A stretch of 64,000 nt of DNA from Chitinophaga ginsengisegetis (GTDB lineage: Bacteria; Bacteroidota; Bacteroidia; Chitinophagales; Chitinophagaceae), in assembly GCF_900168065.1 (NCBI RefSeq), contig NZ_FUZZ01000001.1, positions 2,228,623 through 2,292,622 of the forward strand. The letters are read 5' to 3'. The translations under genes were made by a program, and so were the position numbers. Shown one piece after another: positions 1 through 64,000 of the stretch. Every line of letters begins with the position of its first letter. Positions within the stretch are counted from its first letter, which is position 1. The notes beneath the pieces were generated by a model. The model did not search any database and was not told the origin of the DNA. It saw only the letters and a program-made list of their open reading frames with translations.

Positions 1-1
1 C

Positions 2-724
2 CTGAAGAAGGTAAATTATGCCAAACATGTTTTTGAAGTTACCGGCAAAGTAACCGATAATGGCAAAGGCGGCGTGGCTGTAGTACTGAATTCAAAACTG
101 GATGGCGGTAAAATATTTTTCACTACCGATAGTACTGCTCCTACCCCTCAGGCGACTCCTTATACAGCGCCTGTACAAATTACCCGCAGCGGAACGCTCC
201 GTGCGCAGGTATTCCTGGATGGCAAACCTTTTGGCAACGAGTACGATCAAACGTTCCTGTTTCACAAAGGACTGGCTAAAAAGGTAAGCATGGCTTCTGC
301 AGCGGATGCAGCTCACCGCCCTGCCAGCGACTTTACCCTGGTAAATGGCGTGGAAGGCAATGCTGCTTACAACGATAACGAATGGTTTGGCTTTAAAGGA
401 ACGGATATGGAAGCAATAGTGGAACTGGACAGTGTACAGGATATTCACCTGGTAGGCATTAATACGATTAATGTGAAGGGCGACTGGATCTACCCACCGA
501 AGCAGGTAGTGTTCTCCGTATCTGACGATGGTAAAAGCTATAAGGAAGTGTACAAACAGAACACTTTTGCACAGCAGGGCATCAATAAGGTAAGAGGCCA
601 TTTGCAGGCTGTTCGCGGCCGTTTTGTAAAAGTGCAGATGCAGAACTTTGGTAAGATCCCTGCCGGTGCAGCAGGAGCAGGCAATGGCGCATGGTTGTTT
701 GCAGATGAGTTTATCATAAACTAA
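2..724 (+). CDS. Beta-N-acetylhexosaminidase (GH20 family), C-terminal part
   Basis: The reading frame is open from the window edge, so the 5' end lies outside; the GTG at 74 is internal. About 240 residues are visible. The first part, with G-G-K-I-F-F-T-T-D and a Y-T-A-P-V pattern, resembles the small beta-sandwich module at the C-terminus of chitobiase/hexosaminidase proteins. The rest (WFGFKGTDMEAIVELDS, then VVFSVSDDGKSY) looks like a discoidin or F5/8 C-type carbohydrate-binding module. The catalytic GH20 barrel is not in the window, so the enzyme assignment rests on these accessory modules. The gene would release N-acetylhexosamines from chitin-like or host glycans. The next gene handles glucosamine-6-phosphate, which fits. 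Confidence 0.6.
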   Translation: MKKVNYAKHVFEVTGKVTDNGKGGVAVVLNSKLDGGKIFFTTDSTAPTPQATPYTAPVQITRSGTLRAQVFLDGKPFGNEYDQTFLFHKGLAKKVSMASAADAAHRPASDFTLVNGVEGNAAYNDNEWFGFKGTDMEAIVELDSVQDIHLVGINTINVKGDWIYPPKQVVFSVSDDGKSYKEVYKQNTFAQQGINKVRGHLQAVRGRFVKVQMQNFGKIPAGAAGAGNGAWLFADEFIIN

Positions 725-729
725 AAATC

Positions 730-770
730 GAAAACCGTCCCGGCAAATGCGGAACGGTTTTCATTTTATG
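730..770 (+). terminator. Intrinsic terminator after the hexosaminidase gene
   Basis: GAAAACCGT (730-738) pairs with ACGGTTTTC (754-762), followed by the T-rich stretch ATTTTATG. It starts six bases after the stop codon. The remaining gap to 965 is AT-rich; I saw no clear promoter match in it. Confidence 0.7.
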
Positions 771-965
771 ACTCCTACACCAAAATATATGATACGGCCT
801 TCAACCGCTGTGTGCTAAACATATTAACGAGATCAAATATTAAATGGTTTATAACAAGCTAAAGAAATATAATTTAAATATTGCTAAATAATAATGCGCA
901 TTAGCAGTAAATTCTTTAATTTTCCGGCTCGTTTTTAAACCGCATCTAATCAAAAACGTTTACAA

Positions 966-2891
966 ATGACGATTAATCATCAGGAAATCGAACTGATCGA
1001 CAGCTTTGAACAAATTGCTGTGGAAATACATCCTTCTGCCAAAGAGGGTTCCAAAGCAGTAGCACAGGAAATTGCCGCGCTGATCCGCGAAAGGCAGGCT
1101 GCCGGCCAAAAATGTATTTTAGGATTGGCCACCGGCTCTACTCCTAAATATCTGTACGCAGAATTAGTACGTCTGCACAAAGAAGAAGGACTCAGCTTTA
1201 AGAACGTCATCACCTTTAACCTGGATGAATATTATCCTATAGAGCCGGATGCTTTACAGAGCTACAACCGCTTTATGAAAGAACACCTGTTCAATCATGT
1301 TGATATCCCTGAAGGTCAGTACAACATTCCGGATGGTACCATTCCAAAGGATCAGATCAAGAAATATTGTGAGGCTTACGACAAACGTATTGAAGAATTA
1401 GGCGGTATCGATATCCAGGTGCTGGGTATTGGTAACAACGGCCACATTGGCTTCAACGAACCAGGCGCTAATATCAATTCACACACCCGTCTCGTTACGC
1501 TGGACAACAGCACCCGTTTGGCCAATGCGTATGAGTTCCCGAATATGAGCCAGGTGCCCCGTTTGGCTATTACAATGGGCCTTAGCAGCATCTTTAAGGC
1601 AAAACGCATCTTACTGATGGCGTGGGGTTCGCATAAATCCAAAATCGTTCGCCGTTCTGTAGAAGGACACAGCACCGACCAGGTACCTGCTTCCCTGCTG
1701 CAACAGCATCCTAACTGCAAGTTTATCATTGATGAACAGGCAGCAGCTGAACTGACCCGTTTCAATGAACCGTGGCTCACCGGCGACTGCGAATGGACTC
1801 CGGGCCTGATCCGCAAAGCAGTAACCAGCCTGGCGCTGAAACTGAACAAGCCTATCCTGATGCTCACTGACAAGGACTATAACGAAAACGGTTTGAACGA
1901 CCTGATCGTACAGTATGGTTCTGCCTATGAGCTCAATATCGAAGAGTTTAACGCCATCCGCGATACCATTACCGGCTGGCCTGGTGGCAAGCCTGGTCCA
2001 CAGTTACCAAACCACCCGGAGCGTTCAGAACCCGCTAAAAAGCGTGCGCTGATCTTCTCCCCGCATCCTGATGATGATATCATTTCTATGGGTGGTACTT
2101 TCATCCGCCTGCACGAACAGGGACATGATGTACACGTAGCTTACCAGACTTCCGGCAACATCGCCGTAACAGATGAGTTCCTGCTGCGTTTCATCGACTT
2201 TGCCGTAGGTTTTGAAGGTATGTTCGACATCGATAAAAGCAAAAGCTCCCTGATCCTGGATGAAGCAAAAGCATTTATCCGCACCAAGAAGCCAAGCCAG
2301 AAAGATACTGCTGAAATCCGCGCTATCAAAGGTTTGATCCGTCGTTGCGAAGCAAAAGCTACCTGTCGTTATGTAGGTATTGCGGAAGAAAACGCCCATT
2401 TCATGAACCTGCCTTTCTATGAAACCGGTTTGGTGGAAAAGAAACCAATGGGACCAGAAGATGTGGCGCTGACTGTAGAGCTGCTGCGTAAGCTGAAGCC
2501 GCAACAGATCTTCTGCGCCGGTGACCTTGCCGATCCGCATGGAACGCATAAGGTGTGCCTGGACATCATCTTTGCTGCACTGGAAATTGTGAAAACAGAA
2601 GACTGGGCCAAAGATTGCTGGGTATGGCTGTATAAAGGCGCATGGCAGGAGTGGGAAATACATGAAATTGAAATGGCTGTTCCCATGAGCCCTGACCAGG
2701 TGATGCAGAAGCGTCTTGGTATCTTCATTCACCAGAGTCAGAAGGATGTGGTGCCTTTCCAGGGAACCGATCTCCGCGAATTCTGGCAGCGTGCTGAAGA
2801 CCGTAACGCCAACACCGCCGACCTGTACGACCGTTTAGGTTTACAGAAGTATGCCGCTATGGAAGCATTTGTACGTTACCATTTTATGTAA
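966..2891 (+). CDS. nagB: Glucosamine-6-phosphate deaminase fused to a PIG-L/LmbE deacetylase-like domain
   Basis: 641 residues, two domains. Residues 1-280 are a NagB domain: LGLATGSTPKYLY (near 55), the catalytic-loop motif TFNLDEYYPI (near 83) and GIGNNGHIGFNEPG (near 153). NagB converts glucosamine-6-phosphate to fructose-6-phosphate and ammonia. Residues from about 355 form a PIG-L/LmbE-like domain with the zinc motif PHPDDD (near 364) and a second metal pair in ADPHGTHKV (near 523). This fused architecture is a known family in Bacteroidota (the long NagB-like proteins). PIG-L enzymes remove acetyl groups from GlcNAc derivatives, so the fusion might couple deacetylation with deamination; that is inference. 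The ATG at 966 gives the usual N-terminus. The gene has its own terminator at 2909. Confidence 0.9.
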   Translation: MTINHQEIELIDSFEQIAVEIHPSAKEGSKAVAQEIAALIRERQAAGQKCILGLATGSTPKYLYAELVRLHKEEGLSFKNVITFNLDEYYPIEPDALQSYNRFMKEHLFNHVDIPEGQYNIPDGTIPKDQIKKYCEAYDKRIEELGGIDIQVLGIGNNGHIGFNEPGANINSHTRLVTLDNSTRLANAYEFPNMSQVPRLAITMGLSSIFKAKRILLMAWGSHKSKIVRRSVEGHSTDQVPASLLQQHPNCKFIIDEQAAAELTRFNEPWLTGDCEWTPGLIRKAVTSLALKLNKPILMLTDKDYNENGLNDLIVQYGSAYELNIEEFNAIRDTITGWPGGKPGPQLPNHPERSEPAKKRALIFSPHPDDDIISMGGTFIRLHEQGHDVHVAYQTSGNIAVTDEFLLRFIDFAVGFEGMFDIDKSKSSLILDEAKAFIRTKKPSQKDTAEIRAIKGLIRRCEAKATCRYVGIAEENAHFMNLPFYETGLVEKKPMGPEDVALTVELLRKLKPQQIFCAGDLADPHGTHKVCLDIIFAALEIVKTEDWAKDCWVWLYKGAWQEWEIHEIEMAVPMSPDQVMQKRLGIFIHQSQKDVVPFQGTDLREFWQRAEDRNANTADLYDRLGLQKYAAMEAFVRYHFM

Positions 2892-2908
2892 ATAAATCAT
2901 AATTTTAG

Positions 2909-2941
2909 GGGACTGTGATAACCATCGCAGTCCCTTTATTT
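2909..2941 (+). terminator. Intrinsic terminator of nagB
   Basis: An 11-bp stem: GGGACTGTGAT (2909-2919) pairs with ATCGCAGTCCC (2924-2934) with one G-T pair, loop AACC, then TTTATTTTTTT. A possible GTG start for the next gene (2915) lies inside this hairpin, which argues for the later ATG. Confidence 0.88.
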
Positions 2942-2947
2942 TTTTAT

Positions 2948-3379
2948 ATGAATCTGAGCAGAGCCATAGAAATAGCTACCACCGCCCATAAAGACCAGGT
3001 AGACAAATACGGGCAGCCTTATATAGGGCATGTGTTCCGTGTAATGCAAATGGGCCGCACTGAAGACGAAAAGATTGTAGGGGTGCTGCACGATGTGGTA
3101 GAAGACACCAGCTGGACCTTTGAAGCCCTTGAACAGGAAGGACTGGCCCCTCACCTGCTGGCCGCTCTTTACTGTGTGACCAAACTGGATGAGGACGAAG
3201 ACTACGACCACTTTGTGGACCGTACCCTTCAGAACCGTTTGGCCTGTATGGTTAAACTCAACGACCTTACAGACAACATGGATATCAGACGTATGACCGA
3301 CGTAAAGGAAAAAGATATTGCCCGCCTGAACAAATACCTGCACGCTTACCGCCGGATAGCGGCCGCCGTTATCCAGTAG
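2948..3379 (+). CDS. HD-domain phosphohydrolase-like protein
   Basis: 143 residues from the ATG at 2948. A GTG 33 bases earlier sits within the nagB terminator and was rejected. The protein is a compact HD fold: H in the KYGQPYIGHVFRV segment, then VLHDVVEDTSW with the adjacent His-Asp pair, and a later D in KLNDLTDNMD. This pattern matches the metal-binding residues of small (p)ppGpp-hydrolase-like HD proteins (RelA/SpoT hydrolase or MESH1 type). No synthetase or TGS domain is present. The substrate is not determined; a nucleotide phosphate is likely. Confidence 0.72.
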   Translation: MNLSRAIEIATTAHKDQVDKYGQPYIGHVFRVMQMGRTEDEKIVGVLHDVVEDTSWTFEALEQEGLAPHLLAALYCVTKLDEDEDYDHFVDRTLQNRLACMVKLNDLTDNMDIRRMTDVKEKDIARLNKYLHAYRRIAAAVIQ

Positions 3380-3442
3380 AATATTTTTTCAACGCCTTCC
3401 GATTAAACTATTAAATTACAGTAGAAAACAGAATAGCCATCA

Positions 3443-4021
3443 ATGGAAAACGATATCCTCATTGACTTTAGGTTTGCTGCAAAAGAGAAGCCCAGGTTCG
3501 GTGAATTATTCTTAATTACAGGAGAAGAGCATCCTAAATTTCCGGCCAGGAACAAAGCATTCGCACAGCTGGCCCCATTGGGTTTTGAACAACTCGATGA
3601 TTTTTTTGGTATCCTTAACAGCGAAGAATCAGGCGACGACGTGCTGATATGGCTTTTCCCCATGATCAACGGGGAGGAAGTATTTCATAACAGCGGCCCT
3701 TTCGACGCTATCCGGCTATCTTACAGCGCTTTACGCAACGCTCCCGTAACTATCAGTCTCCTCCAGGACTGCTTCAATGCCCTTCAGGCTCTACCCGATG
3801 TGGAAGTTGAATTTGAAGGTTCAGTAATCAGCGACTTTGCCCCTGTGCAAAAGAAAGCAGATGAAATTGTGGCCCACTGGCGGGAAAACCACATAGAACC
3901 CGGCTCAGAACAAAGTTTGCTGATTGATGATGACGAGGCAGACGATGACTGGGAAGAGGATGAAGACTGGGAGGAAGATGATGAATGGGATGAGGAAGCC
4001 AGTGATAAAAAAGAAAAATAA
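3443..4021 (+). CDS. Hypothetical protein with highly acidic C-terminal tail
   Basis: 192 residues, not recognised. No signal peptide or membrane segment. The first 155 residues look like a soluble alpha/beta domain. The last 35 residues are a strongly acidic run in which tryptophans recur every few residues within Asp/Glu stretches (DDDWEEDEDW, then a second similar block), ending in a short basic KKEK. Such tails mimic nucleic acid or bind basic partners, but no function follows from this. It is followed by a good terminator, so it is probably a single-gene unit. Confidence 0.65.
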   Translation: MENDILIDFRFAAKEKPRFGELFLITGEEHPKFPARNKAFAQLAPLGFEQLDDFFGILNSEESGDDVLIWLFPMINGEEVFHNSGPFDAIRLSYSALRNAPVTISLLQDCFNALQALPDVEVEFEGSVISDFAPVQKKADEIVAHWRENHIEPGSEQSLLIDDDEADDDWEEDEDWEEDDEWDEEASDKKEK

Positions 4022-4034
4022 CACCTTGAATATA

Positions 4035-4059
4035 AGCAGGCTTACGGCCTGCTTTTTTA
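4035..4059 (+). terminator. Intrinsic terminator after the acidic-tail protein
   Basis: AGCAGGC (4035-4041) pairs with GCCTGCT (4047-4053), five-base loop, then a run of T. It lies 14 bases after the stop codon. Confidence 0.85.
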
Positions 4060-4117
4060 ATGCATATATTTTGTAAATTGAGTCCGCTGTATCTAACCTG
4101 ACTTACGCCAACGGATC

Positions 4118-4495
4118 ATGAAAAAACAAGCCAACAAAAAAGGCGCTACCGCATTATTGCTGGTAGCCACTTTAATACTGGTATTGCTTATTTCCGGTAT
4201 TCCCTCTGCCCATAAGGCAGATAAGAAGCACTGCACTGCTATCACCGGAGTGGTAAAGGAAATTAAAGCGGGTCCTCCCGGCATTATTATCCATTTGAAG
4301 GAAGATCCCAGGATCTATTACATCTCCCGTAAAACCAATACCAGCCTCTCTTTAAAAACACTGGAACACGAACTGACGGGTAAAAACATACAGCTTTATA
4401 CGGCGCAGGACTGGTCGCCGCTGGACCCGTTTTCCACCATGAAACAGGTTCGCCGCCTGCAGATAGGCGACACCGTTATATTCACGGAATTCTAG
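4118..4495 (+). CDS. Hypothetical membrane-anchored protein
   Basis: 125 residues, not recognised. A basic start (MKKQANKKGA) is followed by one hydrophobic segment (residues 10-27, ALLLVATLILVLLISG), so it is either secreted or anchored in the inner membrane with the rest outside. The remaining 95 residues are predicted beta-rich (GVVKEIKAGPPGIIIHLKEDPRIYYISR). The gene is followed after 74 bases by a lipoprotein gene on the same strand; the two may share a transcript. Confidence 0.6.
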   Translation: MKKQANKKGATALLLVATLILVLLISGIPSAHKADKKHCTAITGVVKEIKAGPPGIIIHLKEDPRIYYISRKTNTSLSLKTLEHELTGKNIQLYTAQDWSPLDPFSTMKQVRRLQIGDTVIFTEF

Positions 4496-4569
4496 GCCTA
4501 ATCTTTGTGCAGGTGCAGCAGCGGATGGAAGCCGGAGTCCTTCCATTCCCGTAAAACAGTAACTTTCAT

Positions 4570-5409
4570 ATGTATCTCAATAAATATTTATCCTGCCTCA
4601 CACTGGCAGTATTACTGGTATCGTGCAACCTGGATAACAAGCCAGGCAAATACGATAACGAAGAAAACGTTGCAAAAAACAATAAAAAAAATGCTACCGA
4701 AACTGCTACCAAACCTGCCCGTAGCAAGGCTCCTATTGTTGGCGAAAGAATTAACGGCGCTGCCACCATACTGAATAATCCCGGCGGAGAACCACTGGTT
4801 ACCCTGGTAGATTATATCCCCCTGCGTTGTGCGCCGGTGAAAAAGGATTGGTATCCGGTAAGCGTGGATTTTGATATTACGAAAGATGAATTCAGCAAAC
4901 CCCTTTTTCACAAGGGCCGCAAAATAAAAGTAAATGGCGTGGATGCAGGCGTACTGCAACGCGACATCAAACTGCCCGTAGCCACCAACGGGGAAAAGAT
5001 GTGGGCTACCATTAACGGCTATACGCAAAAGAAAAGTATCCGTAACGGCACCATCATTGAATCTGCTTTAAGCAGCTACCTGAAACAACATACTGGTCGA
5101 AGCGCCGCTGATATGGAACCCTTTATCCACAATTTCAAACTGGAAGAAGAAACCACCCTCAAGCCCTATGTACTGTATTTCAATTATGAAAGCGGTATTG
5201 ATGATCCCAGCCCGTTGTATCGCCTGGCCCTTGTTTTCCAGGGAAAACAACTCATAGGCGTGCTGCACTCCCGGCCCATTCAACTCGATGGCGGCACTCC
5301 GCGCAGGTTGCAACGCGGCTTTACTGTCAACTATCTCAACGGCATCGATAAAAGCCTGAAAGAAGATTTCGCCGTGAAGTTCAACAAGTTCATTCTCTCT
5401 GTTGATTAA
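4570..5409 (+). CDS. Hypothetical lipoprotein
   Basis: 279 residues. The N-terminus is a lipoprotein signal with lipobox LLVSC (Cys at 18), followed by a hydrophilic linker rich in Lys and Asn. A segment at about 55-100 (IVGERINGAATILNNPGGEPLVTLVDYIPL) resembles an SH3-like beta domain of the type seen in cell-envelope proteins; this is a weak resemblance. No enzyme motif was found. The ATG at 4570 is directly followed by the signal peptide, so the start is secure. It ends 95 bases before yeiH, and I saw no terminator in between. Confidence 0.68.
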   Translation: MYLNKYLSCLTLAVLLVSCNLDNKPGKYDNEENVAKNNKKNATETATKPARSKAPIVGERINGAATILNNPGGEPLVTLVDYIPLRCAPVKKDWYPVSVDFDITKDEFSKPLFHKGRKIKVNGVDAGVLQRDIKLPVATNGEKMWATINGYTQKKSIRNGTIIESALSSYLKQHTGRSAADMEPFIHNFKLEEETTLKPYVLYFNYESGIDDPSPLYRLALVFQGKQLIGVLHSRPIQLDGGTPRRLQRGFTVNYLNGIDKSLKEDFAVKFNKFILSVD

Positions 5410-5447
5410 GTCCATAACTTTTGGTTATCACCTATCACTTATAGACA

Positions 5448-5479
5448 TTTGACTTCCGGGCCTGTGATACGGACCTTTG
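5448..5479 (+). promoter_or_regulatory. Candidate promoter for the YeiH gene
   Basis: TTTG (5448-5451), 20-base spacer, then GACCTTTG (5472-5479). The -7 element has one mismatch to the Bacteroidota consensus TAnnTTTG; spacing fits the usual 19-21. The ATG follows 25 bases later. Confidence 0.5.
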
Positions 5480-5504
5480 TAATCCAATTACAAACGTTTC
5501 GTGT

Positions 5505-6461
5505 ATGCAACAAGAGAAGACAGCGGCCACCTGGCTACCGGAGAACACGCAGAAAATTATATTCCTCACCGCAGCAGCTATTACGCTGCTGCCGATAGTA
5601 ACCCCGCCAGTGGCGCTGCTGCTGGGATTCGCCCTGGCGCAAACCAGCGGTAATCCTTTCACCACAGTAACACCACGCATTACCCACTGGCTGCTGCAGC
5701 TGTCAATTATAGGAATGGGCTTTGGCATGAATGTGCACAGCGCGCTGAAAGCCGGCAGCGAAGGATTTCTTTTTACAATTGCTGCCATTGCCGGTACCTT
5801 ACTAACAGGAGCCGTGCTGGGCAAGCTGCTGGGGATTGATAAAAAAACCGCTCATCTTATTTCCTGCGGTACCGCCATCTGCGGCGGCAGTGCCATAGCC
5901 GCCATTGCACCAGTGATGAAAGCCGGTGAGAAACAGGTTTCCGTGGCATTGGGCATCATCTTCCTGCTGAATGCACTGGCCCTTTTTATTTTCCCGGCAG
6001 TAGGCCACGGGCTGCATTTATCCCAGCAACAGTTTGGTCTGTGGAGCGCCATCGCTATTCATGATACCAGCTCTGTAATAGGCGCCGCCAACAAATATGG
6101 TGAAGAGGCGTTGCAAATAGCTACCACCGTGAAACTGTCGCGCGCCCTGTGGATTGTTCCCGTGGCGTTCATTACCACCCTGTTGTTTAAAACAGATGCG
6201 GGCAACATCAGGATCCCGTGGTTTATTGCCGTGTTCATCGCTGCCATGCTGCTTAATACCTGGGTACCGTTGTTTCAGCAGGCCGGCCCCTTTCTGGTAA
6301 AAAGCGCCAAAACTGGTTTGTCGCTCACCCTGTTCCTGATAGGCACCAATCTCAGCCGCGAGGCGCTGCGTGGAATCGGCCGCAAACCCTTGATCCACGG
6401 GGTAATACTATGGGTATTGATCAGTGCCGGAACCTTGCTGGCCATCTGCTGCCTGGCCTGA
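5505..6461 (+). CDS. YeiH-family putative sulfate exporter (UPF0324)
   Basis: 318 residues, almost entirely membrane: roughly nine to ten hydrophobic segments. Typical family stretches are visible: NPFTTVTPRITHWLLQLSI, the glycine-rich SCGTAICGGSAIAAIAPV, and IHDTSSVIGAANKYGEEAL. The family is annotated as putative sulfate exporter; substrate evidence in the literature is thin, so transport direction and ligand are uncertain. It sits alone with a candidate promoter of its own. No sulfur gene is adjacent; the sulfite reductase cluster is some 54 kb away. Confidence 0.85.
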   Translation: MQQEKTAATWLPENTQKIIFLTAAAITLLPIVTPPVALLLGFALAQTSGNPFTTVTPRITHWLLQLSIIGMGFGMNVHSALKAGSEGFLFTIAAIAGTLLTGAVLGKLLGIDKKTAHLISCGTAICGGSAIAAIAPVMKAGEKQVSVALGIIFLLNALALFIFPAVGHGLHLSQQQFGLWSAIAIHDTSSVIGAANKYGEEALQIATTVKLSRALWIVPVAFITTLLFKTDAGNIRIPWFIAVFIAAMLLNTWVPLFQQAGPFLVKSAKTGLSLTLFLIGTNLSREALRGIGRKPLIHGVILWVLISAGTLLAICCLA

Positions 6462-6575
6462 TACCGGGGAAAATCCCGTGATAATCCTATTCTCATTTTT
6501 ACATATATTTGATCATCGATCATTTGTGATACTCGCATCATTTATCTCAATAACCAAGATGACTACACGTAATTT

Positions 6576-7457
6576 ATGAGCCGGTCTCCTGCTACCAAAT
6601 CCGGCACTTATATGGCTGCATTCCGGGCAATAGAAAGTACGAAACCTGAGAAAGAGCGCCTGTTGTATGATCCGTTTGCCAGCGCGTTTCTGTCAAGATT
6701 CTATCAGATCTTACTGGCGGGTTGCACGATTGCTTTCATCAGGAAAATAGTTACTGCCTGTATACAGTTCCGCTGGCCCGGCAGCTTCACCGCCGCTGTT
6801 GCCAGAACAAGGCTGATTGACGACATGATCATTCATGCGGTAAGATCGCAGGGTATTAACCAGGTAATTATTCTCAACGCTACTTTTGATACGAGGGCGC
6901 ATCGCCTGAATGTTGGTGTACCACTGCATTATGTGGAAATGGATCACCCAACACTTCAGTATACCAAGAAGAAAATACTCTCGGAACTGGTAGGATTACC
7001 AACCATTCATGTGGATTATGTGCAGCTGGATCTGAACACGCAACAGATCTCTGAAGTATTCCCGGAACTCTTCTACGGCGCACATTTAAAAACATTGTTC
7101 CTCTGGGAAGGAATCACCACCCAACAGGAAGCCAAACAGGCGGAAACAATTTTCCATCATGTCAAAAATTTTAGTCCGGGTACACAGATCATCTTTACCT
7201 ATGTAGAAAAAGCAGTGCTGGAAAATCCAACCGCATTTTATGGATTTGTGCGTATAAATAAGCTGCTAAGCCGTGCCGGTGAGAACTGGGATTTCGGTAT
7301 CCGTCCGGCAGAATTGTATGCCTTCCTGGAATTACATCATATGAAACTGCACTATGATGGCGGCGGCGGGGATTACCGCGCAAAATATTTCGGAGAAAAG
7401 AGCAAGCAGATGAAAGGCTATGAATATTTAAGAGTAGTAAGAGCAGAAGTGAAATAG
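6576..7457 (+). CDS. Class I SAM-dependent methyltransferase, leucine carboxyl methyltransferase-like
   Basis: 293 residues. The opening SPATKSGTYMAAFRAIES, the conserved RLIDDMI, the SAM-site region LNATFDTRAHRL and the acidic EMDHP motif match the LCM/PPM1-like bacterial methyltransferases of the TIGR00027 type. Later LFLWEGITTQQEA also fits. Family members methylate small molecules or protein C-termini; the acceptor here is unknown. The next gene begins about 40 bases downstream on the same strand and may be co-transcribed. Confidence 0.82.
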   Translation: MSRSPATKSGTYMAAFRAIESTKPEKERLLYDPFASAFLSRFYQILLAGCTIAFIRKIVTACIQFRWPGSFTAAVARTRLIDDMIIHAVRSQGINQVIILNATFDTRAHRLNVGVPLHYVEMDHPTLQYTKKKILSELVGLPTIHVDYVQLDLNTQQISEVFPELFYGAHLKTLFLWEGITTQQEAKQAETIFHHVKNFSPGTQIIFTYVEKAVLENPTAFYGFVRINKLLSRAGENWDFGIRPAELYAFLELHHMKLHYDGGGGDYRAKYFGEKSKQMKGYEYLRVVRAEVK

Positions 7458-7495
7458 CAGCCGTATCTTCGGTGCATCATTTTAGCGTTCTGCAT

Positions 7496-8191
7496 ATGCA
7501 TATTCACTACTTTCAACATGTGCCTTTTGAAGGACTCAGCTGCATTGCCGGCTGGGCCAGCAGTCATCAGCACCAGGTAACCTATACCCGCTGGTATGAA
7601 AGCACCGACACTACCGCGCTTGCAACGGCGGACTGGCTCATCATCATGGGTGGACCCATGGGCGTGTATGAACAGGATCATCATCCGTGGATGACCACCG
7701 AAATAGCCCTTATCCGGGAAGCTATCCAACAAAATAAAAAAGTATTGGGCATCTGCCTGGGATCACAACTGATTGCGGCGGCTCTCGGCGCTAACGTATA
7801 CCCGCATACGCAGCCGGAAATCGGCTGGTTCCCGCTGGACCTCACCTTCCAGGGTCAGGCAGCTCCACTGGAAACAGTGCTGCCCCATCATTTTAATACC
7901 TTTCATTTTCACGGCGATACCTTTGATGTGCCCGCAGGCGCTACCCGCTTTGCAGCCTCCGCAGCCTGCAGCCACCAGGCATTCATTTACGGCGACCGCG
8001 TAATTGGCCTCCAGTTCCATATGGAATTAACGGCAGAAAGTTTGCAGGAAATGATCCTGCACGGCGCCGGCGCCATTGCAGCCGGCGGGCCGTTTGTGCA
8101 AAATGAAGAAAAGATCCGCCAGCATATGAACCTGCTGACGCAAAACACTGAAACCATGTACCGCCTGCTGGATTATATGGCAGCGCTGTAA
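7496..8191 (+). CDS. Type 1 glutamine amidotransferase-like protein
   Basis: 231 residues from ATG 7496. A GTG eight codons upstream (7472) is possible, but homologues I recall begin with the equivalent of MHIHYFQHVPFEGL. The fold is a class I GATase: nucleophile Cys87 in GICLGSQ, with His175 and Glu177 in LQFHMELT completing the triad. Family members resemble the glutaminase half of GMP synthase without the synthetase half. No partner synthetase is encoded nearby, so the substrate is unknown. The following YpdA-type gene starts 15 bases after the stop, suggesting one transcript. Confidence 0.82.
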   Translation: MHIHYFQHVPFEGLSCIAGWASSHQHQVTYTRWYESTDTTALATADWLIIMGGPMGVYEQDHHPWMTTEIALIREAIQQNKKVLGICLGSQLIAAALGANVYPHTQPEIGWFPLDLTFQGQAAPLETVLPHHFNTFHFHGDTFDVPAGATRFAASAACSHQAFIYGDRVIGLQFHMELTAESLQEMILHGAGAIAAGGPFVQNEEKIRQHMNLLTQNTETMYRLLDYMAAL

Positions 8192-8206
8192 ATAAAATAT
8201 GATTGT

Positions 8207-9175
8207 ATGACTGCTGCGTTTGATGTTTTGATTATCGGCGGAGGACCTATTGGTCTCGCTTGTGGGCTGGAAGCCAAAAGAGCGGGGTTAAGCTATATTA
8301 TCCTTGAAAAAGGTTGTGTGGTGAATTCCCTGTACAACTACCCGTTGTACATGACTTTTTTCTCTACCTCTGAGCGGCTGGAAATTGGTAATGTTCCCTT
8401 TGTGTCCATCAACCCGAAACCTACCCGGCCGGAGGCGCTGGAATATTACAGAAGGGTGGCCACTTCGCATGAACTGAATATAAAACTGTTTGAAGAAGTG
8501 GAGCAGGTAACGCCTAACGCCGGCGAATATACGATTACTACCAGAAAAAGTGTTTATCATGCGCGGCATGTAGTAATTGCCACCGGCTTTTACGATATCC
8601 CCAACCTGCTGAACATACCCGGCGAAGAGCTTCCCAAAGTAACGCACTATTACAAAGATCCTCACTTCTACGCCACACAGGACGTAGTAGTGATAGGCGC
8701 CCATAACTCCGCCGTAGATGCCGCACTGGAAACTTACCGTAAAGGCGCCCGCGTAACAATGGTGATCCGCCAGGAAGACATTGGCTCCCGTGTAAAATAC
8801 TGGGTACGCCCGGATATTGAAAACCGTATCAAAGAGGGCTCTGTCAAAGCATGGTTTAATTCATCGCTTACCGCCATCCGTGATAAAGAAGTGGATATTG
8901 CCACCCCCGATGGTCCTGTTACCATTGCCAATGATTTCGTTATCGCCATGACCGGCTACCAGCCTAATTTCAGCCTGCTGCAAAAGTCCGGTATTGCTTT
9001 ATCGGATGATAAGCTCAAACTACCTGCGTATAATCCGGTAACGATGGAAACCAATATGCCGCGGATTTATTTAGCCGGCGTGGTTTGCGGCGGGATGAAC
9101 ACGCATGTGTGGTTTATTGAAAACTCGCGGGATCATGCGGAGAAGATTATGAAGCATATAAAAACGAATGCGTAG
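8207..9175 (+). CDS. ypdA: YpdA-family bacillithiol disulfide reductase-like flavoprotein
   Basis: 322 residues. The N-terminal FAD-binding motif GGGPIGLACGLEA (residues 9-21) is followed by the family-specific segment NSLYNYPLYMTFFSTSERLEIG. A second Rossmann motif for NAD(P)H lies at VVVIGAHNSAVDAALE. There is no thioredoxin-reductase CxxC, which is the hallmark of YpdA/Bdr proteins. In Firmicutes they reduce bacillithiol disulfide with NADPH. Many Bacteroidota carry bacillithiol genes, but none was recognised in this window. The gene ends immediately before inverted-repeat copy A. Confidence 0.85.
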   Translation: MTAAFDVLIIGGGPIGLACGLEAKRAGLSYIILEKGCVVNSLYNYPLYMTFFSTSERLEIGNVPFVSINPKPTRPEALEYYRRVATSHELNIKLFEEVEQVTPNAGEYTITTRKSVYHARHVVIATGFYDIPNLLNIPGEELPKVTHYYKDPHFYATQDVVVIGAHNSAVDAALETYRKGARVTMVIRQEDIGSRVKYWVRPDIENRIKEGSVKAWFNSSLTAIRDKEVDIATPDGPVTIANDFVIAMTGYQPNFSLLQKSGIALSDDKLKLPAYNPVTMETNMPRIYLAGVVCGGMNTHVWFIENSRDHAEKIMKHIKTNA

Positions 9176-9177
9176 AG

Positions 9178-9387
9178 CAGCGCCTTCGGCGCTGGCGGAT
9201 TTTGTCTTTCTCAGGATTAAACTGATTCAACTGATTTCGTTGATTTGATCACTTTTGATTTAAACTGATTTTGGGAGATATAAGCGAAAATATTCGTTTA
9301 TATCTCCCAAAATCATTTATAAAATCCCAAAAATAAAATCAACGAAATCAGTTGAATCAGTTTAATCCTGAGAAAGACAAAATCCGC
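9178..9387. repeat. Long inverted repeat, copy A
   Basis: The whole gap between the convergent YpdA and murB genes. Three parts. A 7-bp hairpin with loop TTC at 9178-9194. Two arms, 9195-9246 and 9336-9387, that are perfect reverse complements over 52 bases. An inner hairpin (9266-9315) built on GGGAGATATAAGCG and its complement, with one G-T pair. The arm contains a repeated GATTnnnCT unit. A transcript from either side would fold into a very long hairpin. Related copies lie near 26.9, 43.6 and 54.9 kb. Confidence 0.95.
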
Positions 9388-9394
9388 GGCGATC

Positions 9395-10411
9395 CTAAAC
9401 AATATTCACCTCGCGCTCCAGCTCCACCCCAAACTTCTCTTTTACACTATCCATTACCTGCTGGGACAGGTGGTAAATTTCGCTTCCCTTTGCATGACCG
9501 TAATTCACCAGTACCAGCGCCTGCCTGGCGTGTACGCCGGCATCGCCGTTACGGTATCCTTTCCAGCCGCATTGTTCAATGAGCCAGCCGGCGGCCAGCT
9601 TGAAATGTTCATCTGCCACGGGGTAGGCTACCATAGCGGGGAACGCTGCGTGCAGTTGTTCATACACGGCTTTGGTAACGGTAGGGTTTTTAAAGAAACT
9701 ACCTGCATTCCCTATTTCTGCGGGGTTGGGCAATTTGGAAGAACGGATGTTTATCACTGCCTGGCTGATGGCCTGGATAGAAAGCTCCTGCACATTCATA
9801 CGCTGGAGTTCTTCATTGATAGCGCCGTAGCTGGTATTAAAATGCGGTTGTTTGCTTAACCGGTAAGTAACGGATAAAATAGCAAACTGGTTTTTATATT
9901 CTTTTTTGAAGATGCTTTCGCGGTAACCGAAATGACAATCGGCATTATTGAAAGTAACGATGCTGTGATCTTTCAGGTGCAGGGCTTCCAGTTCATAAAA
10001 TACATCTTTTATTTCCACGCCATAGGCGCCGATATTCTGCATGGGGCTGGCGCCTACGTTACCTGGTATCAGGGAGAGGTTTTCAAGGCCGGCGAGGTTT
10101 TGCGCGATGCAGTGTTGCACAAACCCGTGCCAGTTCTCTCCTGCGCCTGCTTTCACATATACGTAGTCGTTATCTTCCCCGGTAACGGTGATGCCTTTGA
10201 TTTCATTTTTCAGCAGCCAGCCGTTAAAATCCTGTGTGAACAGGATATTGCTGCCGCCGCCCAGGATCATCTGGGGCAGGCCATCCTGCTGTTGATGTTC
10301 TGTGAACGACTTCAGCTCTTCCGCGGAGGAAAAGGACGCGAAATAACGTGCAGTGGCGTTGATACCGAAAGTATTATATGATTTGAGCAGAACATTTTCT
10401 GATACCTGCAT
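9395..10411 (-). CDS. murB: UDP-N-acetylenolpyruvoylglucosamine reductase
   Basis: 338 residues, the length of the type I (E. coli-like) enzyme. It reduces UDP-GlcNAc-enolpyruvate to UDP-MurNAc with NADPH and FAD in the cytoplasm, the second committed step of peptidoglycan synthesis. Visible motifs: SYNTFGINATARYFASF at the start, the FAD-binding ILGGGSNILF, LSLIPGNVGASPMQNIGAYG, and GNAGSFFKNP, whose Ser is the proton donor. The C-terminal part contains AAGWLIEQCGWKGYRNGDAGVH. Its 3' end abuts repeat copy A. A TATCTTTG element lies 22 bases upstream of the start. Confidence 0.97.
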   Translation of the reverse strand: MQVSENVLLKSYNTFGINATARYFASFSSAEELKSFTEHQQQDGLPQMILGGGSNILFTQDFNGWLLKNEIKGITVTGEDNDYVYVKAGAGENWHGFVQHCIAQNLAGLENLSLIPGNVGASPMQNIGAYGVEIKDVFYELEALHLKDHSIVTFNNADCHFGYRESIFKKEYKNQFAILSVTYRLSKQPHFNTSYGAINEELQRMNVQELSIQAISQAVINIRSSKLPNPAEIGNAGSFFKNPTVTKAVYEQLHAAFPAMVAYPVADEHFKLAAGWLIEQCGWKGYRNGDAGVHARQALVLVNYGHAKGSEIYHLSQQVMDSVKEKFGVELEREVNIV

Positions 10412-10433
10412 AATAACTTAAATTTATGGTCAG

Positions 10434-10441
10434 CAAAGATA
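10434..10441 (-). promoter_or_regulatory. -7 element upstream of murB
   Basis: TATCTTTG on the minus strand, a full match to TAnnTTTG. No TTTG was found at the expected upstream distance, so this is a partial promoter match. Confidence 0.45.
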
Positions 10442-10484
10442 GCCGCAAATCATTTAGAAATCATAAATCCTATAATCCAGTTTC

Positions 10485-11147
10485 ATGAATAAAACGGCGA
10501 TTGTAATAGGCGCAACAGGACTCACCGGCACCCACCTGGTGGCAGCCCTGCTGCACGACCCGGCCTTCAGTAAAGTGAAGGTACTGGTGCGGCGGCCCTG
10601 GGCGCATGCCAGGCCAAAACTGGAAAGCATCATTGTGGACTTTGAAGATGAAGAGAGCCTGGCGGCGGCGCTGCATGGGGACATTCTCTTTTGCTGTATC
10701 GGTACCACTATCAAAAAGGCCGGCAGCCAGGAACGTTTCAGGGCAGTGGATTATGATATTCCTGTGAAATGTGCCCGGATTGCAAAGGAACAGGGCGTCA
10801 CCCAATTCCTGCTGATGTCTTCTGTCAGCGCCAATCCTAACTCCCGCAACTTTTATTTGCGTACAAAAGGAGCAACAGAAGAAGCCATTCAGAAAGTGGG
10901 TTTCCACAGCGTGAATATCTTCCGGCCTTCGGTGCTGATAGGTCAGCGTAAAGAATTCAGATTCGGCGAATGGATCGGCAGATATCTTATCCAGCTTTTT
11001 TATTTTTTATTACAGGGAAGATGGAAAAAATACCGGGGCATCAAAGCGGCAACCGTTGCCAATGCCATGATCATAGCAGCAAAGGAGAATGATGAAGGCG
11101 TGAGCATCTATGAATCGGATGCTATTCAGAGCATGGGCGAGTCGTGA
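10485..11147 (+). CDS. NAD(P)-binding Rossmann-fold protein (NmrA/HTATIP2-like)
   Basis: 220 residues. The dinucleotide-binding motif GATGLTGTHLVAAL is at residues 8-21, followed by VLVRRPW and the mid-protein LLMSSVSANPNSRNFYLRTKGATEEA with a Tyr-x(3)-Lys arrangement typical of extended or atypical SDR proteins. It resembles the oxidoreductases annotated as HIM1/HTATIP2-like. The substrate is unknown. It is divergent from murB and lies 33 bases upstream of the DUF3857 gene, possibly one transcript. Confidence 0.75.
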   Translation: MNKTAIVIGATGLTGTHLVAALLHDPAFSKVKVLVRRPWAHARPKLESIIVDFEDEESLAAALHGDILFCCIGTTIKKAGSQERFRAVDYDIPVKCARIAKEQGVTQFLLMSSVSANPNSRNFYLRTKGATEEAIQKVGFHSVNIFRPSVLIGQRKEFRFGEWIGRYLIQLFYFLLQGRWKKYRGIKAATVANAMIIAAKENDEGVSIYESDAIQSMGES

Positions 11148-11180
11148 AAATCCGGAATTTGAGTCTTATCTTTAACCCGT

Positions 11181-13151
11181 ATGAAAAAATGGGTCCTTCT
11201 TCTGGCTGTTGCAGGTATTGCAATACTGCCGCTATCTATGCAGGCGCAGGTAAACAGCTACTTTCCTGAGATATGGAAAGATAATCCACAGCTGCATACC
11301 ACTCCATCTACCGATGCTCCTTACACGATCGTGGATTACAGAATGGTCAGGGATTTTAATGTAAGTCCGCGTGATAAAGCACAAGCCACTTCGCACTATA
11401 AAACACTGTACAAAAATATAAAGGTAAACACACAGCGTGCGGCGGATAGCCTCACCCGCCTGGTAATGTCGATGGAACCCAGCGAAGCCTTGCGTGGCTT
11501 ACGTATCCGGGTGATACATCCCGGTGGCACCGTGACCAGCCTGAACGAGCAGGTAAGGATGATTGAAATGGACCGCGAACGGAAAGCAATAGTGGCTAAC
11601 AACCTCGTGCTGGAAGCCGGCTGTGAAATTGAGTATGAGCTGAGCCTGAAAGTACAGTACGATTACGCCGGCACCGACTACCTCCAGTCCGGCATTCCCT
11701 GCAACCAGCTTAGCTTTGTGCTGATAGCGCCAAAAACGCTTGATTTTATGGTGAAGCCCGGCGCCGGTTTACCCGCGTTGCAGGACAGTATTGCCGGTAA
11801 CAACCACTACTACCAGTTAAGCATGCAGAATATGCCGGCGCTACCCAACAGCGACCTGTATTTTTACCTGCCGCAACTGAAACGGATTGATTTCGGATTG
11901 AAGCAGGCAATAGAAGGAAAAGATACCGTACGTATGACCTGGCAAAAGTTTGGGGAAGATAGTTATATCCCCTTTGTGGCGGTATCAAAAGCAGAATATA
12001 AGCAACTGGAAAAAGAATTGCAGAAGTGGCCTTTCCTGAAACAACGGATTCCAGTTCCGCAGATGATCTACCTGGTAGAACAATTTATCAAATCCAATTA
12101 CCGGCTGGTAGAGCCTTCTGAAACCGGCGAAACGGTGGATATCATTTCCATTATCCGTAATAAGCAGGCAGAGAAAGCAGGGTTTACCCGTTTGATGAAT
12201 GCCGTGTATTATATGCTGAATATTCCCACGCAGATATTGTTCACCACTTCCCGCGACAGTTTACTGATGGACAGCCAGCTGGTGTACCGGCAGCTGCCCA
12301 CCAATGTATTGCTGTACTTCCCCGGATTGCAACAGGCATTGGCGCCAACGGAAACGAATACACGTTTTCCGTGTTACCCCTCATTGTGGACCGGTATTCC
12401 TGCATTGCGCTGCCGTGATACGCTGGTGGCGGGAGAAAGCAAAGTGCTGACCGATTTTATTCAAACGCCGGCGCCGCCGTATACCCTGAGTAACATTACC
12501 ACCGAGGCTACGCTCCGGTCGGTAACAGATCCTACCTGGGATGTAAAGCAATCTTTTGGCGGCTACCCTGCATCTAACCTGAAAACAGCCTTTGGCGGTA
12601 CCGGCAGCACACCGGAAGGCCGGCTGCAGGTATATAATGCCATCCTTCCGTTTGAACCGGGTATCAGGAAACCCACGGAAGTGAAAGCAGAAAACGAAGT
12701 GTTTAATAACCGCACCCTGGATAAACCTGTGTTGCTGAGCAGTACGTTACTTACCACATCTTCCGTAGAAAATAAAAATAACAGCATTGTTATCCACGTT
12801 GGTCCTTTACTGGGTGGTAATATACCAGTGGATATCCCGCTTCCGCCGGGCGATCTGCCGGTCCAGATTACTTTTCCTTATTACCAGGAAAGGCGCGTGA
12901 TCATTCCTCTGCCGGCGGGTTATAAAGTAGCGAACAAGGAAGATTTTTCGGCAGAAATAAATGATAAAGGAGCTGATCCTGCGTTGGGTTTTAAAATGCG
13001 GTGTGAGCAGGACGGCAATCAACTGCGCATTTTTGTACTGGAGTGGTATAAAAAAACAGATTTCTCCGGAAGCAGTAAAGCCGTATTCGGGCAGTTGCTG
13101 GAAAGGATCCATACGCTTCAGCAGCAGGACCTGGTACTGGTGAAAGAATAA
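11181..13151 (+). CDS. Secreted DUF3857-type protein with degenerate transglutaminase domain
   Basis: 656 residues with a signal peptide ending near AQAQ/V (residues 1-22). The N-terminal part (DFNVSPRDKAQATSHYKTLYKNIKVNTQRAAD, then GLRIRVIHPGGTVTSLNEQVR) has the pattern of DUF3857 proteins, which are exported in Bacteroidota. The middle region corresponding to a transglutaminase core (RLMNAVYYMLNIPTQILFTTSRD) lacks the Cys normally found in a GDCKD-like motif, so it is probably not catalytic. The C-terminus is beta-rich. Its stop is three bases from the convergent priA stop, with no room for a terminator. Function unknown. Confidence 0.65.
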   Translation: MKKWVLLLAVAGIAILPLSMQAQVNSYFPEIWKDNPQLHTTPSTDAPYTIVDYRMVRDFNVSPRDKAQATSHYKTLYKNIKVNTQRAADSLTRLVMSMEPSEALRGLRIRVIHPGGTVTSLNEQVRMIEMDRERKAIVANNLVLEAGCEIEYELSLKVQYDYAGTDYLQSGIPCNQLSFVLIAPKTLDFMVKPGAGLPALQDSIAGNNHYYQLSMQNMPALPNSDLYFYLPQLKRIDFGLKQAIEGKDTVRMTWQKFGEDSYIPFVAVSKAEYKQLEKELQKWPFLKQRIPVPQMIYLVEQFIKSNYRLVEPSETGETVDIISIIRNKQAEKAGFTRLMNAVYYMLNIPTQILFTTSRDSLLMDSQLVYRQLPTNVLLYFPGLQQALAPTETNTRFPCYPSLWTGIPALRCRDTLVAGESKVLTDFIQTPAPPYTLSNITTEATLRSVTDPTWDVKQSFGGYPASNLKTAFGGTGSTPEGRLQVYNAILPFEPGIRKPTEVKAENEVFNNRTLDKPVLLSSTLLTTSSVENKNNSIVIHVGPLLGGNIPVDIPLPPGDLPVQITFPYYQERRVIIPLPAGYKVANKEDFSAEINDKGADPALGFKMRCEQDGNQLRIFVLEWYKKTDFSGSSKAVFGQLLERIHTLQQQDLVLVKE

Positions 13152-13154
13152 ATT

Positions 13155-15593
13155 CTACACCCCGTCTACATCCGGAATGATCACTACGGAACGGAATCTT
13201 TTTTCCGTTTTCAGTTGAATAATGAACTCCTGCAATACCCTTTTGATATGGGTGATCAGCCTGGCTTCACGCGGCAGTTTGATCAGCATTTCCTGCAAAT
13301 AGTTATTGCGCACTCTTGCTACCAGCGGAGCTGCCGGTCCTACCAGTTGTGCGCCGATATGCGGCTGCAGCCAGCTGGCCAGGATCTGTGCGGCCTGTTC
13401 TGCTGTTTGCTGGTTTTTATGCCGGATGGTGAGTTTCAGTAAACGGAAAAAGGGCGGGTACCCAAATACCTGCCGTTCAGCAATTTCTGCTTCAAACATG
13501 GCTTTATAATCGTGCGCCATTACATAATGCAATACCGGGTGCCGGGTGTTGCTGGCCTGGATCAGTACTTTTCCCAGGCCGTTTTTACGGCCGGCGCGGC
13601 CACTAACCTGTTCCATCATCTGGAAGGCTCTTTCGTTCACCCTGAAGTCGGGGAAGCCCAGGAGATTATCGGCACTCAGGATCCCTACCAGGTTTACGTT
13701 TTCAAAGTCCAGCCCCTTTACCACCATCTGTGTGCCCACGAGAATATCTATACTGCGGTCTTCCAGCAGTTGAATAAGTTTGTTGTGGCTGTCTTTGTTC
13801 CTCACGGTATCCACATCCATACGGGCTATGCGGGCTTCCGGGAAGGCTACCTGGAGGTCGTCTTCTATTTTCTCGGTACCAAAACTTTTTGGTTCAATAG
13901 TTTGCGAGCCGCAGGCGGCGCAGGTATGTACATATGGATATCTTGTGCCGCAATAGTGGCAGTGCAGCTTATCCTGGTTTTTGTGATAGGTGAGAGATAC
14001 ATCACATTGTTTGCAATGCGGGATCCATCCGCAGGTGGTGCATAACAGGAAAGGCGCGTAACCGCGGCGGTTCTGGAACAGGATTACCTGTTTGCCCTCT
14101 GCCATACTTTGTGTGATGGCAACTTTCAGGGCGGAGGTAAAATGGCCGTCCATTGTTTTCTCCGCCATTTCTTTTTTGATATCCACTATTTCTATGGCGG
14201 GCATTTCCACGCCGCCATAGCGTTCATTCAGTTCAACAAGTCCATATTTTCCCTGTTGGGCGTTAAAATACGATTCCAGGGACGGCGTGGCAGAGCCGAG
14301 CAGCACTTTAGCTTTAAAGAGGCCGGCATAATAAATAGCCGCATCCCTTGCGTGGTAGCGCGGGGCAGGGTCCTGCTGTTTATAGGAGGCATCGTGCTCT
14401 TCATCAAGGATGATGAGGCCCAGGTCGCGGAAAGGCAGCAACAGGCTGGAACGGGCGCCCAGTATAATTTGCAGCTCCCCGGTTTTTACCTTGTTCCATA
14501 TTTCCACGCGTTCGTTGTTATTGAACCGGGAGTGGTAGATGCCGATGCTGGCGCCAAAATGTTTCTGCAGGCGGCGGATGATCTGCGTGGTGAGTCCTAT
14601 TTCGGGCAGCAGGTACAGCACCTGTTTGCCGGTGGCCAGGCACGCTTCCATCATCTTCACATATACCTGTGTTTTACCACTGGAGGTAACGCCGTGAAGC
14701 AGGGTTACCTGTTTATCTTTAAAGTGTGTTTGTACTTCTGCGAGGGCCGTTTCCTGTGCGGGGCTCAGGTCAAAATCGATCTGCGTATCTACCTTACCGG
14801 TAGGAATACGGTCTACCGTACGTTTCTCCACCCAGAGGATGTTTTTATCTACCAGTCCTTTTAGCTGGGCGGTAGTAGCGCCGGATTTTTTCAGCAGTTC
14901 TTTTTGCAGTACAACGCCCTGTGTTTTCAGCAGGTGAAGATAAGCGAGCAGCAGTTCCATCTGCTTGGGTGCGCGGCCCATATCATTGAACAATGCGGCC
15001 AGTTGTTCTTCTTCCTGGTAATCTGCATGTAATTGCACATAATTCTCCTGTTTCTCCCGGTATACTTCTTTCAATTCTTCATAAACCAGCAGTACTTTTT
15101 TCTCTATCAGTGTTTTGATAACAGAGTATACTTCAGATTTATCGAGAATCATCTGTACTTCTTCAATCCGCAGTTCTTTACGGATGAGCAGTGCTTCCGC
15201 AATGAGATATTCATCATCGCTGAGGGAAGTAAAGTCGTCGCCGAAGGCATCGTTGAAGAGCAGCAGCGTTTCGCTGGAAAGCTTGAGATGGGCGGGCAGT
15301 GCGGCATTCAGCACTTCTCCTTCCGTGCACATATAATAAGCGGCTACCCAGGTCCAGAAGGCTAACTGGGTAGGATATACGATAGGCTCGGCATCCAGCA
15401 TATCCAGCAGTGGCTTGGTTTTATACAGGGGGGCCTGTTCGTGAATGGCTTTCACGATACCGGCGTATTTCTTTTGTTTTCCCAGCTGTACAGCTACCCG
15501 GCTTCCTACCTTCAGGGTGGACATATTTTCAGGAACCGCGTAAGTATAATTTTTTGGTAACGCCAATGGCAATATTACATCTGCGTACTTCAT
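13155..15593 (-). CDS. priA: Primosomal replication restart helicase PriA
   Basis: 812 residues. PriA recognises stalled forks and reloads the replicative helicase. The N-terminal DNA-binding region (VILPLALPKNYTYAVPE, GSRVAVQLGKQKKYAGIV) is typical. Helicase motifs follow: Walker A HGVTSSGKT near residue 300, DEEHD near 396, and LLGSATPSLES. The zinc region (about 520-560) shows eight cysteines in CxxC pairs: CTTC, CKQC, CHYC and CAAC. The start overlaps the plsC stop by four bases (ATGA), so it is translationally coupled to plsC. Confidence 0.97.
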   Translation of the reverse strand: MKYADVILPLALPKNYTYAVPENMSTLKVGSRVAVQLGKQKKYAGIVKAIHEQAPLYKTKPLLDMLDAEPIVYPTQLAFWTWVAAYYMCTEGEVLNAALPAHLKLSSETLLLFNDAFGDDFTSLSDDEYLIAEALLIRKELRIEEVQMILDKSEVYSVIKTLIEKKVLLVYEELKEVYREKQENYVQLHADYQEEEQLAALFNDMGRAPKQMELLLAYLHLLKTQGVVLQKELLKKSGATTAQLKGLVDKNILWVEKRTVDRIPTGKVDTQIDFDLSPAQETALAEVQTHFKDKQVTLLHGVTSSGKTQVYVKMMEACLATGKQVLYLLPEIGLTTQIIRRLQKHFGASIGIYHSRFNNNERVEIWNKVKTGELQIILGARSSLLLPFRDLGLIILDEEHDASYKQQDPAPRYHARDAAIYYAGLFKAKVLLGSATPSLESYFNAQQGKYGLVELNERYGGVEMPAIEIVDIKKEMAEKTMDGHFTSALKVAITQSMAEGKQVILFQNRRGYAPFLLCTTCGWIPHCKQCDVSLTYHKNQDKLHCHYCGTRYPYVHTCAACGSQTIEPKSFGTEKIEDDLQVAFPEARIARMDVDTVRNKDSHNKLIQLLEDRSIDILVGTQMVVKGLDFENVNLVGILSADNLLGFPDFRVNERAFQMMEQVSGRAGRKNGLGKVLIQASNTRHPVLHYVMAHDYKAMFEAEIAERQVFGYPPFFRLLKLTIRHKNQQTAEQAAQILASWLQPHIGAQLVGPAAPLVARVRNNYLQEMLIKLPREARLITHIKRVLQEFIIQLKTEKRFRSVVIIPDVDGV

Positions 15594-16357
15594 CCTATTG
15601 GCTGCAGGGTTGGATATTTGTGATACTTGCGTAATTCGGTGTCCATTGCATCAAACACCTGTTGTTTAAGGGTATTGATATCATCGAGTGTCATTCCTGT
15701 TACGGGTATTGGCGGCAGGAATACCACGCGGCATTTGCCGGGGGAGATGTGCATAGGTCCTTTATGTGGTAAGCGGTGGCCTGCATCGAGGTACAGTACC
15801 GGCTTAATTGGTTTTTGCAATTCGATGGCCATCCGGAACGCGCCGTTGTGAAAGGGGCGTAACGGCTGATCGGTGTCGTTGGTGGTGCCTTCCGGGAATA
15901 CGAGGATGGAGATGCCGGCTTTGAGGGCGGTCATCATTTCCCGTACGCTGCGGGCCCTGGCGGCTGCGCTGGAGCGGTCCACCGGTACCACAGAATTTTT
16001 ATAGATAAAACCGAAGAAAGGAATTTTAGACATTTCTACTTTTCCCAGCGGGCGGAAAGGGAGGCGCATTACTTTTACGGCGATGGCAGCATCGAGGTAA
16101 GAGCGGTGATTTACCACATAGATGCAGGGCTCGTTGTCGCGCTCACATAAATATTTACGGGTTACCCACATGCCAACCAGCGGGAACCAGGTATGGGCCC
16201 AGAAGCGCAGGAAATAAAATATAATGTTACCTCCTTTCTGCCGGCCCAGTAAAGAGGCCAGGAAAATGGGCGGCAATATTAAAAACATGATGCCCAGGAA
16301 AGTGGCGGCGGCGTATATCACATAAATAACACGCAACGGTTTCAGTAAAAAATTCAT
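15590..16357 (-). CDS. plsC: 1-acyl-sn-glycerol-3-phosphate acyltransferase
   Basis: 255 residues. The enzyme transfers a second acyl chain to lysophosphatidate at the inner membrane. An N-terminal hydrophobic segment (VIYVIYAAATFLGIMFLIL) anchors it. The catalytic motif HX4D is in NHRSYLDAAI, and the FPEGTTNDTD motif binds the glycerophosphate. VPVDRSSAAARARS lies between them as in the family. The priA start overlaps its stop by four bases, so the two form an operon with plsC first. Confidence 0.92.
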   Translation of the reverse strand: MNFLLKPLRVIYVIYAAATFLGIMFLILPPIFLASLLGRQKGGNIIFYFLRFWAHTWFPLVGMWVTRKYLCERDNEPCIYVVNHRSYLDAAIAVKVMRLPFRPLGKVEMSKIPFFGFIYKNSVVPVDRSSAAARARSVREMMTALKAGISILVFPEGTTNDTDQPLRPFHNGAFRMAIELQKPIKPVLYLDAGHRLPHKGPMHISPGKCRVVFLPPIPVTGMTLDDINTLKQQVFDAMDTELRKYHKYPTLQPIG

Positions 16358-16430
16358 AAACGCCTCGGAAGGTTTAATATGGCGGAAAACTACGAAGAAA
16401 ATTACTAATTACGTGGAACCGGGCGCCGAT

Positions 16431-16874
16431 TTAATCGCAGTGACAAACCCAGTCCTTATCCAGGTCGATGCAGGTAATTACTTTGGCGTTCTGTGAATCG
16501 CAGGGCGCAAAAACGATCCGCAGGTGCTGGCCTTCGCTGGAATAGCCTTCCAGGGCATAGGTTGGGCAGGGATGGTCTTCCGGGTTGGACTTTTCCGGGT
16601 TAATCTTACCTTCTGCCAGGATTTCCTCCACTTCGGCGGTTGTCACCTGACGGCAATCCATCCGACAAATGGCATGTTTGGTATATTCAAGATGGGCGTG
16701 CCGGTTAATAACTTCGCCGGCAATAGCGGGACTGTTAGAGTTGCTACGGGCTACCACGGGGCGGCTGCCTGTGGTAGGGGTTGTGGGCGCACTTTTCCAC
16801 CACTTCTGCTGCCAGCCGGCAAGCAATAAGATGGATAACAGGAGAACGGGAAGGTACTTTTGCATTGATTTCAT
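16431..16874 (-). CDS. DUF4258-domain protein with N-terminal membrane segment
   Basis: 147 residues. Residues 6-20 (KYLPVLLLSILLLAGW) form a signal or anchor. A proline/threonine-rich linker follows. The C-terminal 85 residues carry the DUF4258 pattern: HLEYTKHAICRMDCRQVTTAEVEEIL, later YALEGYSSEGQHLRIVFAPC and VITCIDLD. Six cysteines in the domain, including a final CHCD, hint at disulfides or metal binding in the periplasm. Function unknown. It is divergent from mtaB. Confidence 0.75.
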   Translation of the reverse strand: MKSMQKYLPVLLLSILLLAGWQQKWWKSAPTTPTTGSRPVVARSNSNSPAIAGEVINRHAHLEYTKHAICRMDCRQVTTAEVEEILAEGKINPEKSNPEDHPCPTYALEGYSSEGQHLRIVFAPCDSQNAKVITCIDLDKDWVCHCD

Positions 16875-16940
16875 AAAAACAATAGAACGCCGCGCAAAAT
16901 AGTCAAAAATTCCTTACCTGACTATGACATAAAAAGTTCC

Positions 16941-16948
16941 TACCTTTG
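16941..16948 (+). promoter_or_regulatory. -7 element of mtaB, very close to the start codon
   Basis: TACCTTTG, a full match to TAnnTTTG. The ATG follows after only nine bases, so the expected transcription start would leave a leader of just a few bases. No TTTG at the usual -33 spacing was found. The in-frame TTG at 16946 is part of this element and is not a likely start codon. Confidence 0.5.
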
Positions 16949-16957
16949 CTTCCCTTT

Positions 16958-18235
16958 ATGGAACAGGTAAAAACAGTAGCATTTCATACCCTCGGCTGTA
17001 AGCTGAATTTTTCAGAGACCTCCTCAATAAGCAGGTTGCTGGAACAGGATGGGTTTGTAAAAACGGATTTCGATGGAACAGCGGATGTATACGTGATCAA
17101 CACCTGTTCTGTAACAGACAATGCCGATAAGGAGTGCCGTATGCTGGTACGCCGCATACAGCGCCGCGCACCGGGCAGCATGGTAGTAATTACCGGTTGC
17201 TATGCCCAGCTGAAACCCGCCGAAATTGCGGCTATTGAAGGGGTGGACCTGGTTCTGGGCGCCGCCGAAAAATTCAATATCGCCGAACACCTCAAAACAC
17301 TCACCAAAGGAGACAGCGCTAAAATCTGCTCCTGCGATATCGACGAGGTAAATAGTTTCCATGCTTCCTATTCTCTTAACGACCGTACCCGCACTTTCCT
17401 GAAAGTACAGGACGGCTGTGATTATACCTGTGCCTTCTGTACCATTCCAATGGCCCGTGGCAAAAGCCGCAGCGACAGTGTTGCCAATGTGGTAAAGCAT
17501 GCGCAGGACCTGGCCGCTACCGGTGTAAAGGAAATTGTACTCACCGGTGTAAACCTGGGTGATTTTGGTAAAGGCTTTGAAGGGGGTAAGAAAAGAGAAG
17601 AAACCTTTTTTGAACTGGCGCAGGAACTGGATAAAGTGGAAGGTATTTCCCGCTATCGCATTTCTTCTATAGAACCTAACCTGCTCACTAATGAGATCAT
17701 TGAATTTGTGGCCAACAGCCGCAGGTTTATGCCTCATTTTCATATTCCGCTGCAAAGCGGCAGTAACGAAATCCTGGGGCTGATGCGCCGCCGTTACCGC
17801 CGTGAACTGTATGCAGAAAAAGTAGCCCTGATTAAACAATTTATGCCACACTGCGCCATCGGCGTGGATGTGATCGTAGGCTTCCCGTCTGAAAGCGATG
17901 CGCATTTCCGCGAAACCTACGACTTCCTGCATGAACTGGATGTATCTTATCTGCACGTATTCACCTACTCAGAACGCTCCAACACCAGTGCACTGGATAT
18001 TAAACCGGTAGTACCTGTTCATATCAGGAACGAACGCAACAAAATGCTGCGTAACCTCAGCCACAAAAAACAGCAATACTTTAATGAACAACACCTCCAT
18101 CAAACGAGGAAGGTGCTGTTTGAATCGCTGGGTAAAGATGGTATGATGGAAGGTTACACCGATAACTACATCAAAGTAACCACTCCTTTCCGCCAGGAAT
18201 GGCACAACCAGCTGATCGACTGGGATCTCCGGTAA
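16958..18235 (+). CDS. mtaB: tRNA t6A37 methylthiotransferase MtaB
   Basis: 425 residues from ATG 16958. The radical-SAM enzyme converts t6A37 to ms2t6A37 in tRNAs reading ANN codons. The N-terminal UPF0004 domain holds cysteines in TLGCKLN, NTCSVTD and ITGCYAQ for the auxiliary cluster. The radical-SAM triad is Cys154-x3-Cys158-x2-Cys161 in CDYTCAFC. LTGVNLGDFG, SSIEPNL and HIPLQSGSN are characteristic. The sequence KLNFSET after the first Cys favours MtaB over MiaB/RimO. The C-terminal TRAM region is short. Confidence 0.93.
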   Translation: MEQVKTVAFHTLGCKLNFSETSSISRLLEQDGFVKTDFDGTADVYVINTCSVTDNADKECRMLVRRIQRRAPGSMVVITGCYAQLKPAEIAAIEGVDLVLGAAEKFNIAEHLKTLTKGDSAKICSCDIDEVNSFHASYSLNDRTRTFLKVQDGCDYTCAFCTIPMARGKSRSDSVANVVKHAQDLAATGVKEIVLTGVNLGDFGKGFEGGKKREETFFELAQELDKVEGISRYRISSIEPNLLTNEIIEFVANSRRFMPHFHIPLQSGSNEILGLMRRRYRRELYAEKVALIKQFMPHCAIGVDVIVGFPSESDAHFRETYDFLHELDVSYLHVFTYSERSNTSALDIKPVVPVHIRNERNKMLRNLSHKKQQYFNEQHLHQTRKVLFESLGKDGMMEGYTDNYIKVTTPFRQEWHNQLIDWDLR

Positions 18236-18844
18236 TTATTTCGGGAAGCCGGGATCTGCTTTTACTTCCTGCAACTGCTGTGTATGCCGGTTGGTATGCG
18301 CTGCATCCAGCAACAATAACTGGTAAGCATCGATAGGCCCCAGCGCCGGATGATCCATGATGTGATCACGCATGACGTCTTTTGTGCTGGTTACATATTC
18401 AATCAGTTTATCCCGCTGGTCTGTGAAAGCTTTTATAGCTTCTGCATTGGAGGAATAGCTGTGTTTGGGAATACCGGCTTCAGACGCCTTTACTTTGTGG
18501 CTGCGGTCTTCCACATTCTTAATGAGTTGTTCATCGGTAATTTTGATATCCTTTCTTCTTTCAGGATTGGCGGGTTGCTGTACCATTTGCTGCTCCCCTT
18601 CCATGATAGCTTTTTCAATCTGCATGATGTGCTCCACGCACTCGATCACTGACCAGCGATCCGGCGCAGGCTTATATTCCAGTTGTGCATCGGTGAGTCC
18701 CTGTACATCCTTCAGGAGCTGATCTTTTGTTTGTTGCAGCTGGGTGATCAGGAGGGTTCTGTCTTCCCTGACGCTGGTACCAGGCCGGAAAGCAGTGACC
18801 GCAGAAAAGACAGCAATAGCGAGTAACAGCGCTAGTTTTTTCAT
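18236..18844 (-). CDS. Exported DinB-family protein
   Basis: 202 residues with a signal peptide (MKKLALLLAIAVFSAVTAF). The rest is a DinB-like four-helix bundle: LLKDVQGLTDAQLEYKPAPDRWSVIECVEHIMQIEKAI with the first metal-ligand His, and LLDAAHTNRHTQQLQEVKAD with the later His pair. DinB proteins are metal-binding, often thiol-S-transferase-like; the exported forms in Bacteroidota are of unknown function. Its stop abuts the mtaB stop. It is third in the clpS-aat-DinB run, 69 bases after aat. Confidence 0.82.
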   Translation of the reverse strand: MKKLALLLAIAVFSAVTAFRPGTSVREDRTLLITQLQQTKDQLLKDVQGLTDAQLEYKPAPDRWSVIECVEHIMQIEKAIMEGEQQMVQQPANPERRKDIKITDEQLIKNVEDRSHKVKASEAGIPKHSYSSNAEAIKAFTDQRDKLIEYVTSTKDVMRDHIMDHPALGPIDAYQLLLLDAAHTNRHTQQLQEVKADPGFPK

Positions 18845-18913
18845 CGTGGATAATATTTTAAGTGCCAGTAAATGGGGGGTAATAGTAAGTAAGAAGAAAG
18901 ATAAGCAAGTAAG

Positions 18914-19552
18914 TTACGAAAAACCGATGATCTCCAGAAATTCCTCCCGGGTAATAAATCCTGCGCCCAGTGAGGCCAGGTGGTCGGTATGTACCTGGCA
19001 GTCGATCATTTCCAGCTCGTGTGCATAGGTTTGTACAAAAGTGATAAAAGCCGCTTTGGAAGCGTTGCTGACAGTAGCGAACATCGACTCCCCAAAAAAG
19101 AAAGGGCCTGTTTTAACACCGTAGAGGCCACCCACCAGCGCTTCATTCTGCCAGCATTCCACCGACATAGCGTAGCCTGCCTCGTGCAGCCGGATATAGG
19201 CCTCCTGCATTTCGCGGGTAATCCAGGTACCGGTTTGCCCTGCCCTGGGAATACTGCTGCAGCGGGCAATTACGCCTGCAAAATCTTCATTGAACGTAAT
19301 CCGGAACTCTTTTTTGCGCAGCACCTGTTTCATGCTGGCGGATACTTTCAGTTCATCCGGAAATAATACGAAGCGGGGATCGGGGCTCCACCACTGGATA
19401 GGGGGCTCATCGTACCAGGGGAAGATACCGGAGCGGTAAGCAAGCAGCAATCTTTCTACAGACAGGTCACCACCCACGGCGAGTAATCCGTCCGGCTCGG
19501 AAAGCTGAACGGGTGGAAAAATCAGTTGCTTGTTAAGACGGAAAACGGACAT
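18914..19552 (-). CDS. aat: Leucyl/phenylalanyl-tRNA-protein transferase
   Basis: 212 residues. The enzyme adds Leu or Phe to proteins with N-terminal Arg or Lys, marking them for ClpS/ClpAP. Family motifs are clear: PDGLLAVGGDLSVERLLLAYRSGIFPWY, WWSPDPRFVLFP, and GGLYGVKTGPFFFGESMF. Cytoplasmic. Its start lies eight bases after the clpS stop, so adaptor and modifying enzyme of the N-end rule pathway are made together. Confidence 0.96.
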   Translation of the reverse strand: MSVFRLNKQLIFPPVQLSEPDGLLAVGGDLSVERLLLAYRSGIFPWYDEPPIQWWSPDPRFVLFPDELKVSASMKQVLRKKEFRITFNEDFAGVIARCSSIPRAGQTGTWITREMQEAYIRLHEAGYAMSVECWQNEALVGGLYGVKTGPFFFGESMFATVSNASKAAFITFVQTYAHELEMIDCQVHTDHLASLGAGFITREEFLEIIGFS

Positions 19553-19560
19553 ATCAGGAA

Positions 19561-19869
19561 TCAGCTGCCTGCCATTTCTTCAATAGTAACGCTTAATCCT
19601 CTCTCCTGCAGGGCTTCACACAGGGGGCGCAGTTTCAGGTATTCGCCCTGTTTTACGGCATACTTTCCATTAAAATGAATGATCAGCGCACACTGCTCTG
19701 CCTGTTCATGCGTATGACCGCATACCTCCATCAGTGAAGCAATGACCCAGTCGAATGTATTCACTTCATCATTCCAGACTACCAGGCTGAACGGAAACTG
19801 TTCATCTTCCGCCACCAGCACATCTACCTCTTCCTCTGGTAATCCTTTTGTACTTGTACGATCGCTCAT
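19561..19869 (-). CDS. clpS: ATP-dependent Clp protease adaptor ClpS
   Basis: 102 residues. ClpS delivers N-end rule substrates to the Clp protease. The substrate-pocket motif appears as WNDEVNTFDWVIASLMEVCGHTHEQAEQCALIIHFNGK, which contains the conserved Asn-Asp and the downstream His. The acidic N-terminal extension is expected. It is the first gene of the run with aat and the DinB-like gene. A TAATTTTG element lies 20 bases upstream. Confidence 0.94.
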   Translation of the reverse strand: MSDRTSTKGLPEEEVDVLVAEDEQFPFSLVVWNDEVNTFDWVIASLMEVCGHTHEQAEQCALIIHFNGKYAVKQGEYLKLRPLCEALQERGLSVTIEEMAGS

Positions 19870-19888
19870 CTTTAATAAAAGCTTTATG

Positions 19889-19896
19889 CAAAATTA
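19889..19896 (-). promoter_or_regulatory. -7-like element of the clpS-aat operon
   Basis: TAATTTTG on the minus strand matches TAnnTTTG. AT-rich surroundings raise the chance of coincidence, and no -33 partner was seen. Confidence 0.35.
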
Positions 19897-19968
19897 CATG
19901 GATTATTCGTTAATTTATCCATATTTAGCAGAGATCTGTTGATTTCAGGATACTTCCGAATTTAAAAA

Positions 19969-22119
19969 ATGGTTATGATGAACGGACTGGTTTTATTGAT
20001 GAATACGAATTTGCCGTTAAAAGATCCGGTGCCGATCTTTTCGCTGGTGTTGTTTATAATACTGCTGGCGCCTATCCTGTTACGTAAACTGCGGATACCG
20101 AGTATCATAGGGCTGATCATTGCCGGGATGCTGATCGGCGATCATGGTTTTAAAATTATACAGAAAGATAGTATCGATCTCTTTGCCAAAGCCGGGCTAT
20201 TGTATATTATGTTCCTCGCTGGGTTGGAACTGGACATGACGGAATTCCGTAAGAACCGCTACCGGAGCATGATTTTCGGCGCCTTTACCTTCTTTATCCC
20301 CCTTACAATGGGGTTTGTGGTATGCACCTATGTACTGCAGTTTAATTTCATGGCCACGCTGCTGGTGTCCAGTATGTTTGCCACCCATACGCTGGTGGCT
20401 TATCCGCTGGCAAGCCGGCTGGGCATTACAAAAAATGAGGCCGTTACCGTAGCGGTGGGCGGTACCATTATTACCGACACGGCCGTACTGCTGATACTGG
20501 CCGTGATCACCGGTGCGCAGGCGGGCAACCTCAATACTTACTTCTGGGTACGGCTGGGCATTTCACTGGCCATTTTTGCCGCTATCATCCTCTGGCTGAT
20601 GCCCATGCTTGGCCGCTGGTTTTTTAAGAAGATTAAGGACGATAAAACTTCGCATTTCATATTTGTGCTGGCGCTGGTATTTGCTTCCGCCTTCCTGGCC
20701 GAACTGGCAGGGGTAGAAGGTATTATCGGGGCATTCCTGGCCGGGCTGGCGCTGAACCAGCTGATCCCGCATACCTCACCGCTGATGAACCGGATTGAAT
20801 TTGTGGGCAACGCTATTTTCATCCCGTTTTTCCTGATCAGCGTAGGCATGCTGGTAGACCTGCGGGTATTACTGAAGGGCCCTGAAGCCCTCATCATTGC
20901 CGGCGCGCTTACCCTGATGGCGCTTAGCAGCAAATGGCTGGCGGCCCTGTTCACACAACTGGTGTTTAAATACAGCGCCAACCAGCGCAAGGTGATCTTC
21001 GGACTCAGCAGCGCCCACGCTGCCGCTACCATTGCGGTAATACTCATCGGGTATAATATGCATATTGTAGATGAACATGTGCTGAATGGCACGGTGATCC
21101 TGATCCTCATTACCTGCCTGGTGGGCTCTTTTGTAACAGAAAATGCCGGCCGCCGGCTGGCCATACAGGAAGCAGAAGGCAAACCCGAAGCGGACGATCA
21201 GCCCGAACGCATACTGGTGCCGGTTTCCAACCCCGACCGTATTGAGGCCCTGCTGGACTTTGCAGTAATGATTAAAGACAGCAACGCCCCTACTCCTATT
21301 TATCCGCTGGCCGTGGTACAGGATAATGAAGAAGCAAAAGAAAAGATCCATCTCACCAATAAAATGCTGGAAAAAGCGGTGATACATGCTGCTGCCACGG
21401 AAAGCGCGGTGCAGGTGGTGACCCGCATAGACCTCAACGTTTCCGACGGTATTACGCGCGCCACAAAGGAACTGCTGATCAGCGATGTGATATTGGGCTG
21501 GACCGATAAAACAAGCACCACCGACCGCTGGCTGGGCAACATCTTCGGTACCACACTTGATAACGTATTACAACGGGTATGGGAAACCGTGTACGTGTGC
21601 AACTTCCACTCGCCACTCAATACCACTAAAAAAATGGTGCTGGTAATGCCGCCCAATGCGGAATACGAGCTGGGCTTCCTGCATTACATGCAGAAAATGT
21701 TTATGCTGGCCAAACAGGCCGGCGCCAGGTTACTGGTTTTCTGTAATGAGAAAACGCAAACCATCACCACTGCTTTTGCGGAGCAAACGAAAATGAGCGT
21801 GGACCTTAGTTTCCGCCAGTTTGACACCATCGAGGATTTCCTGATCCTTTCCAGGGAAATAACCAGGGACGACCTTGTGGTGGTGGTCACTGCCCGTAAA
21901 AGCACGCTTTCCTATCATGCCTATATGGATGGCATTCCCGCTAAACTGGAACGTCATTTTAAAGACAATAATGTAATCCTGCTGTATCCTGAACAAAGGG
22001 AGTTTGATTCACTGGAAGCGGGCCTTCAATCCGAAGATCTGACGCTGGCGCCTATACAGGAGCAAATTGCGAATCTGAATAAACTGGGTAAAGCGGTGAA
22101 ACGGATATTCAAGAAATAA
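19969..22119 (+). CDS. CPA2-family cation:proton antiporter (Kef type) with C-terminal universal-stress-like region
   Basis: 716 residues. Residues 1-400 hold about 12 membrane segments with typical CPA2 stretches: LLRKLRIPSIIGLIIAGMLIGDHG, FLAGLELDMTEFRKNRYRS, and FASAFLAELAGVEGIIGAFLAGLALNQL with the ion-binding acidic residues. The C-terminal 300 residues are cytoplasmic, beginning with RILVPVSNPDRIEALLDFAV, and resemble one or two UspA-like domains instead of a TrkA-N domain. It would exchange K+ or Na+ for protons under regulation by the cytoplasmic part. The ion is not determinable. Confidence 0.88.
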   Translation: MVMMNGLVLLMNTNLPLKDPVPIFSLVLFIILLAPILLRKLRIPSIIGLIIAGMLIGDHGFKIIQKDSIDLFAKAGLLYIMFLAGLELDMTEFRKNRYRSMIFGAFTFFIPLTMGFVVCTYVLQFNFMATLLVSSMFATHTLVAYPLASRLGITKNEAVTVAVGGTIITDTAVLLILAVITGAQAGNLNTYFWVRLGISLAIFAAIILWLMPMLGRWFFKKIKDDKTSHFIFVLALVFASAFLAELAGVEGIIGAFLAGLALNQLIPHTSPLMNRIEFVGNAIFIPFFLISVGMLVDLRVLLKGPEALIIAGALTLMALSSKWLAALFTQLVFKYSANQRKVIFGLSSAHAAATIAVILIGYNMHIVDEHVLNGTVILILITCLVGSFVTENAGRRLAIQEAEGKPEADDQPERILVPVSNPDRIEALLDFAVMIKDSNAPTPIYPLAVVQDNEEAKEKIHLTNKMLEKAVIHAAATESAVQVVTRIDLNVSDGITRATKELLISDVILGWTDKTSTTDRWLGNIFGTTLDNVLQRVWETVYVCNFHSPLNTTKKMVLVMPPNAEYELGFLHYMQKMFMLAKQAGARLLVFCNEKTQTITTAFAEQTKMSVDLSFRQFDTIEDFLILSREITRDDLVVVVTARKSTLSYHAYMDGIPAKLERHFKDNNVILLYPEQREFDSLEAGLQSEDLTLAPIQEQIANLNKLGKAVKRIFKK

Positions 22120-22144
22120 TGGATAGCCCGTAACGGCTAAACGC

Positions 22145-22176
22145 AAAAAGGTCCCGCATTGCTGCAGGACCTTTTT
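22145..22176. terminator. Bidirectional terminator between the antiporter and the tRNA cluster
   Basis: AAAAAGGTCC (22145-22154) pairs with GGACCTTTTT (22167-22176), with an inner GCA/TGC extension. A-tract and T-tract on the two sides let it work for the antiporter (+) and the tRNAs (-). Confidence 0.85.
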
Positions 22177-22191
22177 TATTTGTGTGTAGTG

Positions 22192-22266
22192 TGGGAGCTA
22201 CTGGATTCGAACCAGTGACCCTCTGCTTGTAAGGCAGATGCTCTGAACCAGCTGAGCTAAGCTCCC
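22192..22266 (-). tRNA. tRNA-Val (anticodon UAC), third in the transcript
   Basis: 75 bases including the discriminator A. Acceptor stem GGGAGCT/AGCTCCC, D-arm AGCTCAGCTGGTTCAGAGC, anticodon loop CTTACAA giving UAC, T-arm with GGTTCGAATCC. Identical to the two neighbouring copies. Confidence 0.97.
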
Positions 22267-22299
22267 GTAAAGATCTTTTGGAGGTGTTGTATTGTAGTG

Positions 22300-22374
22300 T
22301 GGGAGCTACTGGATTCGAACCAGTGACCCTCTGCTTGTAAGGCAGATGCTCTGAACCAGCTGAGCTAAGCTCCC
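22300..22374 (-). tRNA. tRNA-Val (anticodon UAC), second in the transcript
   Basis: Same 75-base sequence as the flanking copies; spacers of 33 and 41 bases separate the three. Both spacers contain AGATCTTT, suggesting a duplication that included flanking sequence. Confidence 0.97.
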
Positions 22375-22415
22375 TCTTAAAGATCTTTGGAAAAATATGT
22401 CAAATTACTGTAGTG

Positions 22416-22490
22416 TGGGAGCTACTGGATTCGAACCAGTGACCCTCTGCTTGTAAGGCAGATGCTCTGAACCAGCTGAGCTAAGCTCCC
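22416..22490 (-). tRNA. tRNA-Val (anticodon UAC), first in the transcript
   Basis: Identical in sequence to the other two. It lies about 40 bases downstream of a perfect Bacteroidota promoter (22534-22564, minus strand). Confidence 0.97.
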
Positions 22491-22533
22491 TCTTTTGTTT
22501 CTTACCTATCGTCCCTTTCGTTCGATTGGATCG

Positions 22534-22564
22534 CAAAGGTATAAACTATTTTTATTCTACCAAA
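22534..22564 (-). promoter_or_regulatory. Promoter of the tRNA-Val cluster
   Basis: On the minus strand: TTTG (22561-22564), exactly 19 bases, then TACCTTTG (22534-22541). Both elements match the Bacteroidota housekeeping consensus. The rest of the 335-base gap to the next gene is AT-rich, with only the terminator at 22769. Confidence 0.8.
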
Positions 22565-22768
22565 TATTTTTTGAAAAAAGCAGGAAAAACGAAACCGGGG
22601 CACATTATCACACTCCTCCCAAACCCTTTACCACACATCATTACAGGAAAAATAAAAACCGGATTCAATTTTATAAAGATGCCTGCATTTTTTTGCACTT
22701 ATATATATTTCTCATCAATAATGTGCATGATTATCTGTCCGGATATTTTTTATTTTTTAGAAAGATAA

Positions 22769-22806
22769 AGGGAGACAGAAGCCGGTATACCTGCTTTTAT
22801 CTCCCT
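22769..22806 (-). terminator. Terminator after the lipoprotein gene at 22.8 kb
   Basis: AGGGAGA (22769-22775) pairs with TCTCCCT (22800-22806), extended inward by GAAGC/GCTTT pairing. On the minus strand it is followed by a T-rich stretch. The same GGGAGA...TCTCCC core occurs in the long inverted repeats and in other terminators here. Confidence 0.65.
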
Positions 22807-22825
22807 TAATATTAAATCAAATCTC

Positions 22826-23767
22826 TTATTTCTTTTTCTTCTTTTCCGCCTTCTTCACAAAGCCGCCTTCAAAGAAGCATTTGATACCACGATAAGCGCC
22901 GCAGCCGCCTATTTCGCGGATATTCACCCGGTTGCCGGTAAACTGGAAAGCAATACCACAGGAAGATTCCTTGTCCTTGTATTCGCCCCGGTTGCCGCCA
23001 ATGTAATGTCCCCGGCCGCTCAGTTCTCCTTTACAGTTGCCATTATCTTTTGAGAAGGTGATGAAGAACTGGAAAGACTTCGTATCCTCGCCATCACGGA
23101 TGGATACGATACTCATGTCGCCGGCCGTATAATCGCCGGAGAATTTATGTTTACGGGGCAGTGTATCAATCGGGTTGAAGATCTGCCCGGCGTTCGTAGG
23201 TCCGTTGGAGTTAGTCATGATAAGCGTTACCGAACCATCGGGATTCACCATGTAAAAATCTTCTCTCAATGCGCTCCGGCTGCCCGACAATTTTGTTTCG
23301 CTGCTGATCTTCACTACATTTTTACTGTCTATTACCAGGGAGGTAACCGTACCATCCGCACTACCGGTGTTGGCTACACGTATCCTGTTGAGGTATTTCC
23401 CTTTTTTATCCAGGAAGCAGAGATAGCCTACAGATTGTGACCTGCCGGCTGCTTTCACAGTCATATAGTTTACTACGCTGCCGGGAATCCGCTGCAGCGG
23501 GAAATATTTCACCGGTTCATTCTTGCCGAAATCACCTTTTGTCAGCGTATCTGTGAGAAACCGCATGGCAGCGGTATCCAGCCGCAGCGAATCCGGTTGT
23601 TTCAACTGGAGCGTATCCGGTGTAAGCCTGTAGGGCAGGGTGCCAGGCGTAAACAATGCCTGGAAGTCTTCAAATGTCATGGGCTCGTCGCCGCTGCCTG
23701 ATTTCTTCTTCGATTTGCAGGCTGCCAACACGCCGATTGCCAGTAATAATAAAAGGAAACGCTTCAT
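22826..23767 (-). CDS. Hypothetical lipoprotein
   Basis: 313 residues, not recognised. Lipoprotein signal with lipobox VLAAC (Cys at 16), then a KSKKKSGSG linker. The body has an alternating beta pattern (SVVNYMTVKAAGRSQSVGYLCFLDKKGKYLNRIRV) and four or five cysteines near the C-terminus, ending in a basic run KKAEKKKKK. No enzyme motif. It is divergent from mntR across 131 bases that hold the mntR operator. Confidence 0.7.
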   Translation of the reverse strand: MKRFLLLLLAIGVLAACKSKKKSGSGDEPMTFEDFQALFTPGTLPYRLTPDTLQLKQPDSLRLDTAAMRFLTDTLTKGDFGKNEPVKYFPLQRIPGSVVNYMTVKAAGRSQSVGYLCFLDKKGKYLNRIRVANTGSADGTVTSLVIDSKNVVKISSETKLSGSRSALREDFYMVNPDGSVTLIMTNSNGPTNAGQIFNPIDTLPRKHKFSGDYTAGDMSIVSIRDGEDTKSFQFFITFSKDNGNCKGELSGRGHYIGGNRGEYKDKESSCGIAFQFTGNRVNIREIGGCGAYRGIKCFFEGGFVKKAEKKKKK

Positions 23768-23865
23768 TAGAAAATTTAATTCTGGGCGAAAAGTTAGATA
23801 TAATTTTTATATGTGCGCGTTAAAAATCAAAAAACATACCGGATAGAGAAATGTTCAGATTTATT

Positions 23866-23883
23866 ATTTAGATTTGTCTAAAT
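23866..23883 (+). promoter_or_regulatory. Palindromic operator overlapping the -7 element of mntR-mntH
   Basis: ATTTAGA-TTTG-TCTAAAT is a perfect 7+4+7 palindrome. Embedded in it is TAGATTTG (23869-23876), a match to the -7 consensus TAnnTTTG, so a bound repressor would cover the promoter. A further half-site-like TTTAGATAA follows near 23890, just before the ATG at 23899. The site has the character of a DtxR/MntR-family box, and the first gene is a DtxR/MntR protein, so autoregulation is likely. No -33 element was seen. Confidence 0.72.
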
Positions 23884-23898
23884 AATATTTTAGATAAC

Positions 23899-24558
23899 AT
23901 GAATTTATCGATCGCAGAGGAAAACCATATCAAATCAATTTATAAGCTGCAGGAAGGCGACGCTGTAGTAACCACCAACGCATTGGCCTATGAACTGGAT
24001 ACAAAGCCTGCATCGGTAACAGACATGGCCAAGAAGCTGAAAGAGAAGAAGCTGATTGAATACGAAAAATACAAAGGCATCACCCTTTCGGCAGACGGCA
24101 GAAAAGCCGCCCTGCAAATTGTACGGCGCCATCGCCTGTGGGAGTGTTTCCTGGTAGATAAACTCTCCTTCAGCTGGGAAGAAGTGCATGAGCTGGCGGA
24201 AGAACTGGAACATGTACGCAGTGAAAAGCTCACCAACCGGCTCAGCGAATTCCTCGGAAACCCGGTGATAGACCCTCATGGCGACCCTATCCCTGATGCC
24301 AACGGAAAACTGGCCAAACCACGCCCGCAAACCTCACTGGATCAGGCCAACGCCAAACGACTGGTAGTTACAGCCGTATCAGACCAATCCACCGCGCTGC
24401 TGGCCTTTCTCAACGCCAAAGGAATTAAACTGGGCACCCAGCTGGAAATAGTAGCGCATTACGAATACGACAATTCTATAGAAATAAAAGTAAAAGGGCA
24501 ACCCGCCATTACCATCAGTGAGCAGGTTGCAAAAAATATAATGGTCAGACCCGTTTAA
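23899..24558 (+). CDS. mntR: Metal-dependent transcriptional regulator, DtxR/MntR family
   Basis: 219 residues. N-terminal winged helix (SIAEENHIKSIYKLQEGDAVVTTNALAYELDTKPASVTDMAKKLKEKKLIEYEKYKGITLS), then the metal-binding and dimer region with LQIVRRHRLWECFL and EELEHVRSEKL, whose His and Glu correspond to metal ligands. The C-terminal 75 residues form a FeoA/SH3-like domain. It should repress metal uptake when Mn2+ (or Fe2+) is sufficient. It is 16 bases upstream of the Nramp gene in one operon, and a palindromic operator sits on its promoter. Mn versus Fe cannot be decided from sequence alone; the Nramp partner favours Mn. Confidence 0.9.
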   Translation: MNLSIAEENHIKSIYKLQEGDAVVTTNALAYELDTKPASVTDMAKKLKEKKLIEYEKYKGITLSADGRKAALQIVRRHRLWECFLVDKLSFSWEEVHELAEELEHVRSEKLTNRLSEFLGNPVIDPHGDPIPDANGKLAKPRPQTSLDQANAKRLVVTAVSDQSTALLAFLNAKGIKLGTQLEIVAHYEYDNSIEIKVKGQPAITISEQVAKNIMVRPV

Positions 24559-24574
24559 TTATCAGCAATATACT

Positions 24575-26455
24575 ATGAGCATCGAGCATACACATTCATC
24601 AGCATCGTTAAGTGAGGTACATCAGAGTGTAGAAACGAGTGGAAAATCCAGGTGGAAAAAAATCTTCGCCTTCTTTGGCCCCGCCTATCTCGTAAGCGTG
24701 GGTTATATGGACCCCGGCAACTGGGCCACCGACCTGGCCGGCGGCAGCCAGTACGGTTATAAACTATTATGGGTATTGCTCATGAGTAACCTCATGGCAT
24801 TGCTGCTGCAAAGCCTGAGCGCCCGGCTGGGCATTGTGCGCGGCCGCGACCTCGCACAGGCTAACCGGGAAACCTATCCGCCGGTAGTGAATTTCATCTT
24901 ATATGTATTGGCGGAAATCGCCATAGCAGCCACCGACCTGGCAGAAGTACTGGGAATGGCGATCGGTATCCAGCTGCTCACAGGGCTGCCGCTGGTATGG
25001 GGCGTAAGCCTGACCGTGCTGGACACCTTCCTGCTCCTGATCCTGCAACGCTACGGCATCCGTAAAATGGAAGGGTTTATTATCAGTCTTGTTGCCATTG
25101 TAGGCGCCTCCTTCCTGGTAGAACTGATCCTCGTGAAACCCCAGATGCACGAAGTAGTGCGGGGTTTTATTCCCACCATCCCGGACAACACCGCGTTGTA
25201 TATTGCCATTGGCATTATCGGCGCCACCGTGATGCCGCACAACCTGTACCTGCACTCAGCACTGGTACAAACGCGGAAAATAAAACGGGACGACGCCGGT
25301 ATCAAGCAGGCCATTAAAATGAACTTTATCGACAGCACCATTGCCCTGAACCTCGCGTTCCTGGTGAATGCTGCGATCTTAATACTTGCTGCTGCCGTAT
25401 TTTTCAAAAGCGGCCGAACAGATGTGGCCGAAATCCAGGATGCGCACCGGCTGCTGGATCAGCTGCTGGGAAGCAAACTGGCGCCTATCCTGTTTGCGGT
25501 GGCGTTGATTGCAGCGGGTCAGAGTTCTACGGTAACCGGCACCCTGGCCGGGCAAATTGTAATGGAAGGCTATCTCCGCCTGCGTATTAACCCGTGGCTG
25601 CGGCGGCTTATCACCCGGCTGCTGGCCATCATCCCCGCACTGCTGGTGATCCTTATTTTCGGCGATGAAGAAGTAGGTGCGCTGCTGGTGTTCAGCCAGG
25701 TATTGCTCAGCTTACAACTTGGCTTTGCCATCATCCCGCTCATCCATTTTGTAAGCGATAAAAAAACGATGGGTACCTTTGCCATCAAGCCCATTACTAA
25801 AATTTTCAGCTGGCTGGTCACCAGTTTATTGGTGTACCTTAATATGCGGATGGTATTATCAGAAGCCTTTGATTATATGTCTGGTACCGGGAATATTTTT
25901 GTAGACGGATTAATTATAGCCGGCTGCCTCGGCTTTGTGGTGCTGCTTTTCATCACCATCGTGTATCCGCTGCGCCGCCGCTACCGCGAAGATGCCGCCG
26001 CCGGGATCCATACCACACAGGTATCGCTGGGCGATATGGAGAAGCCTACCTATCAATGTATTGCGATGGCCCTGGATTTCTCGGAGCGCGACAAGGATAT
26101 TGTGACCAACGCCATTGCTCACGGGAACGAACACACGCAGTATATCCTTATTCACATTGTGGAAAGCGCTTCCGCCAAATACTTTGGTAAAGATTCGGAC
26201 GACCTGGAAACACGCCGCGACCAGGAACAGCTGGATACCTATATTGCCCTGCTGAAAAGCCGCAACATCAGCGCCAGAGGCGTGCTCGGCTTCCGCCGGC
26301 GCGCCCGTGAAATTGCCCGCATTGTACACGAAGAAAAAGCGGACTTCCTGGTACTGGGAGGCCACGGCCACAGGGGCTTTAAAGACTGGCTGTATGGCGA
26401 AACAGCTAACCAGGTGCGTCACCAGGTAAAGATCCCGGTGCTGGTAGTGCAATAA
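24575..26455 (+). CDS. mntH: Nramp-family Mn2+/divalent metal transporter fused to a universal stress protein domain
   Basis: 626 residues. Residues 30-480 are the Nramp transporter: the metal-site motif DPGN (46-49) in VGYMDPGNWATDLAGG, and MPH (220-222) in VMPHNLYLHSALV, within about 11 membrane segments. It imports Mn2+ (possibly Fe2+) driven by protons at the inner membrane. Residues from about 490 form a UspA-like cytoplasmic domain (YQCIAMALDFSERDKDIV ... LGGHGHRGFKDWLYGETANQVRHQ), whose GxGxxG-like loop resembles ATP-binding Usp proteins. Typical Nramp proteins end before this, so it is a two-domain fusion. It follows mntR by 16 bases. Confidence 0.93.
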   Translation: MSIEHTHSSASLSEVHQSVETSGKSRWKKIFAFFGPAYLVSVGYMDPGNWATDLAGGSQYGYKLLWVLLMSNLMALLLQSLSARLGIVRGRDLAQANRETYPPVVNFILYVLAEIAIAATDLAEVLGMAIGIQLLTGLPLVWGVSLTVLDTFLLLILQRYGIRKMEGFIISLVAIVGASFLVELILVKPQMHEVVRGFIPTIPDNTALYIAIGIIGATVMPHNLYLHSALVQTRKIKRDDAGIKQAIKMNFIDSTIALNLAFLVNAAILILAAAVFFKSGRTDVAEIQDAHRLLDQLLGSKLAPILFAVALIAAGQSSTVTGTLAGQIVMEGYLRLRINPWLRRLITRLLAIIPALLVILIFGDEEVGALLVFSQVLLSLQLGFAIIPLIHFVSDKKTMGTFAIKPITKIFSWLVTSLLVYLNMRMVLSEAFDYMSGTGNIFVDGLIIAGCLGFVVLLFITIVYPLRRRYREDAAAGIHTTQVSLGDMEKPTYQCIAMALDFSERDKDIVTNAIAHGNEHTQYILIHIVESASAKYFGKDSDDLETRRDQEQLDTYIALLKSRNISARGVLGFRRRAREIARIVHEEKADFLVLGGHGHRGFKDWLYGETANQVRHQVKIPVLVVQ

Positions 26456-26467
26456 AATTTTAAATGT

Positions 26468-26854
26468 ATGCTTCCGTTATTCAAACCCGGTGATACCAAA
26501 TATTTCAGCCGCATCGTGCGGCCGGAAGACTGTGCCTCATTTGACAGCGGGCATGTGCATCCCGTATACGCCACCTTTGCACTGGCGCGGGATGCAGAAT
26601 GGTGCTGCCGTTTGTTTGTACTTGATATGAAGGAAACATCGGAGGAAGGCATTGGCACCCGGCTAACCGTGGAGCATCTCTCCCCCGCTTTAACCGGCAG
26701 CCGGGTGGACTTTACAGCCGTGATCACACAAATACAACATCATGAAATCACCTGTAGTTACGAGGCCGTTTGCAATGGCCGTATCGTTGCTACAGGTATA
26801 CAGGTGCAGAAAATTCTTTCTAAAGAAAAATTGGAGAAGTTGTTTACGCAGTAA
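26468..26854 (+). CDS. FlK-like hotdog-fold thioesterase
   Basis: 128 residues. The fold and catalytic residues match the fluoroacetyl-CoA thioesterase-like family: Thr in YATFALARDAEW with the Glu eight positions later, and His in GTRLTVEHLSPALTGS. Such proteins hydrolyse acyl-CoA thioesters; the Bacteroidota members have no assigned substrate. It starts 12 bases after mntH, so it is probably part of the mntR-mntH operon, although a metabolic link is not obvious. Repeat copy B begins at its stop codon. Confidence 0.78.
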   Translation: MLPLFKPGDTKYFSRIVRPEDCASFDSGHVHPVYATFALARDAEWCCRLFVLDMKETSEEGIGTRLTVEHLSPALTGSRVDFTAVITQIQHHEITCSYEAVCNGRIVATGIQVQKILSKEKLEKLFTQ

Positions 26855-27080
26855 GATCGCCTTCGGCGATTGCGAGTTTTGTCTTTCCCAGGATTAAACT
26901 GATTATACTGATTTCGCTGATTTTATTTTTTAGGATTTTATAAAAGATTTTAAACGATCAGGGGAGATATAAGCGAAAGTATCCGCTTATATCTCCCCTG
27001 ATCATTTAAAATTCAAAAAGTCAAATCCCGGAATCAGTATAATCAGTTTAATCCCGGAAAAGACAAAATCCGCTTCGATC
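26855..27080. repeat. Long inverted repeat, copy B
   Basis: Fills the gap between the convergent thioesterase and LytTR genes. It starts with GATCGCC-TTC-GGCGAT directly after the stop codon. Outer arms: 26891-26913 and 27032-27054 are perfect complements over 23 bases, with imperfect matches outside. Inner hairpin: 26956-26975 and 26984-27003, perfect over 20 bp with an eight-base loop, built on GGGGAGATATAAGCG. The right-end small hairpin is degraded. Compared with copy A, the variable triplets of the GATTnnnCT units differ but remain complementary. Confidence 0.93.
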
Positions 27081-27082
27081 CG

Positions 27083-27823
27083 CTATAACCCAAGCGCCGC
27101 CTTCAGGCGCGGGTAACCGGTTTTGCTCACCAGCACCCTGGCGCCGCTGCGCAGTATAGCCAGGTGGTTTTCTTTTTCGTAGGGGTCTATACGTGTTACC
27201 TGGTTTACGTTGAGTATATAAGAGCGATGCACCCGCGTAAACTGTTGCGGGTCCAGCATTTTTTCGAAGAACGACATTGTTTTATTTTTCAGGAAGCTAC
27301 CTTCCTGGGTTACTATTTTCACGTAGTCGTCTGCTGCTTCCAGGTAATGGATATCCTGTACCGGGATGATTTTGATTTTACCATTGATCTTTATTACCAC
27401 GCGGTTGCTTTGCAAAGGTGTGGCAGCAGCAGTTTCCAGCAACGCTTCCGTATTGGTGGCTGCAGGTGTTTGAAAATGATCCAGCCATTTTTGTACGGCC
27501 TTATCAAAGCGATCGCTGGAAAAAGGTTTCAGCAGGTAATCGACCGCATGCACTTCAAAGGCCCTGATAGCATGCTCTTCAAAGGCTGTGGTAAAGATCA
27601 CGGCAGGCATATTTTCCACGAGTTCCAGCATTTCAAAACCGGTGATCTTTGGCATTTGTATATCCAGGAAAATGATATCCGGCTGATGCTGTTGTATGGC
27701 CTTTAATCCTTCAAATCCATCATTGCATTCCTGTACCACTTCTATTTGCGGGAAGCTTAACAGGTATTCCTTCACCACTTCACGGGCCAATGGTTCATCA
27801 TCAATTAATACTGCTTTTATCAT
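27083..27823 (-). CDS. LytTR-type response regulator
   Basis: 246 residues from ATG 27823 (MIKAVLIDDEPLAREVV); longer upstream starts would add non-homologous sequence that overlaps the kinase. Residues 1-120 are a receiver domain: DDE acidic pocket, phosphoacceptor Asp in IIFLDIQMP, and the conserved Lys in YLLKPF. Residues 145-246 are a LytTR DNA-binding domain (IHYLEAADDYVKIVTQEGSFL, RVHRSYILNVNQV). It overlaps the kinase gene by 23 bases, forming a two-component pair. Confidence 0.93.
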   Translation of the reverse strand: MIKAVLIDDEPLAREVVKEYLLSFPQIEVVQECNDGFEGLKAIQQHQPDIIFLDIQMPKITGFEMLELVENMPAVIFTTAFEEHAIRAFEVHAVDYLLKPFSSDRFDKAVQKWLDHFQTPAATNTEALLETAAATPLQSNRVVIKINGKIKIIPVQDIHYLEAADDYVKIVTQEGSFLKNKTMSFFEKMLDPQQFTRVHRSYILNVNQVTRIDPYEKENHLAILRSGARVLVSKTGYPRLKAALGL

Positions 27824-28865
27824 GCGATTGTGGTACTTTAATAATGGTAGTAAATATATTATCAATGGCCGTGGTTTCCAGCAGGTCCTGCCGTGCAAAC
27901 AGCAGGTACAGCCTGCGTTGTATGGAAGTTAAGCCGAAACCGGTTCCTTTATTGGGTTGCTGCAGTTCGTTGTCGAACGGATTTTGTATGGCGATATACA
28001 ACATGTTATCCTGCAGCCATGATTTTATGCTGATGGTGATATCACCGGTGGTATCGTATAGTCCGAACTTGATCGCATTTTCTACTACCGGCTGCAGCAG
28101 CATCGGCGGCATCATCATTTTATCTGCTTCCTCATAAGGCACAACGTTGGTGGTTAAACGATGCCCGAAACGTACTTTCTCTATATCCAGGTAAAGCTGC
28201 AGGTAGTTCAGTTCTTCCGCGAGTGTGATCCACTGGTCATCTTCACGTTTCAATGATCCTCTTAAAAAGTCGGAGAGCTTCAGTACCATTTCGCGGGCTT
28301 CTTTTGGCCGTAGCATGATGAGCGCATTGATGGAGTTGAGGCTGTTAAACAGGAAATGCGGCTGCAGTTGCTGCCGCAGTTTAAAGAGTTCTGCTTCTCT
28401 TACAATCCTCTCAGTAGCTTCTTTGCGTTGGCGGTATTCCTGTTGTTCTTCCTCATCGTACCACATCTGGCTCCTGAATCCGATCCCTGCAATCAGCATG
28501 CATCCAACAATAGCATGAACGGGGATGGCATTGTTCAGCCAGTTGAGATACGGTACATCTTCCGGGAAGGCGGATACCAGTATCCAGCGGCTCAGGCACA
28601 CCCACAATACAGACAATGCAAAACTCAGAACAGCTACATAGCCAAACTTCATGGTGCCATCTGCCGGGCGGTAATAAGCCACGTTATGGCTTATTACAAT
28701 ACCGGCGGCTCCCAGTAGTATAACGTGCACTGCACTGTCTGTGACCGATTGCCAGAGGGGAAGGTCGAACCAGTACCACAGCAACCCGCCATACAGGAAC
28801 ATCCAGATGGCGAAGGAGGCGAGAAAAGCCCACCAGGCATTACCTTTAATCAGTTGCTTTACCAA
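27801..28865 (-). CDS. LytS/YpdA-type sensor histidine kinase
   Basis: 354 residues. About four N-terminal membrane segments, then the His_kinase (LytS) domain with the phosphoacceptor motif QLQPHFLFNSLNSINALI, and an ATPase domain ending in GTGFGLTSIQRRL. The only plausible start is a TTG at 28865, 17 bases after the DUF4288 stop; the next ATG lies inside the first membrane segment. It signals to the overlapping LytTR regulator. No ligand domain is visible outside the membrane part. Confidence 0.9.
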   Translation of the reverse strand: MVKQLIKGNAWWAFLASFAIWMFLYGGLLWYWFDLPLWQSVTDSAVHVILLGAAGIVISHNVAYYRPADGTMKFGYVAVLSFALSVLWVCLSRWILVSAFPEDVPYLNWLNNAIPVHAIVGCMLIAGIGFRSQMWYDEEEQQEYRQRKEATERIVREAELFKLRQQLQPHFLFNSLNSINALIMLRPKEAREMVLKLSDFLRGSLKREDDQWITLAEELNYLQLYLDIEKVRFGHRLTTNVVPYEEADKMMMPPMLLQPVVENAIKFGLYDTTGDITISIKSWLQDNMLYIAIQNPFDNELQQPNKGTGFGLTSIQRRLYLLFARQDLLETTAIDNIFTTIIKVPQSHDKSSIN

Positions 28866-28882
28866 AGAAGGTGATTTATCAG

Positions 28883-29236
28883 TTATACGTTAAGTTCAAA
28901 GTACTGTTGTCCCTGTAACTGTGCAGATTTCATCTGCAACCAGGCGATGTAGGAATTGGGGTCACCCGGCTCTTCGATGCGGGAGTACAATTCCATACCG
29001 TCTGTCAGCTGATCCAGGGTATATACTTCCGGTACGTTGATGAACTTCCATTGTACCAGTTCCTGTTGTTGATTTTTAAAAGCATATTGTTCCTGCATAC
29101 CAATTTCGCGGGCCTTATCGCAGGCGTCTTTCTTGGTAACAGCGCTGATTAATCTTAATTGTTCATCAAATTGCGGGGTGTGATTGCCTTCACCGCAGAT
29201 GATCTGATATACAACTTTCGCAACAAACCAATGCAT
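28883..29236 (-). CDS. DUF4288-type hypothetical protein
   Basis: 117 residues, soluble, no signal peptide. The opening MHWFVAKVVYQIICGEGNHTPQFDEQLRLISA and the AREIG and WKFINVPEVYTLDQLTDGMELYSRIEEP segments match the small DUF4288 family. No catalytic motif is known. It lies between the LiaF-like gene and the LytS kinase on the same strand, so it may belong to the envelope-sensing cluster. Confidence 0.72.
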   Translation of the reverse strand: MHWFVAKVVYQIICGEGNHTPQFDEQLRLISAVTKKDACDKAREIGMQEQYAFKNQQQELVQWKFINVPEVYTLDQLTDGMELYSRIEEPGDPNSYIAWLQMKSAQLQGQQYFELNV

Positions 29237-29297
29237 AAAATTAAAATTTAAAAGTTCGAGAAGATAGAATACAGGTTGAGATATGGATGTTTAATGA

Positions 29298-30032
29298 TCA
29301 GTAACTTTTTATTTCCACGCCACCGAATACGCAGGCTCCTTTAAGGATCAGCAGTTTATCAATGGGTCCGGCAGGTATCACACTGTTACTACGTTTATCT
29401 TCCACACCACCGAGGATGGCGTCGATATCCACCTGCACTTTCCAGTTGGCCGGTACAATGATTTCGCAACCACCGAAAACGGCTGAAACGTCCATAGTAG
29501 CGGTGCCGTTGATATCGGCATTCATGAAGTTAATGACGGCACCTCCAAAGACAGCGCTTACGTCGCCTCCCTTAAAGTTTTTAGACATCACTACTTTATT
29601 CACGCTGCCAAAAATAGCGTTGGCGCTCAGCGTATCTTCCCCGGTGGCAAATTCCTCACTGGAGCCGAAGCTGTGTTTTTTGGACGGCCATTCCGGATGG
29701 TGATAACTCTTTTTAAAGATCAGCACAATACCCACCAGGATCAATGCTACCGGCCATATAAACTGGGCGGTGTTATATGGCAGATGAAGTATTTCGCTTG
29801 CCAGGAAAATTCCGCCTACCAGGATCATCACCACCCATCCCCCGAATCTGAAGTTATGCTTTGCCCCTATAACAATACCAACCGCTATCAGGATCATTTG
29901 CCAGGAGAACAGCCAATGGGGCAGGTCGAGATCCAGGCGTTGTAATAACAGGCAGGCACCAACGATGATGAAAACCGCACCGCCTATAAAGCGGCCTTTT
30001 CTTCTTGATGCGTCGATATCTTCGTTTTTCAT
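29298..30032 (-). CDS. LiaF-like membrane protein
   Basis: 244 residues. N-terminal membrane part of about four segments (GGAVFIIVGACLLLQRLDLDLPHWLF, VMILVGGIFLASEILHL). The C-terminal half is a repetitive beta structure in which the motif (A/C)-(V/I)-F-G-(G/S) or ILGG recurs five times (AIFGS, AVFGG, AVFGG, AILGG, CVFGG). This is the arrangement of LiaF/cell-wall stress response proteins with a DUF5668 membrane domain. In Firmicutes LiaF restrains a histidine kinase of the LiaS type. The LytS/LytTR genes downstream on the same strand invite a similar role; that is inference. Confidence 0.8.
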   Translation of the reverse strand: MKNEDIDASRRKGRFIGGAVFIIVGACLLLQRLDLDLPHWLFSWQMILIAVGIVIGAKHNFRFGGWVVMILVGGIFLASEILHLPYNTAQFIWPVALILVGIVLIFKKSYHHPEWPSKKHSFGSSEEFATGEDTLSANAIFGSVNKVVMSKNFKGGDVSAVFGGAVINFMNADINGTATMDVSAVFGGCEIIVPANWKVQVDIDAILGGVEDKRSNSVIPAGPIDKLLILKGACVFGGVEIKSY

Positions 30033-30052
30033 TTGTTTTACTATTTATGATA

Positions 30053-30060
30053 CAAATGTA
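30053..30060 (-). promoter_or_regulatory. -7-like element of the LiaF-like/LytS/LytTR cluster
   Basis: TACATTTG on the minus strand, 21 bases upstream of the LiaF-like ATG. Full match to TAnnTTTG, but no -33 element at the usual distance. Confidence 0.42.
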
Positions 30061-30149
30061 GAACGGCACGCTGTTATTGGAAACAGGGTTTAGGCTAATA
30101 AAGTACCCTCACCGGTAAAAAGCAGGAAATCGCCGGTGAAAACGGCGGG

Positions 30150-30818
30150 TTATATTTCTACCGTTACCAGGGCATCGTTTCCGGCCAGTTTTACGAGGAT
30201 GGCTTTCAGCTGCTGTACCATAGGATCGGGGCCACAGATATAGAAATGCTGGTTGAAATCCCTGATCTTCCCTTTCAGGTAGTTTTCATCGATGGTATGG
30301 TGGTCGTAGCCGGGAACTTCCTGTGCGGTGAGCGTGTTAATGAAACGGTTGCCCAGCATTTCTTCAAATTCATCTTTTAAAATAATATCTCCCAGGGTTT
30401 TATTGGAGCAGATCAGTTGGTTATTGCCCAGCTGGCCTTTGTGCTGCAGGTCGCGCAGGATGGCAATGAAAGGGGTAACGCCTGCGCCGCCGGCGATGAA
30501 GGTGCCTTCCCCGTTGTAATGAATGGTACCCCATACATCGTGGAGGATCAGTTCATCTCCGGCTTTCAGTTGGCCGAGTTCATGGGTAACGCTGCTATGG
30601 TCGTCGTAGATCTTGATAGTAAATTCCAGGTGATCCCATTCGGTAAGGCTCGTAAAGGTAAAGGGGCGTCTTTCTTCTTCCCATCCGGGTTTATTAACCG
30701 CTACTTCTGTAGCCTGGCCGGGTACAAAGGTATATCCGGCGGGCTTTTCCACGGTGAATTGGCGGACGTTATGTGTTACGGGGGTAACAGCCAGGATTTT
30801 TACGATATGGCTTTCCAT
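30150..30818 (-). CDS. Ferredoxin-NADP reductase-like FAD oxidoreductase
   Basis: 222 residues. FAD-binding beta-barrel first (FVPGQATEVAVNKPGWEEERRPFTFTS; RPFT is the flavin-contact motif), then an NAD(P)H domain with GGAGVTPFIAILRD and the C-terminal YICGPDPMVQQLK. No 2Fe-2S domain follows. It would shuttle electrons between NAD(P)H and a carrier such as flavodoxin or ferredoxin; the partner is not visible here. Cytoplasmic. The SGNH hydrolase gene lies 43 bases upstream on the same strand. Confidence 0.85.
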   Translation of the reverse strand: MESHIVKILAVTPVTHNVRQFTVEKPAGYTFVPGQATEVAVNKPGWEEERRPFTFTSLTEWDHLEFTIKIYDDHSSVTHELGQLKAGDELILHDVWGTIHYNGEGTFIAGGAGVTPFIAILRDLQHKGQLGNNQLICSNKTLGDIILKDEFEEMLGNRFINTLTAQEVPGYDHHTIDENYLKGKIRDFNQHFYICGPDPMVQQLKAILVKLAGNDALVTVEI

Positions 30819-30861
30819 TGGTTCAGGTTTTCTTTAATATGAATGTAGGATATTTTCTTTC

Positions 30862-31536
30862 TCAGTGCAATGCCTGTTGCAACAAAGGCAGCAGGGCTTT
30901 GGCCCAGCGGCTGTAATCCTTTCCGGAGGGGTGCAATCCGTCTCCCGCCACCAGTTCGGGATCGTGAGCGGCTTCACGGGTAAAGTGCGTGATATCCAGG
31001 TAAGGCACCAGCCATTCTTCAGCAATGGCTTTATTGGCCGCATTATACGCATCTATTTCCCGGCGGATCTGTTCCCGGTCGCGATCCGCCGCAAATGGCG
31101 TTACGCCCCAGTCGGGAATAGACAGCACCACCACATGGGAAGGATTGTTGCCGGCAAAAACAATTGCCTTTTGCAGCAGGGCGGTAAATTCAGTTTCATA
31201 TTCCTCCACGGAGCGGCCGCGGTATTGGTTGTTTACGCCTATCAACAGTGTTACTATATCGTAAGTTTTACTTATATGAGTAGCGGCAATACCCGCTTCC
31301 AGTTCGTCGGTGGTCCACCCGGTAGTGGCAATGATCTCCGGATCTGTTACTTCAAAGCCTTGTTCCCGGAGCAAAGCGGCTGCCTGTACAGGAAAACGTT
31401 CGGAGGCGGAAACTTGTTCACCTATCGTATAACTATCGCCAAGAGCGAGGTATGTAACAGGAATCATGGTGGTATCTGAGATTTGGTTGCTGCAAAAAAA
31501 TGAGCAGCAAAATAACATTAATCCTAACATAAGCAA
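30862..31536 (-). CDS. SGNH/GDSL-family hydrolase
   Basis: 224 residues. Block I GDSYTIGE with the nucleophile Ser, the oxyanion Asn in LLIGVNNQYRG, and the C-terminal D-G-L-H-P catalytic pair (AGDGLHPSGKDY). This is the TesA/esterase-like GDSL family; substrates range from acyl esters to acetylated carbohydrates. The first 20 residues are hydrophobic and cysteine-rich (LMLFCCSFFCSNQ), suggesting a lipoprotein signal. An internal ATG at 31467 would give a cytoplasmic version, so localisation is uncertain. Confidence 0.82.
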   Translation of the reverse strand: MLMLGLMLFCCSFFCSNQISDTTMIPVTYLALGDSYTIGEQVSASERFPVQAAALLREQGFEVTDPEIIATTGWTTDELEAGIAATHISKTYDIVTLLIGVNNQYRGRSVEEYETEFTALLQKAIVFAGNNPSHVVVLSIPDWGVTPFAADRDREQIRREIDAYNAANKAIAEEWLVPYLDITHFTREAAHDPELVAGDGLHPSGKDYSRWAKALLPLLQQALH

Positions 31537-31607
31537 AAAGTTATATGCAGGTGTTAAATTTGCTGAAATAAAGGGTAAATCTTACCCCTGCGTAAACGGA
31601 AAACCCT

Positions 31608-31615
31608 TACCTTTG
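31608..31615 (+). promoter_or_regulatory. -7 element upstream of the first isocitrate dehydrogenase gene
   Basis: TACCTTTG, 43 bases before the ATG at 31659. Full match to TAnnTTTG; the -33 region has no clear TTTG. Confidence 0.5.
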
Positions 31616-31658
31616 CACGCGATTACAACAATTACGTAACGCATAAAGAAACCGTTTT

Positions 31659-32930
31659 ATGCCGGCAGAAAAAATATCGATGAACAATGGCCTGTTACAG
31701 GTCCCTGCACAACCCATCATCCCATTTATAGAAGGCGACGGAATAGGTCCGGACATCTGGAGAGCCAGTGTACGTGTATTCGACGCAGCTGTAGAGAAAG
31801 CTTATGGCGGTGATAGGAAAATTGAATGGAAAGAAGTACTGGCGGGTGAGAAAGCCTTCCAGCAAACAGGTGAATGGCTGCCCAAGGCTACACTGGATGC
31901 ACTGAAAGAATACCTGGTGTCTATCAAAGGTCCCCTGTCTACTCCCGTTGGCGGTGGTATCCGCTCCCTGAACGTTGCTATGCGCCAGGAGCTGGATCTC
32001 TACGCCTGTGTAAGGCCCGTACGCTGGTTCAATAAAGTACCTTCCCCGGTGAAACACCCGGAGAAAGTGGACATGGTGATTTTCCGTGAAAATACGGAAG
32101 ACATCTATGCCGGCATTGAATATATGACGGGTACGCCTGAAGCAAAGAAACTGCTCGATTTCCTGCAAAATGAAATGGGTGTTAAAAAGATCAGGTTCCC
32201 GGAAACATCTTCCCTGGGTATTAAACCGGTATCTATTGAAGGTACAGAGCGACTGGTACGCGCTGCTATCAGCTATGCGCTGGAGCACAAACGTCCGTCA
32301 CTCACCCTCGTGCACAAAGGCAACATCATGAAATTCACCGAAGGTGGTTTCAAAAACTGGGGCTATGCACTGGCAGAAAGAGAATTCGGTGATAAAGTAT
32401 ACACCTGGGAACATTGGGAAAAAACCAAGAAAGATCTCGGTGAAGAAGAAGCCAACAAAGAACTGAAAGTAGCCCTGGCAAAAGGCAAGCTGCTGATTAA
32501 GGATGTAATTGCGGATAACTTCCTGCAACAGATCCTGCTGGCGCCACAGGACTATTCTGTAGTAGCTACGCTGAACCTGAACGGCGATTATATTTCCGAT
32601 GCACTGGCTGCTGCAGTAGGCGGTATTGGTATTGCCCCCGGCGCCAACATCAACTATCTGACCGGCTACGCTGTGTTTGAAGCCACACACGGCACTGCAC
32701 CCCGCTTTGCCAACACCAACACCATGAACCCTTCCTCAGTGATCCTGAGCGGCGTAATGATGCTGGAATACATGGGCTGGAAAGAAGCAGCTGAAATCAT
32801 TGTTCATGGCCTCAGCACCGCTATCATGCGCAAACGCGTTACCATCGACTTCTACAACCTGATGGATGATGCCACCCTGGTGAAGACCAGCGAATTTGCG
32901 GATGAAGTGATCAAGCAGATGCAACACTAA
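31659..32930 (+). CDS. icd: Isocitrate dehydrogenase, bacterial (E. coli Icd) type
   Basis: 423 residues (an internal ATG at 31680 is an alternative start). It oxidises isocitrate to 2-oxoglutarate in the TCA cycle. Strong family motifs: [14 protein letters not shown], the phosphorylation-site region [29 protein letters not shown] and [13 protein letters not shown]. By eye alignment to E. coli Icd, the cofactor-pocket residues differ: Lys344-Tyr345 become Arg349-Phe350, Val351 becomes Met356, Tyr391 becomes Ile396 and Arg395 becomes Asn400. The Asp typical of NAD-dependent enzymes is absent. Cofactor preference is therefore uncertain. The next gene is a second, unrelated IDH type. Confidence 0.93.
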
Positions 32931-32950
32931 GCATTCTATCTTTTTAATAT

Positions 32951-32998
32951 AAAGGGAGATGGAAACGGATAAACCCGTTTTCATCTCCCTTTTTTTAA
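32951..32998 (+). terminator. Intrinsic terminator of icd
   Basis: An 18-bp stem: positions 32951-32968 (AAAGGGAGATGGAAACGG) pair with 32975-32992 with one G-T pair, followed by a T run. It separates the two IDH genes, so they are separate transcription units. Confidence 0.93.
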
Positions 32999-33019
32999 CC
33001 AAGATAAAATCCGGTTAAT

Positions 33020-33050
33020 TTTGTTTTTTTCACAGCTATTCGTATTTTTC
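33020..33050 (+). promoter_or_regulatory. Candidate promoter of the second IDH gene
   Basis: TTTG (33020-33023), 19 bases, TATTTTTC (33043-33050). The -7 element deviates at the last base. Spacing is ideal. Confidence 0.42.
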
Positions 33051-33124
33051 GTGATTATCCCGATTGGGACTCGCTTGAATAATTGTTGTGAAAAGCTTTT
33101 TAATCTAATTTTAAAAAACCCGAA

Positions 33125-34354
33125 ATGGCAGAAAAAATTAAAGTTGCTAATCCGGTAGTTGAACTGGATGGTGATGAAATGACACGAATCATCTGGAAAT
33201 TCATCAAGGATAAACTGATACTTCCATACCTGGATGTTGAAATTAAATATTATGACCTGGGCATGGAACACCGCGATGCTACCAACGACCAGGTAACTAT
33301 TGATGCAGCCAATGCTATCAGGGAAGTAGGCGTAGGTATCAAATGCGCTACCATTACGCCGGATGAAGACCGCGTAAAGGAATTCAACCTGAAGCAGATG
33401 TGGAAATCTCCCAACGGCACTATCCGTAATATCCTGGATGGTACCGTATTCCGTGAGCCAATTGTAATGAAGAATGTTCCGCGCCTGGTGCCTAACTGGA
33501 CTGCCCCGATCTGTATTGGCCGTCATGCTTTCGGTGATCAGTACCGCGCTACCGATTTCGTTACAAAAGGAAAGGGTAAACTGACCATTAAGTTTGAAGG
33601 CGAAAATGGTGAAGTGATCGAACACGAAGTATACAACTTCAAAGGCGATGGCGTTGCATTAGCAATGTACAATACCGATGAATCTATCAAAGGCTTTGCC
33701 CGTGCATGTTTCAACCAGGCACTGATGAAAAAATGGCCTTTATACCTGAGCACCAAGAACACCATCCTGAAAAAATATGATGGCCGTTTCAAAGATATCT
33801 TCGAAGAAATCTATCAACAGGAATTTAAAGCTGAATTCCAGGCACATGGCTTAACTTATGAACATCGCCTGATCGATGACATGGTAGCCAGCGCACTGAA
33901 ATGGCATGGTAACTTTGTATGGGCCTGTAAAAACTACGATGGCGACGTACAATCTGATACCGTTGCACAAGGCTTTGGCTCTCTCGGCCTGATGACTTCC
34001 ACCCTCATCACTCCTGATGGTAAAACAATGGAAGCAGAAGCCGCACACGGTACTGTAACCCGTCACTACCGCGATCACCAGGCTGGTAAACCTACTTCCA
34101 CCAACCCTATCGCTTCCATTTTTGCATGGACCCGCGGTCTGGAATTCCGTGGTAAACTGGATAACAACCAGCAACTGATCAAATTCTGCCAGGCACTGGA
34201 ACAGGTTTGTATCGAAACCGTAGAAGGTGGTAAAATGACCAAAGATCTGGCCGTTTGTATCCACGGAAACAAAGTAGAACATGGTAAACATTACCTGTAT
34301 ACTGAAGAGTTCCTGGAAGCACTGGATACTGCACTGAAAGCGAAACTCGCGTAA
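33125..34354 (+). CDS. NADP-dependent isocitrate dehydrogenase, eukaryotic (IDH1-like) type
   Basis: 409 residues, the length of the homodimeric type II enzymes such as human IDH1. [16 protein letters not shown] opens the protein. Substrate arginines are conserved in [18 protein letters not shown] and [13 protein letters not shown]. The NADP 2'-phosphate contacts Arg-His are present in [14 protein letters not shown], so NADP use is well supported. It catalyses the same reaction as the preceding icd product and supplies NADPH. It has its own candidate promoter and terminator. Confidence 0.96.
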
Positions 34355-34370
34355 GTTGATAAAGACAATA

Positions 34371-34410
34371 AAAAAAGCAGCGGATAATGTATCCGCTGCT
34401 TTTTTATTTT
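34371..34410. terminator. Bidirectional terminator between IDH and L,D-transpeptidase genes
   Basis: AAAAAAGCAGCGGATA (34371-34386) pairs with TATCCGCTGCTTTTT (34390-34405). A tract on one side and T tract on the other serve both convergent genes. Confidence 0.92.
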
Positions 34411-34425
34411 AACAAGATGGAGTTC

Positions 34426-36096
34426 TTACAACTTCATCTTCTTTCTTAATACTTTATCTTCTCCATAAATATCATCATAGAAAACAAGATTACCGTTTTG
34501 CCCTTCTGCGGTAAAATACCGCAGGTAAATAGGAATATGTTTGGGCAGATCTACCTGTTTCTTTTCCTGCCGCGCCAGCCATACACGAACACTATCTCCG
34601 CTATGCCGTAAGCTGTCCGCCCGCACCAGGTACTGCGCCAGGCTATCCCATTGCTGCACCCGCACGCAACCATGACTCATAGCACGCATGGAATTTTTAA
34701 ACAGTCCGCGGTTATTGGTATCATGCAGGTATACGCTGTACTTATTTCTGAAGTTAAATTTCATGATGCCAAGTGAATTGTCGATACCATCCATCTGGCG
34801 CAGCACATAAGGGAAATGGCCCTTGCCGAGTTTCGACCAGTCGATGGTATAAGGATCCACTGCATTACCATCTTTATCTATTACTTCCAGGTTCTTGGAC
34901 GCAAGATAACCGACATTCTTTTTAATAGCCGGCAGCATTTCCTTAAACACAATACTGTAAGGTACCCGCCAGTAAGGGAACATCATGAAGTTGGTCATGT
35001 AGGAATTGAGCAGCGGCGTACGGGTGCGGGGCGTGCCCACAATTACGCGCGATTCCAGCACCACTTCCCCGCTATCCACCACCTTCAGGTTATAGCCGGG
35101 CACATTCACCAGGATATACCGCGAAGGCAATGTATCCGGCAGTTTACGCCAGCGGTCGAGGTTTACAGCGGCCTGCATGATCCAGTCGTGCATAGAGCGG
35201 TTCATGGCCATCACTGTTCTTTTCCCTGCTACCCCATCGGGATAAATATTAAACTCTTTCTGGAAAGCTTTCACACCGGTTTTCAGCAATGCAGAATCCA
35301 GCTCGCGGCCCGTGGTATCGAGATGACCGCTTTGCACCAACCGGTTGATCACCAGTTGCCGGAATCCCAGCGTGTCGGTATAGTTGAGTGGTAACGTATC
35401 CCAGTGATAGTTTTCGTATTTGGCTTTGAAAGACTGAATCCCTTCTTTCAGCGCAATGTATCCTTCATGTGAAGGCTCCAGTGCATGCAGGATATTTGCT
35501 ACATTCTTTTCTTCCAGTGCCTGCCGTAATTGCGTGATGAGTTGTTCATCAGTAAACGCCGAATCCTTTTTAAGGGTAATGCTATCACGCGGAGCAACGC
35601 CGTAGCGCAGATCGGAGGCCATTTTCATGAAGGCGTCTGTCATCAGCACATCTACTTTTGCCCATAAGGCGGCATCTTTTTTTGCAGTAGCGTCGTTGGT
35701 GATTTGTTCCCAGGCGGCGGTTAATGCGGGCTCGTGATATTGCGCGGGTAGCAGTCCTACGTCTTCCGCATGCTGGATCATATACAGCATGGAATCAGCC
35801 GCAGGATTGGTTATCCCGTTCTTTGACCACTGGCCTGCCGGCTTATCGGCGCCGTAAAATTCCTGTATAGCTGAAGGACGGAATGATTGTAAACTGTCTT
35901 CCAGTTCACCATCGTTATCTTTCAGGGCTGACAGTCTTTCAGTGATACTTTCGGTAATCACTTCGTCTAATTGTCTGATGTTTGCTACAATCTGTTTTTG
36001 TTTGGGGGCGGTATGCTTTTTTTTATTTACACAGGCTAACAACAAGCACACTCCAGATCCGCATAACAAACTGATAATAAAAATTTTATTCTTCAT
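34426..36096 (-). CDS. YcbB-like L,D-transpeptidase lipoprotein
   Basis: 556 residues from ATG 36096, which is followed at once by a lipoprotein signal (MKNKIFIISLLCGSGVCLLLAC). A peptidoglycan-binding-like region lies at about 245-300 (DTTGRELDSALLKTGVKAFQKEFNIYPDGVAGKRTVMAMNRS). The YkuD domain follows with ASRVIVGTPRTRTPLLNS and the active site SHGCVR with Cys477. The enzyme forms 3-3 cross-links in peptidoglycan or attaches proteins to it. Anchoring as a lipoprotein is common for this family in Bacteroidota. The longer frame upstream to 36177 is unlikely. Confidence 0.88.
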   Translation of the reverse strand: MKNKIFIISLLCGSGVCLLLACVNKKKHTAPKQKQIVANIRQLDEVITESITERLSALKDNDGELEDSLQSFRPSAIQEFYGADKPAGQWSKNGITNPAADSMLYMIQHAEDVGLLPAQYHEPALTAAWEQITNDATAKKDAALWAKVDVLMTDAFMKMASDLRYGVAPRDSITLKKDSAFTDEQLITQLRQALEEKNVANILHALEPSHEGYIALKEGIQSFKAKYENYHWDTLPLNYTDTLGFRQLVINRLVQSGHLDTTGRELDSALLKTGVKAFQKEFNIYPDGVAGKRTVMAMNRSMHDWIMQAAVNLDRWRKLPDTLPSRYILVNVPGYNLKVVDSGEVVLESRVIVGTPRTRTPLLNSYMTNFMMFPYWRVPYSIVFKEMLPAIKKNVGYLASKNLEVIDKDGNAVDPYTIDWSKLGKGHFPYVLRQMDGIDNSLGIMKFNFRNKYSVYLHDTNNRGLFKNSMRAMSHGCVRVQQWDSLAQYLVRADSLRHSGDSVRVWLARQEKKQVDLPKHIPIYLRYFTAEGQNGNLVFYDDIYGEDKVLRKKMKL

Positions 36097-36177
36097 CTGC
36101 AGTAAATCGCTATGGTAAAGATAGGGATTTACAAATACTGTGCTGAAAATTTTTGGAGATAAAAGAGGCAAAGGCAT

Positions 36178-36440
36178 TTACGGGTTTCTTCAATATTGCT
36201 ACCGGAAACTTTTGTGCTGTTTTCAGGAAAGATGTTTTATGTTCGGTATCACAAAAAATGAAAAGAAGAAGTGATATTATGAAATGTGACACCATATAAA
36301 TGCTACGGTGAATGACAGACCAGAAAAATTGTTTGCTGCAAGCAAATCATGATACCCGGTTTTCCATTTAATACGGGGCAAATGAAAAATGCCATCATAT
36401 AACATTTATTACTAAATTATGGCTACCCAAAAAGGGCCAT
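36178..36440. other. Gap upstream of the L,D-transpeptidase gene
   Basis: AT-rich and without a convincing ORF (a 61-codon minus-strand frame was judged spurious). It holds a short palindrome TTTGCT-GCA-AGCAAA (36332-36346) and, close to the gene, a TATCTTTA element on the minus strand (36116-36123), one base from the -7 consensus. Confidence 0.4.
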
Positions 36441-36606
36441 AGTGTATGGGGAGTGTATGGGAAGTGTATCATGAGTGTATGGTGAGTGTATGGGAACAGT
36501 ATAGGGAGTGTATGGGAACAGTATAGGGACTATATAGGAACTGTATAGGAACTACAACACATACACGAGTCCTAAGTATCTGAGAAGTATCCGAGAAGTA
36601 CCCAAG
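36441..36606. repeat. Array of 11-bp tandem repeats
   Basis: Ten units in perfect 11-base register occupy 36441-36550, for example AGTGTATGGGA, ACAGTATAGGG and ACTGTATAGGA; nearly all share TATRGG in fixed position. After a 23-base break a second set of three 11-base units (AAGTATCTGAG, AAGTATCCGAG, AAGTACCCAAG) runs 36574-36606. Eleven bases is close to one helical turn, so the motif would recur on one face of the DNA. The period is not a multiple of three, so it is not coding. Confidence 0.9.
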
Positions 36607-36642
36607 AAGCAACTCCAATACGTAACATTTTTTAATAATACA

Positions 36643-36671
36643 AAAGCCGCAGACATTACATCTGCGGCTTT
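36643..36671. terminator. Hairpin terminator downstream of the repeat array
   Basis: AAAGCCGCAGA (36643-36653) pairs with TCTGCGGCTTT (36661-36671), seven-base loop. Symmetric A and T flanks allow either direction. Confidence 0.82.
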
Positions 36672-36781
36672 AATTATTTCCCCCCTGCTAATACTACCTG
36701 CAACAATCCTTTTTCACAAAAAGCGACTGAATAAATTTCAATATGCTTACAACAACTTTCTTCATGTCCGGATTTTTTTAA

Positions 36782-36815
36782 AAAGAGAAGCCACGGTGTG
36801 CAGCAGCTTCTCTTT
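36782..36815 (-). terminator. Terminator of the HMA-AraC gene
   Basis: AAAGAGAAGC (36782-36791) pairs with GCTTCTCTTT (36806-36815). On the minus strand the left part is followed by TTTTTAAAAAAATC. It lies 26 bases after the stop of the regulator gene. Confidence 0.75.
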
Positions 36816-36840
36816 AAACTAAAACTAAAACAACTAACTT

Positions 36841-37413
36841 CTATATCTTATCTAATGGTATACGTTCAGGAGCTTTCAATTGTTTAAACTTACTTGGCGT
36901 AAGACCAGTTACTTTTTTAAATTGCGCTGAAAGATGTGCTACGCTACTGTATCCCAGCTTGTAACTAATTTCACTTAAGCTTAATTCATTGTACACCAGC
37001 AACTCTTTTACCCGCTCTATTTTCTGTTGAATAATATACTGTTCAATGGTAGTGCCTTCTGTTTCAGAAAAAAGATTACTGAGATAATGATAGTCCTTCT
37101 GCAACTTCCCTGCCAGTAAGGTGGAAAAGTTTTCTTTCATCTCATCCAGCTCTGAATGATGCACTGCCTGTACAATAATACTTTTGATGCCTGCAATCAG
37201 CTGTTGTTTTTTATCATCTATCAGTAAAAATCCTTCCTGCTGAAGCGCTTCTGATAACCGGTGCAGTTGTTTCTCCGAAACGGCGCCTTCAACAGTTACC
37301 TTACCCAGTTGTATATCCTTAACATCCAGTTGCTGCGCGGCAAGAGTGGTAGTAACTACTTTGATGCAGCGCGGACAAACCATATTCTTTATAAACAGAT
37401 CTGTTGTTGCCAT
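36841..37413 (-). CDS. AraC-family regulator with N-terminal heavy-metal-associated-like domain
   Basis: 190 residues. Residues 1-65 resemble an HMA domain: beta strand, then MVCPRC with Cys13 and Cys16 (M11-x-C13-x2-C16), and the ferredoxin-like alternation through GFLLIDDKK. Residues 95-180 form an AraC double helix-turn-helix (IEQYIIQQKIERVKELLVYNELSLSEISYKLGYSSVAHLSAQFKKVTGLTPSKFK). There is no sugar-binding cupin. A metal ion, likely Cu+, could therefore be sensed directly by the DNA-binding protein. It is last in a run with an outer-membrane protein, an HMA protein and a HYC_CC_PP protein. Confidence 0.85.
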   Translation of the reverse strand: MATTDLFIKNMVCPRCIKVVTTTLAAQQLDVKDIQLGKVTVEGAVSEKQLHRLSEALQQEGFLLIDDKKQQLIAGIKSIIVQAVHHSELDEMKENFSTLLAGKLQKDYHYLSNLFSETEGTTIEQYIIQQKIERVKELLVYNELSLSEISYKLGYSSVAHLSAQFKKVTGLTPSKFKQLKAPERIPLDKI

Positions 37414-37416
37414 CGG

Positions 37417-38280
37417 TTACTTTTTGATATTAAAAATGTTATGCTCCACCCTGATTAAAAAAGAGTTGGAGGTATTCCTTGCCATATCCCCGGTTAACTG
37501 CGTGCGGTAAGACAAGTCCAGCCTTGTAGTACTGTTAAAAATAAACTGCACTGCGGGCGCTATGTCCAGGTAAGAACCCCTGCCAACCGCGTCTGTATTG
37601 GTTTTGCCCAACAGCTCCACGTAGAGGTTTAAATTTGTTTGCTGAAAGCTTTTATACTTCACCGGCAACACCAGGTACCCCGCAGAGAGACTATAATTTA
37701 CGGAATTCCGGGAGAAGTCGTCCGGAATATTATCCTTCACATTGTTCATATAACGGGAATAACCTAACGTTGTAGACAATGCCAGTTTATGTAACAATTG
37801 TGTAGCAATAATGCCCCCGTTTACGCCCGACGTAGCCCCTTCCAGGTCCAGCTCCTTATTATCATACGGCCGCATGGCATGCGCGCCATCAGGCATTTCC
37901 GGGTAGTACGGATTGTTGATCACGGAACCTCTTACATATGCAGCCATGCGGAAATGCGCGTGCTGCTGATCCAGCGACAGGAAGCGGTATTTGGCGTAAA
38001 CCCCGCCGCCTTCAAGCTTTACGGACGACTGCATCATGTTGGAAGCGTATCCCAGCACATGCAGCATAAGCTTTTTATTGGCGCCCCACATCACTTCCGG
38101 CTCAAAGCGCATCCCGTTATCGCCGGAATGCTTCATGTTGAAAAACTTATTGGAGAGCCTGATCCCCAGGGAGTTGGCGGGCATATTGCTCGCCGGCTCC
38201 GTATTCACGTATAACTCCTGTGCGGCTGCTATTCCCCCGCTGGCTATGATGACCAGGGCTATTATTAAAATTCTTTTCAT
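37417..38280 (-). CDS. Outer-membrane beta-barrel-like protein in metal cluster
   Basis: 287 residues with a signal peptide (MKRILIIALVIIASGGIAAAQ). The rest alternates hydrophobic and polar residues in the manner of an outer-membrane barrel and ends with IRVEHNIFNIKK (aromatic near the end). Family not recognised. Its stop is four bases from the HMA-AraC start, and its start is close to the HMA protein gene, so it belongs to the metal cluster. A role in metal passage or sensing across the outer membrane is possible but unsupported. Confidence 0.68.
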   Translation of the reverse strand: MKRILIIALVIIASGGIAAAQELYVNTEPASNMPANSLGIRLSNKFFNMKHSGDNGMRFEPEVMWGANKKLMLHVLGYASNMMQSSVKLEGGGVYAKYRFLSLDQQHAHFRMAAYVRGSVINNPYYPEMPDGAHAMRPYDNKELDLEGATSGVNGGIIATQLLHKLALSTTLGYSRYMNNVKDNIPDDFSRNSVNYSLSAGYLVLPVKYKSFQQTNLNLYVELLGKTNTDAVGRGSYLDIAPAVQFIFNSTTRLDLSYRTQLTGDMARNTSNSFLIRVEHNIFNIKK

Positions 38281-38294
38281 ATACCGGCCGGCTA

Positions 38295-38840
38295 TTAAAT
38301 GGTGACGTGATAAATTCTTTTCGAAGCAGTGGCTCCGTCAGATTTGCAGCAGTCACCCATCATACCTGTTTTATAGCAGGGCATAGTGGTTTCAGTACTG
38401 AATTTTTTAAATTGTTTGGCAGAAACAAAATCTTTGTCGATTACCGTGATGTCTTTATCACCGGACAATACCTGGTTTTTTACATCCATAAAATGGAGGG
38501 TGCTGCCCGCAAATGCCACATGCGCATCATTTTGTACGCTCACGGCATCGAAGTTGGCGGTCATCACCAGTTTACCTACAGAAAAACCGGCATCTTCCAC
38601 TTTATCTTTAATAGCATCGATGCTCACCGGCGCACCGGCTTTGAAGGTAAGAATGAAGGTAGTATTATCGAGATCGGTATCTATTTTATCAACAAAAGGC
38701 AATGATTCCAGGGCCTCGTAAGTGGCTTTTGAACACATGGCGCAGGTAAGGCCGGTAGCGTGTACGCTGGCTTTTTTAAATTGTGCATTTGCGCCGAAAG
38801 ATATGCCCAGTGCGAGCAATATAATGGATACTATTTTCAT
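38295..38840 (-). CDS. Secreted heavy-metal-associated domain protein
   Basis: 181 residues from ATG 38840, placed directly before the signal peptide (MKIVSIILLALGISFGANAQ); the upstream extension to 38918 is unlikely. An HMA domain follows with the metal motif GLTCAMCSKATYEAL (CxxC) and FVDKIDTDLDNTTFILTF. The C-terminal part has MPCYKTGMMGDCCKSDG, rich in Cys and Met, as in copper-binding proteins. It probably binds Cu(I) in the periplasm. It is 14 bases upstream of the barrel-like gene. Confidence 0.85.
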   Translation of the reverse strand: MKIVSIILLALGISFGANAQFKKASVHATGLTCAMCSKATYEALESLPFVDKIDTDLDNTTFILTFKAGAPVSIDAIKDKVEDAGFSVGKLVMTANFDAVSVQNDAHVAFAGSTLHFMDVKNQVLSGDKDITVIDKDFVSAKQFKKFSTETTMPCYKTGMMGDCCKSDGATASKRIYHVTI

Positions 38841-38934
38841 GATCTGATGAAATAAAATTGAATAAAAAGATGAATAACAGTTAAAGTAATAGCTGTGCTG
38901 TAATACAGCAACAAACACTACATTAAAAACTGCA

Positions 38935-39324
38935 TCAGATCAGGAAAGTACAATTCCGGAGGAAAATGGGCGCCGACGGGATGTCTGGCGGATCGTGGGG
39001 ACGGCTGAGAAGGAGCGTTTCCTGCACCGGCAAAGCGGAAGCAGGTAAAACCCTTACCGGCAGCTGCATATCTGTAACGAGGTTGGAACCGGCCTGCAGG
39101 GCTTTGGCAGCCTGGTGCGACTCGGTGACCTTACAGAACTTAAATTCATCTTTACAGCAATCCATGCCTTTCGATGACTTTCCGCATTTACCGCAGTGAT
39201 CAGCCGGAGCTTCCTGCAGGTCTACAGATGCCAGTTTGCCCATGCAGTAGTGCACGTTTACTGCAAACCCGCTGGTGAGCGTGATATACAATACAGCAAA
39301 TAATATGGCAGAAAATCGCTTCAT
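38935..39324 (-). CDS. HYC_CC_PP family protein
   Basis: 129 residues. A signal peptide is followed by the family name motif in order: VHYCMGKL (HYC), DCCKDEF (CC) and HDPPDIP (PP). A further CGKC lies between. The family is found in Bacteroidota beside copper and heavy-metal genes; its function is unknown, but the cysteines suggest metal binding in the envelope. It is the first gene of the metal cluster, which suggests one transcript through to the HMA-AraC regulator. Confidence 0.85.
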   Translation of the reverse strand: MKRFSAILFAVLYITLTSGFAVNVHYCMGKLASVDLQEAPADHCGKCGKSSKGMDCCKDEFKFCKVTESHQAAKALQAGSNLVTDMQLPVRVLPASALPVQETLLLSRPHDPPDIPSAPIFLRNCTFLI

Positions 39325-39333
39325 GATGAATCA

Positions 39334-39341
39334 CAAAGATA
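39334..39341 (-). promoter_or_regulatory. -7 element of the metal cluster
   Basis: TATCTTTG on the minus strand, full consensus match, ending ten bases before the HYC_CC_PP start codon, so the leader would be very short. No -33 match. Confidence 0.45.
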
Positions 39342-39350
39342 AGAAAAAAA

Positions 39351-39384
39351 ATGACCGGGATAGTGTTGCCACCATACCGGTCAT
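39351..39384 (-). terminator. Terminator of the porin gene
   Basis: ATGACCGG (39351-39358) pairs with CCGGTCAT (39377-39384); on the minus strand a run of seven T follows. It separates the porin gene from the metal cluster. Confidence 0.78.
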
Positions 39385-39404
39385 CATATAGTTATATGTA
39401 ATTC

Positions 39405-41378
39405 CTAGTTAATAAACCACCATCTGAGGCCCACCCTGAAGGCGAAGTTATTATACGGATATAACGGTCCTGCATAATTGTTATCGCCAAAGAAGGTGTT
39501 CAGGTTCTCTGCACGCACATAGGCGGAGAAGGATTTGATCCTGAAATTGGCGAATGCAGCAATATCCGGCAAGGAGTTACTGATCTTCGCGGCATTCTGA
39601 TAAATAAACTGACCGGTGAGCGGGGAATAGTCATCTGCATAATAACCGGTGTTATAGCGCAGTTCAATCCCTGTCATGAGGTTCAGGTTTGTATACAGTC
39701 TTTTTTCAAAGGCAAACCGGTTACGGGTCCAGAAAGTAGGAACGTTCAGTGGTCCGTTGCCATGCAGTTGCTGGAAGGCAATATCTACATACCAGTTAAA
39801 CGGCTTAATGGTAAACTTCTTGCTAAACGTTATCTGTAACAGGTTAAACAGGGAGTTATACTGATCGCTGTGATAGTAGTCTTTGAAATAGGTGTAATTG
39901 GTAAACAGGAAATAATTGGCTGTCAGGGTGTAATCCAGCTTTTTGTTTTCGGTGGCAAACTGCAGCTGGGTAATATTCTCCTTCGACAGGCTGGTATTAT
40001 ACCAGGCATCATTGGTACTGTTAAAATATTTGAAGACGTAAGAGGGTTCCTTATTTACGTTGCTGACCGACAGGCGGACATCTCCCAGGAAGTCGTTGAT
40101 ATGTCTTTTTAACATGCCATAAAACCCGTAATCTCCGATATTCTGTCCTACTACATAAAACTCGCCTCTTGCAGAGAAATCCCATTTCTGGTTGCGGGTT
40201 TTATTACGGTATTCCCCATGTACGGCCAGGTTAGTGAAATTGATATCTGCATCCAGGAAGGTACCGGTGAGGCTTTCAAAGCGGGCGCCAATATTTATAA
40301 AGTGTCCGAGGTTGCCGAGTACCGGGAACTGGATGAGCGACAGATCATTGGAAATCATTTTCCACTGATGTTTGGCGCTTACCGTGTCGCCGGGTAAAAA
40401 GTTATAGTGGCTGGAATAAAACGTGGTATCCGGGCTGCTGTCGAGGAATTCGTAGTTATTATTCTGGTAGTTGAACGTATACTGCACACGGAAAATCGGG
40501 TTGTACTTATAATAATCGGTGGTATCGTTTACGTGAATACTGTCGCCCCGGCCCCAGTCGTATTGTTGCTGGATGAGGAAACCTGTTTCGCGGTAGTTCG
40601 ATTTCACCGGTATGCTACCGCCGAAGAAAGCATACGTTGTAGACGCATCATTGCCCAGGTTTACCGGGATGGTTTTGCGTTGCTTATAAGTGCTGTTGGA
40701 CATGAAGGTATCGCTTCTGATCCCCCCGTTTTCCCCGCCATTGATTTTATTGTAGTAGAAGCTCAGGTAAGTATTGGCGCGTTTGTTTTTGCTCTGGTAC
40801 CGGGCTGTAAACCGGTAGATATCGTGATTCGTGTTTTGCGAGCGGAAATATCCGGGCGCATTTATTTTGCGGTAGTCGAATGCAAAGTTGAAGCGTTCCG
40901 TCCGGTTTTGGGTGTGCGACAGCCCGATAACCTGTTCCTGTTTGCTGCCTACCAGGTACTGCAGCTCTGTGTAAGGGCGTGTAGTATAGTAAAAGCGGGC
41001 ATCTTTATGGGAATTGGAATATACGTCGTAGGCATGGAAGCCGGCGTCAAAACCGGGTTTCATGCGTGGCGTATAAATCATGTTATAGGCAGCGCTACCG
41101 GTGTTACCGAGTGTGGTGTACGAAGACGGTACTTTCAGATAATTGGTCTGAAAATCTGCCACGGAGGAGTCGAGCTTATAATCGGTGGGCTCCCCGAGGA
41201 TGCGGTAGGTCAACGTCAGCGTATCCGGCTCGTGTTCATGTTTGGATGTATCCCGCTGCATTTTGCTGGTGCCGCCTCCGCCACCGCCCATATTGTTGAT
41301 GCGTCCCGAGTTAAACTGGGCCACTAATTGATTCCCGCACAATAACAGCAGGGCTATGAAAATGAAAATTTGCCTCAT
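39405..41378 (-). CDS. Putative porin (Porin_10-like outer-membrane protein)
   Basis: 657 residues. Signal peptide, then a glycine run (NNMGGGGGGTSK) and the conserved linker DTLTLTYRILGEPTDYKLDSSVADF. The long remainder is a string of amphipathic beta strands ending in AFRVGLRWWFIN with C-terminal aromatic residue, typical of outer-membrane barrels. This matches the family called putative porin in Bacteroidota. The substrate is unknown. It follows the purine nucleoside phosphorylase gene by 19 bases, so they are probably co-transcribed. Confidence 0.82.
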   Translation of the reverse strand: MRQIFIFIALLLLCGNQLVAQFNSGRINNMGGGGGGTSKMQRDTSKHEHEPDTLTLTYRILGEPTDYKLDSSVADFQTNYLKVPSSYTTLGNTGSAAYNMIYTPRMKPGFDAGFHAYDVYSNSHKDARFYYTTRPYTELQYLVGSKQEQVIGLSHTQNRTERFNFAFDYRKINAPGYFRSQNTNHDIYRFTARYQSKNKRANTYLSFYYNKINGGENGGIRSDTFMSNSTYKQRKTIPVNLGNDASTTYAFFGGSIPVKSNYRETGFLIQQQYDWGRGDSIHVNDTTDYYKYNPIFRVQYTFNYQNNNYEFLDSSPDTTFYSSHYNFLPGDTVSAKHQWKMISNDLSLIQFPVLGNLGHFINIGARFESLTGTFLDADINFTNLAVHGEYRNKTRNQKWDFSARGEFYVVGQNIGDYGFYGMLKRHINDFLGDVRLSVSNVNKEPSYVFKYFNSTNDAWYNTSLSKENITQLQFATENKKLDYTLTANYFLFTNYTYFKDYYHSDQYNSLFNLLQITFSKKFTIKPFNWYVDIAFQQLHGNGPLNVPTFWTRNRFAFEKRLYTNLNLMTGIELRYNTGYYADDYSPLTGQFIYQNAAKISNSLPDIAAFANFRIKSFSAYVRAENLNTFFGDNNYAGPLYPYNNFAFRVGLRWWFIN

Positions 41379-41397
41379 CCGAAAGTAACAAAAGCGT

Positions 41398-42231
41398 TTA
41401 TAGTTGCCGGATTAATTCACTAAATATCAGCGTCAGCTTAGGTTCTGCTGCTTTTGCAGCTGCCAGTACCTCTTCATGAGTGATCACATTTTCTTCTTCA
41501 CGGATACCGATATCGGTGATCACACTCATGGCAAATACTTTCAAACCGGCATGCGCCGCTACAATTACTTCGGGTACGGTACTCATTCCTACGGCATCGC
41601 CGCCAATGATGTGCATATACCTGTACTCTGCCCGTGTTTCAAAGGTAGGCCCCTGAACGCCTACATATACGCCGCTATGTAAAGATATATTGTTGGCTGC
41701 AGCAATTTTATTCGCTGCATCGATTAACGTTTTGGCATAGGGTTCACTCATATCCGGGAAACGGGGACCCAGCGTGTCCTCATTTTTGCCCCGCAGCGGA
41801 TGCTCCGGCTGCAGGTTGATGTGGTCCCTGATGATCATCAGATCGCCTACCTGGAAAGATGGGTTCATGCCTCCGGCGGCATTGGAAATAAATAAAGTAT
41901 GGATTCCCAGGGCTTTCATAACCCGAACAGGAAAAGTTACCTGCTGCATGGAAAATCCTTCATAAAAGTGAAAACGCCCTGCCATAGCCACTACTGGCTT
42001 TCCCTGCATAAATCCGAGGATCAATTTGCCGGAATGCCCTTCCACCGTAGATTCGGGGAAATGGGGTATGTCGCTGTACGGAATTTCAATGCTGTCTTCA
42101 ATTTCCCCTGTCAGGTTACCCAGGCCGCTACCCAGGATAATGCCCGCCACTGGCTTGTTTTGCCAGAATTTGCTGATATATTCCCCCGCTGCTGTGATCT
42201 TTGCTGTTAATTCACTCATCTGTTTATACAT
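41398..42231 (-). CDS. Purine-nucleoside phosphorylase
   Basis: 277 residues (273 if the second ATG, 42219, is used). Trimeric type I (PNP/MTAP) enzyme that cleaves inosine and guanosine with phosphate. Motifs: GIILGSGLGNL for phosphate, AGRFHFYEG, SNAAGGMNPSFQVGDLM, GPTFETRAEYR and the base-site region VGMSTVPEV. Asn in SVITD-IGI is replaced by the usual loop seen in bacterial homologues. Cytoplasmic purine salvage. It is first in a unit with the porin gene. Confidence 0.93.
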   Translation of the reverse strand: MYKQMSELTAKITAAGEYISKFWQNKPVAGIILGSGLGNLTGEIEDSIEIPYSDIPHFPESTVEGHSGKLILGFMQGKPVVAMAGRFHFYEGFSMQQVTFPVRVMKALGIHTLFISNAAGGMNPSFQVGDLMIIRDHINLQPEHPLRGKNEDTLGPRFPDMSEPYAKTLIDAANKIAAANNISLHSGVYVGVQGPTFETRAEYRYMHIIGGDAVGMSTVPEVIVAAHAGLKVFAMSVITDIGIREEENVITHEEVLAAAKAAEPKLTLIFSELIRQL

Positions 42232-42265
42232 TAATTAAAAGCCGGATTTAAAAAACAAACCCGCG

Positions 42266-42273
42266 CAAAGTTA
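42266..42273 (-). promoter_or_regulatory. -7 element upstream of purine-nucleoside phosphorylase
   Basis: TAACTTTG on the minus strand, 34 bases upstream of the ATG. Full match to TAnnTTTG; -33 not clear. Confidence 0.42.
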
Positions 42274-42347
42274 TTTTTTAATTCACAAATGACTGCAGTT
42301 TTATATTTAAATCATAATGACCTATTTTAGCGGCAAATTTTATTCCG

Positions 42348-43559
42348 ATGAACTTACACGAGTACCAGGCTAAAGAACTGTTGAAAAAATATAATGTACC
42401 GGTACAGGAAGGTATTCCGGTGGATACCCCTGAAGCGGCTGCGGAAGCATACAAGCAGCTGAAAGTGCAATTTGGTAATGAATTTGCCGTTGTAAAAGCC
42501 CAGATTCATGCGGGCGGACGTGGAAAAGGTAAGATCCGTGGTACGGAACAGAGAGGTGTGGCAGTAGGAAAAAATGCAGAAGATATTAAAAACATAGCAG
42601 GAAATATCCTGGGAGGTACCCTGGTTACCATTCAAACCGGCGACGCAGGCAAACTGGTAAACAAAGTACTGGTAGCACAGGATGTTTACTATCCGGGCGC
42701 TAACCCTGTAAAGGAATTCTACCTGTCCATCCTGCTGGATCGCGCTAAAAGCCAGAACGTTATCATGTACTCCACTGAAGGTGGTATGGATATCGAAGAA
42801 GTAGCACACAGCACTCCTGAAAAAATATACAAAGAATGGGTAAAACCCAATATGACCCTGCAGCCCTTCCAGGCGCGTAACATTGCTTTTAACTTCGGTT
42901 TGAGCGGCGAAGCGTTCAAAAACATGGTGAAATTTGTAACCAATCTCTATAACGCTTACGTAGGACTGGATTGCAGCATGCTGGAAATCAACCCGCTGTT
43001 CAAAACCAGCGATGAGAAGATCATTGCTGTAGATGCCAAAGTAAACCTGGACGACAACTCCCTGATGCGTCATCCCGACCTGGAAGCACTGCGTGATATT
43101 TCTGAAGAAGATCCTACAGAAGTAGAAGCCAGCAAATACAACCTGAACTTCGTGAAACTGGATGGTAACGTAGGCTGTATGGTAAACGGCGCTGGTTTGG
43201 CAATGGCCACTATGGACATGATCAAACTGAGCGGCGGTGAACCGGCTAACTTCCTGGACGTAGGCGGTACCGCCAACGCGCAAACCGTAGAAGCAGGTTT
43301 CCGTATCATCCTGAAAGATCCTAAGGTAAAGGCTATCCTGATCAATATCTTCGGTGGTATTGTTCGTTGCGACAGGGTTGCCCAGGGTGTAATTGATGCC
43401 TACAAATCTATTGGTAACATCACCGTACCTATCATTGTACGTTTACAGGGTACCAATGCTGCTGAAGCAAAAGTACTGATCGAAGAAAGCGGTCTGAAAG
43501 TACAATCAGCCATCCTGCTTAGCGAAGCAGCTGCACTGGTAAATAAAGCAGTTAGCTAA
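42348..43559 (+). CDS. sucC: Succinate-CoA ligase (ADP-forming) beta subunit
   Basis: 403 residues. The ATP-grasp subunit of the TCA-cycle enzyme. Motifs: MNLHEYQAKELLKKYNVPV at the start, KAQIHAGGRGKGKIRGT, LEINPLFKT, DGNVGCMVNGAGLAMATMD and NIFGGIVRCDRVAQG. The alpha subunit gene sucD is not adjacent; a PBP1A gene on the other strand follows. The stop codon overlaps the first base of repeat copy C. Confidence 0.96.
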   Translation: MNLHEYQAKELLKKYNVPVQEGIPVDTPEAAAEAYKQLKVQFGNEFAVVKAQIHAGGRGKGKIRGTEQRGVAVGKNAEDIKNIAGNILGGTLVTIQTGDAGKLVNKVLVAQDVYYPGANPVKEFYLSILLDRAKSQNVIMYSTEGGMDIEEVAHSTPEKIYKEWVKPNMTLQPFQARNIAFNFGLSGEAFKNMVKFVTNLYNAYVGLDCSMLEINPLFKTSDEKIIAVDAKVNLDDNSLMRHPDLEALRDISEEDPTEVEASKYNLNFVKLDGNVGCMVNGAGLAMATMDMIKLSGGEPANFLDVGGTANAQTVEAGFRIILKDPKVKAILINIFGGIVRCDRVAQGVIDAYKSIGNITVPIIVRLQGTNAAEAKVLIEESGLKVQSAILLSEAAALVNKAVS

Positions 43560-43776
43560 TCGCCTTCGGCGATAGAAATTGTCTTGGAGCAGGATTACGC
43601 TGATTATACTGATTTCAAGGATTTGATCAATTTTGATTTTAATAAATTAAGGGAGATGGAAGTGGGTATCCACTTTTATCTCCCTTAATCATTTTTATAG
43701 AAATCTAAAAAAATCCGATAAATCAATATAATCAGCGTAATCCTGCTCCAAGACAATTTCTATCGCCGAAGGCGAT
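43559..43776. repeat. Long inverted repeat, copy C
   Basis: Lies between the convergent sucC and PBP1A genes, starting inside the sucC stop codon and ending four bases before the PBP1A stop. Arms 43559-43608 and 43727-43776 are perfect complements over 50 bases, then one mismatch and six more pairs. Both ends carry the ATCGCC-TTC-GGCGAT hairpin. The inner hairpin (centred near 43670) is ATTAAGGGAGATGG... against its complement over 20 bp with two G-T pairs. Triplets in the GATTnnnCT units differ from copies A, B and D. Confidence 0.95.
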
Positions 43777-43779
43777 CCA

Positions 43780-46161
43780 CTACTCTCCTTTTTTCGGAAC
43801 TGCCGGCGGCATAGTAGCTTTCGGCTTGTTTTCTTTATTGTCTTTGTGTTCCTCCTTTGGCTTTGCCGGCGCAGGTTCCTGGCTGTCGGCGCCCGGAGTG
43901 GCATAATCGCTGGCATCACCGGAGCCATAATCATCTGCCGATCCGTTACCCACGTTTTCTGATTCAGCACCCGGTTTTACATTGGAATCGTAATTCATGT
44001 AAATATCGTCTTCGCTCATATTGGGCGGTACCGGGAAATGATCGTTGGAACTTATCTTCAGGGTTGGATCAGCATACACTTTCTGCATGAAATACGCCCA
44101 GATGGGTAAGCCGGTATTGGCACCCTGACCGATGGCCGTTGTGCTGAAGTGGATAAAGTTGTTTTCGCAACCTACCCATGCGCCAGCCAGTATTTTGGGT
44201 GTATAGCCCATAAACCATCCATCGGTGTTATCGTTGGTGGTACCGGTTTTACCGGCTATTTCACCTTGTATATTAAAGCGGGAACGGACACGGGCGCCGG
44301 TACCACCCGGTGCTACCACGCCTTCCATCATTTTCACCATTGTATAGGATTCCCTTTCGCTGATCACTTCACGTTTTACCGGTGCAAAAGTTTCCAGGAT
44401 ATTACCGTTTCTGTCTTCAATACGGGTAATATAAATAGGTTTGGTATTGATGCCCCTGGCAGGGAACATCGTGTATCCCTGCAGCAGTTCGTACAGCGAC
44501 AGCTCCACGGCGCCCAGCGCAATGGCCGGGTAGGCAGGGATATCGCTGGTGAAGCCCACTTTATTTTTGGCGAAATCAGCAAACGGCTTGGCGCCAATCT
44601 GTTTGATCAGGTAGGCGGCCACAAGGTTCAGTGATTTTGCCAGTGCGCCGGCCATCGTAATGCTACCGCCGGTACTGCCTTCCGAGTTATGCGGAGTCCA
44701 GCCGTTGATGGAAATGGGTTCGTTTGGCAGAACGGTATTTGGCGACATGCCATTCATGATGGCAAAGCAGTACAGGAAGGGTTTAAATGTAGAACCCACC
44801 TGACGGCGTGTTTTCGCCACGTGATCATTTTTGAAGTAGCGGAAGTCCGGTCCGCCTACCCAGGCTTTTACTTCACCACTTTCAGGGTCCATTGCCATAA
44901 AGCCCGCCTGTAAAATGGCGCGCATATATTTGATGGAATCCAGCGGAGTCATAGTGGTGTCTATTTCATTCAGGTCTGGTTCAGTAGAGCTTCTCCAGCC
45001 AAACACCTTCATGCGTACGGGGGTATTGAACACCCGCGCAATGGTAGAATCGTCTGCTTCATCCTCTTTCATGGATTTATAGCGGTCAGATTCTTTCATG
45101 TACTGATCCAGGAATTTCGGCCATTTCTTCCAAACGCTGCCGGTTTTGACATCGTTCTGAGCAGAGAGTGATTTTTGCAGTACAGCCAGGTGTTTAGCCA
45201 CGGCTTCTTCTGCATATAACTGCATTCTCGGGTTAATGGTAGTATATATTTTGAGCCCGTCGCGGTAAAGGTTATATTCTGATCCGTCGGCTTTCTTATG
45301 CACTTTACACCAGCCTTTCAGCTCATCGCGCAATACTTCCCTGAAATAAGGAGCCAGTCCTTTGTTGTGATCAATTTTATTATAGTGCAGTACAATCGGT
45401 TTGCTTTTCGCAGATGCGGCTTCGGCTGGGGTGATAAAGCCGGCTTCCTGCATATTGCTGATAACGGTGTTGCGGCGCTGGAGGGCGTTTTGCGGATTCC
45501 TGCGCGGGTTATACAGGGTGTTACCTTTGAGCATGCCCACCAGGATAGCGGCTTCTTCGATGGATAAATGACCGGCATCTTTACTGAAAAATGTTCTGGC
45601 GCCGTTTTCAATACCATATACGTTATCCCCGAAAGCCACGGTGTTCAGGTAGAGGGTAAGAATTTCCTGTTTGGTGAAGTTTCTTTCCAGTTTTACGGCA
45701 ATGATCCACTCCTGTACTTTCTGAAACGCCCTGCCGATAGGGTTACCGGAGCGCTGTTTCCCCAGGTTATCCGTTTGCAGGTTCAGGGCCAGCTGCTGGG
45801 TAATGGTACTGGAACCGCGTTTTTTACCGATGAGCAGGTAAAAAGGAATAGCCAGTGTGCCTTTGGGGTCAATACCGGAGTTATCATAAAAACGGGTTTC
45901 CTCAGTTGCTATCAGCGCATTGATCACGTTTTTGGAGATCTCATTATAGTCGCTGCTGGAACGGTCCACCTGGTAGTATTTACCGAGAATGGTGCCGTCG
46001 TCGGCAATTACTTCTGCGGCCAGTGCTGCCCGCGGATTTTCCAGTTCTTCCAGAGACGGCATACTGCCGATGATCCGGAAGTTAATGAGTAAAACTAAGA
46101 GAACAAGTAATGCTAAGATACCAAAAGCCACCCGCCACAATATTTTCACCGATTTTTTCAT
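43780..46161 (-). CDS. Penicillin-binding protein 1A-type transglycosylase/transpeptidase
   Basis: 793 residues. N-terminal membrane anchor (ILWRVAFGILALLVLLVLLINF). GT51 domain: EETRFYDNSGIDPKG with the catalytic Glu, and GSSTITQQLALNL. Transpeptidase domain: Ser457-T-F-K460, the S-L-N motif at 510, and AGKTGTTNDNTDGWFMGY. The C-terminal 90 residues are a low-complexity tail rich in Pro, Glu, Asp and Lys. It polymerises and cross-links peptidoglycan outside the inner membrane. The SprE-like gene lies 172 bases upstream on the same strand. Confidence 0.95.
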   Translation of the reverse strand: MKKSVKILWRVAFGILALLVLLVLLINFRIIGSMPSLEELENPRAALAAEVIADDGTILGKYYQVDRSSSDYNEISKNVINALIATEETRFYDNSGIDPKGTLAIPFYLLIGKKRGSSTITQQLALNLQTDNLGKQRSGNPIGRAFQKVQEWIIAVKLERNFTKQEILTLYLNTVAFGDNVYGIENGARTFFSKDAGHLSIEEAAILVGMLKGNTLYNPRRNPQNALQRRNTVISNMQEAGFITPAEAASAKSKPIVLHYNKIDHNKGLAPYFREVLRDELKGWCKVHKKADGSEYNLYRDGLKIYTTINPRMQLYAEEAVAKHLAVLQKSLSAQNDVKTGSVWKKWPKFLDQYMKESDRYKSMKEDEADDSTIARVFNTPVRMKVFGWRSSTEPDLNEIDTTMTPLDSIKYMRAILQAGFMAMDPESGEVKAWVGGPDFRYFKNDHVAKTRRQVGSTFKPFLYCFAIMNGMSPNTVLPNEPISINGWTPHNSEGSTGGSITMAGALAKSLNLVAAYLIKQIGAKPFADFAKNKVGFTSDIPAYPAIALGAVELSLYELLQGYTMFPARGINTKPIYITRIEDRNGNILETFAPVKREVISERESYTMVKMMEGVVAPGGTGARVRSRFNIQGEIAGKTGTTNDNTDGWFMGYTPKILAGAWVGCENNFIHFSTTAIGQGANTGLPIWAYFMQKVYADPTLKISSNDHFPVPPNMSEDDIYMNYDSNVKPGAESENVGNGSADDYGSGDASDYATPGADSQEPAPAKPKEEHKDNKENKPKATMPPAVPKKGE

Positions 46162-46333
46162 GCGCTTATTTAATTTGTTTTATAGCCGGATTTTGCCCGA
46201 TTCCTTTATATGAGAAGCAATTTATTACTATCTGTTGGCTATATATATAATTTTTTCAATAAAGTTTATATGCAATAAACACGCCTGTTTATGGCAGCCT
46301 GACCGACAAAGCTATTTAAAATTCCAAAAATAC

Positions 46334-49300
46334 TTACTGGGTCACGTAATTATCTGTAAAAAACTTACGGTAGCCGGTCAGGTCTTTAGTGCTGTTTAAC
46401 AAGATGAAATTATCCCTGGAAATCACAAAGAAATTGTATTCCGAAGGTCTTATCCGGGGAATGATATTCGCTGCGGCCTCCTCGCGTATTTCGTCGAAAT
46501 AGGCCAGGGCTTTGTCTTCGTTGGGGAAAAGCCGGAAAATCAGCATCACATCGTTAGGGGTGAGCACAAAACTGCCGACTTCAATTTTATCATTGGCGTG
46601 TTTGGCTGCGTTATAACGGGTGAACTGGTTGAGACCTTCATCCATCAATTCTTTTGACACGCGCTGGAAGGAGAGCACTACAAAAAACGGGTTATCGGCC
46701 GATATTTTATAGGGCGTTACCGGTTTCGGCGGTGCAATGGGCACTATTGGCGCGGGCAAGGTACCTGCCATACCAGCGGCTATTTTAGCCGAGTCCACCG
46801 GTGTTTTGGCACCGTTGATCCTGTCGGCCAGTACCGGCTGCGGATTTTGCCAGGGGTATCGCATGGAAATATCCTCATCCAGCAATACGCCGTTAGCGTC
46901 TTTCTTTCTTACTTCCAGCCTGGAGAGGTAATCGGAGAGTTCTGCGCGGTGGTTCAGGGCATCCATGAGGGCCTGGGCCTGGGCGCGTACCGGTTCATCA
47001 GCAGCATACTTGGTAAGTACGGCCTGTACCGCATTGCGCGACAGCTGCAGGGTATCGGTGGCAAACAGTGTATCTGTTTTAACGATCAGCATTGCTTCCA
47101 GCAAATCGAATTTTGACTGGAGGAAGTTGACGCCATAGGTACTGTCGGCCTGTTTCTTCATCGCCATCGATTCCGTATAGTTGCCCTTACGGAAGGCTTC
47201 ATAGGCGGCATCGTAAGCGGCACTGATCTCTTTCTTTTTCTGGCTGTCGATATCCCTTAAACCGCCTGAGCGGATGATGTCTGCAAAATTGGTATTGCCG
47301 TACTGGTTCAGCACCATTGATTTATAATGATTGGCCTGGGCAGCATGATTGAGTTTACTATGCCATACATACAGGGAATACAATACTTCCGGCTTGCGCG
47401 GATGATCCGGGTAGAGGATCAGCAGGGAGTCGTATGTTTCTATTCCCAGGGAATAGTTTTCCAGTTTATCGTGATATAATTTGCCGAGGTCGAACCAGGC
47501 TTCGTGTACCGCTTTTTGTGAAGCGGCCAGCTTTTCCGGTGTCAGTGGCAGTCCTGCCGCCAATGATTCCGTGCTGATGCTGTCTGCCGGCACTTCACCC
47601 AGGGCAACAGATTTTGTTTCTTCTGTAATTTCTATCGGGCCGGCGCTGTTGGTGGCATTTACCACGCCGTTCTGGCTGCGGCGCCAATTGTCGACAGGCT
47701 GACGGCTGCCCCACCGGCGTTTAAACTCGGAGTAGCCGGCTGATTTACTGCCTGCATTATAAAAATACCAGTCGCCTTTTTCTTCTTTTGGTGAATAAGC
47801 GGTGCCTCCCCCGTTCATGCTGAAGGACGAGGAACTTTCCTGTGGATTGGCGGCGGCCAGTTTATCTTTCTTTTTCTTTTCAGCAGCTTCATTTGCCATA
47901 ACGGCCACCATTTTCGACAACACAATATTCCGGTCCGACGGGGATAAGGCGGCTAATTTCTGCAGGCTATCTTCCCGGTGGATGGTTTCCAGCCGTGCCA
48001 CCACTTCGGTGAGCACTTCTTTGCGGGTTTCCACGGTAGGCGCGTCTGCAAAGTCTTTCGTCATCACGCCGGCGGTGCTGTCGTAATATTTTTTTGCATC
48101 GGTATAGTTACGCTGATCGTAATAAATATCCGCCATCCCTTTGTAGGTGATGGTGCGTTGCATGAGGTTATCACTGGGTATTTTCAGTGATTGTTTCATA
48201 TAGTTGAGGGCGGCTTCCGGATGATCGGGGTATTCGAGCACGCCCATTGTATAATAGATCCCGTCGCGGAACCGTTCGAAGCGTTGTTTTTTGAGCATGC
48301 GGCGAAGCCCTGCGATACTGCCGGCTACATTACCGGTGGTTTCCGCGTTGGTTCTGGCAATCTGTAACCGGGCCTGGAAATCCATCATGGGATCGGGTTT
48401 CATGCTGATTACATTGCGGAACTGATCGAGGGCGGAATCCGGGTGTTGCTGCTGGAGGTAAAGCTGGCCGAGGATGTACGACATCCTGGCTTTGGCTACT
48501 TTGTCGTGGCTTTTATCGATGGCCAGTTTCAGCGGTTCTATTGTTTCCGGGTATCTTTTCTGGATGTAGTGGCTGTAGGCGCGTACTTCCGCAAGGTCGC
48601 CATCGAGGCGGTGCGGGAAGTTGGGATCATTATTCAGGATATTGAGCAGCGCCTGTACTTCATCATATTCCTTTTGTTCCAGCAGGGTACGGGCTCTCCA
48701 GAGGAAGGCGTCGTTACGTGCTTTGGTATGTTTAAGGCGGCCGAAGAAGCCTTTTCTTTTTTCTTTTGTGGCGATGGAGATCTGGTCATTTTCATGCGCA
48801 CCCACTACTGTTTTGTACTCCGACTTCATTTTCGGCGCGAAGGCGATATTGATGTACTGGAATGTTTTATTGGCATTTTCGAGATCTCCTTCGTAGAAGT
48901 AGGCGCGTCCCATGAGGAGGAAGCAGTCGTCGATCCATTTACCGCGGGGGTCATGGAGCTGGATGGCCATGTTTGTTTTATCAATAACAGAATCCAGTTC
49001 TCCTTTGCTGAAGCCCTGGCTTTGTAAACTGAACGGATAAAACGGCAGGAGGATGTTATAGTTATCCTGGCCATCGCGGTTAGCGGTTTTCACTACCCTG
49101 TCGAGTTTAACCCTGGCGTGAAAGTAATAGTTGAACCGGGTAGCCATGTTCTGGAAGAATTGTCTTTTCCAGGTCCATTTCTTTTTCTCCAGCATTACTT
49201 CTGAAGGGGGACGGCGATCCTGCACCCGTTGTTCGCGGGGTTTAAAAAGGGGCTTTACAGCAGGCTTTTGTTGCTGTTGCTGTTTATCGGGTGCCTGGCC

Positions 49301-49426
49301 CTGGGAATTTGTTTGCGGGGGCCGGTTTTGAGGCTTATTTTGGGCCCGGGCAGCCTGCAAAACCAGGCAACATGACAAAATTATTATTCCCAGATATTTT
49401 GGTAGCAGTTTGATGATGCAATTCAT
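46334..49426 (-). CDS. Large TPR protein resembling PorW/SprE of the type IX secretion system
   Basis: 1030 residues. Signal sequence (GIIILSCCLVLQAARAQ; the LSC could be a lipobox), a Pro/Gln-rich linker, then repeated helix pairs of TPR type (DDCFLLMGRAYFYEGDLENANKTFQYI, SYILGQLYLQQQHPDSALDQF). The conserved early segment (MATRFNYYFHARVKLDRVV ... NILLPFYPFSL) and the C-terminal region (NPFFVVLSFQR ... PSEYNFFVISRDNFILL) match my memory of PorW/SprE lipoproteins, needed for gliding and T9SS. No other T9SS gene is in the window, so this needs a profile check. Confidence 0.66.
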   Translation of the reverse strand: MNCIIKLLPKYLGIIILSCCLVLQAARAQNKPQNRPPQTNSQGQAPDKQQQQQKPAVKPLFKPREQRVQDRRPPSEVMLEKKKWTWKRQFFQNMATRFNYYFHARVKLDRVVKTANRDGQDNYNILLPFYPFSLQSQGFSKGELDSVIDKTNMAIQLHDPRGKWIDDCFLLMGRAYFYEGDLENANKTFQYINIAFAPKMKSEYKTVVGAHENDQISIATKEKRKGFFGRLKHTKARNDAFLWRARTLLEQKEYDEVQALLNILNNDPNFPHRLDGDLAEVRAYSHYIQKRYPETIEPLKLAIDKSHDKVAKARMSYILGQLYLQQQHPDSALDQFRNVISMKPDPMMDFQARLQIARTNAETTGNVAGSIAGLRRMLKKQRFERFRDGIYYTMGVLEYPDHPEAALNYMKQSLKIPSDNLMQRTITYKGMADIYYDQRNYTDAKKYYDSTAGVMTKDFADAPTVETRKEVLTEVVARLETIHREDSLQKLAALSPSDRNIVLSKMVAVMANEAAEKKKKDKLAAANPQESSSSFSMNGGGTAYSPKEEKGDWYFYNAGSKSAGYSEFKRRWGSRQPVDNWRRSQNGVVNATNSAGPIEITEETKSVALGEVPADSISTESLAAGLPLTPEKLAASQKAVHEAWFDLGKLYHDKLENYSLGIETYDSLLILYPDHPRKPEVLYSLYVWHSKLNHAAQANHYKSMVLNQYGNTNFADIIRSGGLRDIDSQKKKEISAAYDAAYEAFRKGNYTESMAMKKQADSTYGVNFLQSKFDLLEAMLIVKTDTLFATDTLQLSRNAVQAVLTKYAADEPVRAQAQALMDALNHRAELSDYLSRLEVRKKDANGVLLDEDISMRYPWQNPQPVLADRINGAKTPVDSAKIAAGMAGTLPAPIVPIAPPKPVTPYKISADNPFFVVLSFQRVSKELMDEGLNQFTRYNAAKHANDKIEVGSFVLTPNDVMLIFRLFPNEDKALAYFDEIREEAAANIIPRIRPSEYNFFVISRDNFILLNSTKDLTGYRKFFTDNYVTQ

Positions 49427-49693
49427 GGATGCCAGGGTGTATAGGCTAAATATATATAACTTACAGTTTGAAAAAATATTTTAAAGATAGGATAAAATAG
49501 TTGATTGAATATCTGTGTGGCAGAAGTGATGCTGACTTTTTTCCGGCAGCAGATATATTTTAATAGGTTGGTTTTCAGATAAAAAGACTTCTTTCTGCCT
49601 ACAATCCTCAAAACACTGTTTCCTATTTTGCAATAATGATTAACTTTAGCCCGCCTTAAAAGAAATAGCATTCTTTAAGAAGTACCGCAAAAC

Positions 49694-50098
49694 ATGGCCA
49701 AGAAGGGGAATAAAAACAGCAGACGAAACCTGGAAAAACTAAGTCATAAATACCGTCTGGTAATTATGAATGAAGATACCTATGAAGAAGTGACCTCGTT
49801 CAAACTATCCCGGATGAGCGTATACATTGCCTTCAGCACCCTTTTTGTATTACTGGTGGCCATTACGGTAGCTACGGTGGTGTTTACGCCGCTGCGTTAT
49901 TATATACCGGGTTATGGAGATCTGAAACAACGGAAAGAGTTTATCCATCTGAAAATGAGGGCTGATTCGCTGGAAACAGCTATCAATGCGCGCGACCAGT
50001 ACCTGGATAATATTAAAAAGGTGATTAACGGCGACTTTACCGGAAAAGTGGATACCACGATGTTAAAAGTACCTGCAGTAGATAACAGTACCTATTAG
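49694..50098 (+). CDS. Small single-pass membrane protein upstream of bactofilin
   Basis: 134 residues: basic N-terminus, a segment KYRLVIMNEDTYEEVTSFKLSRMSVYI, one membrane helix (about 45-65), then a coiled-coil-like stretch (LKQRKEFIHLKMRADSLETAINARDQYLDNIKKVI). This arrangement resembles the N-terminal part of membrane-anchored M23 endopeptidases of Bacteroidota, which often precede bactofilin, but no LytM domain with HxH is present and no remnant follows before bactofilin. It is either a truncated relative or a dedicated bactofilin partner. It starts the operon running to sprT. Confidence 0.62.
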   Translation: MAKKGNKNSRRNLEKLSHKYRLVIMNEDTYEEVTSFKLSRMSVYIAFSTLFVLLVAITVATVVFTPLRYYIPGYGDLKQRKEFIHLKMRADSLETAINARDQYLDNIKKVINGDFTGKVDTTMLKVPAVDNSTY

Positions 50099-50167
50099 TA
50101 TATAAATACAAAAATTTAATATATATTTATTTATATTACACACTAAACTTGAAAAACCTAACTCCCT

Positions 50168-50590
50168 ATGTTCAATAACAACAACAAATCGAAAGGTGAC
50201 AACAAAGCCATGTTGCCAACATCAACTATTAACATTATAGGCAATGGCACTTCAATACAGGGTGATATTGTATGTGAAGGCGACATCAGAATTGACGGAC
50301 AGGTAAACGGGCTGGTATCTACCAAAGCTAAGATAGTGGTAGGTCCGGAGGGTGAAATCACCGGCGACCTGGTATGCCAGAGCGCTGACATCCTGGGCCG
50401 GGTAACAGGAATTATCAAGGTAGAAGAATTATTGTTCCTGAAAGGGAATGCACTGGTAAAGGGCGATGTATACACCGCTCATTTTGAAATGGAGCCTTCT
50501 GCTAAGTTCAATGGCCGTTGCTACATGGACGATCAGCAGCCGGCTGATAACCAGAAACATGGAAAAACCGTCCTCCAGGAAGCCGAATAA
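50168..50590 (+). CDS. Bactofilin (polymer-forming cytoskeletal protein)
   Basis: 140 residues. Central right-handed beta-helix of short glycine-spaced rungs: IIGNGTSIQGDIVCEGDIRIDGQVNGLVSTKAKIVVGPEGEITGDLVCQSADILGRVTGIIKVEELLFLKGNALVKGDV. Flanking tails are disordered. Bactofilins polymerise without nucleotide and position cell-wall or membrane machinery. It overlaps the next gene by 32 bases and follows a small membrane protein that may be its partner. Confidence 0.92.
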   Translation: MFNNNNKSKGDNKAMLPTSTINIIGNGTSIQGDIVCEGDIRIDGQVNGLVSTKAKIVVGPEGEITGDLVCQSADILGRVTGIIKVEELLFLKGNALVKGDVYTAHFEMEPSAKFNGRCYMDDQQPADNQKHGKTVLQEAE

Positions 50591-50783
50591 CCGAAATCTG
50601 CTCTTACGATATGCCGGATTAGCCTTCCAGATGATGGCTACACTGGGTTTGGGAGTATTTGCGGGTTATAAACTAGACCAATGGATTGGCTGGCGGTTCC
50701 CGGTATTCCTGATCATTTTTTCTTTAATTGCATTAGCCATACTTTTGTGGCAAATTATAAAAGACACCCGACGGCATGAGTGA
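50559..50783 (+). CDS. AtpZ/AtpI-family protein
   Basis: 74 residues from ATG 50559 (MEKPSSRKPNNRNLLLRYAGLAFQ); an upstream frame extension is part of the bactofilin shadow. Two membrane segments with GVFAGYKLDQWIGWRFPVFLIIFSLIALAI between, the pattern of AtpZ-like proteins that assist F1Fo ATP synthase assembly or divalent cation supply. It overlaps bactofilin (32 bases) and the next gene (8 bases). No ATP synthase subunit gene follows. Confidence 0.8.
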   Translation: MEKPSSRKPNNRNLLLRYAGLAFQMMATLGLGVFAGYKLDQWIGWRFPVFLIIFSLIALAILLWQIIKDTRRHE

Positions 50784-51162
50784 TAGATTTTTTATACGGT
50801 TATTCGCAGTTTTTGGAATCTTAAATGGACTTGTTATCATATTCAAACCCAGGTTGCTGGACCTCGGCACACATGTGAATGTGCTGATGGCCGGTAACCT
50901 GATCATGGCTATTATATCCCTGGTGTCTTATATTATGAGTCGCCGGGGACTCGCTTCTTCTAATCATAATGCATTTATCAGGGCTGTTTATGGCTCTACT
51001 CTCAGCAAACTTTTTCTTTGCGTAATAGGCATCGCTGCTTACGTGCTTATTTATAAGCCCAATGTGAGCAAGCTGACCATTTTCATGCTGTTGTTCCTGT
51101 ACTTGGTGTATACTGTATTTGAAACAATCAGCCTTTTCCGGCTGACCAGGCTAAAAAAATAA
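50776..51162 (+). CDS. AtpI-like four-helix membrane protein
   Basis: 128 residues with four predicted membrane segments (FGILNGLVIIF, VLMAGNLIMAIISLV, LSKLFLCVIGIAAYVLIY, FMLLFLYLVYTVFE). Proteins in this position, between AtpZ and atpB, are common in Bacteroidota and are thought to be AtpI equivalents; similarity at sequence level is low. It overlaps the AtpZ gene by eight bases. Next is a SprT gene, not atpB. Confidence 0.62.
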   Translation: MSDRFFIRLFAVFGILNGLVIIFKPRLLDLGTHVNVLMAGNLIMAIISLVSYIMSRRGLASSNHNAFIRAVYGSTLSKLFLCVIGIAAYVLIYKPNVSKLTIFMLLFLYLVYTVFETISLFRLTRLKK

Positions 51163-51167
51163 TCTAT

Positions 51168-51788
51168 TTGAAAAAAGAGGCGCCCTTAAATGCACTAGCG
51201 TCCTACTTACCGGAAGGGACTTTCGGACAGGTAATGGATTTTCTGACTACCTATAAGGTACACCTGACTGTTACACGTGAGCGGTCCAGCATACTCGGCG
51301 ACTACCGTCACCCCGACGGGCAGGGCAAAGGGCACCGGATCAGTGTGAATGGCTCCCTGAATAAATACGCTTTTCTGCTTACCCTGCTGCATGAAATTGC
51401 ACACCTCACCACCTTTAATAAATACGCCAACCGCGTAGCGTCGCATGGCAAGGAGTGGAAACAGGAGTTCTCTTTTATTTTGCGTGACTTTGTAGGTAAA
51501 AGCCTGCTGCCGCCTGATGTGGAAACCGCCGTGCGCCAGAGCATGGCCAACCCCGCAGCCAGTTCCTGCGCAGATGAAAACCTCATGCGCGTGCTGAAAA
51601 ATTATGACCTCCAGAAAGAAAACCATTTTTTCGTAGAGCAGGTACCGTTACACGGACTGTTTAAAACCAAAGACGGACGCGTATTCCGCAGAGGGGATAA
51701 AATAAGAAAACGCTACCGCTGTGAAGAGGTAGCGTCTAATAAATGGTTTCTTTTCAGCCCTGTATATGAAGTGGAACTTGTTTCCTAA
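51168..51788 (+). CDS. SprT-like zinc metalloprotease-domain protein
   Basis: 206 residues. Zinc motif HEIAH in LTLLHEIAHLTTFNKY with a later His-containing SHGKEWKQEF, the arrangement of SprT/Spartan domains. A possible zinc-ribbon tail is reduced (RYRCEEV). The start is TTG at 51168, six bases after the previous stop; the first ATG (51234) would drop the conserved KKEAPLNALASYLPEG segment. Its stop overlaps the convergent M28 gene by four bases (51785-51788). Confidence 0.78.
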   Translation: MKKEAPLNALASYLPEGTFGQVMDFLTTYKVHLTVTRERSSILGDYRHPDGQGKGHRISVNGSLNKYAFLLTLLHEIAHLTTFNKYANRVASHGKEWKQEFSFILRDFVGKSLLPPDVETAVRQSMANPAASSCADENLMRVLKNYDLQKENHFFVEQVPLHGLFKTKDGRVFRRGDKIRKRYRCEEVASNKWFLFSPVYEVELVS

Positions 51789-52717
51789 CTCTTCTCCCCT
51801 ACATAATGCAATACCGGGTATGCCATTGCACGGTTGATCAGCTGGATTTCCAGCTGCAGGATACCGGCTTCTGCTTTGGCCTGTAACTTAGGCGCATCAT
51901 CGGTAGGCTTGTGATAGTCGTCGTGACCACCGGTATGAAAAAACATCACCGGTACCCCGCTTATATAGAAATTATGATGATCGGAAGCGCCCTTCCCTGC
52001 TGCATCGGTAAAGTATTTAATGCCGGGTTGCTGCACTTCTTTGAACACAGCAGGCCATTCTTCCGCGCTGCCATAGCCGCCAATACCGATTCCCCGCTCC
52101 GGGTTATAACGGCCAATCATATCCATATTGAGCATGAAATGTACTTTATCCAGCGGCATCAGCGGATGTGCGGTGTAATATTTTGAGCCCTGTAATCCCA
52201 GCTCTTCGCCGCCGAAAGCAATGAAGAGAAAGTTAAAGGGTTCGCGGCCCTGGTTTTTTACATAGTACCGCGCCAGTTCCAGCAGGCCGGCCACGCCGGA
52301 AGCGTTATCATCTGCGCCGTTGTGGATTTCACCGATGGGATATTTTCCATCGAATAAAGCGGCCGTTCCGAGGTGATCATAGTGGGCGCCAATGATAATC
52401 GTACGTGCGGCACCGTTATCCAGGTACCCGATCACATTTCTGCTGGGGATATCTTTATGTTCTTTCCGGGTGAAGGTAAAATCCTGGAAGAAACTATTGC
52501 CGTTTACCGGCTTCAGTCCCAGTTTTTTAAACTGTTTTGCCACGTAATTGCTGGCTGTTTTCCCACCCTTTTCTGCGGTGCCCCTGCCTTTCAGTTTATC
52601 TGAGGCCAGGTAGTTCACTATTCCCTGAATACGTGCAGCATCCGGAATCGTATCCTGTGCCTGTGCGGCGGTGATTGTACCAGCAGCGCACATCAATAAA
52701 AACCATCTCTTTATCAT
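51785..52717 (-). CDS. Secreted M28-family aminopeptidase
   Basis: 310 residues with a signal peptide ending in AAQAQ. Zinc ligands appear in order: GAHYDHLG (His, Asp context), NGADDNASGVAGLLELAR (bridging Asp), GGEELGLQGS (catalytic Glu and ligand Glu), DMIGRYN, and the distal SDHHNF. These are the M28 peptidase positions. It removes N-terminal residues from peptides in the periplasm or outside the cell. Confidence 0.9.
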   Translation of the reverse strand: MIKRWFLLMCAAGTITAAQAQDTIPDAARIQGIVNYLASDKLKGRGTAEKGGKTASNYVAKQFKKLGLKPVNGNSFFQDFTFTRKEHKDIPSRNVIGYLDNGAARTIIIGAHYDHLGTAALFDGKYPIGEIHNGADDNASGVAGLLELARYYVKNQGREPFNFLFIAFGGEELGLQGSKYYTAHPLMPLDKVHFMLNMDMIGRYNPERGIGIGGYGSAEEWPAVFKEVQQPGIKYFTDAAGKGASDHHNFYISGVPVMFFHTGGHDDYHKPTDDAPKLQAKAEAGILQLEIQLINRAMAYPVLHYVGEKS

Positions 52718-52734
52718 ATCCGGTCAAAAATAGA

Positions 52735-52760
52735 GAAGGCTTCCTTAACGGGAAGCCTTC
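52735..52760 (-). terminator. Terminator of yidC
   Basis: GAAGGCTTCC (52735-52744) pairs with GGAAGCCTTC (52751-52760); on the minus strand the sequence continues into TCTCTATTTTTG. It lies about 40 bases after the yidC stop. Confidence 0.7.
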
Positions 52761-52800
52761 TGCGAAAAAATATTATTGAAATGTTCAGATTGTATTAATC

Positions 52801-54651
52801 CTACTTTTTCTTCTGTTGAATTTCCTGCTGGCGTTTCTGGACTTCTTCCAGTTTCTCCTGCCACTTGGATTTGCTCTTTGGTTTCTTCTTATTTTCCTGG
52901 ATCTGTGCGTGAATTTTATCATGGTTGATGATAAATTTCTGGATCACGAACTGTAACAGGATACTGATCACGTTAGACAGGAAGTAGTAGAAGGTAAGCG
53001 CCGCAGCGAGGCGGTTGAAGATACCCAGCAACATTACCGGCATTACGTAAGGCATGTACTTCATCACCGGGTTGCTCTGATCGGTCATTCCACGGTTGTA
53101 GAACGCCAGGATCAAACTGGTGATGGTCATGAGGATGGTGAACAAGCTCACGTGGTTACCATAGAATGGTATGTTGAAGCCGAGGTTCAGGATAGAGTCG
53201 TAAGTAGACAAATCCTTTGCCCACATAAAGCTTTCCTGGCGCAGCTCAATGGAAGACGGGAAGAAGCTGTACATCGCTACCAGGATAGGCAGCTGCAGCA
53301 ATGCGGGTAAACATCCGCCCAGCGGGTTTACACCTGCACTCTTGAACAGTTTCATTTGTTCCACACCGAATGCCTGCTGGTCGTCGCCATACTTTGCTTT
53401 CAGCTCATCAATTTCAGGTTTCAGCACTTTCATTTTAGCCTGGGAAACATAGCTCTGGTAAGTGAAAGGAGCTATCAGCAGGCGGATGAAGAGGGTGAGC
53501 AGGATAATGATGATACCATAGTTACTGATAAATCCGCTCAGGAAGTTAAACACCGGGATAATGATAAAGATGTTCACATACTTCACAAAAGCAAAGATAC
53601 CGGTGCCCAGCGGGATGATCTTCTGCAAACCGATATCGAAAGATTTCAGTGTTTTATAGTGGTTAGGACCATAATAGATTTCAATCGGGAAGGAGAAATC
53701 ATTGGTACGGCTATACGGAATCTGTATAGTGCTGAATGTTTGTCCTACGATATTGGGGCTTACCGGCACTTTCGTGTTTACATCCACGTTAGTGAACAGT
53801 TCCTTTTTAGCAATCAGGGTGGTGTTGAAGAACTGCTGTTTTACGCTCACCCATTTCAGTTTGTTTTCCAGTTTTTCATGACTGGTACGGCTGAGGGTAA
53901 AGTAATCATGCTTATCATTTTCCAGCATATAGTGCACCTGGTTGTTCAGGCGCTCGTTTTCGAGGTCGTGTTCCTGTTTATCTTCCTGGCTGTTCCACTG
54001 GAGGCTCAGGTAGTTCTGGTTGCCTGGCAGTAAGCCCTGCATACCAACGGCGTGAATGGTATAGTCTACCACGTAGCTGCCTGGTTTCAGGGAATAGATA
54101 AATTCCAGGTAAGAAGCCGGGTTATTGGTATTAAGACGGTAAGCGATTGTTTTTACGCCACCTGCGCCTTCCTGGGGTTGGCCGGCGGTGAAAAACAGAT
54201 CCGCACTGTTCAGCATTTTTGTTAAGCTGGCAGGCACTTCTACCGAGAGGCGGTTAAAAGAGCCTTCAACGAGCATCAGCGGGCCGCCATCATAAGTTTT
54301 GTATTGTTTCAGTTGTACACTTGCCGGTTGGCCACCTTTATTGGAAAAAGTGATCTTTACCACATCGTTTTCCAGTACTGTGTTCTGCACGTTGCCGGTA
54401 GCAGCAGCGGCAAACGCGCCAAATTCGCCGTTTAACAGCGCCTGGTGGGCTGAATCCAGCTGGCCTCCTGCGGCGGCTGCAGCAAGGCTGACAGTATCTG
54501 CTAAAGGTGTTTTAGGCTTGTTAAGCTCTGCGATGGAATCTTGCCTGGCTTTTTCCCTTGCGGCTCCTGCCTGTTGTTTCTGGTTGAAGAATATATATCC
54601 TACCAACAAAACGCCCAACAGTAAAAACCCAATGACCGAATTTCTATCCAT
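52801..54651 (-). CDS. yidC: Membrane protein insertase YidC
   Basis: 616 residues from ATG 54651 (MDRNSVIGFLLLGVLL); a TTG nine bases earlier is possible but unlikely. First membrane helix at 7-25, a large periplasmic domain (about 30-360), then five membrane helices. The core contains YGIIIILLTLFIRLLIAPFTYQSYVSQAKMKVLKPEIDELKAKYG, with the hydrophilic-groove Arg, and the cytoplasmic coiled coil. The C-terminal tail is strongly basic (KKKPKSKSKWQEKLEEVQKRQ). It inserts proteins into the inner membrane with or without SecYEG. Confidence 0.96.
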   Translation of the reverse strand: MDRNSVIGFLLLGVLLVGYIFFNQKQQAGAAREKARQDSIAELNKPKTPLADTVSLAAAAAGGQLDSAHQALLNGEFGAFAAAATGNVQNTVLENDVVKITFSNKGGQPASVQLKQYKTYDGGPLMLVEGSFNRLSVEVPASLTKMLNSADLFFTAGQPQEGAGGVKTIAYRLNTNNPASYLEFIYSLKPGSYVVDYTIHAVGMQGLLPGNQNYLSLQWNSQEDKQEHDLENERLNNQVHYMLENDKHDYFTLSRTSHEKLENKLKWVSVKQQFFNTTLIAKKELFTNVDVNTKVPVSPNIVGQTFSTIQIPYSRTNDFSFPIEIYYGPNHYKTLKSFDIGLQKIIPLGTGIFAFVKYVNIFIIIPVFNFLSGFISNYGIIIILLTLFIRLLIAPFTYQSYVSQAKMKVLKPEIDELKAKYGDDQQAFGVEQMKLFKSAGVNPLGGCLPALLQLPILVAMYSFFPSSIELRQESFMWAKDLSTYDSILNLGFNIPFYGNHVSLFTILMTITSLILAFYNRGMTDQSNPVMKYMPYVMPVMLLGIFNRLAAALTFYYFLSNVISILLQFVIQKFIINHDKIHAQIQENKKKPKSKSKWQEKLEEVQKRQQEIQQKKK

Positions 54652-54675
54652 GAAATGCAATTAAAATTTAGGCAG

Positions 54676-54683
54676 CAAAGGTA
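54676..54683 (-). promoter_or_regulatory. -7 element upstream of yidC
   Basis: TACCTTTG on the minus strand, 24 bases upstream of the yidC ATG. Full match; no TTTG at 19-21 bases further up. Confidence 0.48.
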
Positions 54684-54803
54684 AGCAGGATTTTATGAAT
54701 TGACCATGCTTTTTAGGTGAAACCCCTGTTAAATGCGGCTAAAATAATAAATAAGTAAAGAAAATGCGTATCCTATTGAGGATCAGAGCGGTTTGGGCGG
54801 AGG

Positions 54804-55027
54804 GGATCGCCTTCGGCGATTGTCTTTTTCAGGATTAGACTGATTGAGCTGATTTCACTGATTATATTCCCGGAGATTTTAGTTAAAATGAAAGAGGGAG
54901 ATATAAGCGAATATTTATCCGCATATATCTCCCATTATCTTTTAAAATCAAACGTAATCAAATCAGTGAAATCAGCTCAATCAGTCTAATCCTGCACCAA
55001 GACAATTTCTATCGCCGAAGGCGATCC
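54804..55027. repeat. Long inverted repeat, copy D
   Basis: Between pyrG and yidC, both on the minus strand, so here the neighbours are not convergent; the element begins ten bases after the pyrG stop. Arms 54830-54863 and 54961-54994 are perfect complements over 34 bases, and both ends carry GGATCGCC-type hairpins. The left arm lacks seven bases (an AGAAATT-like block) present on the right. The inner hairpin around 54896-54933 uses GGGAGATATA/TATATCTCCC. The rest of the gap to yidC has only its promoter element. Confidence 0.94.
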
Positions 55028-55036
55028 TATCCGCGC

Positions 55037-56698
<1,662 letters not shown>

Positions 56699-56783
56699 CT
56701 AAGAATACTTGACCTATAAACGGGGAAGTGCCGGACTGCGTTTGGTGTAAAACCGATCAAGTAAACTACTTCCGAAGGTCATG

Positions 56784-56814
56784 CAAAGTTACACAAATTT
56801 GCGTCGCTCCCAAG
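56784..56814 (-). promoter_or_regulatory. Promoter of pyrG
   Basis: On the minus strand CTTG (56811-56814), 19 bases, then TAACTTTG (56784-56791). The -33 element deviates by one base from TTTG. About 100 bases of leader precede the ATG. No CTP-dependent attenuator hairpin was recognised. Confidence 0.6.
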
Positions 56815-56989
56815 TTTTTTACGGCAGCGCTTTATTTGTTTGTTAATTTTTTGGAGATTATATTCAGCTCTCATCACTTATCTACAGGGCGTTTTAAAGA
56901 ATTTTCAAGTACCGGAAATTATTTGTTAAAAACCTTTATCCGGCAGTGATGTTCTGTAAATGCGTACGCGACTATAAATATATAAACAG

Positions 56990-56997
56990 TAAATTTG
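56990..56997 (+). promoter_or_regulatory. -7 element upstream of the acyl-CoA thioesterase gene
   Basis: TAAATTTG, full match, ending 19 bases before the ATG at 57017. AT-rich context lowers its weight. The 332-base gap between pyrG and this gene otherwise shows nothing recognisable beyond the pyrG promoter. Confidence 0.42.
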
Positions 56998-57016
56998 CGT
57001 CCGAAATACATAAAAG

Positions 57017-57541
57017 ATGACTTTAACGCCAAAGAGAGCCCAAGACTCGCTTATACAGATGACCGAACTGGTTTTACCGAATGATACCAACACATTCGGC
57101 AACCTCATGGGAGGCCGTTTGATGTACTGGATGGACATTGCCGCGGCACTGGCCTGCATGAAACACTGCAGCGCACCCGTGGTAACTGCTTCTGTAGATA
57201 ATATATCTTTCGAAAATCCCATTAAACTGGGAAACGTGGTACATATTGAATCTAAAGTAAGCCGGGCCTTCAATACTTCTATGGAAGTACACATGAGGGT
57301 TTGGGGAGAAGATCCGGTACAACAGTACCGCTATAAATCCAATGAAGCTTTCATGACCTTTGTAGCCCTGGATCCCAATGGCAATTCCCGGCCGGTACCC
57401 GGCATCATTACTGACACAGAAGAAGAAAAAAGATTATATGAGGGCGCCCTGCGCCGCCGGCAGCTTCGTTTGATCCTGGGTGGTAAAATGAAACCTGAAG
57501 ATGCGGATGAATTAAAAGCGCTGTTCTTCGAAAAGATTTAA
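57017..57541 (+). CDS. Acyl-CoA thioesterase (YciA/BACH-like hotdog)
   Basis: 174 residues. One hotdog domain with the catalytic region NDTNTFGNLMGGRLMYWMDIAAALACMKHCSAPVVTASVDNISFENPIKLGNVVHIES. The Asn-Gly-Asp-type residues of YciA-like enzymes are at NTFGNLMGG and the HotDog helix. It hydrolyses medium- to long-chain acyl-CoA in the cytoplasm. The tail (LRRRQLRLILGGKMKPEDADEL) is helical. Divergent from pyrG. Confidence 0.88.
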   Translation: MTLTPKRAQDSLIQMTELVLPNDTNTFGNLMGGRLMYWMDIAAALACMKHCSAPVVTASVDNISFENPIKLGNVVHIESKVSRAFNTSMEVHMRVWGEDPVQQYRYKSNEAFMTFVALDPNGNSRPVPGIITDTEEEKRLYEGALRRRQLRLILGGKMKPEDADELKALFFEKI

Positions 57542-57548
57542 TGCAGGT

Positions 57549-57582
57549 GGAGATGTTGTTTCCGGAGCGGAACAACATCTCC
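57549..57582. terminator. Terminator between convergent thioesterase and HD genes
   Basis: GGAGATGTTGTT (57549-57560) pairs with AACAACATCTCC (57571-57582). Its GGAGAT...ATCTCC core is the same as in several terminators here and in the inner hairpin of the long inverted repeats. Confidence 0.8.
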
Positions 57583-57592
57583 CTTAAAAAAA

Positions 57593-58249
57593 TTATATCT
57601 CCCCCTCCCACTCTTTATAAAACCGCTCCAGGAATACTTCCATAAATGCGTGTCTTTCTTCTGCCAGCTTTTTACCAGTAGCGGTATTCATCCGGTCTTT
57701 CAGCAACAGTAATTTCTCATAGAAATGTGTGATGGTAGGAGCAGTACTGTTTTTATACGCTTCTTTTGTCATTTGCATATTGGGCTTTACCGCAGGGTCA
57801 TACAGCGACCTGTTTTTGAAACCGCCGTAATTAAAAGCCCTTGCAATACCTATTGCGCCAATGGCATCGAGCCTGTCGGCATCCTGTACCACGGCTAACT
57901 CTGCAGAGAAAAATGTTTTTTCCTGGTTGCCTCCTTTAAAAGAAATGTGACGGATAATATTCTCCACCTGTGTGATGATGGCCGCCGGCACATCCAGCGT
58001 TTGCAGAAAAGCTACTGCTTTTGCAGGACCGATATTTTCGTCACCGTTATGAAATTTTGAATCTGCAATATCGTGTAACAGGGCGCCCAGTTCCACTATC
58101 AACAGATCGGCAGGTTCAGCTGCGGCAATATGTTTTGCCTGCTGCCATACCCTGTAAATATGCCACCAGTCGTGGCCCCCTTCTGCCCCCTCTAATTCCT
58201 TTTTTACAAAATCCACCGTTGCGGTGATGATCTGAGCATGATTTATCAT
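57593..58249 (-). CDS. HD-domain phosphohydrolase
   Basis: 218 residues. Metal residues: HDWWHIYRVW (first His and Asp region), LLHDIADSKFH (HD pair) and DADRLDAIGAIGIARAF. This matches the YedJ/Rv-type small HD hydrolases (about 220 residues) of unknown nucleotide or phosphate substrate. Soluble. Divergent from the DUF488 gene across about 70 bases. Confidence 0.88.
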   Translation of the reverse strand: MINHAQIITATVDFVKKELEGAEGGHDWWHIYRVWQQAKHIAAAEPADLLIVELGALLHDIADSKFHNGDENIGPAKAVAFLQTLDVPAAIITQVENIIRHISFKGGNQEKTFFSAELAVVQDADRLDAIGAIGIARAFNYGGFKNRSLYDPAVKPNMQMTKEAYKNSTAPTITHFYEKLLLLKDRMNTATGKKLAEERHAFMEVFLERFYKEWEGEI

Positions 58250-58322
58250 AGATGCAATGATATTAATTTTTGTGAAGAAGGAAGATGAAAAACAATACGA
58301 TTCCCCGAGACGTTATGTAAGT

Positions 58323-58664
58323 ATGTTACAGGTTAAACGTATATATGAAGATTATGCAGAAACCGATGGCTACCGCATCCTGGTAGACCGGCTCTGGCCA
58401 CGGGGTATTTCAAAGGAGCGCGCCCACATTGATGAATGGGCAAAGGAAATAGCTCCCAGCAACGAACTGCGCGAATGGTTTCACCATGACCCCACGCGGT
58501 TTGCTGAGTTCAAAACAAAATATAAACATGAATTACAGGAGAAAAGTGATTTGCTGGCCGGTATTAAAAAGAGGGCGCAACATCAGCGGGTAACATTACT
58601 ATACGGGGCTAAAGACGAAACGAACAACCAGGCACAGGTGCTGCTGGAGTTGTTGAAAAAATAA
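58323..58664 (+). CDS. DUF488/YeaO-family protein
   Basis: 113 residues from ATG 58323; upstream codons in frame (from 58257) lack similarity. The family signature ILVDRLWPRGISKERAHIDEWAKEIAPSNELREWFHHDP is complete, and the C-terminal VTLLYGAKDETNNQAQVL is typical. Function is unknown; some members are linked to metal or stress responses. Its stop abuts the convergent precorrin-2 dehydrogenase gene with no spacer. Confidence 0.88.
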   Translation: MLQVKRIYEDYAETDGYRILVDRLWPRGISKERAHIDEWAKEIAPSNELREWFHHDPTRFAEFKTKYKHELQEKSDLLAGIKKRAQHQRVTLLYGAKDETNNQAQVLLELLKK

Positions 58665-59258
58665 TTACACACCTTCACTTTCAGGCTTCACCAATACTTC
58701 GGTGATGCTGTTGAGCTTTTTAACTTTACTGGCAAAGTCACCGGTCAGTTTTTCACGGATCAGCGACAATTTGTTCAATACTTCATCGAGGGTATCGGGA
58801 ATGGCTTCCTGCAGCACCTGTTTCAGGCGTTTGGCAATGGTAGGCGATTTACCATTGGTGGAAATAGCGATCTTGAGATTTCCCTTTTTCACGATAGAAC
58901 CCAAATAAAAATCACAGAGTTCCGGGGTATCGGCTACATTGATCAGCACTTTGCTGCCCTTCGCTTTTTCCCATACGTGATAATTAAAATCCTTGTCGTT
59001 GGTGGCGGCTATTACCAGGTCTTTCCCCAGCAGATCGCCACACGAAAATGATTTCTTAATCAGGGTAATATTAGGATACTGGTGTGTTAACGCTTCCAGT
59101 TCAGGCAAAAAATCCAATGACACTACTGTAATGGTTGCATCTGCGCAATTTTCCAGCATGGCATTGGCTTTTTCCAGTCCGATATTACCACCGCCCACAA
59201 CAAGTACATGCAGACGGTGCAATTTGAAAAACACCGGGAATAAATGATTTTCTTCCAT
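58665..59258 (-). CDS. Precorrin-2 dehydrogenase/sirohydrochlorin ferrochelatase
   Basis: 197 residues, like the N-terminal half of CysG or yeast Met8p. The NAD-binding motif LVVGGGNIGLEKANAML is at residues 15-31; VINVADTPELCDFYLGSIVKKGNLKIAISTNGKSP is the family core with its catalytic Asp. It oxidises precorrin-2 and inserts iron to make siroheme, the cofactor of the sulfite reductase upstream in the operon. Its ATG overlaps the cobA stop by one base (TAATG). Confidence 0.93.
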   Translation of the reverse strand: MEENHLFPVFFKLHRLHVLVVGGGNIGLEKANAMLENCADATITVVSLDFLPELEALTHQYPNITLIKKSFSCGDLLGKDLVIAATNDKDFNYHVWEKAKGSKVLINVADTPELCDFYLGSIVKKGNLKIAISTNGKSPTIAKRLKQVLQEAIPDTLDEVLNKLSLIREKLTGDFASKVKKLNSITEVLVKPESEGV

Positions 59259-60034
59259 TATACGGCAATTTTTAGTTCCTCTGACACCTTGTTCTTCAAG
59301 GCCTGGAAAGCTTCATGGAAGCTTACCACCTCGCCTATCACCAGAACAGCAGGATTATGCAGATCGTGCGTAGCGGCTATTTCCAGCAGATCGGCCACAT
59401 TGCCCACACCCATTTTCTGTGTTGGCAAGGTACCATTCTGGATAATAGCGGCGGGAGTTTCCCCTTTTCCTGCTGCGCTGTAGATCCCTGCAATTTCCGC
59501 CAGTTTGCTCATCCCCATCAGTACTATCACCGTAGTATTAGCCCTGATGGCGTGATCCAGGTCGCGGGATAAATTCCCGTTCTGTGTGTTACCGGTGATC
59601 ACCCAAAACCCCTCACTTACATTTCTTGCGGTAACGGGAATTTTGTTGACACCAGGTACAGAGATCGCGCTGGAAATACCGGGAATCACTTCTGCGGTAA
59701 TTCCGAACTGCTGAGCAAAGGCAATTTCTTCCTGACCGCGGCCGAAAACAAAGGAGTCGCCTCCTTTTAAGCGGACAACGCTGCCATAAGTTAATGCATA
59801 TTTTACAATCATCCTGTTTATTTCGTCCTGTGAGTATACATGCATACCTGCACGTTTGCCCACAAAACGACGGAGGCAGTTAGCCGGCGCATGGTCCAGC
59901 AGTTCGTTGCTGGACAATGCGTCATAAAGGATTACCCTGGCATTCTGAATAGCCTTTAACCCCTTAACAGTGATCAGTTCCGGATCACCTGGGCCTGCAC
60001 CTATCAATGTGAGTTTGGGTTGTATCTTTTGCAT
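59258..60034 (-). CDS. cobA: Uroporphyrinogen-III C-methyltransferase
   Basis: 258 residues. The enzyme methylates uroporphyrinogen III twice with SAM to give precorrin-2, feeding siroheme. Motifs: LIGAGPGDPELITVKGLKAIQNARVILYDAL, the RLKGGDSFVFGRGQEE loop, VIPGISSAISVPG, and TTVIVLMGMSKL. It lies between the sulfite reductase gene (29 bases upstream) and the ferrochelatase gene (one-base overlap). Confidence 0.96.
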   Translation of the reverse strand: MQKIQPKLTLIGAGPGDPELITVKGLKAIQNARVILYDALSSNELLDHAPANCLRRFVGKRAGMHVYSQDEINRMIVKYALTYGSVVRLKGGDSFVFGRGQEEIAFAQQFGITAEVIPGISSAISVPGVNKIPVTARNVSEGFWVITGNTQNGNLSRDLDHAIRANTTVIVLMGMSKLAEIAGIYSAAGKGETPAAIIQNGTLPTQKMGVGNVADLLEIAATHDLHNPAVLVIGEVVSFHEAFQALKNKVSEELKIAV

Positions 60035-60063
60035 GAGTGGTTGTGTTTTTGATAAATAAATAA

Positions 60064-62175
60064 TTAAGCCTGAACCAGTTCGCTGGCTTTCTGACGGTAT
60101 ACCTGTGCAGCATTATAGAATGACTGCGCCTGCTGGAAATAAGTTTTTGCAAAACTTTCCGTAGGCTCGTTACCGTTAATCTGCAGCACTACTGTTTTAA
60201 AATCAGGCTCAAAGCTGAATTTACCGGTAGCCACAAAGTATTTATCGAAATCGTTCATGATACCGATCTGTGTGTTACCACTTACTGCTTCGCCGAGTAA
60301 CAGTGCTTTTGCGCCCTGTACAAAGGAAGAGTAGGCGTGATAGATACCATCTGAGTAGGCGCCTTTAATAATAGCGGCGCTGCTCAGTTCCAGTTTTTCT
60401 TCTGCTTCCAGCAACAGGGTAGCCACCAGGTCGATGATTACACCGGCGCATTCGCCTACACCGATAGCGGTAGCGTAGTCCTGTGCCTGTCCCCAGTCAA
60501 CAAAGTCGCCGGCAGTGAGGGAGCTGAGATCCGCCAGTGGTTTCAGCAATTCATAGAAATACTTTTCACCTTTACGGTCGTAGTATTCGTTGAACAGTTC
60601 ATTTTCCCGGCCATTGATTTCATAGTCGTGCAGGAGGCTGCGCAATACATCCGGACCGCGGCGGCTTGGCACTTTAATAACTTTATCTGCAACGCGGCCC
60701 AGGCCGTCGCCTACGATGCCCCCACCGAGGAGTACCTGCAGGGCTGGCAGTACTTTACCGGCGCTCTTCATGGAACTGCCGTGGAAACCGATGCTGGCAA
60801 TACCGTGCTGACCGCAGGAGTTCATACAACCGCTGATCTTTATTTTGATGTCTTTATTATAAACCAGATCCGGGAATTCATCGGTGATCACATCTTCCAG
60901 CACTTTGGCGATGCCCGTGCTGCTGGAGATGCCGAGGTTGCAGGTATCTGTACCGGGGCATGCGGTGATGTCCGCGATGCTGTCGAATCCGGGTTCTGCA
61001 AAGCCTGCTTCTTCCAGTACACTGAAAACGTATGGGAGATTTGCCGGCAGGATGTATTTCAGTAACAGGCCCTGGTTGGCGGTTACACGTACATCGTCGG
61101 CTATTACAGGACGCAGCGCTTCAATGAGTTTGCGGCTGATAGCTGAACCGATGTTACCCAGCGTTATTTTAACATAAGCCGCAAAGTATCCTTTCTGTTT
61201 CTGCTCGAAGGTGTTGGTAGCTTTCCAGGCTTCGTATTTTTTTGGATCTTTTATGCTGTAAGCCGGTGTTGGCGCTGCGGGAGGCGGTGTAGTAGCCTGC
61301 CATGCGTCTGCATCTACCGGTACGCTTTTTACTTTTATGGCTTTGTATTCTTCTTTAACGAGGCGCTCAAATTCTTCCATTCCTATTTTCTGGATGAGGA
61401 ATTTCATGCGGGCTTTGTTCCTGCTGGTTCTTTCGCCGTAGCGGTCGAACACGCGCAGTACGTTTTCGATATATGGAATGAGCTGATCTGTTTCGAGGAA
61501 CTCGTATACTACTTTAGCAAGAAAGGGTTGTGCGCCCAAACCACCGCCTACCAATACTTTGAAGCCACGTACTTCTTTACCGTCGATGATCTTTACTTTG
61601 GGGATCATACCAAAGTCGTGCATAAACGACCAGGCCGTATCTTTTTCTGAAGAGGAGAAAGAGATCTTGATTTTACGGCCCATTTCCTGGCTCACCGGGT
61701 TGCGCAGGAAGTAGCGGAAGGTAGCGTCGGCGTATGGCGTAACGTCGAATGGTTCTTCCGGATCAATACCGGCGCGGTCTGAAGCGGTGACGTTGCGAAC
61801 GGTGTTACCGCAGGCTTCGCGGATGGTGATGCCATCCTGTTCCAGTTTTGACCATAGTTCGGGGGTTCTGTCGAGGCTCACATAGTGGATCTGAACATCC
61901 TGGCGGGTGGTCAGGTGCAGATTACTGGTAGCATATTCATCTGAAATTTCCGTAATGCGGTGCCATTGTTTCAGGGTCATTTTACCGTATGGCAGTTTGA
62001 TACGGATCATTTGCACACCGGGCTGACGCTGACCGTAAATACCTCTGGCCAGGCGGAGGCTGCGGAACTTTTCGTCTGACACAGCGCCTTCGCGGAACAG
62101 GCGGATCTTCTTCTCCAGGTCTATAATATCTTGTTCAACAATTGGATTTTCTAGTTCTGTTCTGAAGCTTTGCAT
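60064..62175 (-). CDS. Siroheme sulfite/nitrite reductase with HEPN-like C-terminal extension
   Basis: 703 residues from ATG 62175 (MQSFRTELENPIVEQD); the upstream extension is unlikely. Two ferrodoxin-like/4Fe-4S repeats of the sulfite reductase family: TTRQDVQIHYVSLD, GRKIKISFS. The siroheme-iron-sulfur ligands are Cys406-x5-Cys412 (CPGTDTC) and Cys450-x3-Cys454 (CMNSC). It reduces sulfite to sulfide for cysteine synthesis. From about residue 545 a helical domain is added (CAGVIIDLVATLLLEAEEKLELSS, DGIYHAYSSFVQGAKALLL) resembling HEPN helices, without the RNase motif. Downstream are siroheme genes; upstream is a Cys-codon leader and attenuator. Confidence 0.92.
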   Translation of the reverse strand: MQSFRTELENPIVEQDIIDLEKKIRLFREGAVSDEKFRSLRLARGIYGQRQPGVQMIRIKLPYGKMTLKQWHRITEISDEYATSNLHLTTRQDVQIHYVSLDRTPELWSKLEQDGITIREACGNTVRNVTASDRAGIDPEEPFDVTPYADATFRYFLRNPVSQEMGRKIKISFSSSEKDTAWSFMHDFGMIPKVKIIDGKEVRGFKVLVGGGLGAQPFLAKVVYEFLETDQLIPYIENVLRVFDRYGERTSRNKARMKFLIQKIGMEEFERLVKEEYKAIKVKSVPVDADAWQATTPPPAAPTPAYSIKDPKKYEAWKATNTFEQKQKGYFAAYVKITLGNIGSAISRKLIEALRPVIADDVRVTANQGLLLKYILPANLPYVFSVLEEAGFAEPGFDSIADITACPGTDTCNLGISSSTGIAKVLEDVITDEFPDLVYNKDIKIKISGCMNSCGQHGIASIGFHGSSMKSAGKVLPALQVLLGGGIVGDGLGRVADKVIKVPSRRGPDVLRSLLHDYEINGRENELFNEYYDRKGEKYFYELLKPLADLSSLTAGDFVDWGQAQDYATAIGVGECAGVIIDLVATLLLEAEEKLELSSAAIIKGAYSDGIYHAYSSFVQGAKALLLGEAVSGNTQIGIMNDFDKYFVATGKFSFEPDFKTVVLQINGNEPTESFAKTYFQQAQSFYNAAQVYRQKASELVQA

Positions 62176-62246
62176 AAAAAGTATTTTCAGGTGGTGGTAA
62201 AGCAATTATTTAATTCTGGTTTGGGGCTGTTGGTCGTTTTTTTATA

Positions 62247-62276
62247 TAAAAAAGCCCCCGGAATGTTTGCGGAGGC
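62247..62276 (-). terminator. Attenuator-type terminator upstream of the sulfite reductase gene
   Basis: On the minus strand GCCTCCG (62276-62270) pairs with CGGGGGC (62260-62254) with one U-G pair, followed by six T. It lies 47 bases after the leader peptide stop and about 75 bases before the structural ATG, so it must be read through for expression. GAGGC inside the leader ORF (62331-62335) is complementary to its left arm, a possible antiterminator of 5 bp. Confidence 0.72.
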
Positions 62277-62322
62277 CTCGTATAATGTTGATTTACAGTA
62301 AGCTGATCACTGATTTTCCATA

Positions 62323-62391
62323 TTACACGCGCCTCATGGGTGTTGATGAACAACAACTGTTTCTGTTACAATTCCTTCTATCATTACCCAT
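62323..62391 (-). CDS. Cysteine-rich leader peptide of the sulfite reductase operon
   Basis: A 22-codon ORF beginning MGNDRRNC, with Cys codons (TGT) at positions 8, 13 and 14, stopping at TAA. An AGGG lies three to four bases before the ATG. It sits between a perfect promoter and the attenuator hairpin. TGT-TGT of codons 13-14 forms the left side of a small hairpin (TGTTG-TTCAT-CAACA, 62341-62355). A ribosome slowed here by scarce Cys-tRNA could alter folding of the downstream terminator. The ORF is too short for family assignment; the context is the evidence. Confidence 0.62.
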   Translation of the reverse strand: MGNDRRNCNRNSCCSSTPMRRV

Positions 62392-62418
62392 ATTCCCTAT
62401 AATTTTAGTAGAGTAATA

Positions 62419-62449
62419 CAAAGATATAAATGCAGGGCATCTTTCCAAA
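62419..62449 (-). promoter_or_regulatory. Promoter of the leader-sulfite reductase-siroheme operon
   Basis: On the minus strand TTTG (62446-62449), exactly 19 bases, TATCTTTG (62419-62426). Both elements match the Bacteroidota consensus fully. The predicted transcription start lies about 20 to 25 bases before the leader ATG. Confidence 0.82.
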
Positions 62450-62775
62450 ACTTTTTTCAACATTCAATAAGGCTCCAAAAAGGGGGGAAATTGGCGGAGG
62501 CAGCAGGTTTGCAGTTGACATAACTGTGTAAACGCTGATTAGGGAGGGATTCAGGGGGAATTACCTGGCCGATTACCGCAGTGGCGTGATAACCAAAGTT
62601 TATGGCGTATAACTTATTGTTATGGGACCGGAGAGCCAGGGGCACGCCCGAAGGAACAAATACGGGTTTAACCCGAAGCATCCCGGAAGCATCCCCGGAG
62701 CAAAGGTGGACTTGAAGCGCAAATGCAGGCTGGTAAACAGTTACCGGCTAACTGTGATCTCCCCTTATAACTTCT
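62450..62775. other. GC-richer intergenic stretch of unclear nature
   Basis: Between the sulfite reductase promoter and the HAD gene. It is richer in G+C than other gaps here and contains two overlapping frames: minus 62457-62681 (74 codons, ending PPFWSLIEC) and plus 62622-62828, which runs into the HAD gene. Neither has a recognisable domain or clear ribosome binding site. It could be a small orphan gene, a relic or a structured RNA. I cannot decide. Confidence 0.35.
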
Positions 62776-62783
62776 TATCTTTG
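62776..62783 (+). promoter_or_regulatory. -7 element of the HAD phosphatase gene
   Basis: TATCTTTG, 22 bases before the ATG. A TGTG (one mismatch to TTTG) lies 19 bases upstream, at 62753-62756. Confidence 0.55.
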
Positions 62784-62805
62784 CCGCGCATAAACGGAAA
62801 AACAT

Positions 62806-63465
62806 ATGATAGATACGGTAATATTTGACATGGATGGCCTGTTGATAGATTCAGAACCTTTGTGGGGCATCGCCATGCGGGAAGTGTTTGCTACAGTGGG
62901 CGTAAACCTATCGCCCGAACTTACGCATTTAACCACCGGCCTGCGCACGAAGGAAGTGGTGAGTTACTGGCATAATTACTATAAATGGGAAGGAAAGAGT
63001 GCAGAGCAGGTTGTAAATGAAATTATTGATAGTGTGATATATAAGATCAAAGCGGAGGGCCATCCTATGGAGGGGTTACCGTATATCCTTCAATATTTCC
63101 GGGAGAAAGGGTTCAAAATGGGACTGGCTTCTTCTTCCCCACTGCGCCTGATCAATGCTGCGCTGGAACATTTACAGATAAAAGATGTTTTTCAGGCGGT
63201 ATATTCTGCTGAGTTTGAGGATTATGGTAAGCCACACCCTGCGGTGTACCTGGCCTGCGCCAAGGCGTTGGGCAGTGATCCGCTGGATTGTATAGCTTTT
63301 GAGGATTCCGTAACGGGTATGACGGCGGCTAAGGCGGCGCGGATGACCACGGTGGTGGTACCGGAAGCGCATAACCGGCATGATCCACGGTATGCACTGG
63401 CTAATATGAAGCTGGACAGTTTGCTGGAATTTAACGATGCGAAGCTGTCGTTGCTGATAAAGTAA
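62806..63465 (+). CDS. HAD-family sugar-phosphate phosphatase (HxpB-like)
   Basis: 219 residues. HAD motif I FDMDGLLIDSEPLW with the nucleophile Asp, motif II SSS (LASSSPL), motif III Lys in YGKPHPAVY and motif IV FEDSVTGMTAA. The small helical cap (residues about 15-90) matches the hexitol or 2-deoxyglucose-6-phosphate phosphatase subgroup (YniC/HxpB). It dephosphorylates sugar phosphates in the cytoplasm. It shares a bidirectional terminator with rpsA. Confidence 0.9.
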   Translation: MIDTVIFDMDGLLIDSEPLWGIAMREVFATVGVNLSPELTHLTTGLRTKEVVSYWHNYYKWEGKSAEQVVNEIIDSVIYKIKAEGHPMEGLPYILQYFREKGFKMGLASSSPLRLINAALEHLQIKDVFQAVYSAEFEDYGKPHPAVYLACAKALGSDPLDCIAFEDSVTGMTAAKAARMTTVVVPEAHNRHDPRYALANMKLDSLLEFNDAKLSLLIK

Positions 63466-63487
63466 AGTATAAAATCTTCCTATAAAA

Positions 63488-63521
63488 AAATCCCGCTCCG
63501 ATGTTACTCGAAGCGGGATTT
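63488..63521. terminator. Bidirectional terminator between HAD and rpsA genes
   Basis: AAATCCCGCT (63488-63497) pairs with AGCGGGATTT (63512-63521), preceded by an A run and followed by TATTATTT. Serves both convergent genes. Confidence 0.85.
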
Positions 63522-63542
63522 ATTATTTAATGAAACCGGATC

Positions 63543-64000
63543 TTACTGCGCGCTTTTTTCTTCGCCGCCTTCAGATTGTTTCAGTTTTTCTCTCAGTTCA
63601 GCTAAAGCGCCGAGATCACCTAAAGTAGCTTTTTCCACTTTACCCTGGATGTTTTTCACAGCCTTACGGGTTTTGTCAGCTTCTTCTCTCTTCTCTTTCA
63701 CTACAGCCTGTTTTTCTTCAGCCTGTGCTTTTTCCCAAACTCTGGTATGAGAAACCAGGATACGTTTTTCGCTGCGATCGAATTCGATGATCATGAATTC
63801 TTTCACGTCTTCAACGTTGATTGGTTTTTCATCTTCAGTTCTGAGGTGACGTGCAGGAGCGTAAGCTTCCAGACCGTACTGCAGTTGAACCGTAGCACCT
63901 TTATCATCTTTCTTCACAACGGTACCTTCGTGTACGGAGTTGATCGGGAAGATAGTTTCAAAAGTGTTCCATGGATCTTCTTCGATCTGTTTGTGACCGA
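63543..64000 (-). CDS. rpsA: 30S ribosomal protein S1, C-terminal part
   Basis: The frame is open to the window edge, so the 5' part lies outside; the GTG at 63917 is internal. About 150 residues are visible. They include the end of one S1 OB-fold (EDPWNTFETIFPINSVHEGTV marks the start of the last domain, then GATVQLQYGLEAYAPARHL and FMIIEFDRSEKRILVSHTR). The tail is helical and charged (EEKQAVVKEKREEADKTRKAVKN). S1 holds mRNA on the 30S subunit. The tail follows the Bacteroidota pattern of S1 proteins. Confidence 0.94.
   Translation of the reverse strand, partial: GHKQIEEDPWNTFETIFPINSVHEGTVVKKDDKGATVQLQYGLEAYAPARHLRTEDEKPINVEDVKEFMIIEFDRSEKRILVSHTRVWEKAQAEEKQAVVKEKREEADKTRKAVKNIQGKVEKATLGDLGALAELREKLKQSEGGEEKSAQ

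What the first reader, a model, noticed from the sequence alone, without database searches (positions are those of the whole stretch)
9178..55027. A family of four long inverted repeats with self-consistent but different arms
Copies at 9178-9387, 26855-27080, 43559-43776 and 54804-55027 share one design. A small hairpin of CGCC-TTC-GGCG type comes first, then a long arm with tandem GATTnnnCT units. A terminator-like inner hairpin built on GGGAGAT/ATCTCCC follows, and then the reverse complement of the arm. Perfect arm complementarity reaches 52 bp (A), 50 bp (C), 34 bp (D) and 23 bp (B). Between copies the nnn triplets and the inner stem flanks differ, yet within each copy most changes are matched on the other arm, including G-T pairs in the inner stem. 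That implies either selection on a folded RNA or DNA, or a copying process that re-perfects palindromes, such as template switching. I know of no named family with this design.
Basis: partly seen in the sequence, partly recalled or inferred. Interest (0 to 1): 0.82.

Follow-up and report, generated by a model that had tools for sequence, protein, structure and literature searches.

The report
Self-matching hairpin repeats at gene ends
Four long hairpin-forming DNA repeats in a soil bacterium belong to a large, fast-changing set that sits right after gene stop codons, and the two arms of each copy appear to be kept alike by DNA copying between the arms rather than by selection on RNA pairing.

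Summary
All four copies are there and fold far better than shuffles (z -18 to -22). They are a small sample of one family: the genome has 80 forward and 90 reverse arm matches against 0 in the control. In 57 strictly parsed copies (of 77) the first variable triplet is the same in both arms in 51 (re-paired mean 8.3). Copies sit beside gene 3' ends: 49 of 65 such ends lie within 10 nt of a stop codon. The family is patchy in Chitinophaga. Two unrelated families of the same design exist in other species, and at three orthologous sites two species with 94-95% identical DNA carry different families. I read the elements as mobile hairpin repeats that serve as two-way transcript ends (inferred). The arms are kept matched mainly at DNA level by template switching: arm mismatches show no G-T preference (30 GT, 27 AC), and orthologous family-2 stems show 15 double changes against 1.6 expected, 6 of them transversion-type. 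Loops are inverted between two species at 4 of 35 comparable hairpins (0 of 10 in the other pair). How copies spread is unknown: no target duplication, and no Y1/RAYT transposase in the three genomes rich in the window's family.

The parts
9178..9387 (.). Copy A: whole element between two convergent ORFs (8207-9175 + and 9395-10411 -)
9195..9246 (+). Copy A left arm, 52/52 complementary to 9336-9387
9273..9308 (.). Copy A inner hairpin GGGAGATATAAGCG...CGTTTATATCTCCC with one G-T pair
26855..27080 (.). Copy B: element directly after the stop of ORF 26468-26854 +, before ORF 27083-27898 -
26962..26997 (.). Copy B inner hairpin, fully paired
43559..43776 (.). Copy C: element that overlaps the TAA stop of ORF 42348-43559 + and ends 3 nt before the stop of ORF 43780-46161 -; outer 50 bp perfect (43559-43608 with 43727-43776)
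43651..43684 (.). Copy C inner hairpin with two G-T pairs; the only terminator-like site found in 43400-43900 (+ strand, stem 43646-43689)
54804..55027 (.). Copy D: element downstream of ORF 55037-56683 -; arms 54830-54863 and 54961-54994 perfect
54896..54933 (.). Copy D inner hairpin with one mismatch
22770..22805 (.). Inner hairpin only, no outer arms; the orthologous site in relative G002 has a full element

Best explanation
The four copies belong to a high-copy, gene-less repeat family of Chitinophaga (GATTnnnCT family). It is one of at least three sequence-unrelated families of the same design: long hairpin, arms built of short tandem units, position close behind stop codons. I read them as non-autonomous mobile hairpin repeats that occupy the place of the ordinary terminator, often between convergent genes, and act there as two-way transcript ends. 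Shown: family, copy number, position, patchiness, arm matching, turnover at orthologous sites. Inferred: terminator function and mobility. The arms of a copy stay matched because, when the locus is replicated, one arm serves as template for the other (template switching, also called quasipalindrome correction). This rewrites mismatches and now and then inverts the loop. So variable positions drift between copies but stay mirrored within a copy. How new copies reach new sites is not known.
For: Family and copy number: (80+90 matches, control 0). Arm matching not due to family conservation: (57 parsed of 77; triplet 1 same in 51 against a re-paired mean of 8.3 and maximum of 19; spacer 48 against 6.7; triplet 2 46 against 13.3; 52 combinations). 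Within-copy arm difference 2.6% against 14% between copies (30 copies). No wobble preference: 30 G-T, 27 A-C (53 of 57 copies). Orthologous family-2 stems, G017 against G018: 10 sites, 310 pairs, 15 WC-to-WC double changes against 1.56 expected if right-arm changes fall at random (maximum 7 in 1000 trials); one-sided losses 6 to G-T, 12 to A-C. Loop inversion: 4 inverted, 16 direct of 35 comparable hairpins. Position: 38 of 77 convergent, 36 codirectional, 3 divergent, against 36, 133 and 44 of 213 spacers; of 65 recognised ends facing a gene 3' end 49 lie within 10 nt of the stop, of 25 facing a 5' end none. Orthologous sites can hold an ordinary terminator or another family. Patchy distribution.
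Against: Arm correction was measured across species mainly in family 2, not in the window's own family: G000 and G002 arms at shared sites are too different to align pair by pair, and one search found 0 inverted loops in 10 comparable G000/G002 hairpins. Ordinary hairpins show the same double-change excess (8 against 0.65), so the process is not special to these elements. The sites turn over so fast that some 'double changes' could be re-insertions of the same family: of 8 family-2 pairs aligned whole, 6 exceed the best non-orthologous identity and 2 do not, and the orthologous figures are helped by shared 15-nt flanks. In motif-found family-2 pairs, which do not presuppose arm matching, only 4 of 8 (G017) and 2 of 11 (G018) have identical 21-mers, though arm differences (0.88 and 2.09) stay below between-copy differences (4.27 and 4.19). 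The terminator role is unproven: after the full core stem only 21 of 60 copies have 5 or more T in 8 nt on either strand. The inner hairpin has a borderline G-T excess (38 to 22), which fits RNA-level selection there.
Confidence: 0.58

Rival explanations
1. Selection on the RNA hairpin: the transcribed element must fold, for example to end or protect the mRNA, so arm mutations are selected to be compensated.
For: Position at 3' ends; very stable folds; covariation and a G-T excess of 38 to 22 in the inner hairpin; core hairpins kept in G000 where the arms are lost at two orthologous sites.
Against: No wobble preference in the arms (30 to 27; 6 to 12). 6 of the 15 family-2 double changes are transversion-type, which two steps cannot reach through G-U. 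43 one-sided changes persist.
Confidence: 0.2
2. Born perfect: each copy is inserted as an already perfect palindrome made by a hairpin-copying transposition step, and only decays afterwards.
For: Rapid gain, loss and family swap at the same sites; 15 of 53 copies with no arm mismatch and a tail of decayed copies; the G002 copy at site D has clearly mismatched arms (by eye).
Against: Double changes in elements that look inherited, such as 261043 (2) and 469118 (3), and loop inversions with unchanged flanks. The best-conserved family-2 pair, 372588 (20 of 20 aligned loop positions), shows only one-sided changes, each of which makes a standard pair in G018, and does not decide between the two. 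No transposase candidate was found, but only Y1 was screened.
Confidence: 0.17
3. REP/REPIN-type elements moved by a Y1 (RAYT) transposase acting in trans.
For: Short, gene-less, palindromic, extragenic, many copies, population-like variation (REPIN properties recalled; papers seen in a search listing only). G028, G060 and G061 have both a Y1 gene and family 3.
Against: PF01797 has no match at E 1e-5 in G000, G002 or G026, the three genomes rich in the window's family. The 6 Y1 loci found carry no copy of the three families in the 3.2-3.3 kb held.
Confidence: 0.03

Closest known systems
Repetitive extragenic palindromes and REPINs (Proteobacteria)
   Same: Dispersed, extragenic, gene-less, palindromic, near gene 3' ends, tens to hundreds of copies (recalled; papers seen as listings)
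   Different: About 200 bp, tandem 9-bp units, no Y1 transposase in the three carrier genomes, copy-specific matched arms
Non-autonomous IS derivatives (MITEs)
   Same: Gene-less repeats with terminal inverted repeats, present at a site in one species and absent in a close one
   Different: No target-site duplication: 1 of 24 with a shared 3-mer or longer, 0.85 expected; matching at non-conserved positions; no parent IS seen
Template switching / quasipalindrome correction (PMC8794818: abstract and passages; PMC8604942: start of abstract in listing)
   Same: Homogenises inverted-repeat arms and inverts spacers; can explain multibase compensatory changes
   Different: Described there for RNA genes and for yeast; here it appears to shape a whole population of dispersed hairpin repeats in bacteria
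Intrinsic transcription terminators
   Same: Occupies the terminator position; orthologous sites in relatives can carry ordinary terminator-like hairpins (by eye)
   Different: Far longer, with a family sequence, often no T-run after the stem (21 of 60 with one)

Membership tests
REP/REPIN elements with RAYT | Y1 transposase (PF01797) in the carrier genome | tested here: not met
   0 matches in G000, G002, G026; 5 of 40 genus genomes have one
REP/REPIN elements with RAYT | Copies flanking the transposase gene | tested here: not met
   none of three families in 6 Y1 loci of 3.2-3.3 kb
REP/REPIN elements with RAYT | Many dispersed extragenic palindromic copies | tested here: met
MITE of a DDE insertion sequence | Target-site duplication | tested here: not met
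   1 of 24 copies with recognised tips on both sides, same as re-paired flanks (0.85); 53 of 77 copies not testable this way
MITE of a DDE insertion sequence | Autonomous parent IS with the same ends | not tested
   no transposase search other than Y1; three long copies read (L021, L039, L073) have no convincing gene
Intrinsic terminator | GC-rich hairpin directly followed by a T-run | tested here: inconclusive
   21 of 60 cores with 5 or more T in the 8 nt after the full stem on either strand (29 of 60 counted from GGGAGA/TCTCCC), no shuffle control; copy C one site against 0.4 expected
Any Rfam RNA family | Score at or above gathering threshold | tested here: not met
   only three tRNAs in the window, nothing in six loci
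Product of template switching between inverted-repeat arms | Arm homogenisation beyond independent change | tested here: met
   window's family, within genome; family 2 and ordinary hairpins, between species
Product of template switching between inverted-repeat arms | Spacer inversion with unchanged flanks | tested here: met
   4 of 35 comparable hairpins in G017/G018 (66491 a long family-2 element, 139855 a shorter hairpin classed with it, two ordinary hairpins); 0 of 10 in G000/G002, so not shown for the window's own family

The most novel reading that the evidence does not exclude
Gene 3' ends in these bacteria host a population of hairpins that spread and replace one another without any transposase. 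A hairpin is cut or stalls at its centre; the two identical ends both copy inward from another hairpin elsewhere. This gives the site a new, automatically self-matching pair of arms, and at times a different family. It would explain matched but copy-specific arms, family swaps at the same site in species with 94-95% identical DNA, elements nested in the centre of older ones (L071; G017 77241; G017 413038), tip-only remnants, and the absence of target duplications.
Probability: 0.15. Interest if true: 0.9.

Novelty: new variant of a known kind. Interest (0 to 1): 0.64.

Why it matters
Compensatory changes in stems are routinely read as proof of selected RNA structure. Here a large natural set of hairpins shows the same signal with no wobble preference, with transversion-type double changes and with inverted loops, so DNA copying alone may produce it. 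That makes the long-standing question of how paired positions change together directly testable, with dozens to hundreds of replicate loci per genome. The set also shows that bacterial transcript-end regions can be swapped for unrelated hairpin families within a few per cent of genome divergence, by a mover that is not yet known.

Tried and rejected
RAYT/Y1 as mover: rejected for the window's family; G028, G060 and G061 have both a Y1 gene and family 3, but their Y1 loci hold no copies. Classical insertion with target duplication: not supported. Insertion into pre-existing hairpin loops as a general rule: rejected, 1 of 24 copies has palindromic flanks against 0.96 expected, though single nested cases exist. 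Preferred orientation relative to transcription: none in the 25 codirectional G000 copies (5 against 7, 1 both, 12 none). Gene inside long copies: none convincing in the three read. Phage or plasmid origin: no match for copy C. Register-shifted shuffling of triplets between units: dropped by eye, because triplets 1 and 2 use different vocabularies. Covariance model: not built. Other transposase families were not screened.

Limits of the counts. One search scored 40 of 91 candidates, and one search listed about 100 of 170 matches, so the 77 elements (52 G000, 19 G002, 6 G026) are a sample; one search kept only places with both arms 80-800 nt apart. One search dropped 20 of 77 that did not fit a strict parse; one search used 60 of 77; one search used 53 of 57. 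One search used ends with a recognised tip: of 154 ends, 64 had none, 25 face a gene start, 65 face a gene end, of which the script left out 5 with gaps of -6 or 397-727 nt, probably mis-called neighbours; I count 49 of 65. One search used 10 family-2 and 19 ordinary sites; one ordinary site failed the alignment filter and one family-3 site (14 of 33 pairs unchanged, 3 double, 13 one-sided) was set aside. Genes were called by my own hexamer script. In the 464-kb comparison, 3 of 10 G000 and 4 of 22 G002 fuzzy left-arm matches were weak and not counted as elements; remnant calls are by eye.
Full report
1. What is there. The four inverted repeats are present as described. Their folded RNA is 18-22 standard deviations more stable than shuffles. 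They are not four: in the window's own genome (G000, 7.93 Mb) the arm pattern has 80 forward and 90 reverse matches at up to 2 mismatches, against none for the reversed control pattern. I take the genus to be Chitinophaga from the closest named protein, C. terrae at 96%.

2. Anatomy. From outside in: a tip (GCGGATTTTGTC type, or a CGCC-TTC-GGCG hairpin followed by nnGAAATTGTC); a variable spacer; GGATTAnnCTGATTnnnCTGATT; a less well matched inner arm that often differs between the two sides; and a core hairpin GGGAGATATAAGCG/CGCTTATATCTCCC. Each copy has its own letters at the variable positions, mostly mirrored on the other arm. Of 57 copies that a strict parse accepted (20 of 77 dropped), triplet 1 is identical in both arms in 51, the spacer in 48, triplet 2 in 46 and the tip in 27. 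When arms are re-paired at random the means are 8.3, 6.7, 13.3 and 6.3. There are 52 different spacer-triplet combinations. In the 8-nt-spacer class of G000 (30 copies), arms of one copy differ at 2.6% of sites and left arms of different copies at 14%.

3. Where it sits. Of 77 copies, 38 lie between convergent genes, 36 between codirectional genes and 3 between divergent genes. The 213 spacers of 30 bp or more in 464 kb of G000 split 36, 133 and 44 (genes called by my own script). Of 65 recognised element ends that face a gene 3' end, 49 are within 10 nt of the stop codon; of 25 that face a gene start, none. At the orthologous site of copy C, relatives such as C. terrae have ordinary terminator-like hairpins (five loci read by eye).

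4. Distribution. In 36 genomes of the genus the exact unit pattern is abundant only in G000 (51+50), G002 (59+58) and G026 (179+177), with a trace (2+2) in G033 and one stray match in G028. In 395 genomes of the phylum, at 1 mismatch, 177 have a match; most counts are 0-5 per strand, with a few richer ones such as G344 at 39+31, and controls of 0-3. Two unrelated families of the same design occur in other species. The AAAGC family (family 2) is rich in G017, G018, G033 and G059 (70+67, 74+75, 88+87, 299+312) and at 0-3 matches per strand in the other 36 of 40 genomes. The CGCAAAG family (family 3) is present in 11 of 40 genomes, with G017 71+61 and G060 65+66 the richest.

5. Turnover. G002 is colinear with G000 at about 87% identity. 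Over 464 kb, the 7 G000 copies have at the orthologous G002 site: both arms at 4 (one of them, site D, with a badly decayed right arm), a left arm and core only at 1 (G002 825685), and a tip-only remnant at 2. Of 15 G002 sites, G000 has a copy at 5, a remnant at 4, nothing clear at 5, and 1 (705113, a tandem triplication of left arms) is unresolved; remnants are judged by eye. At the shared sites whose sequences I read, the arms mostly belong to different subfamilies, while some cores share site-specific letters, for example the loop GGATAAACCC at G000 2261554 and G002 916426. G017 and G018 are 94-95% identical. At three sites (52742, 77241, 160063) G017 carries family 3 and G018 family 2; at the other 8 of 11 sites shown one has a long repeat and the other an ordinary hairpin or nothing long.

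6. What keeps the arms alike. (a) Arm mismatches in the window's family (53 copies): 30 G-T, 27 A-C, 68 other, so no wobble preference. The inner hairpin (60 copies) shows 38 G-T, 22 A-C and 27 other, a borderline excess that leaves room for RNA-level selection on the core. (b) Orthologous family-2 elements, 10 sites and 310 pairs: 15 Watson-Crick to Watson-Crick double changes where random placement gives 1.56 (maximum 7 of 1000 trials); 43 one-sided changes, of which 6 go from a standard pair to G-T and 12 to A-C. Of the 15, I count 6 as transversion types such as A-T to T-A. Ordinary hairpins (19 sites) show 8 against 0.65, five of them at one site. (c) Loops are inverted between G017 and G018 at 4 of 35 comparable hairpins (16 clearly direct), for example 66491 and 139855; G000/G002 gave 0 of 10. 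Arm homogenisation and spacer inversion are the traces described for template switching (PMC8604942, start of abstract in the listing; PMC8794818, abstract and passages). I therefore favour DNA-level copying between arms, with selection probably acting on the core. For the window's own family this rests on (a) and on the within-genome matching; (b) and (c) come from family 2 and ordinary hairpins.

7. What it probably does. Position, exchange with ordinary terminators, and retention of the core where the arms are lost point to a role as two-way transcript end. This is inference. Only 21 of 60 copies have a T-run (5 of 8) right after the full core stem on either strand, and copy C gave one terminator-like site against 0.4 expected.

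8. How it spreads. Not known. No target duplication, no Y1 transposase in G000, G002 or G026, no copy beside the Y1 genes found elsewhere in the genus, no convincing gene in three longer copies. Some elements lie in the centre of older ones, by eye: L071, where a GATT element interrupts the core hairpin of another; G017 77241 and 413038; one G026 copy. As a general rule palindromic flanks are not enriched (1 of 24).

9. Novelty. I found no named family with this design (open-licence papers only). The repeats resemble REP/REPIN and MITE populations but fail the transposase and target-duplication tests. The homogenising process is a known one. I rate the whole as a new variant of a known kind, with unusual value as a natural experiment on compensatory change.

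Noticed in passing
window 22770-22805: Core hairpin without outer arms between a tRNA cluster (three tRNAs at 22192-22490) and a gene; G002 has a full element there.
   Followed up: partly
window 36164-36694 and G000 C9:1962467-1962747: Degenerate tandem 11-mers (GTGTATGGGGA type) in spacers that G002 lacks; another short-unit repeat family without inverted arms.
   Followed up: no
G002 C1:620966, 772908, 946857: A different inverted repeat of about 110 bp with ends AGAGGCTGTATCATAA, very similar copies; looks like a young MITE, once at a site where G000 has a GATT tip remnant.
   Followed up: no
L039, L073, L075: Long GATT elements (517-560 bp) that share a non-palindromic interior with GTGGAGGGGAC-type 11-mers, part of which also matches other spacers.
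   Followed up: partly
L071 2048-2498: One GATT element appears nested in the loop of another element's core hairpin.
   Followed up: partly
L288 2718-2821; L295 2803-3039: At the orthologue of copy C's upstream gene, a Chitinophagaceae MAG and Niabella pedocola carry inverted repeats with other short tandem units (CTGATGT; GATTTGA), hinting that the design is wider than the genus.
   Followed up: no
G017 C32:217343, 355866 and G018 orthologues: Ordinary short hairpins also show inverted loops between the two species.
   Followed up: partly
G002 C1:705113-705408: Three near-identical left arms with core starts in tandem, followed by a single right arm: a partial triplication of one element.
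   Followed up: no
window 57541-57597: Small hairpin GGAGATGTTGTT..AACAACATCTCC where G002 has a full element; possibly a tip remnant.
   Followed up: no
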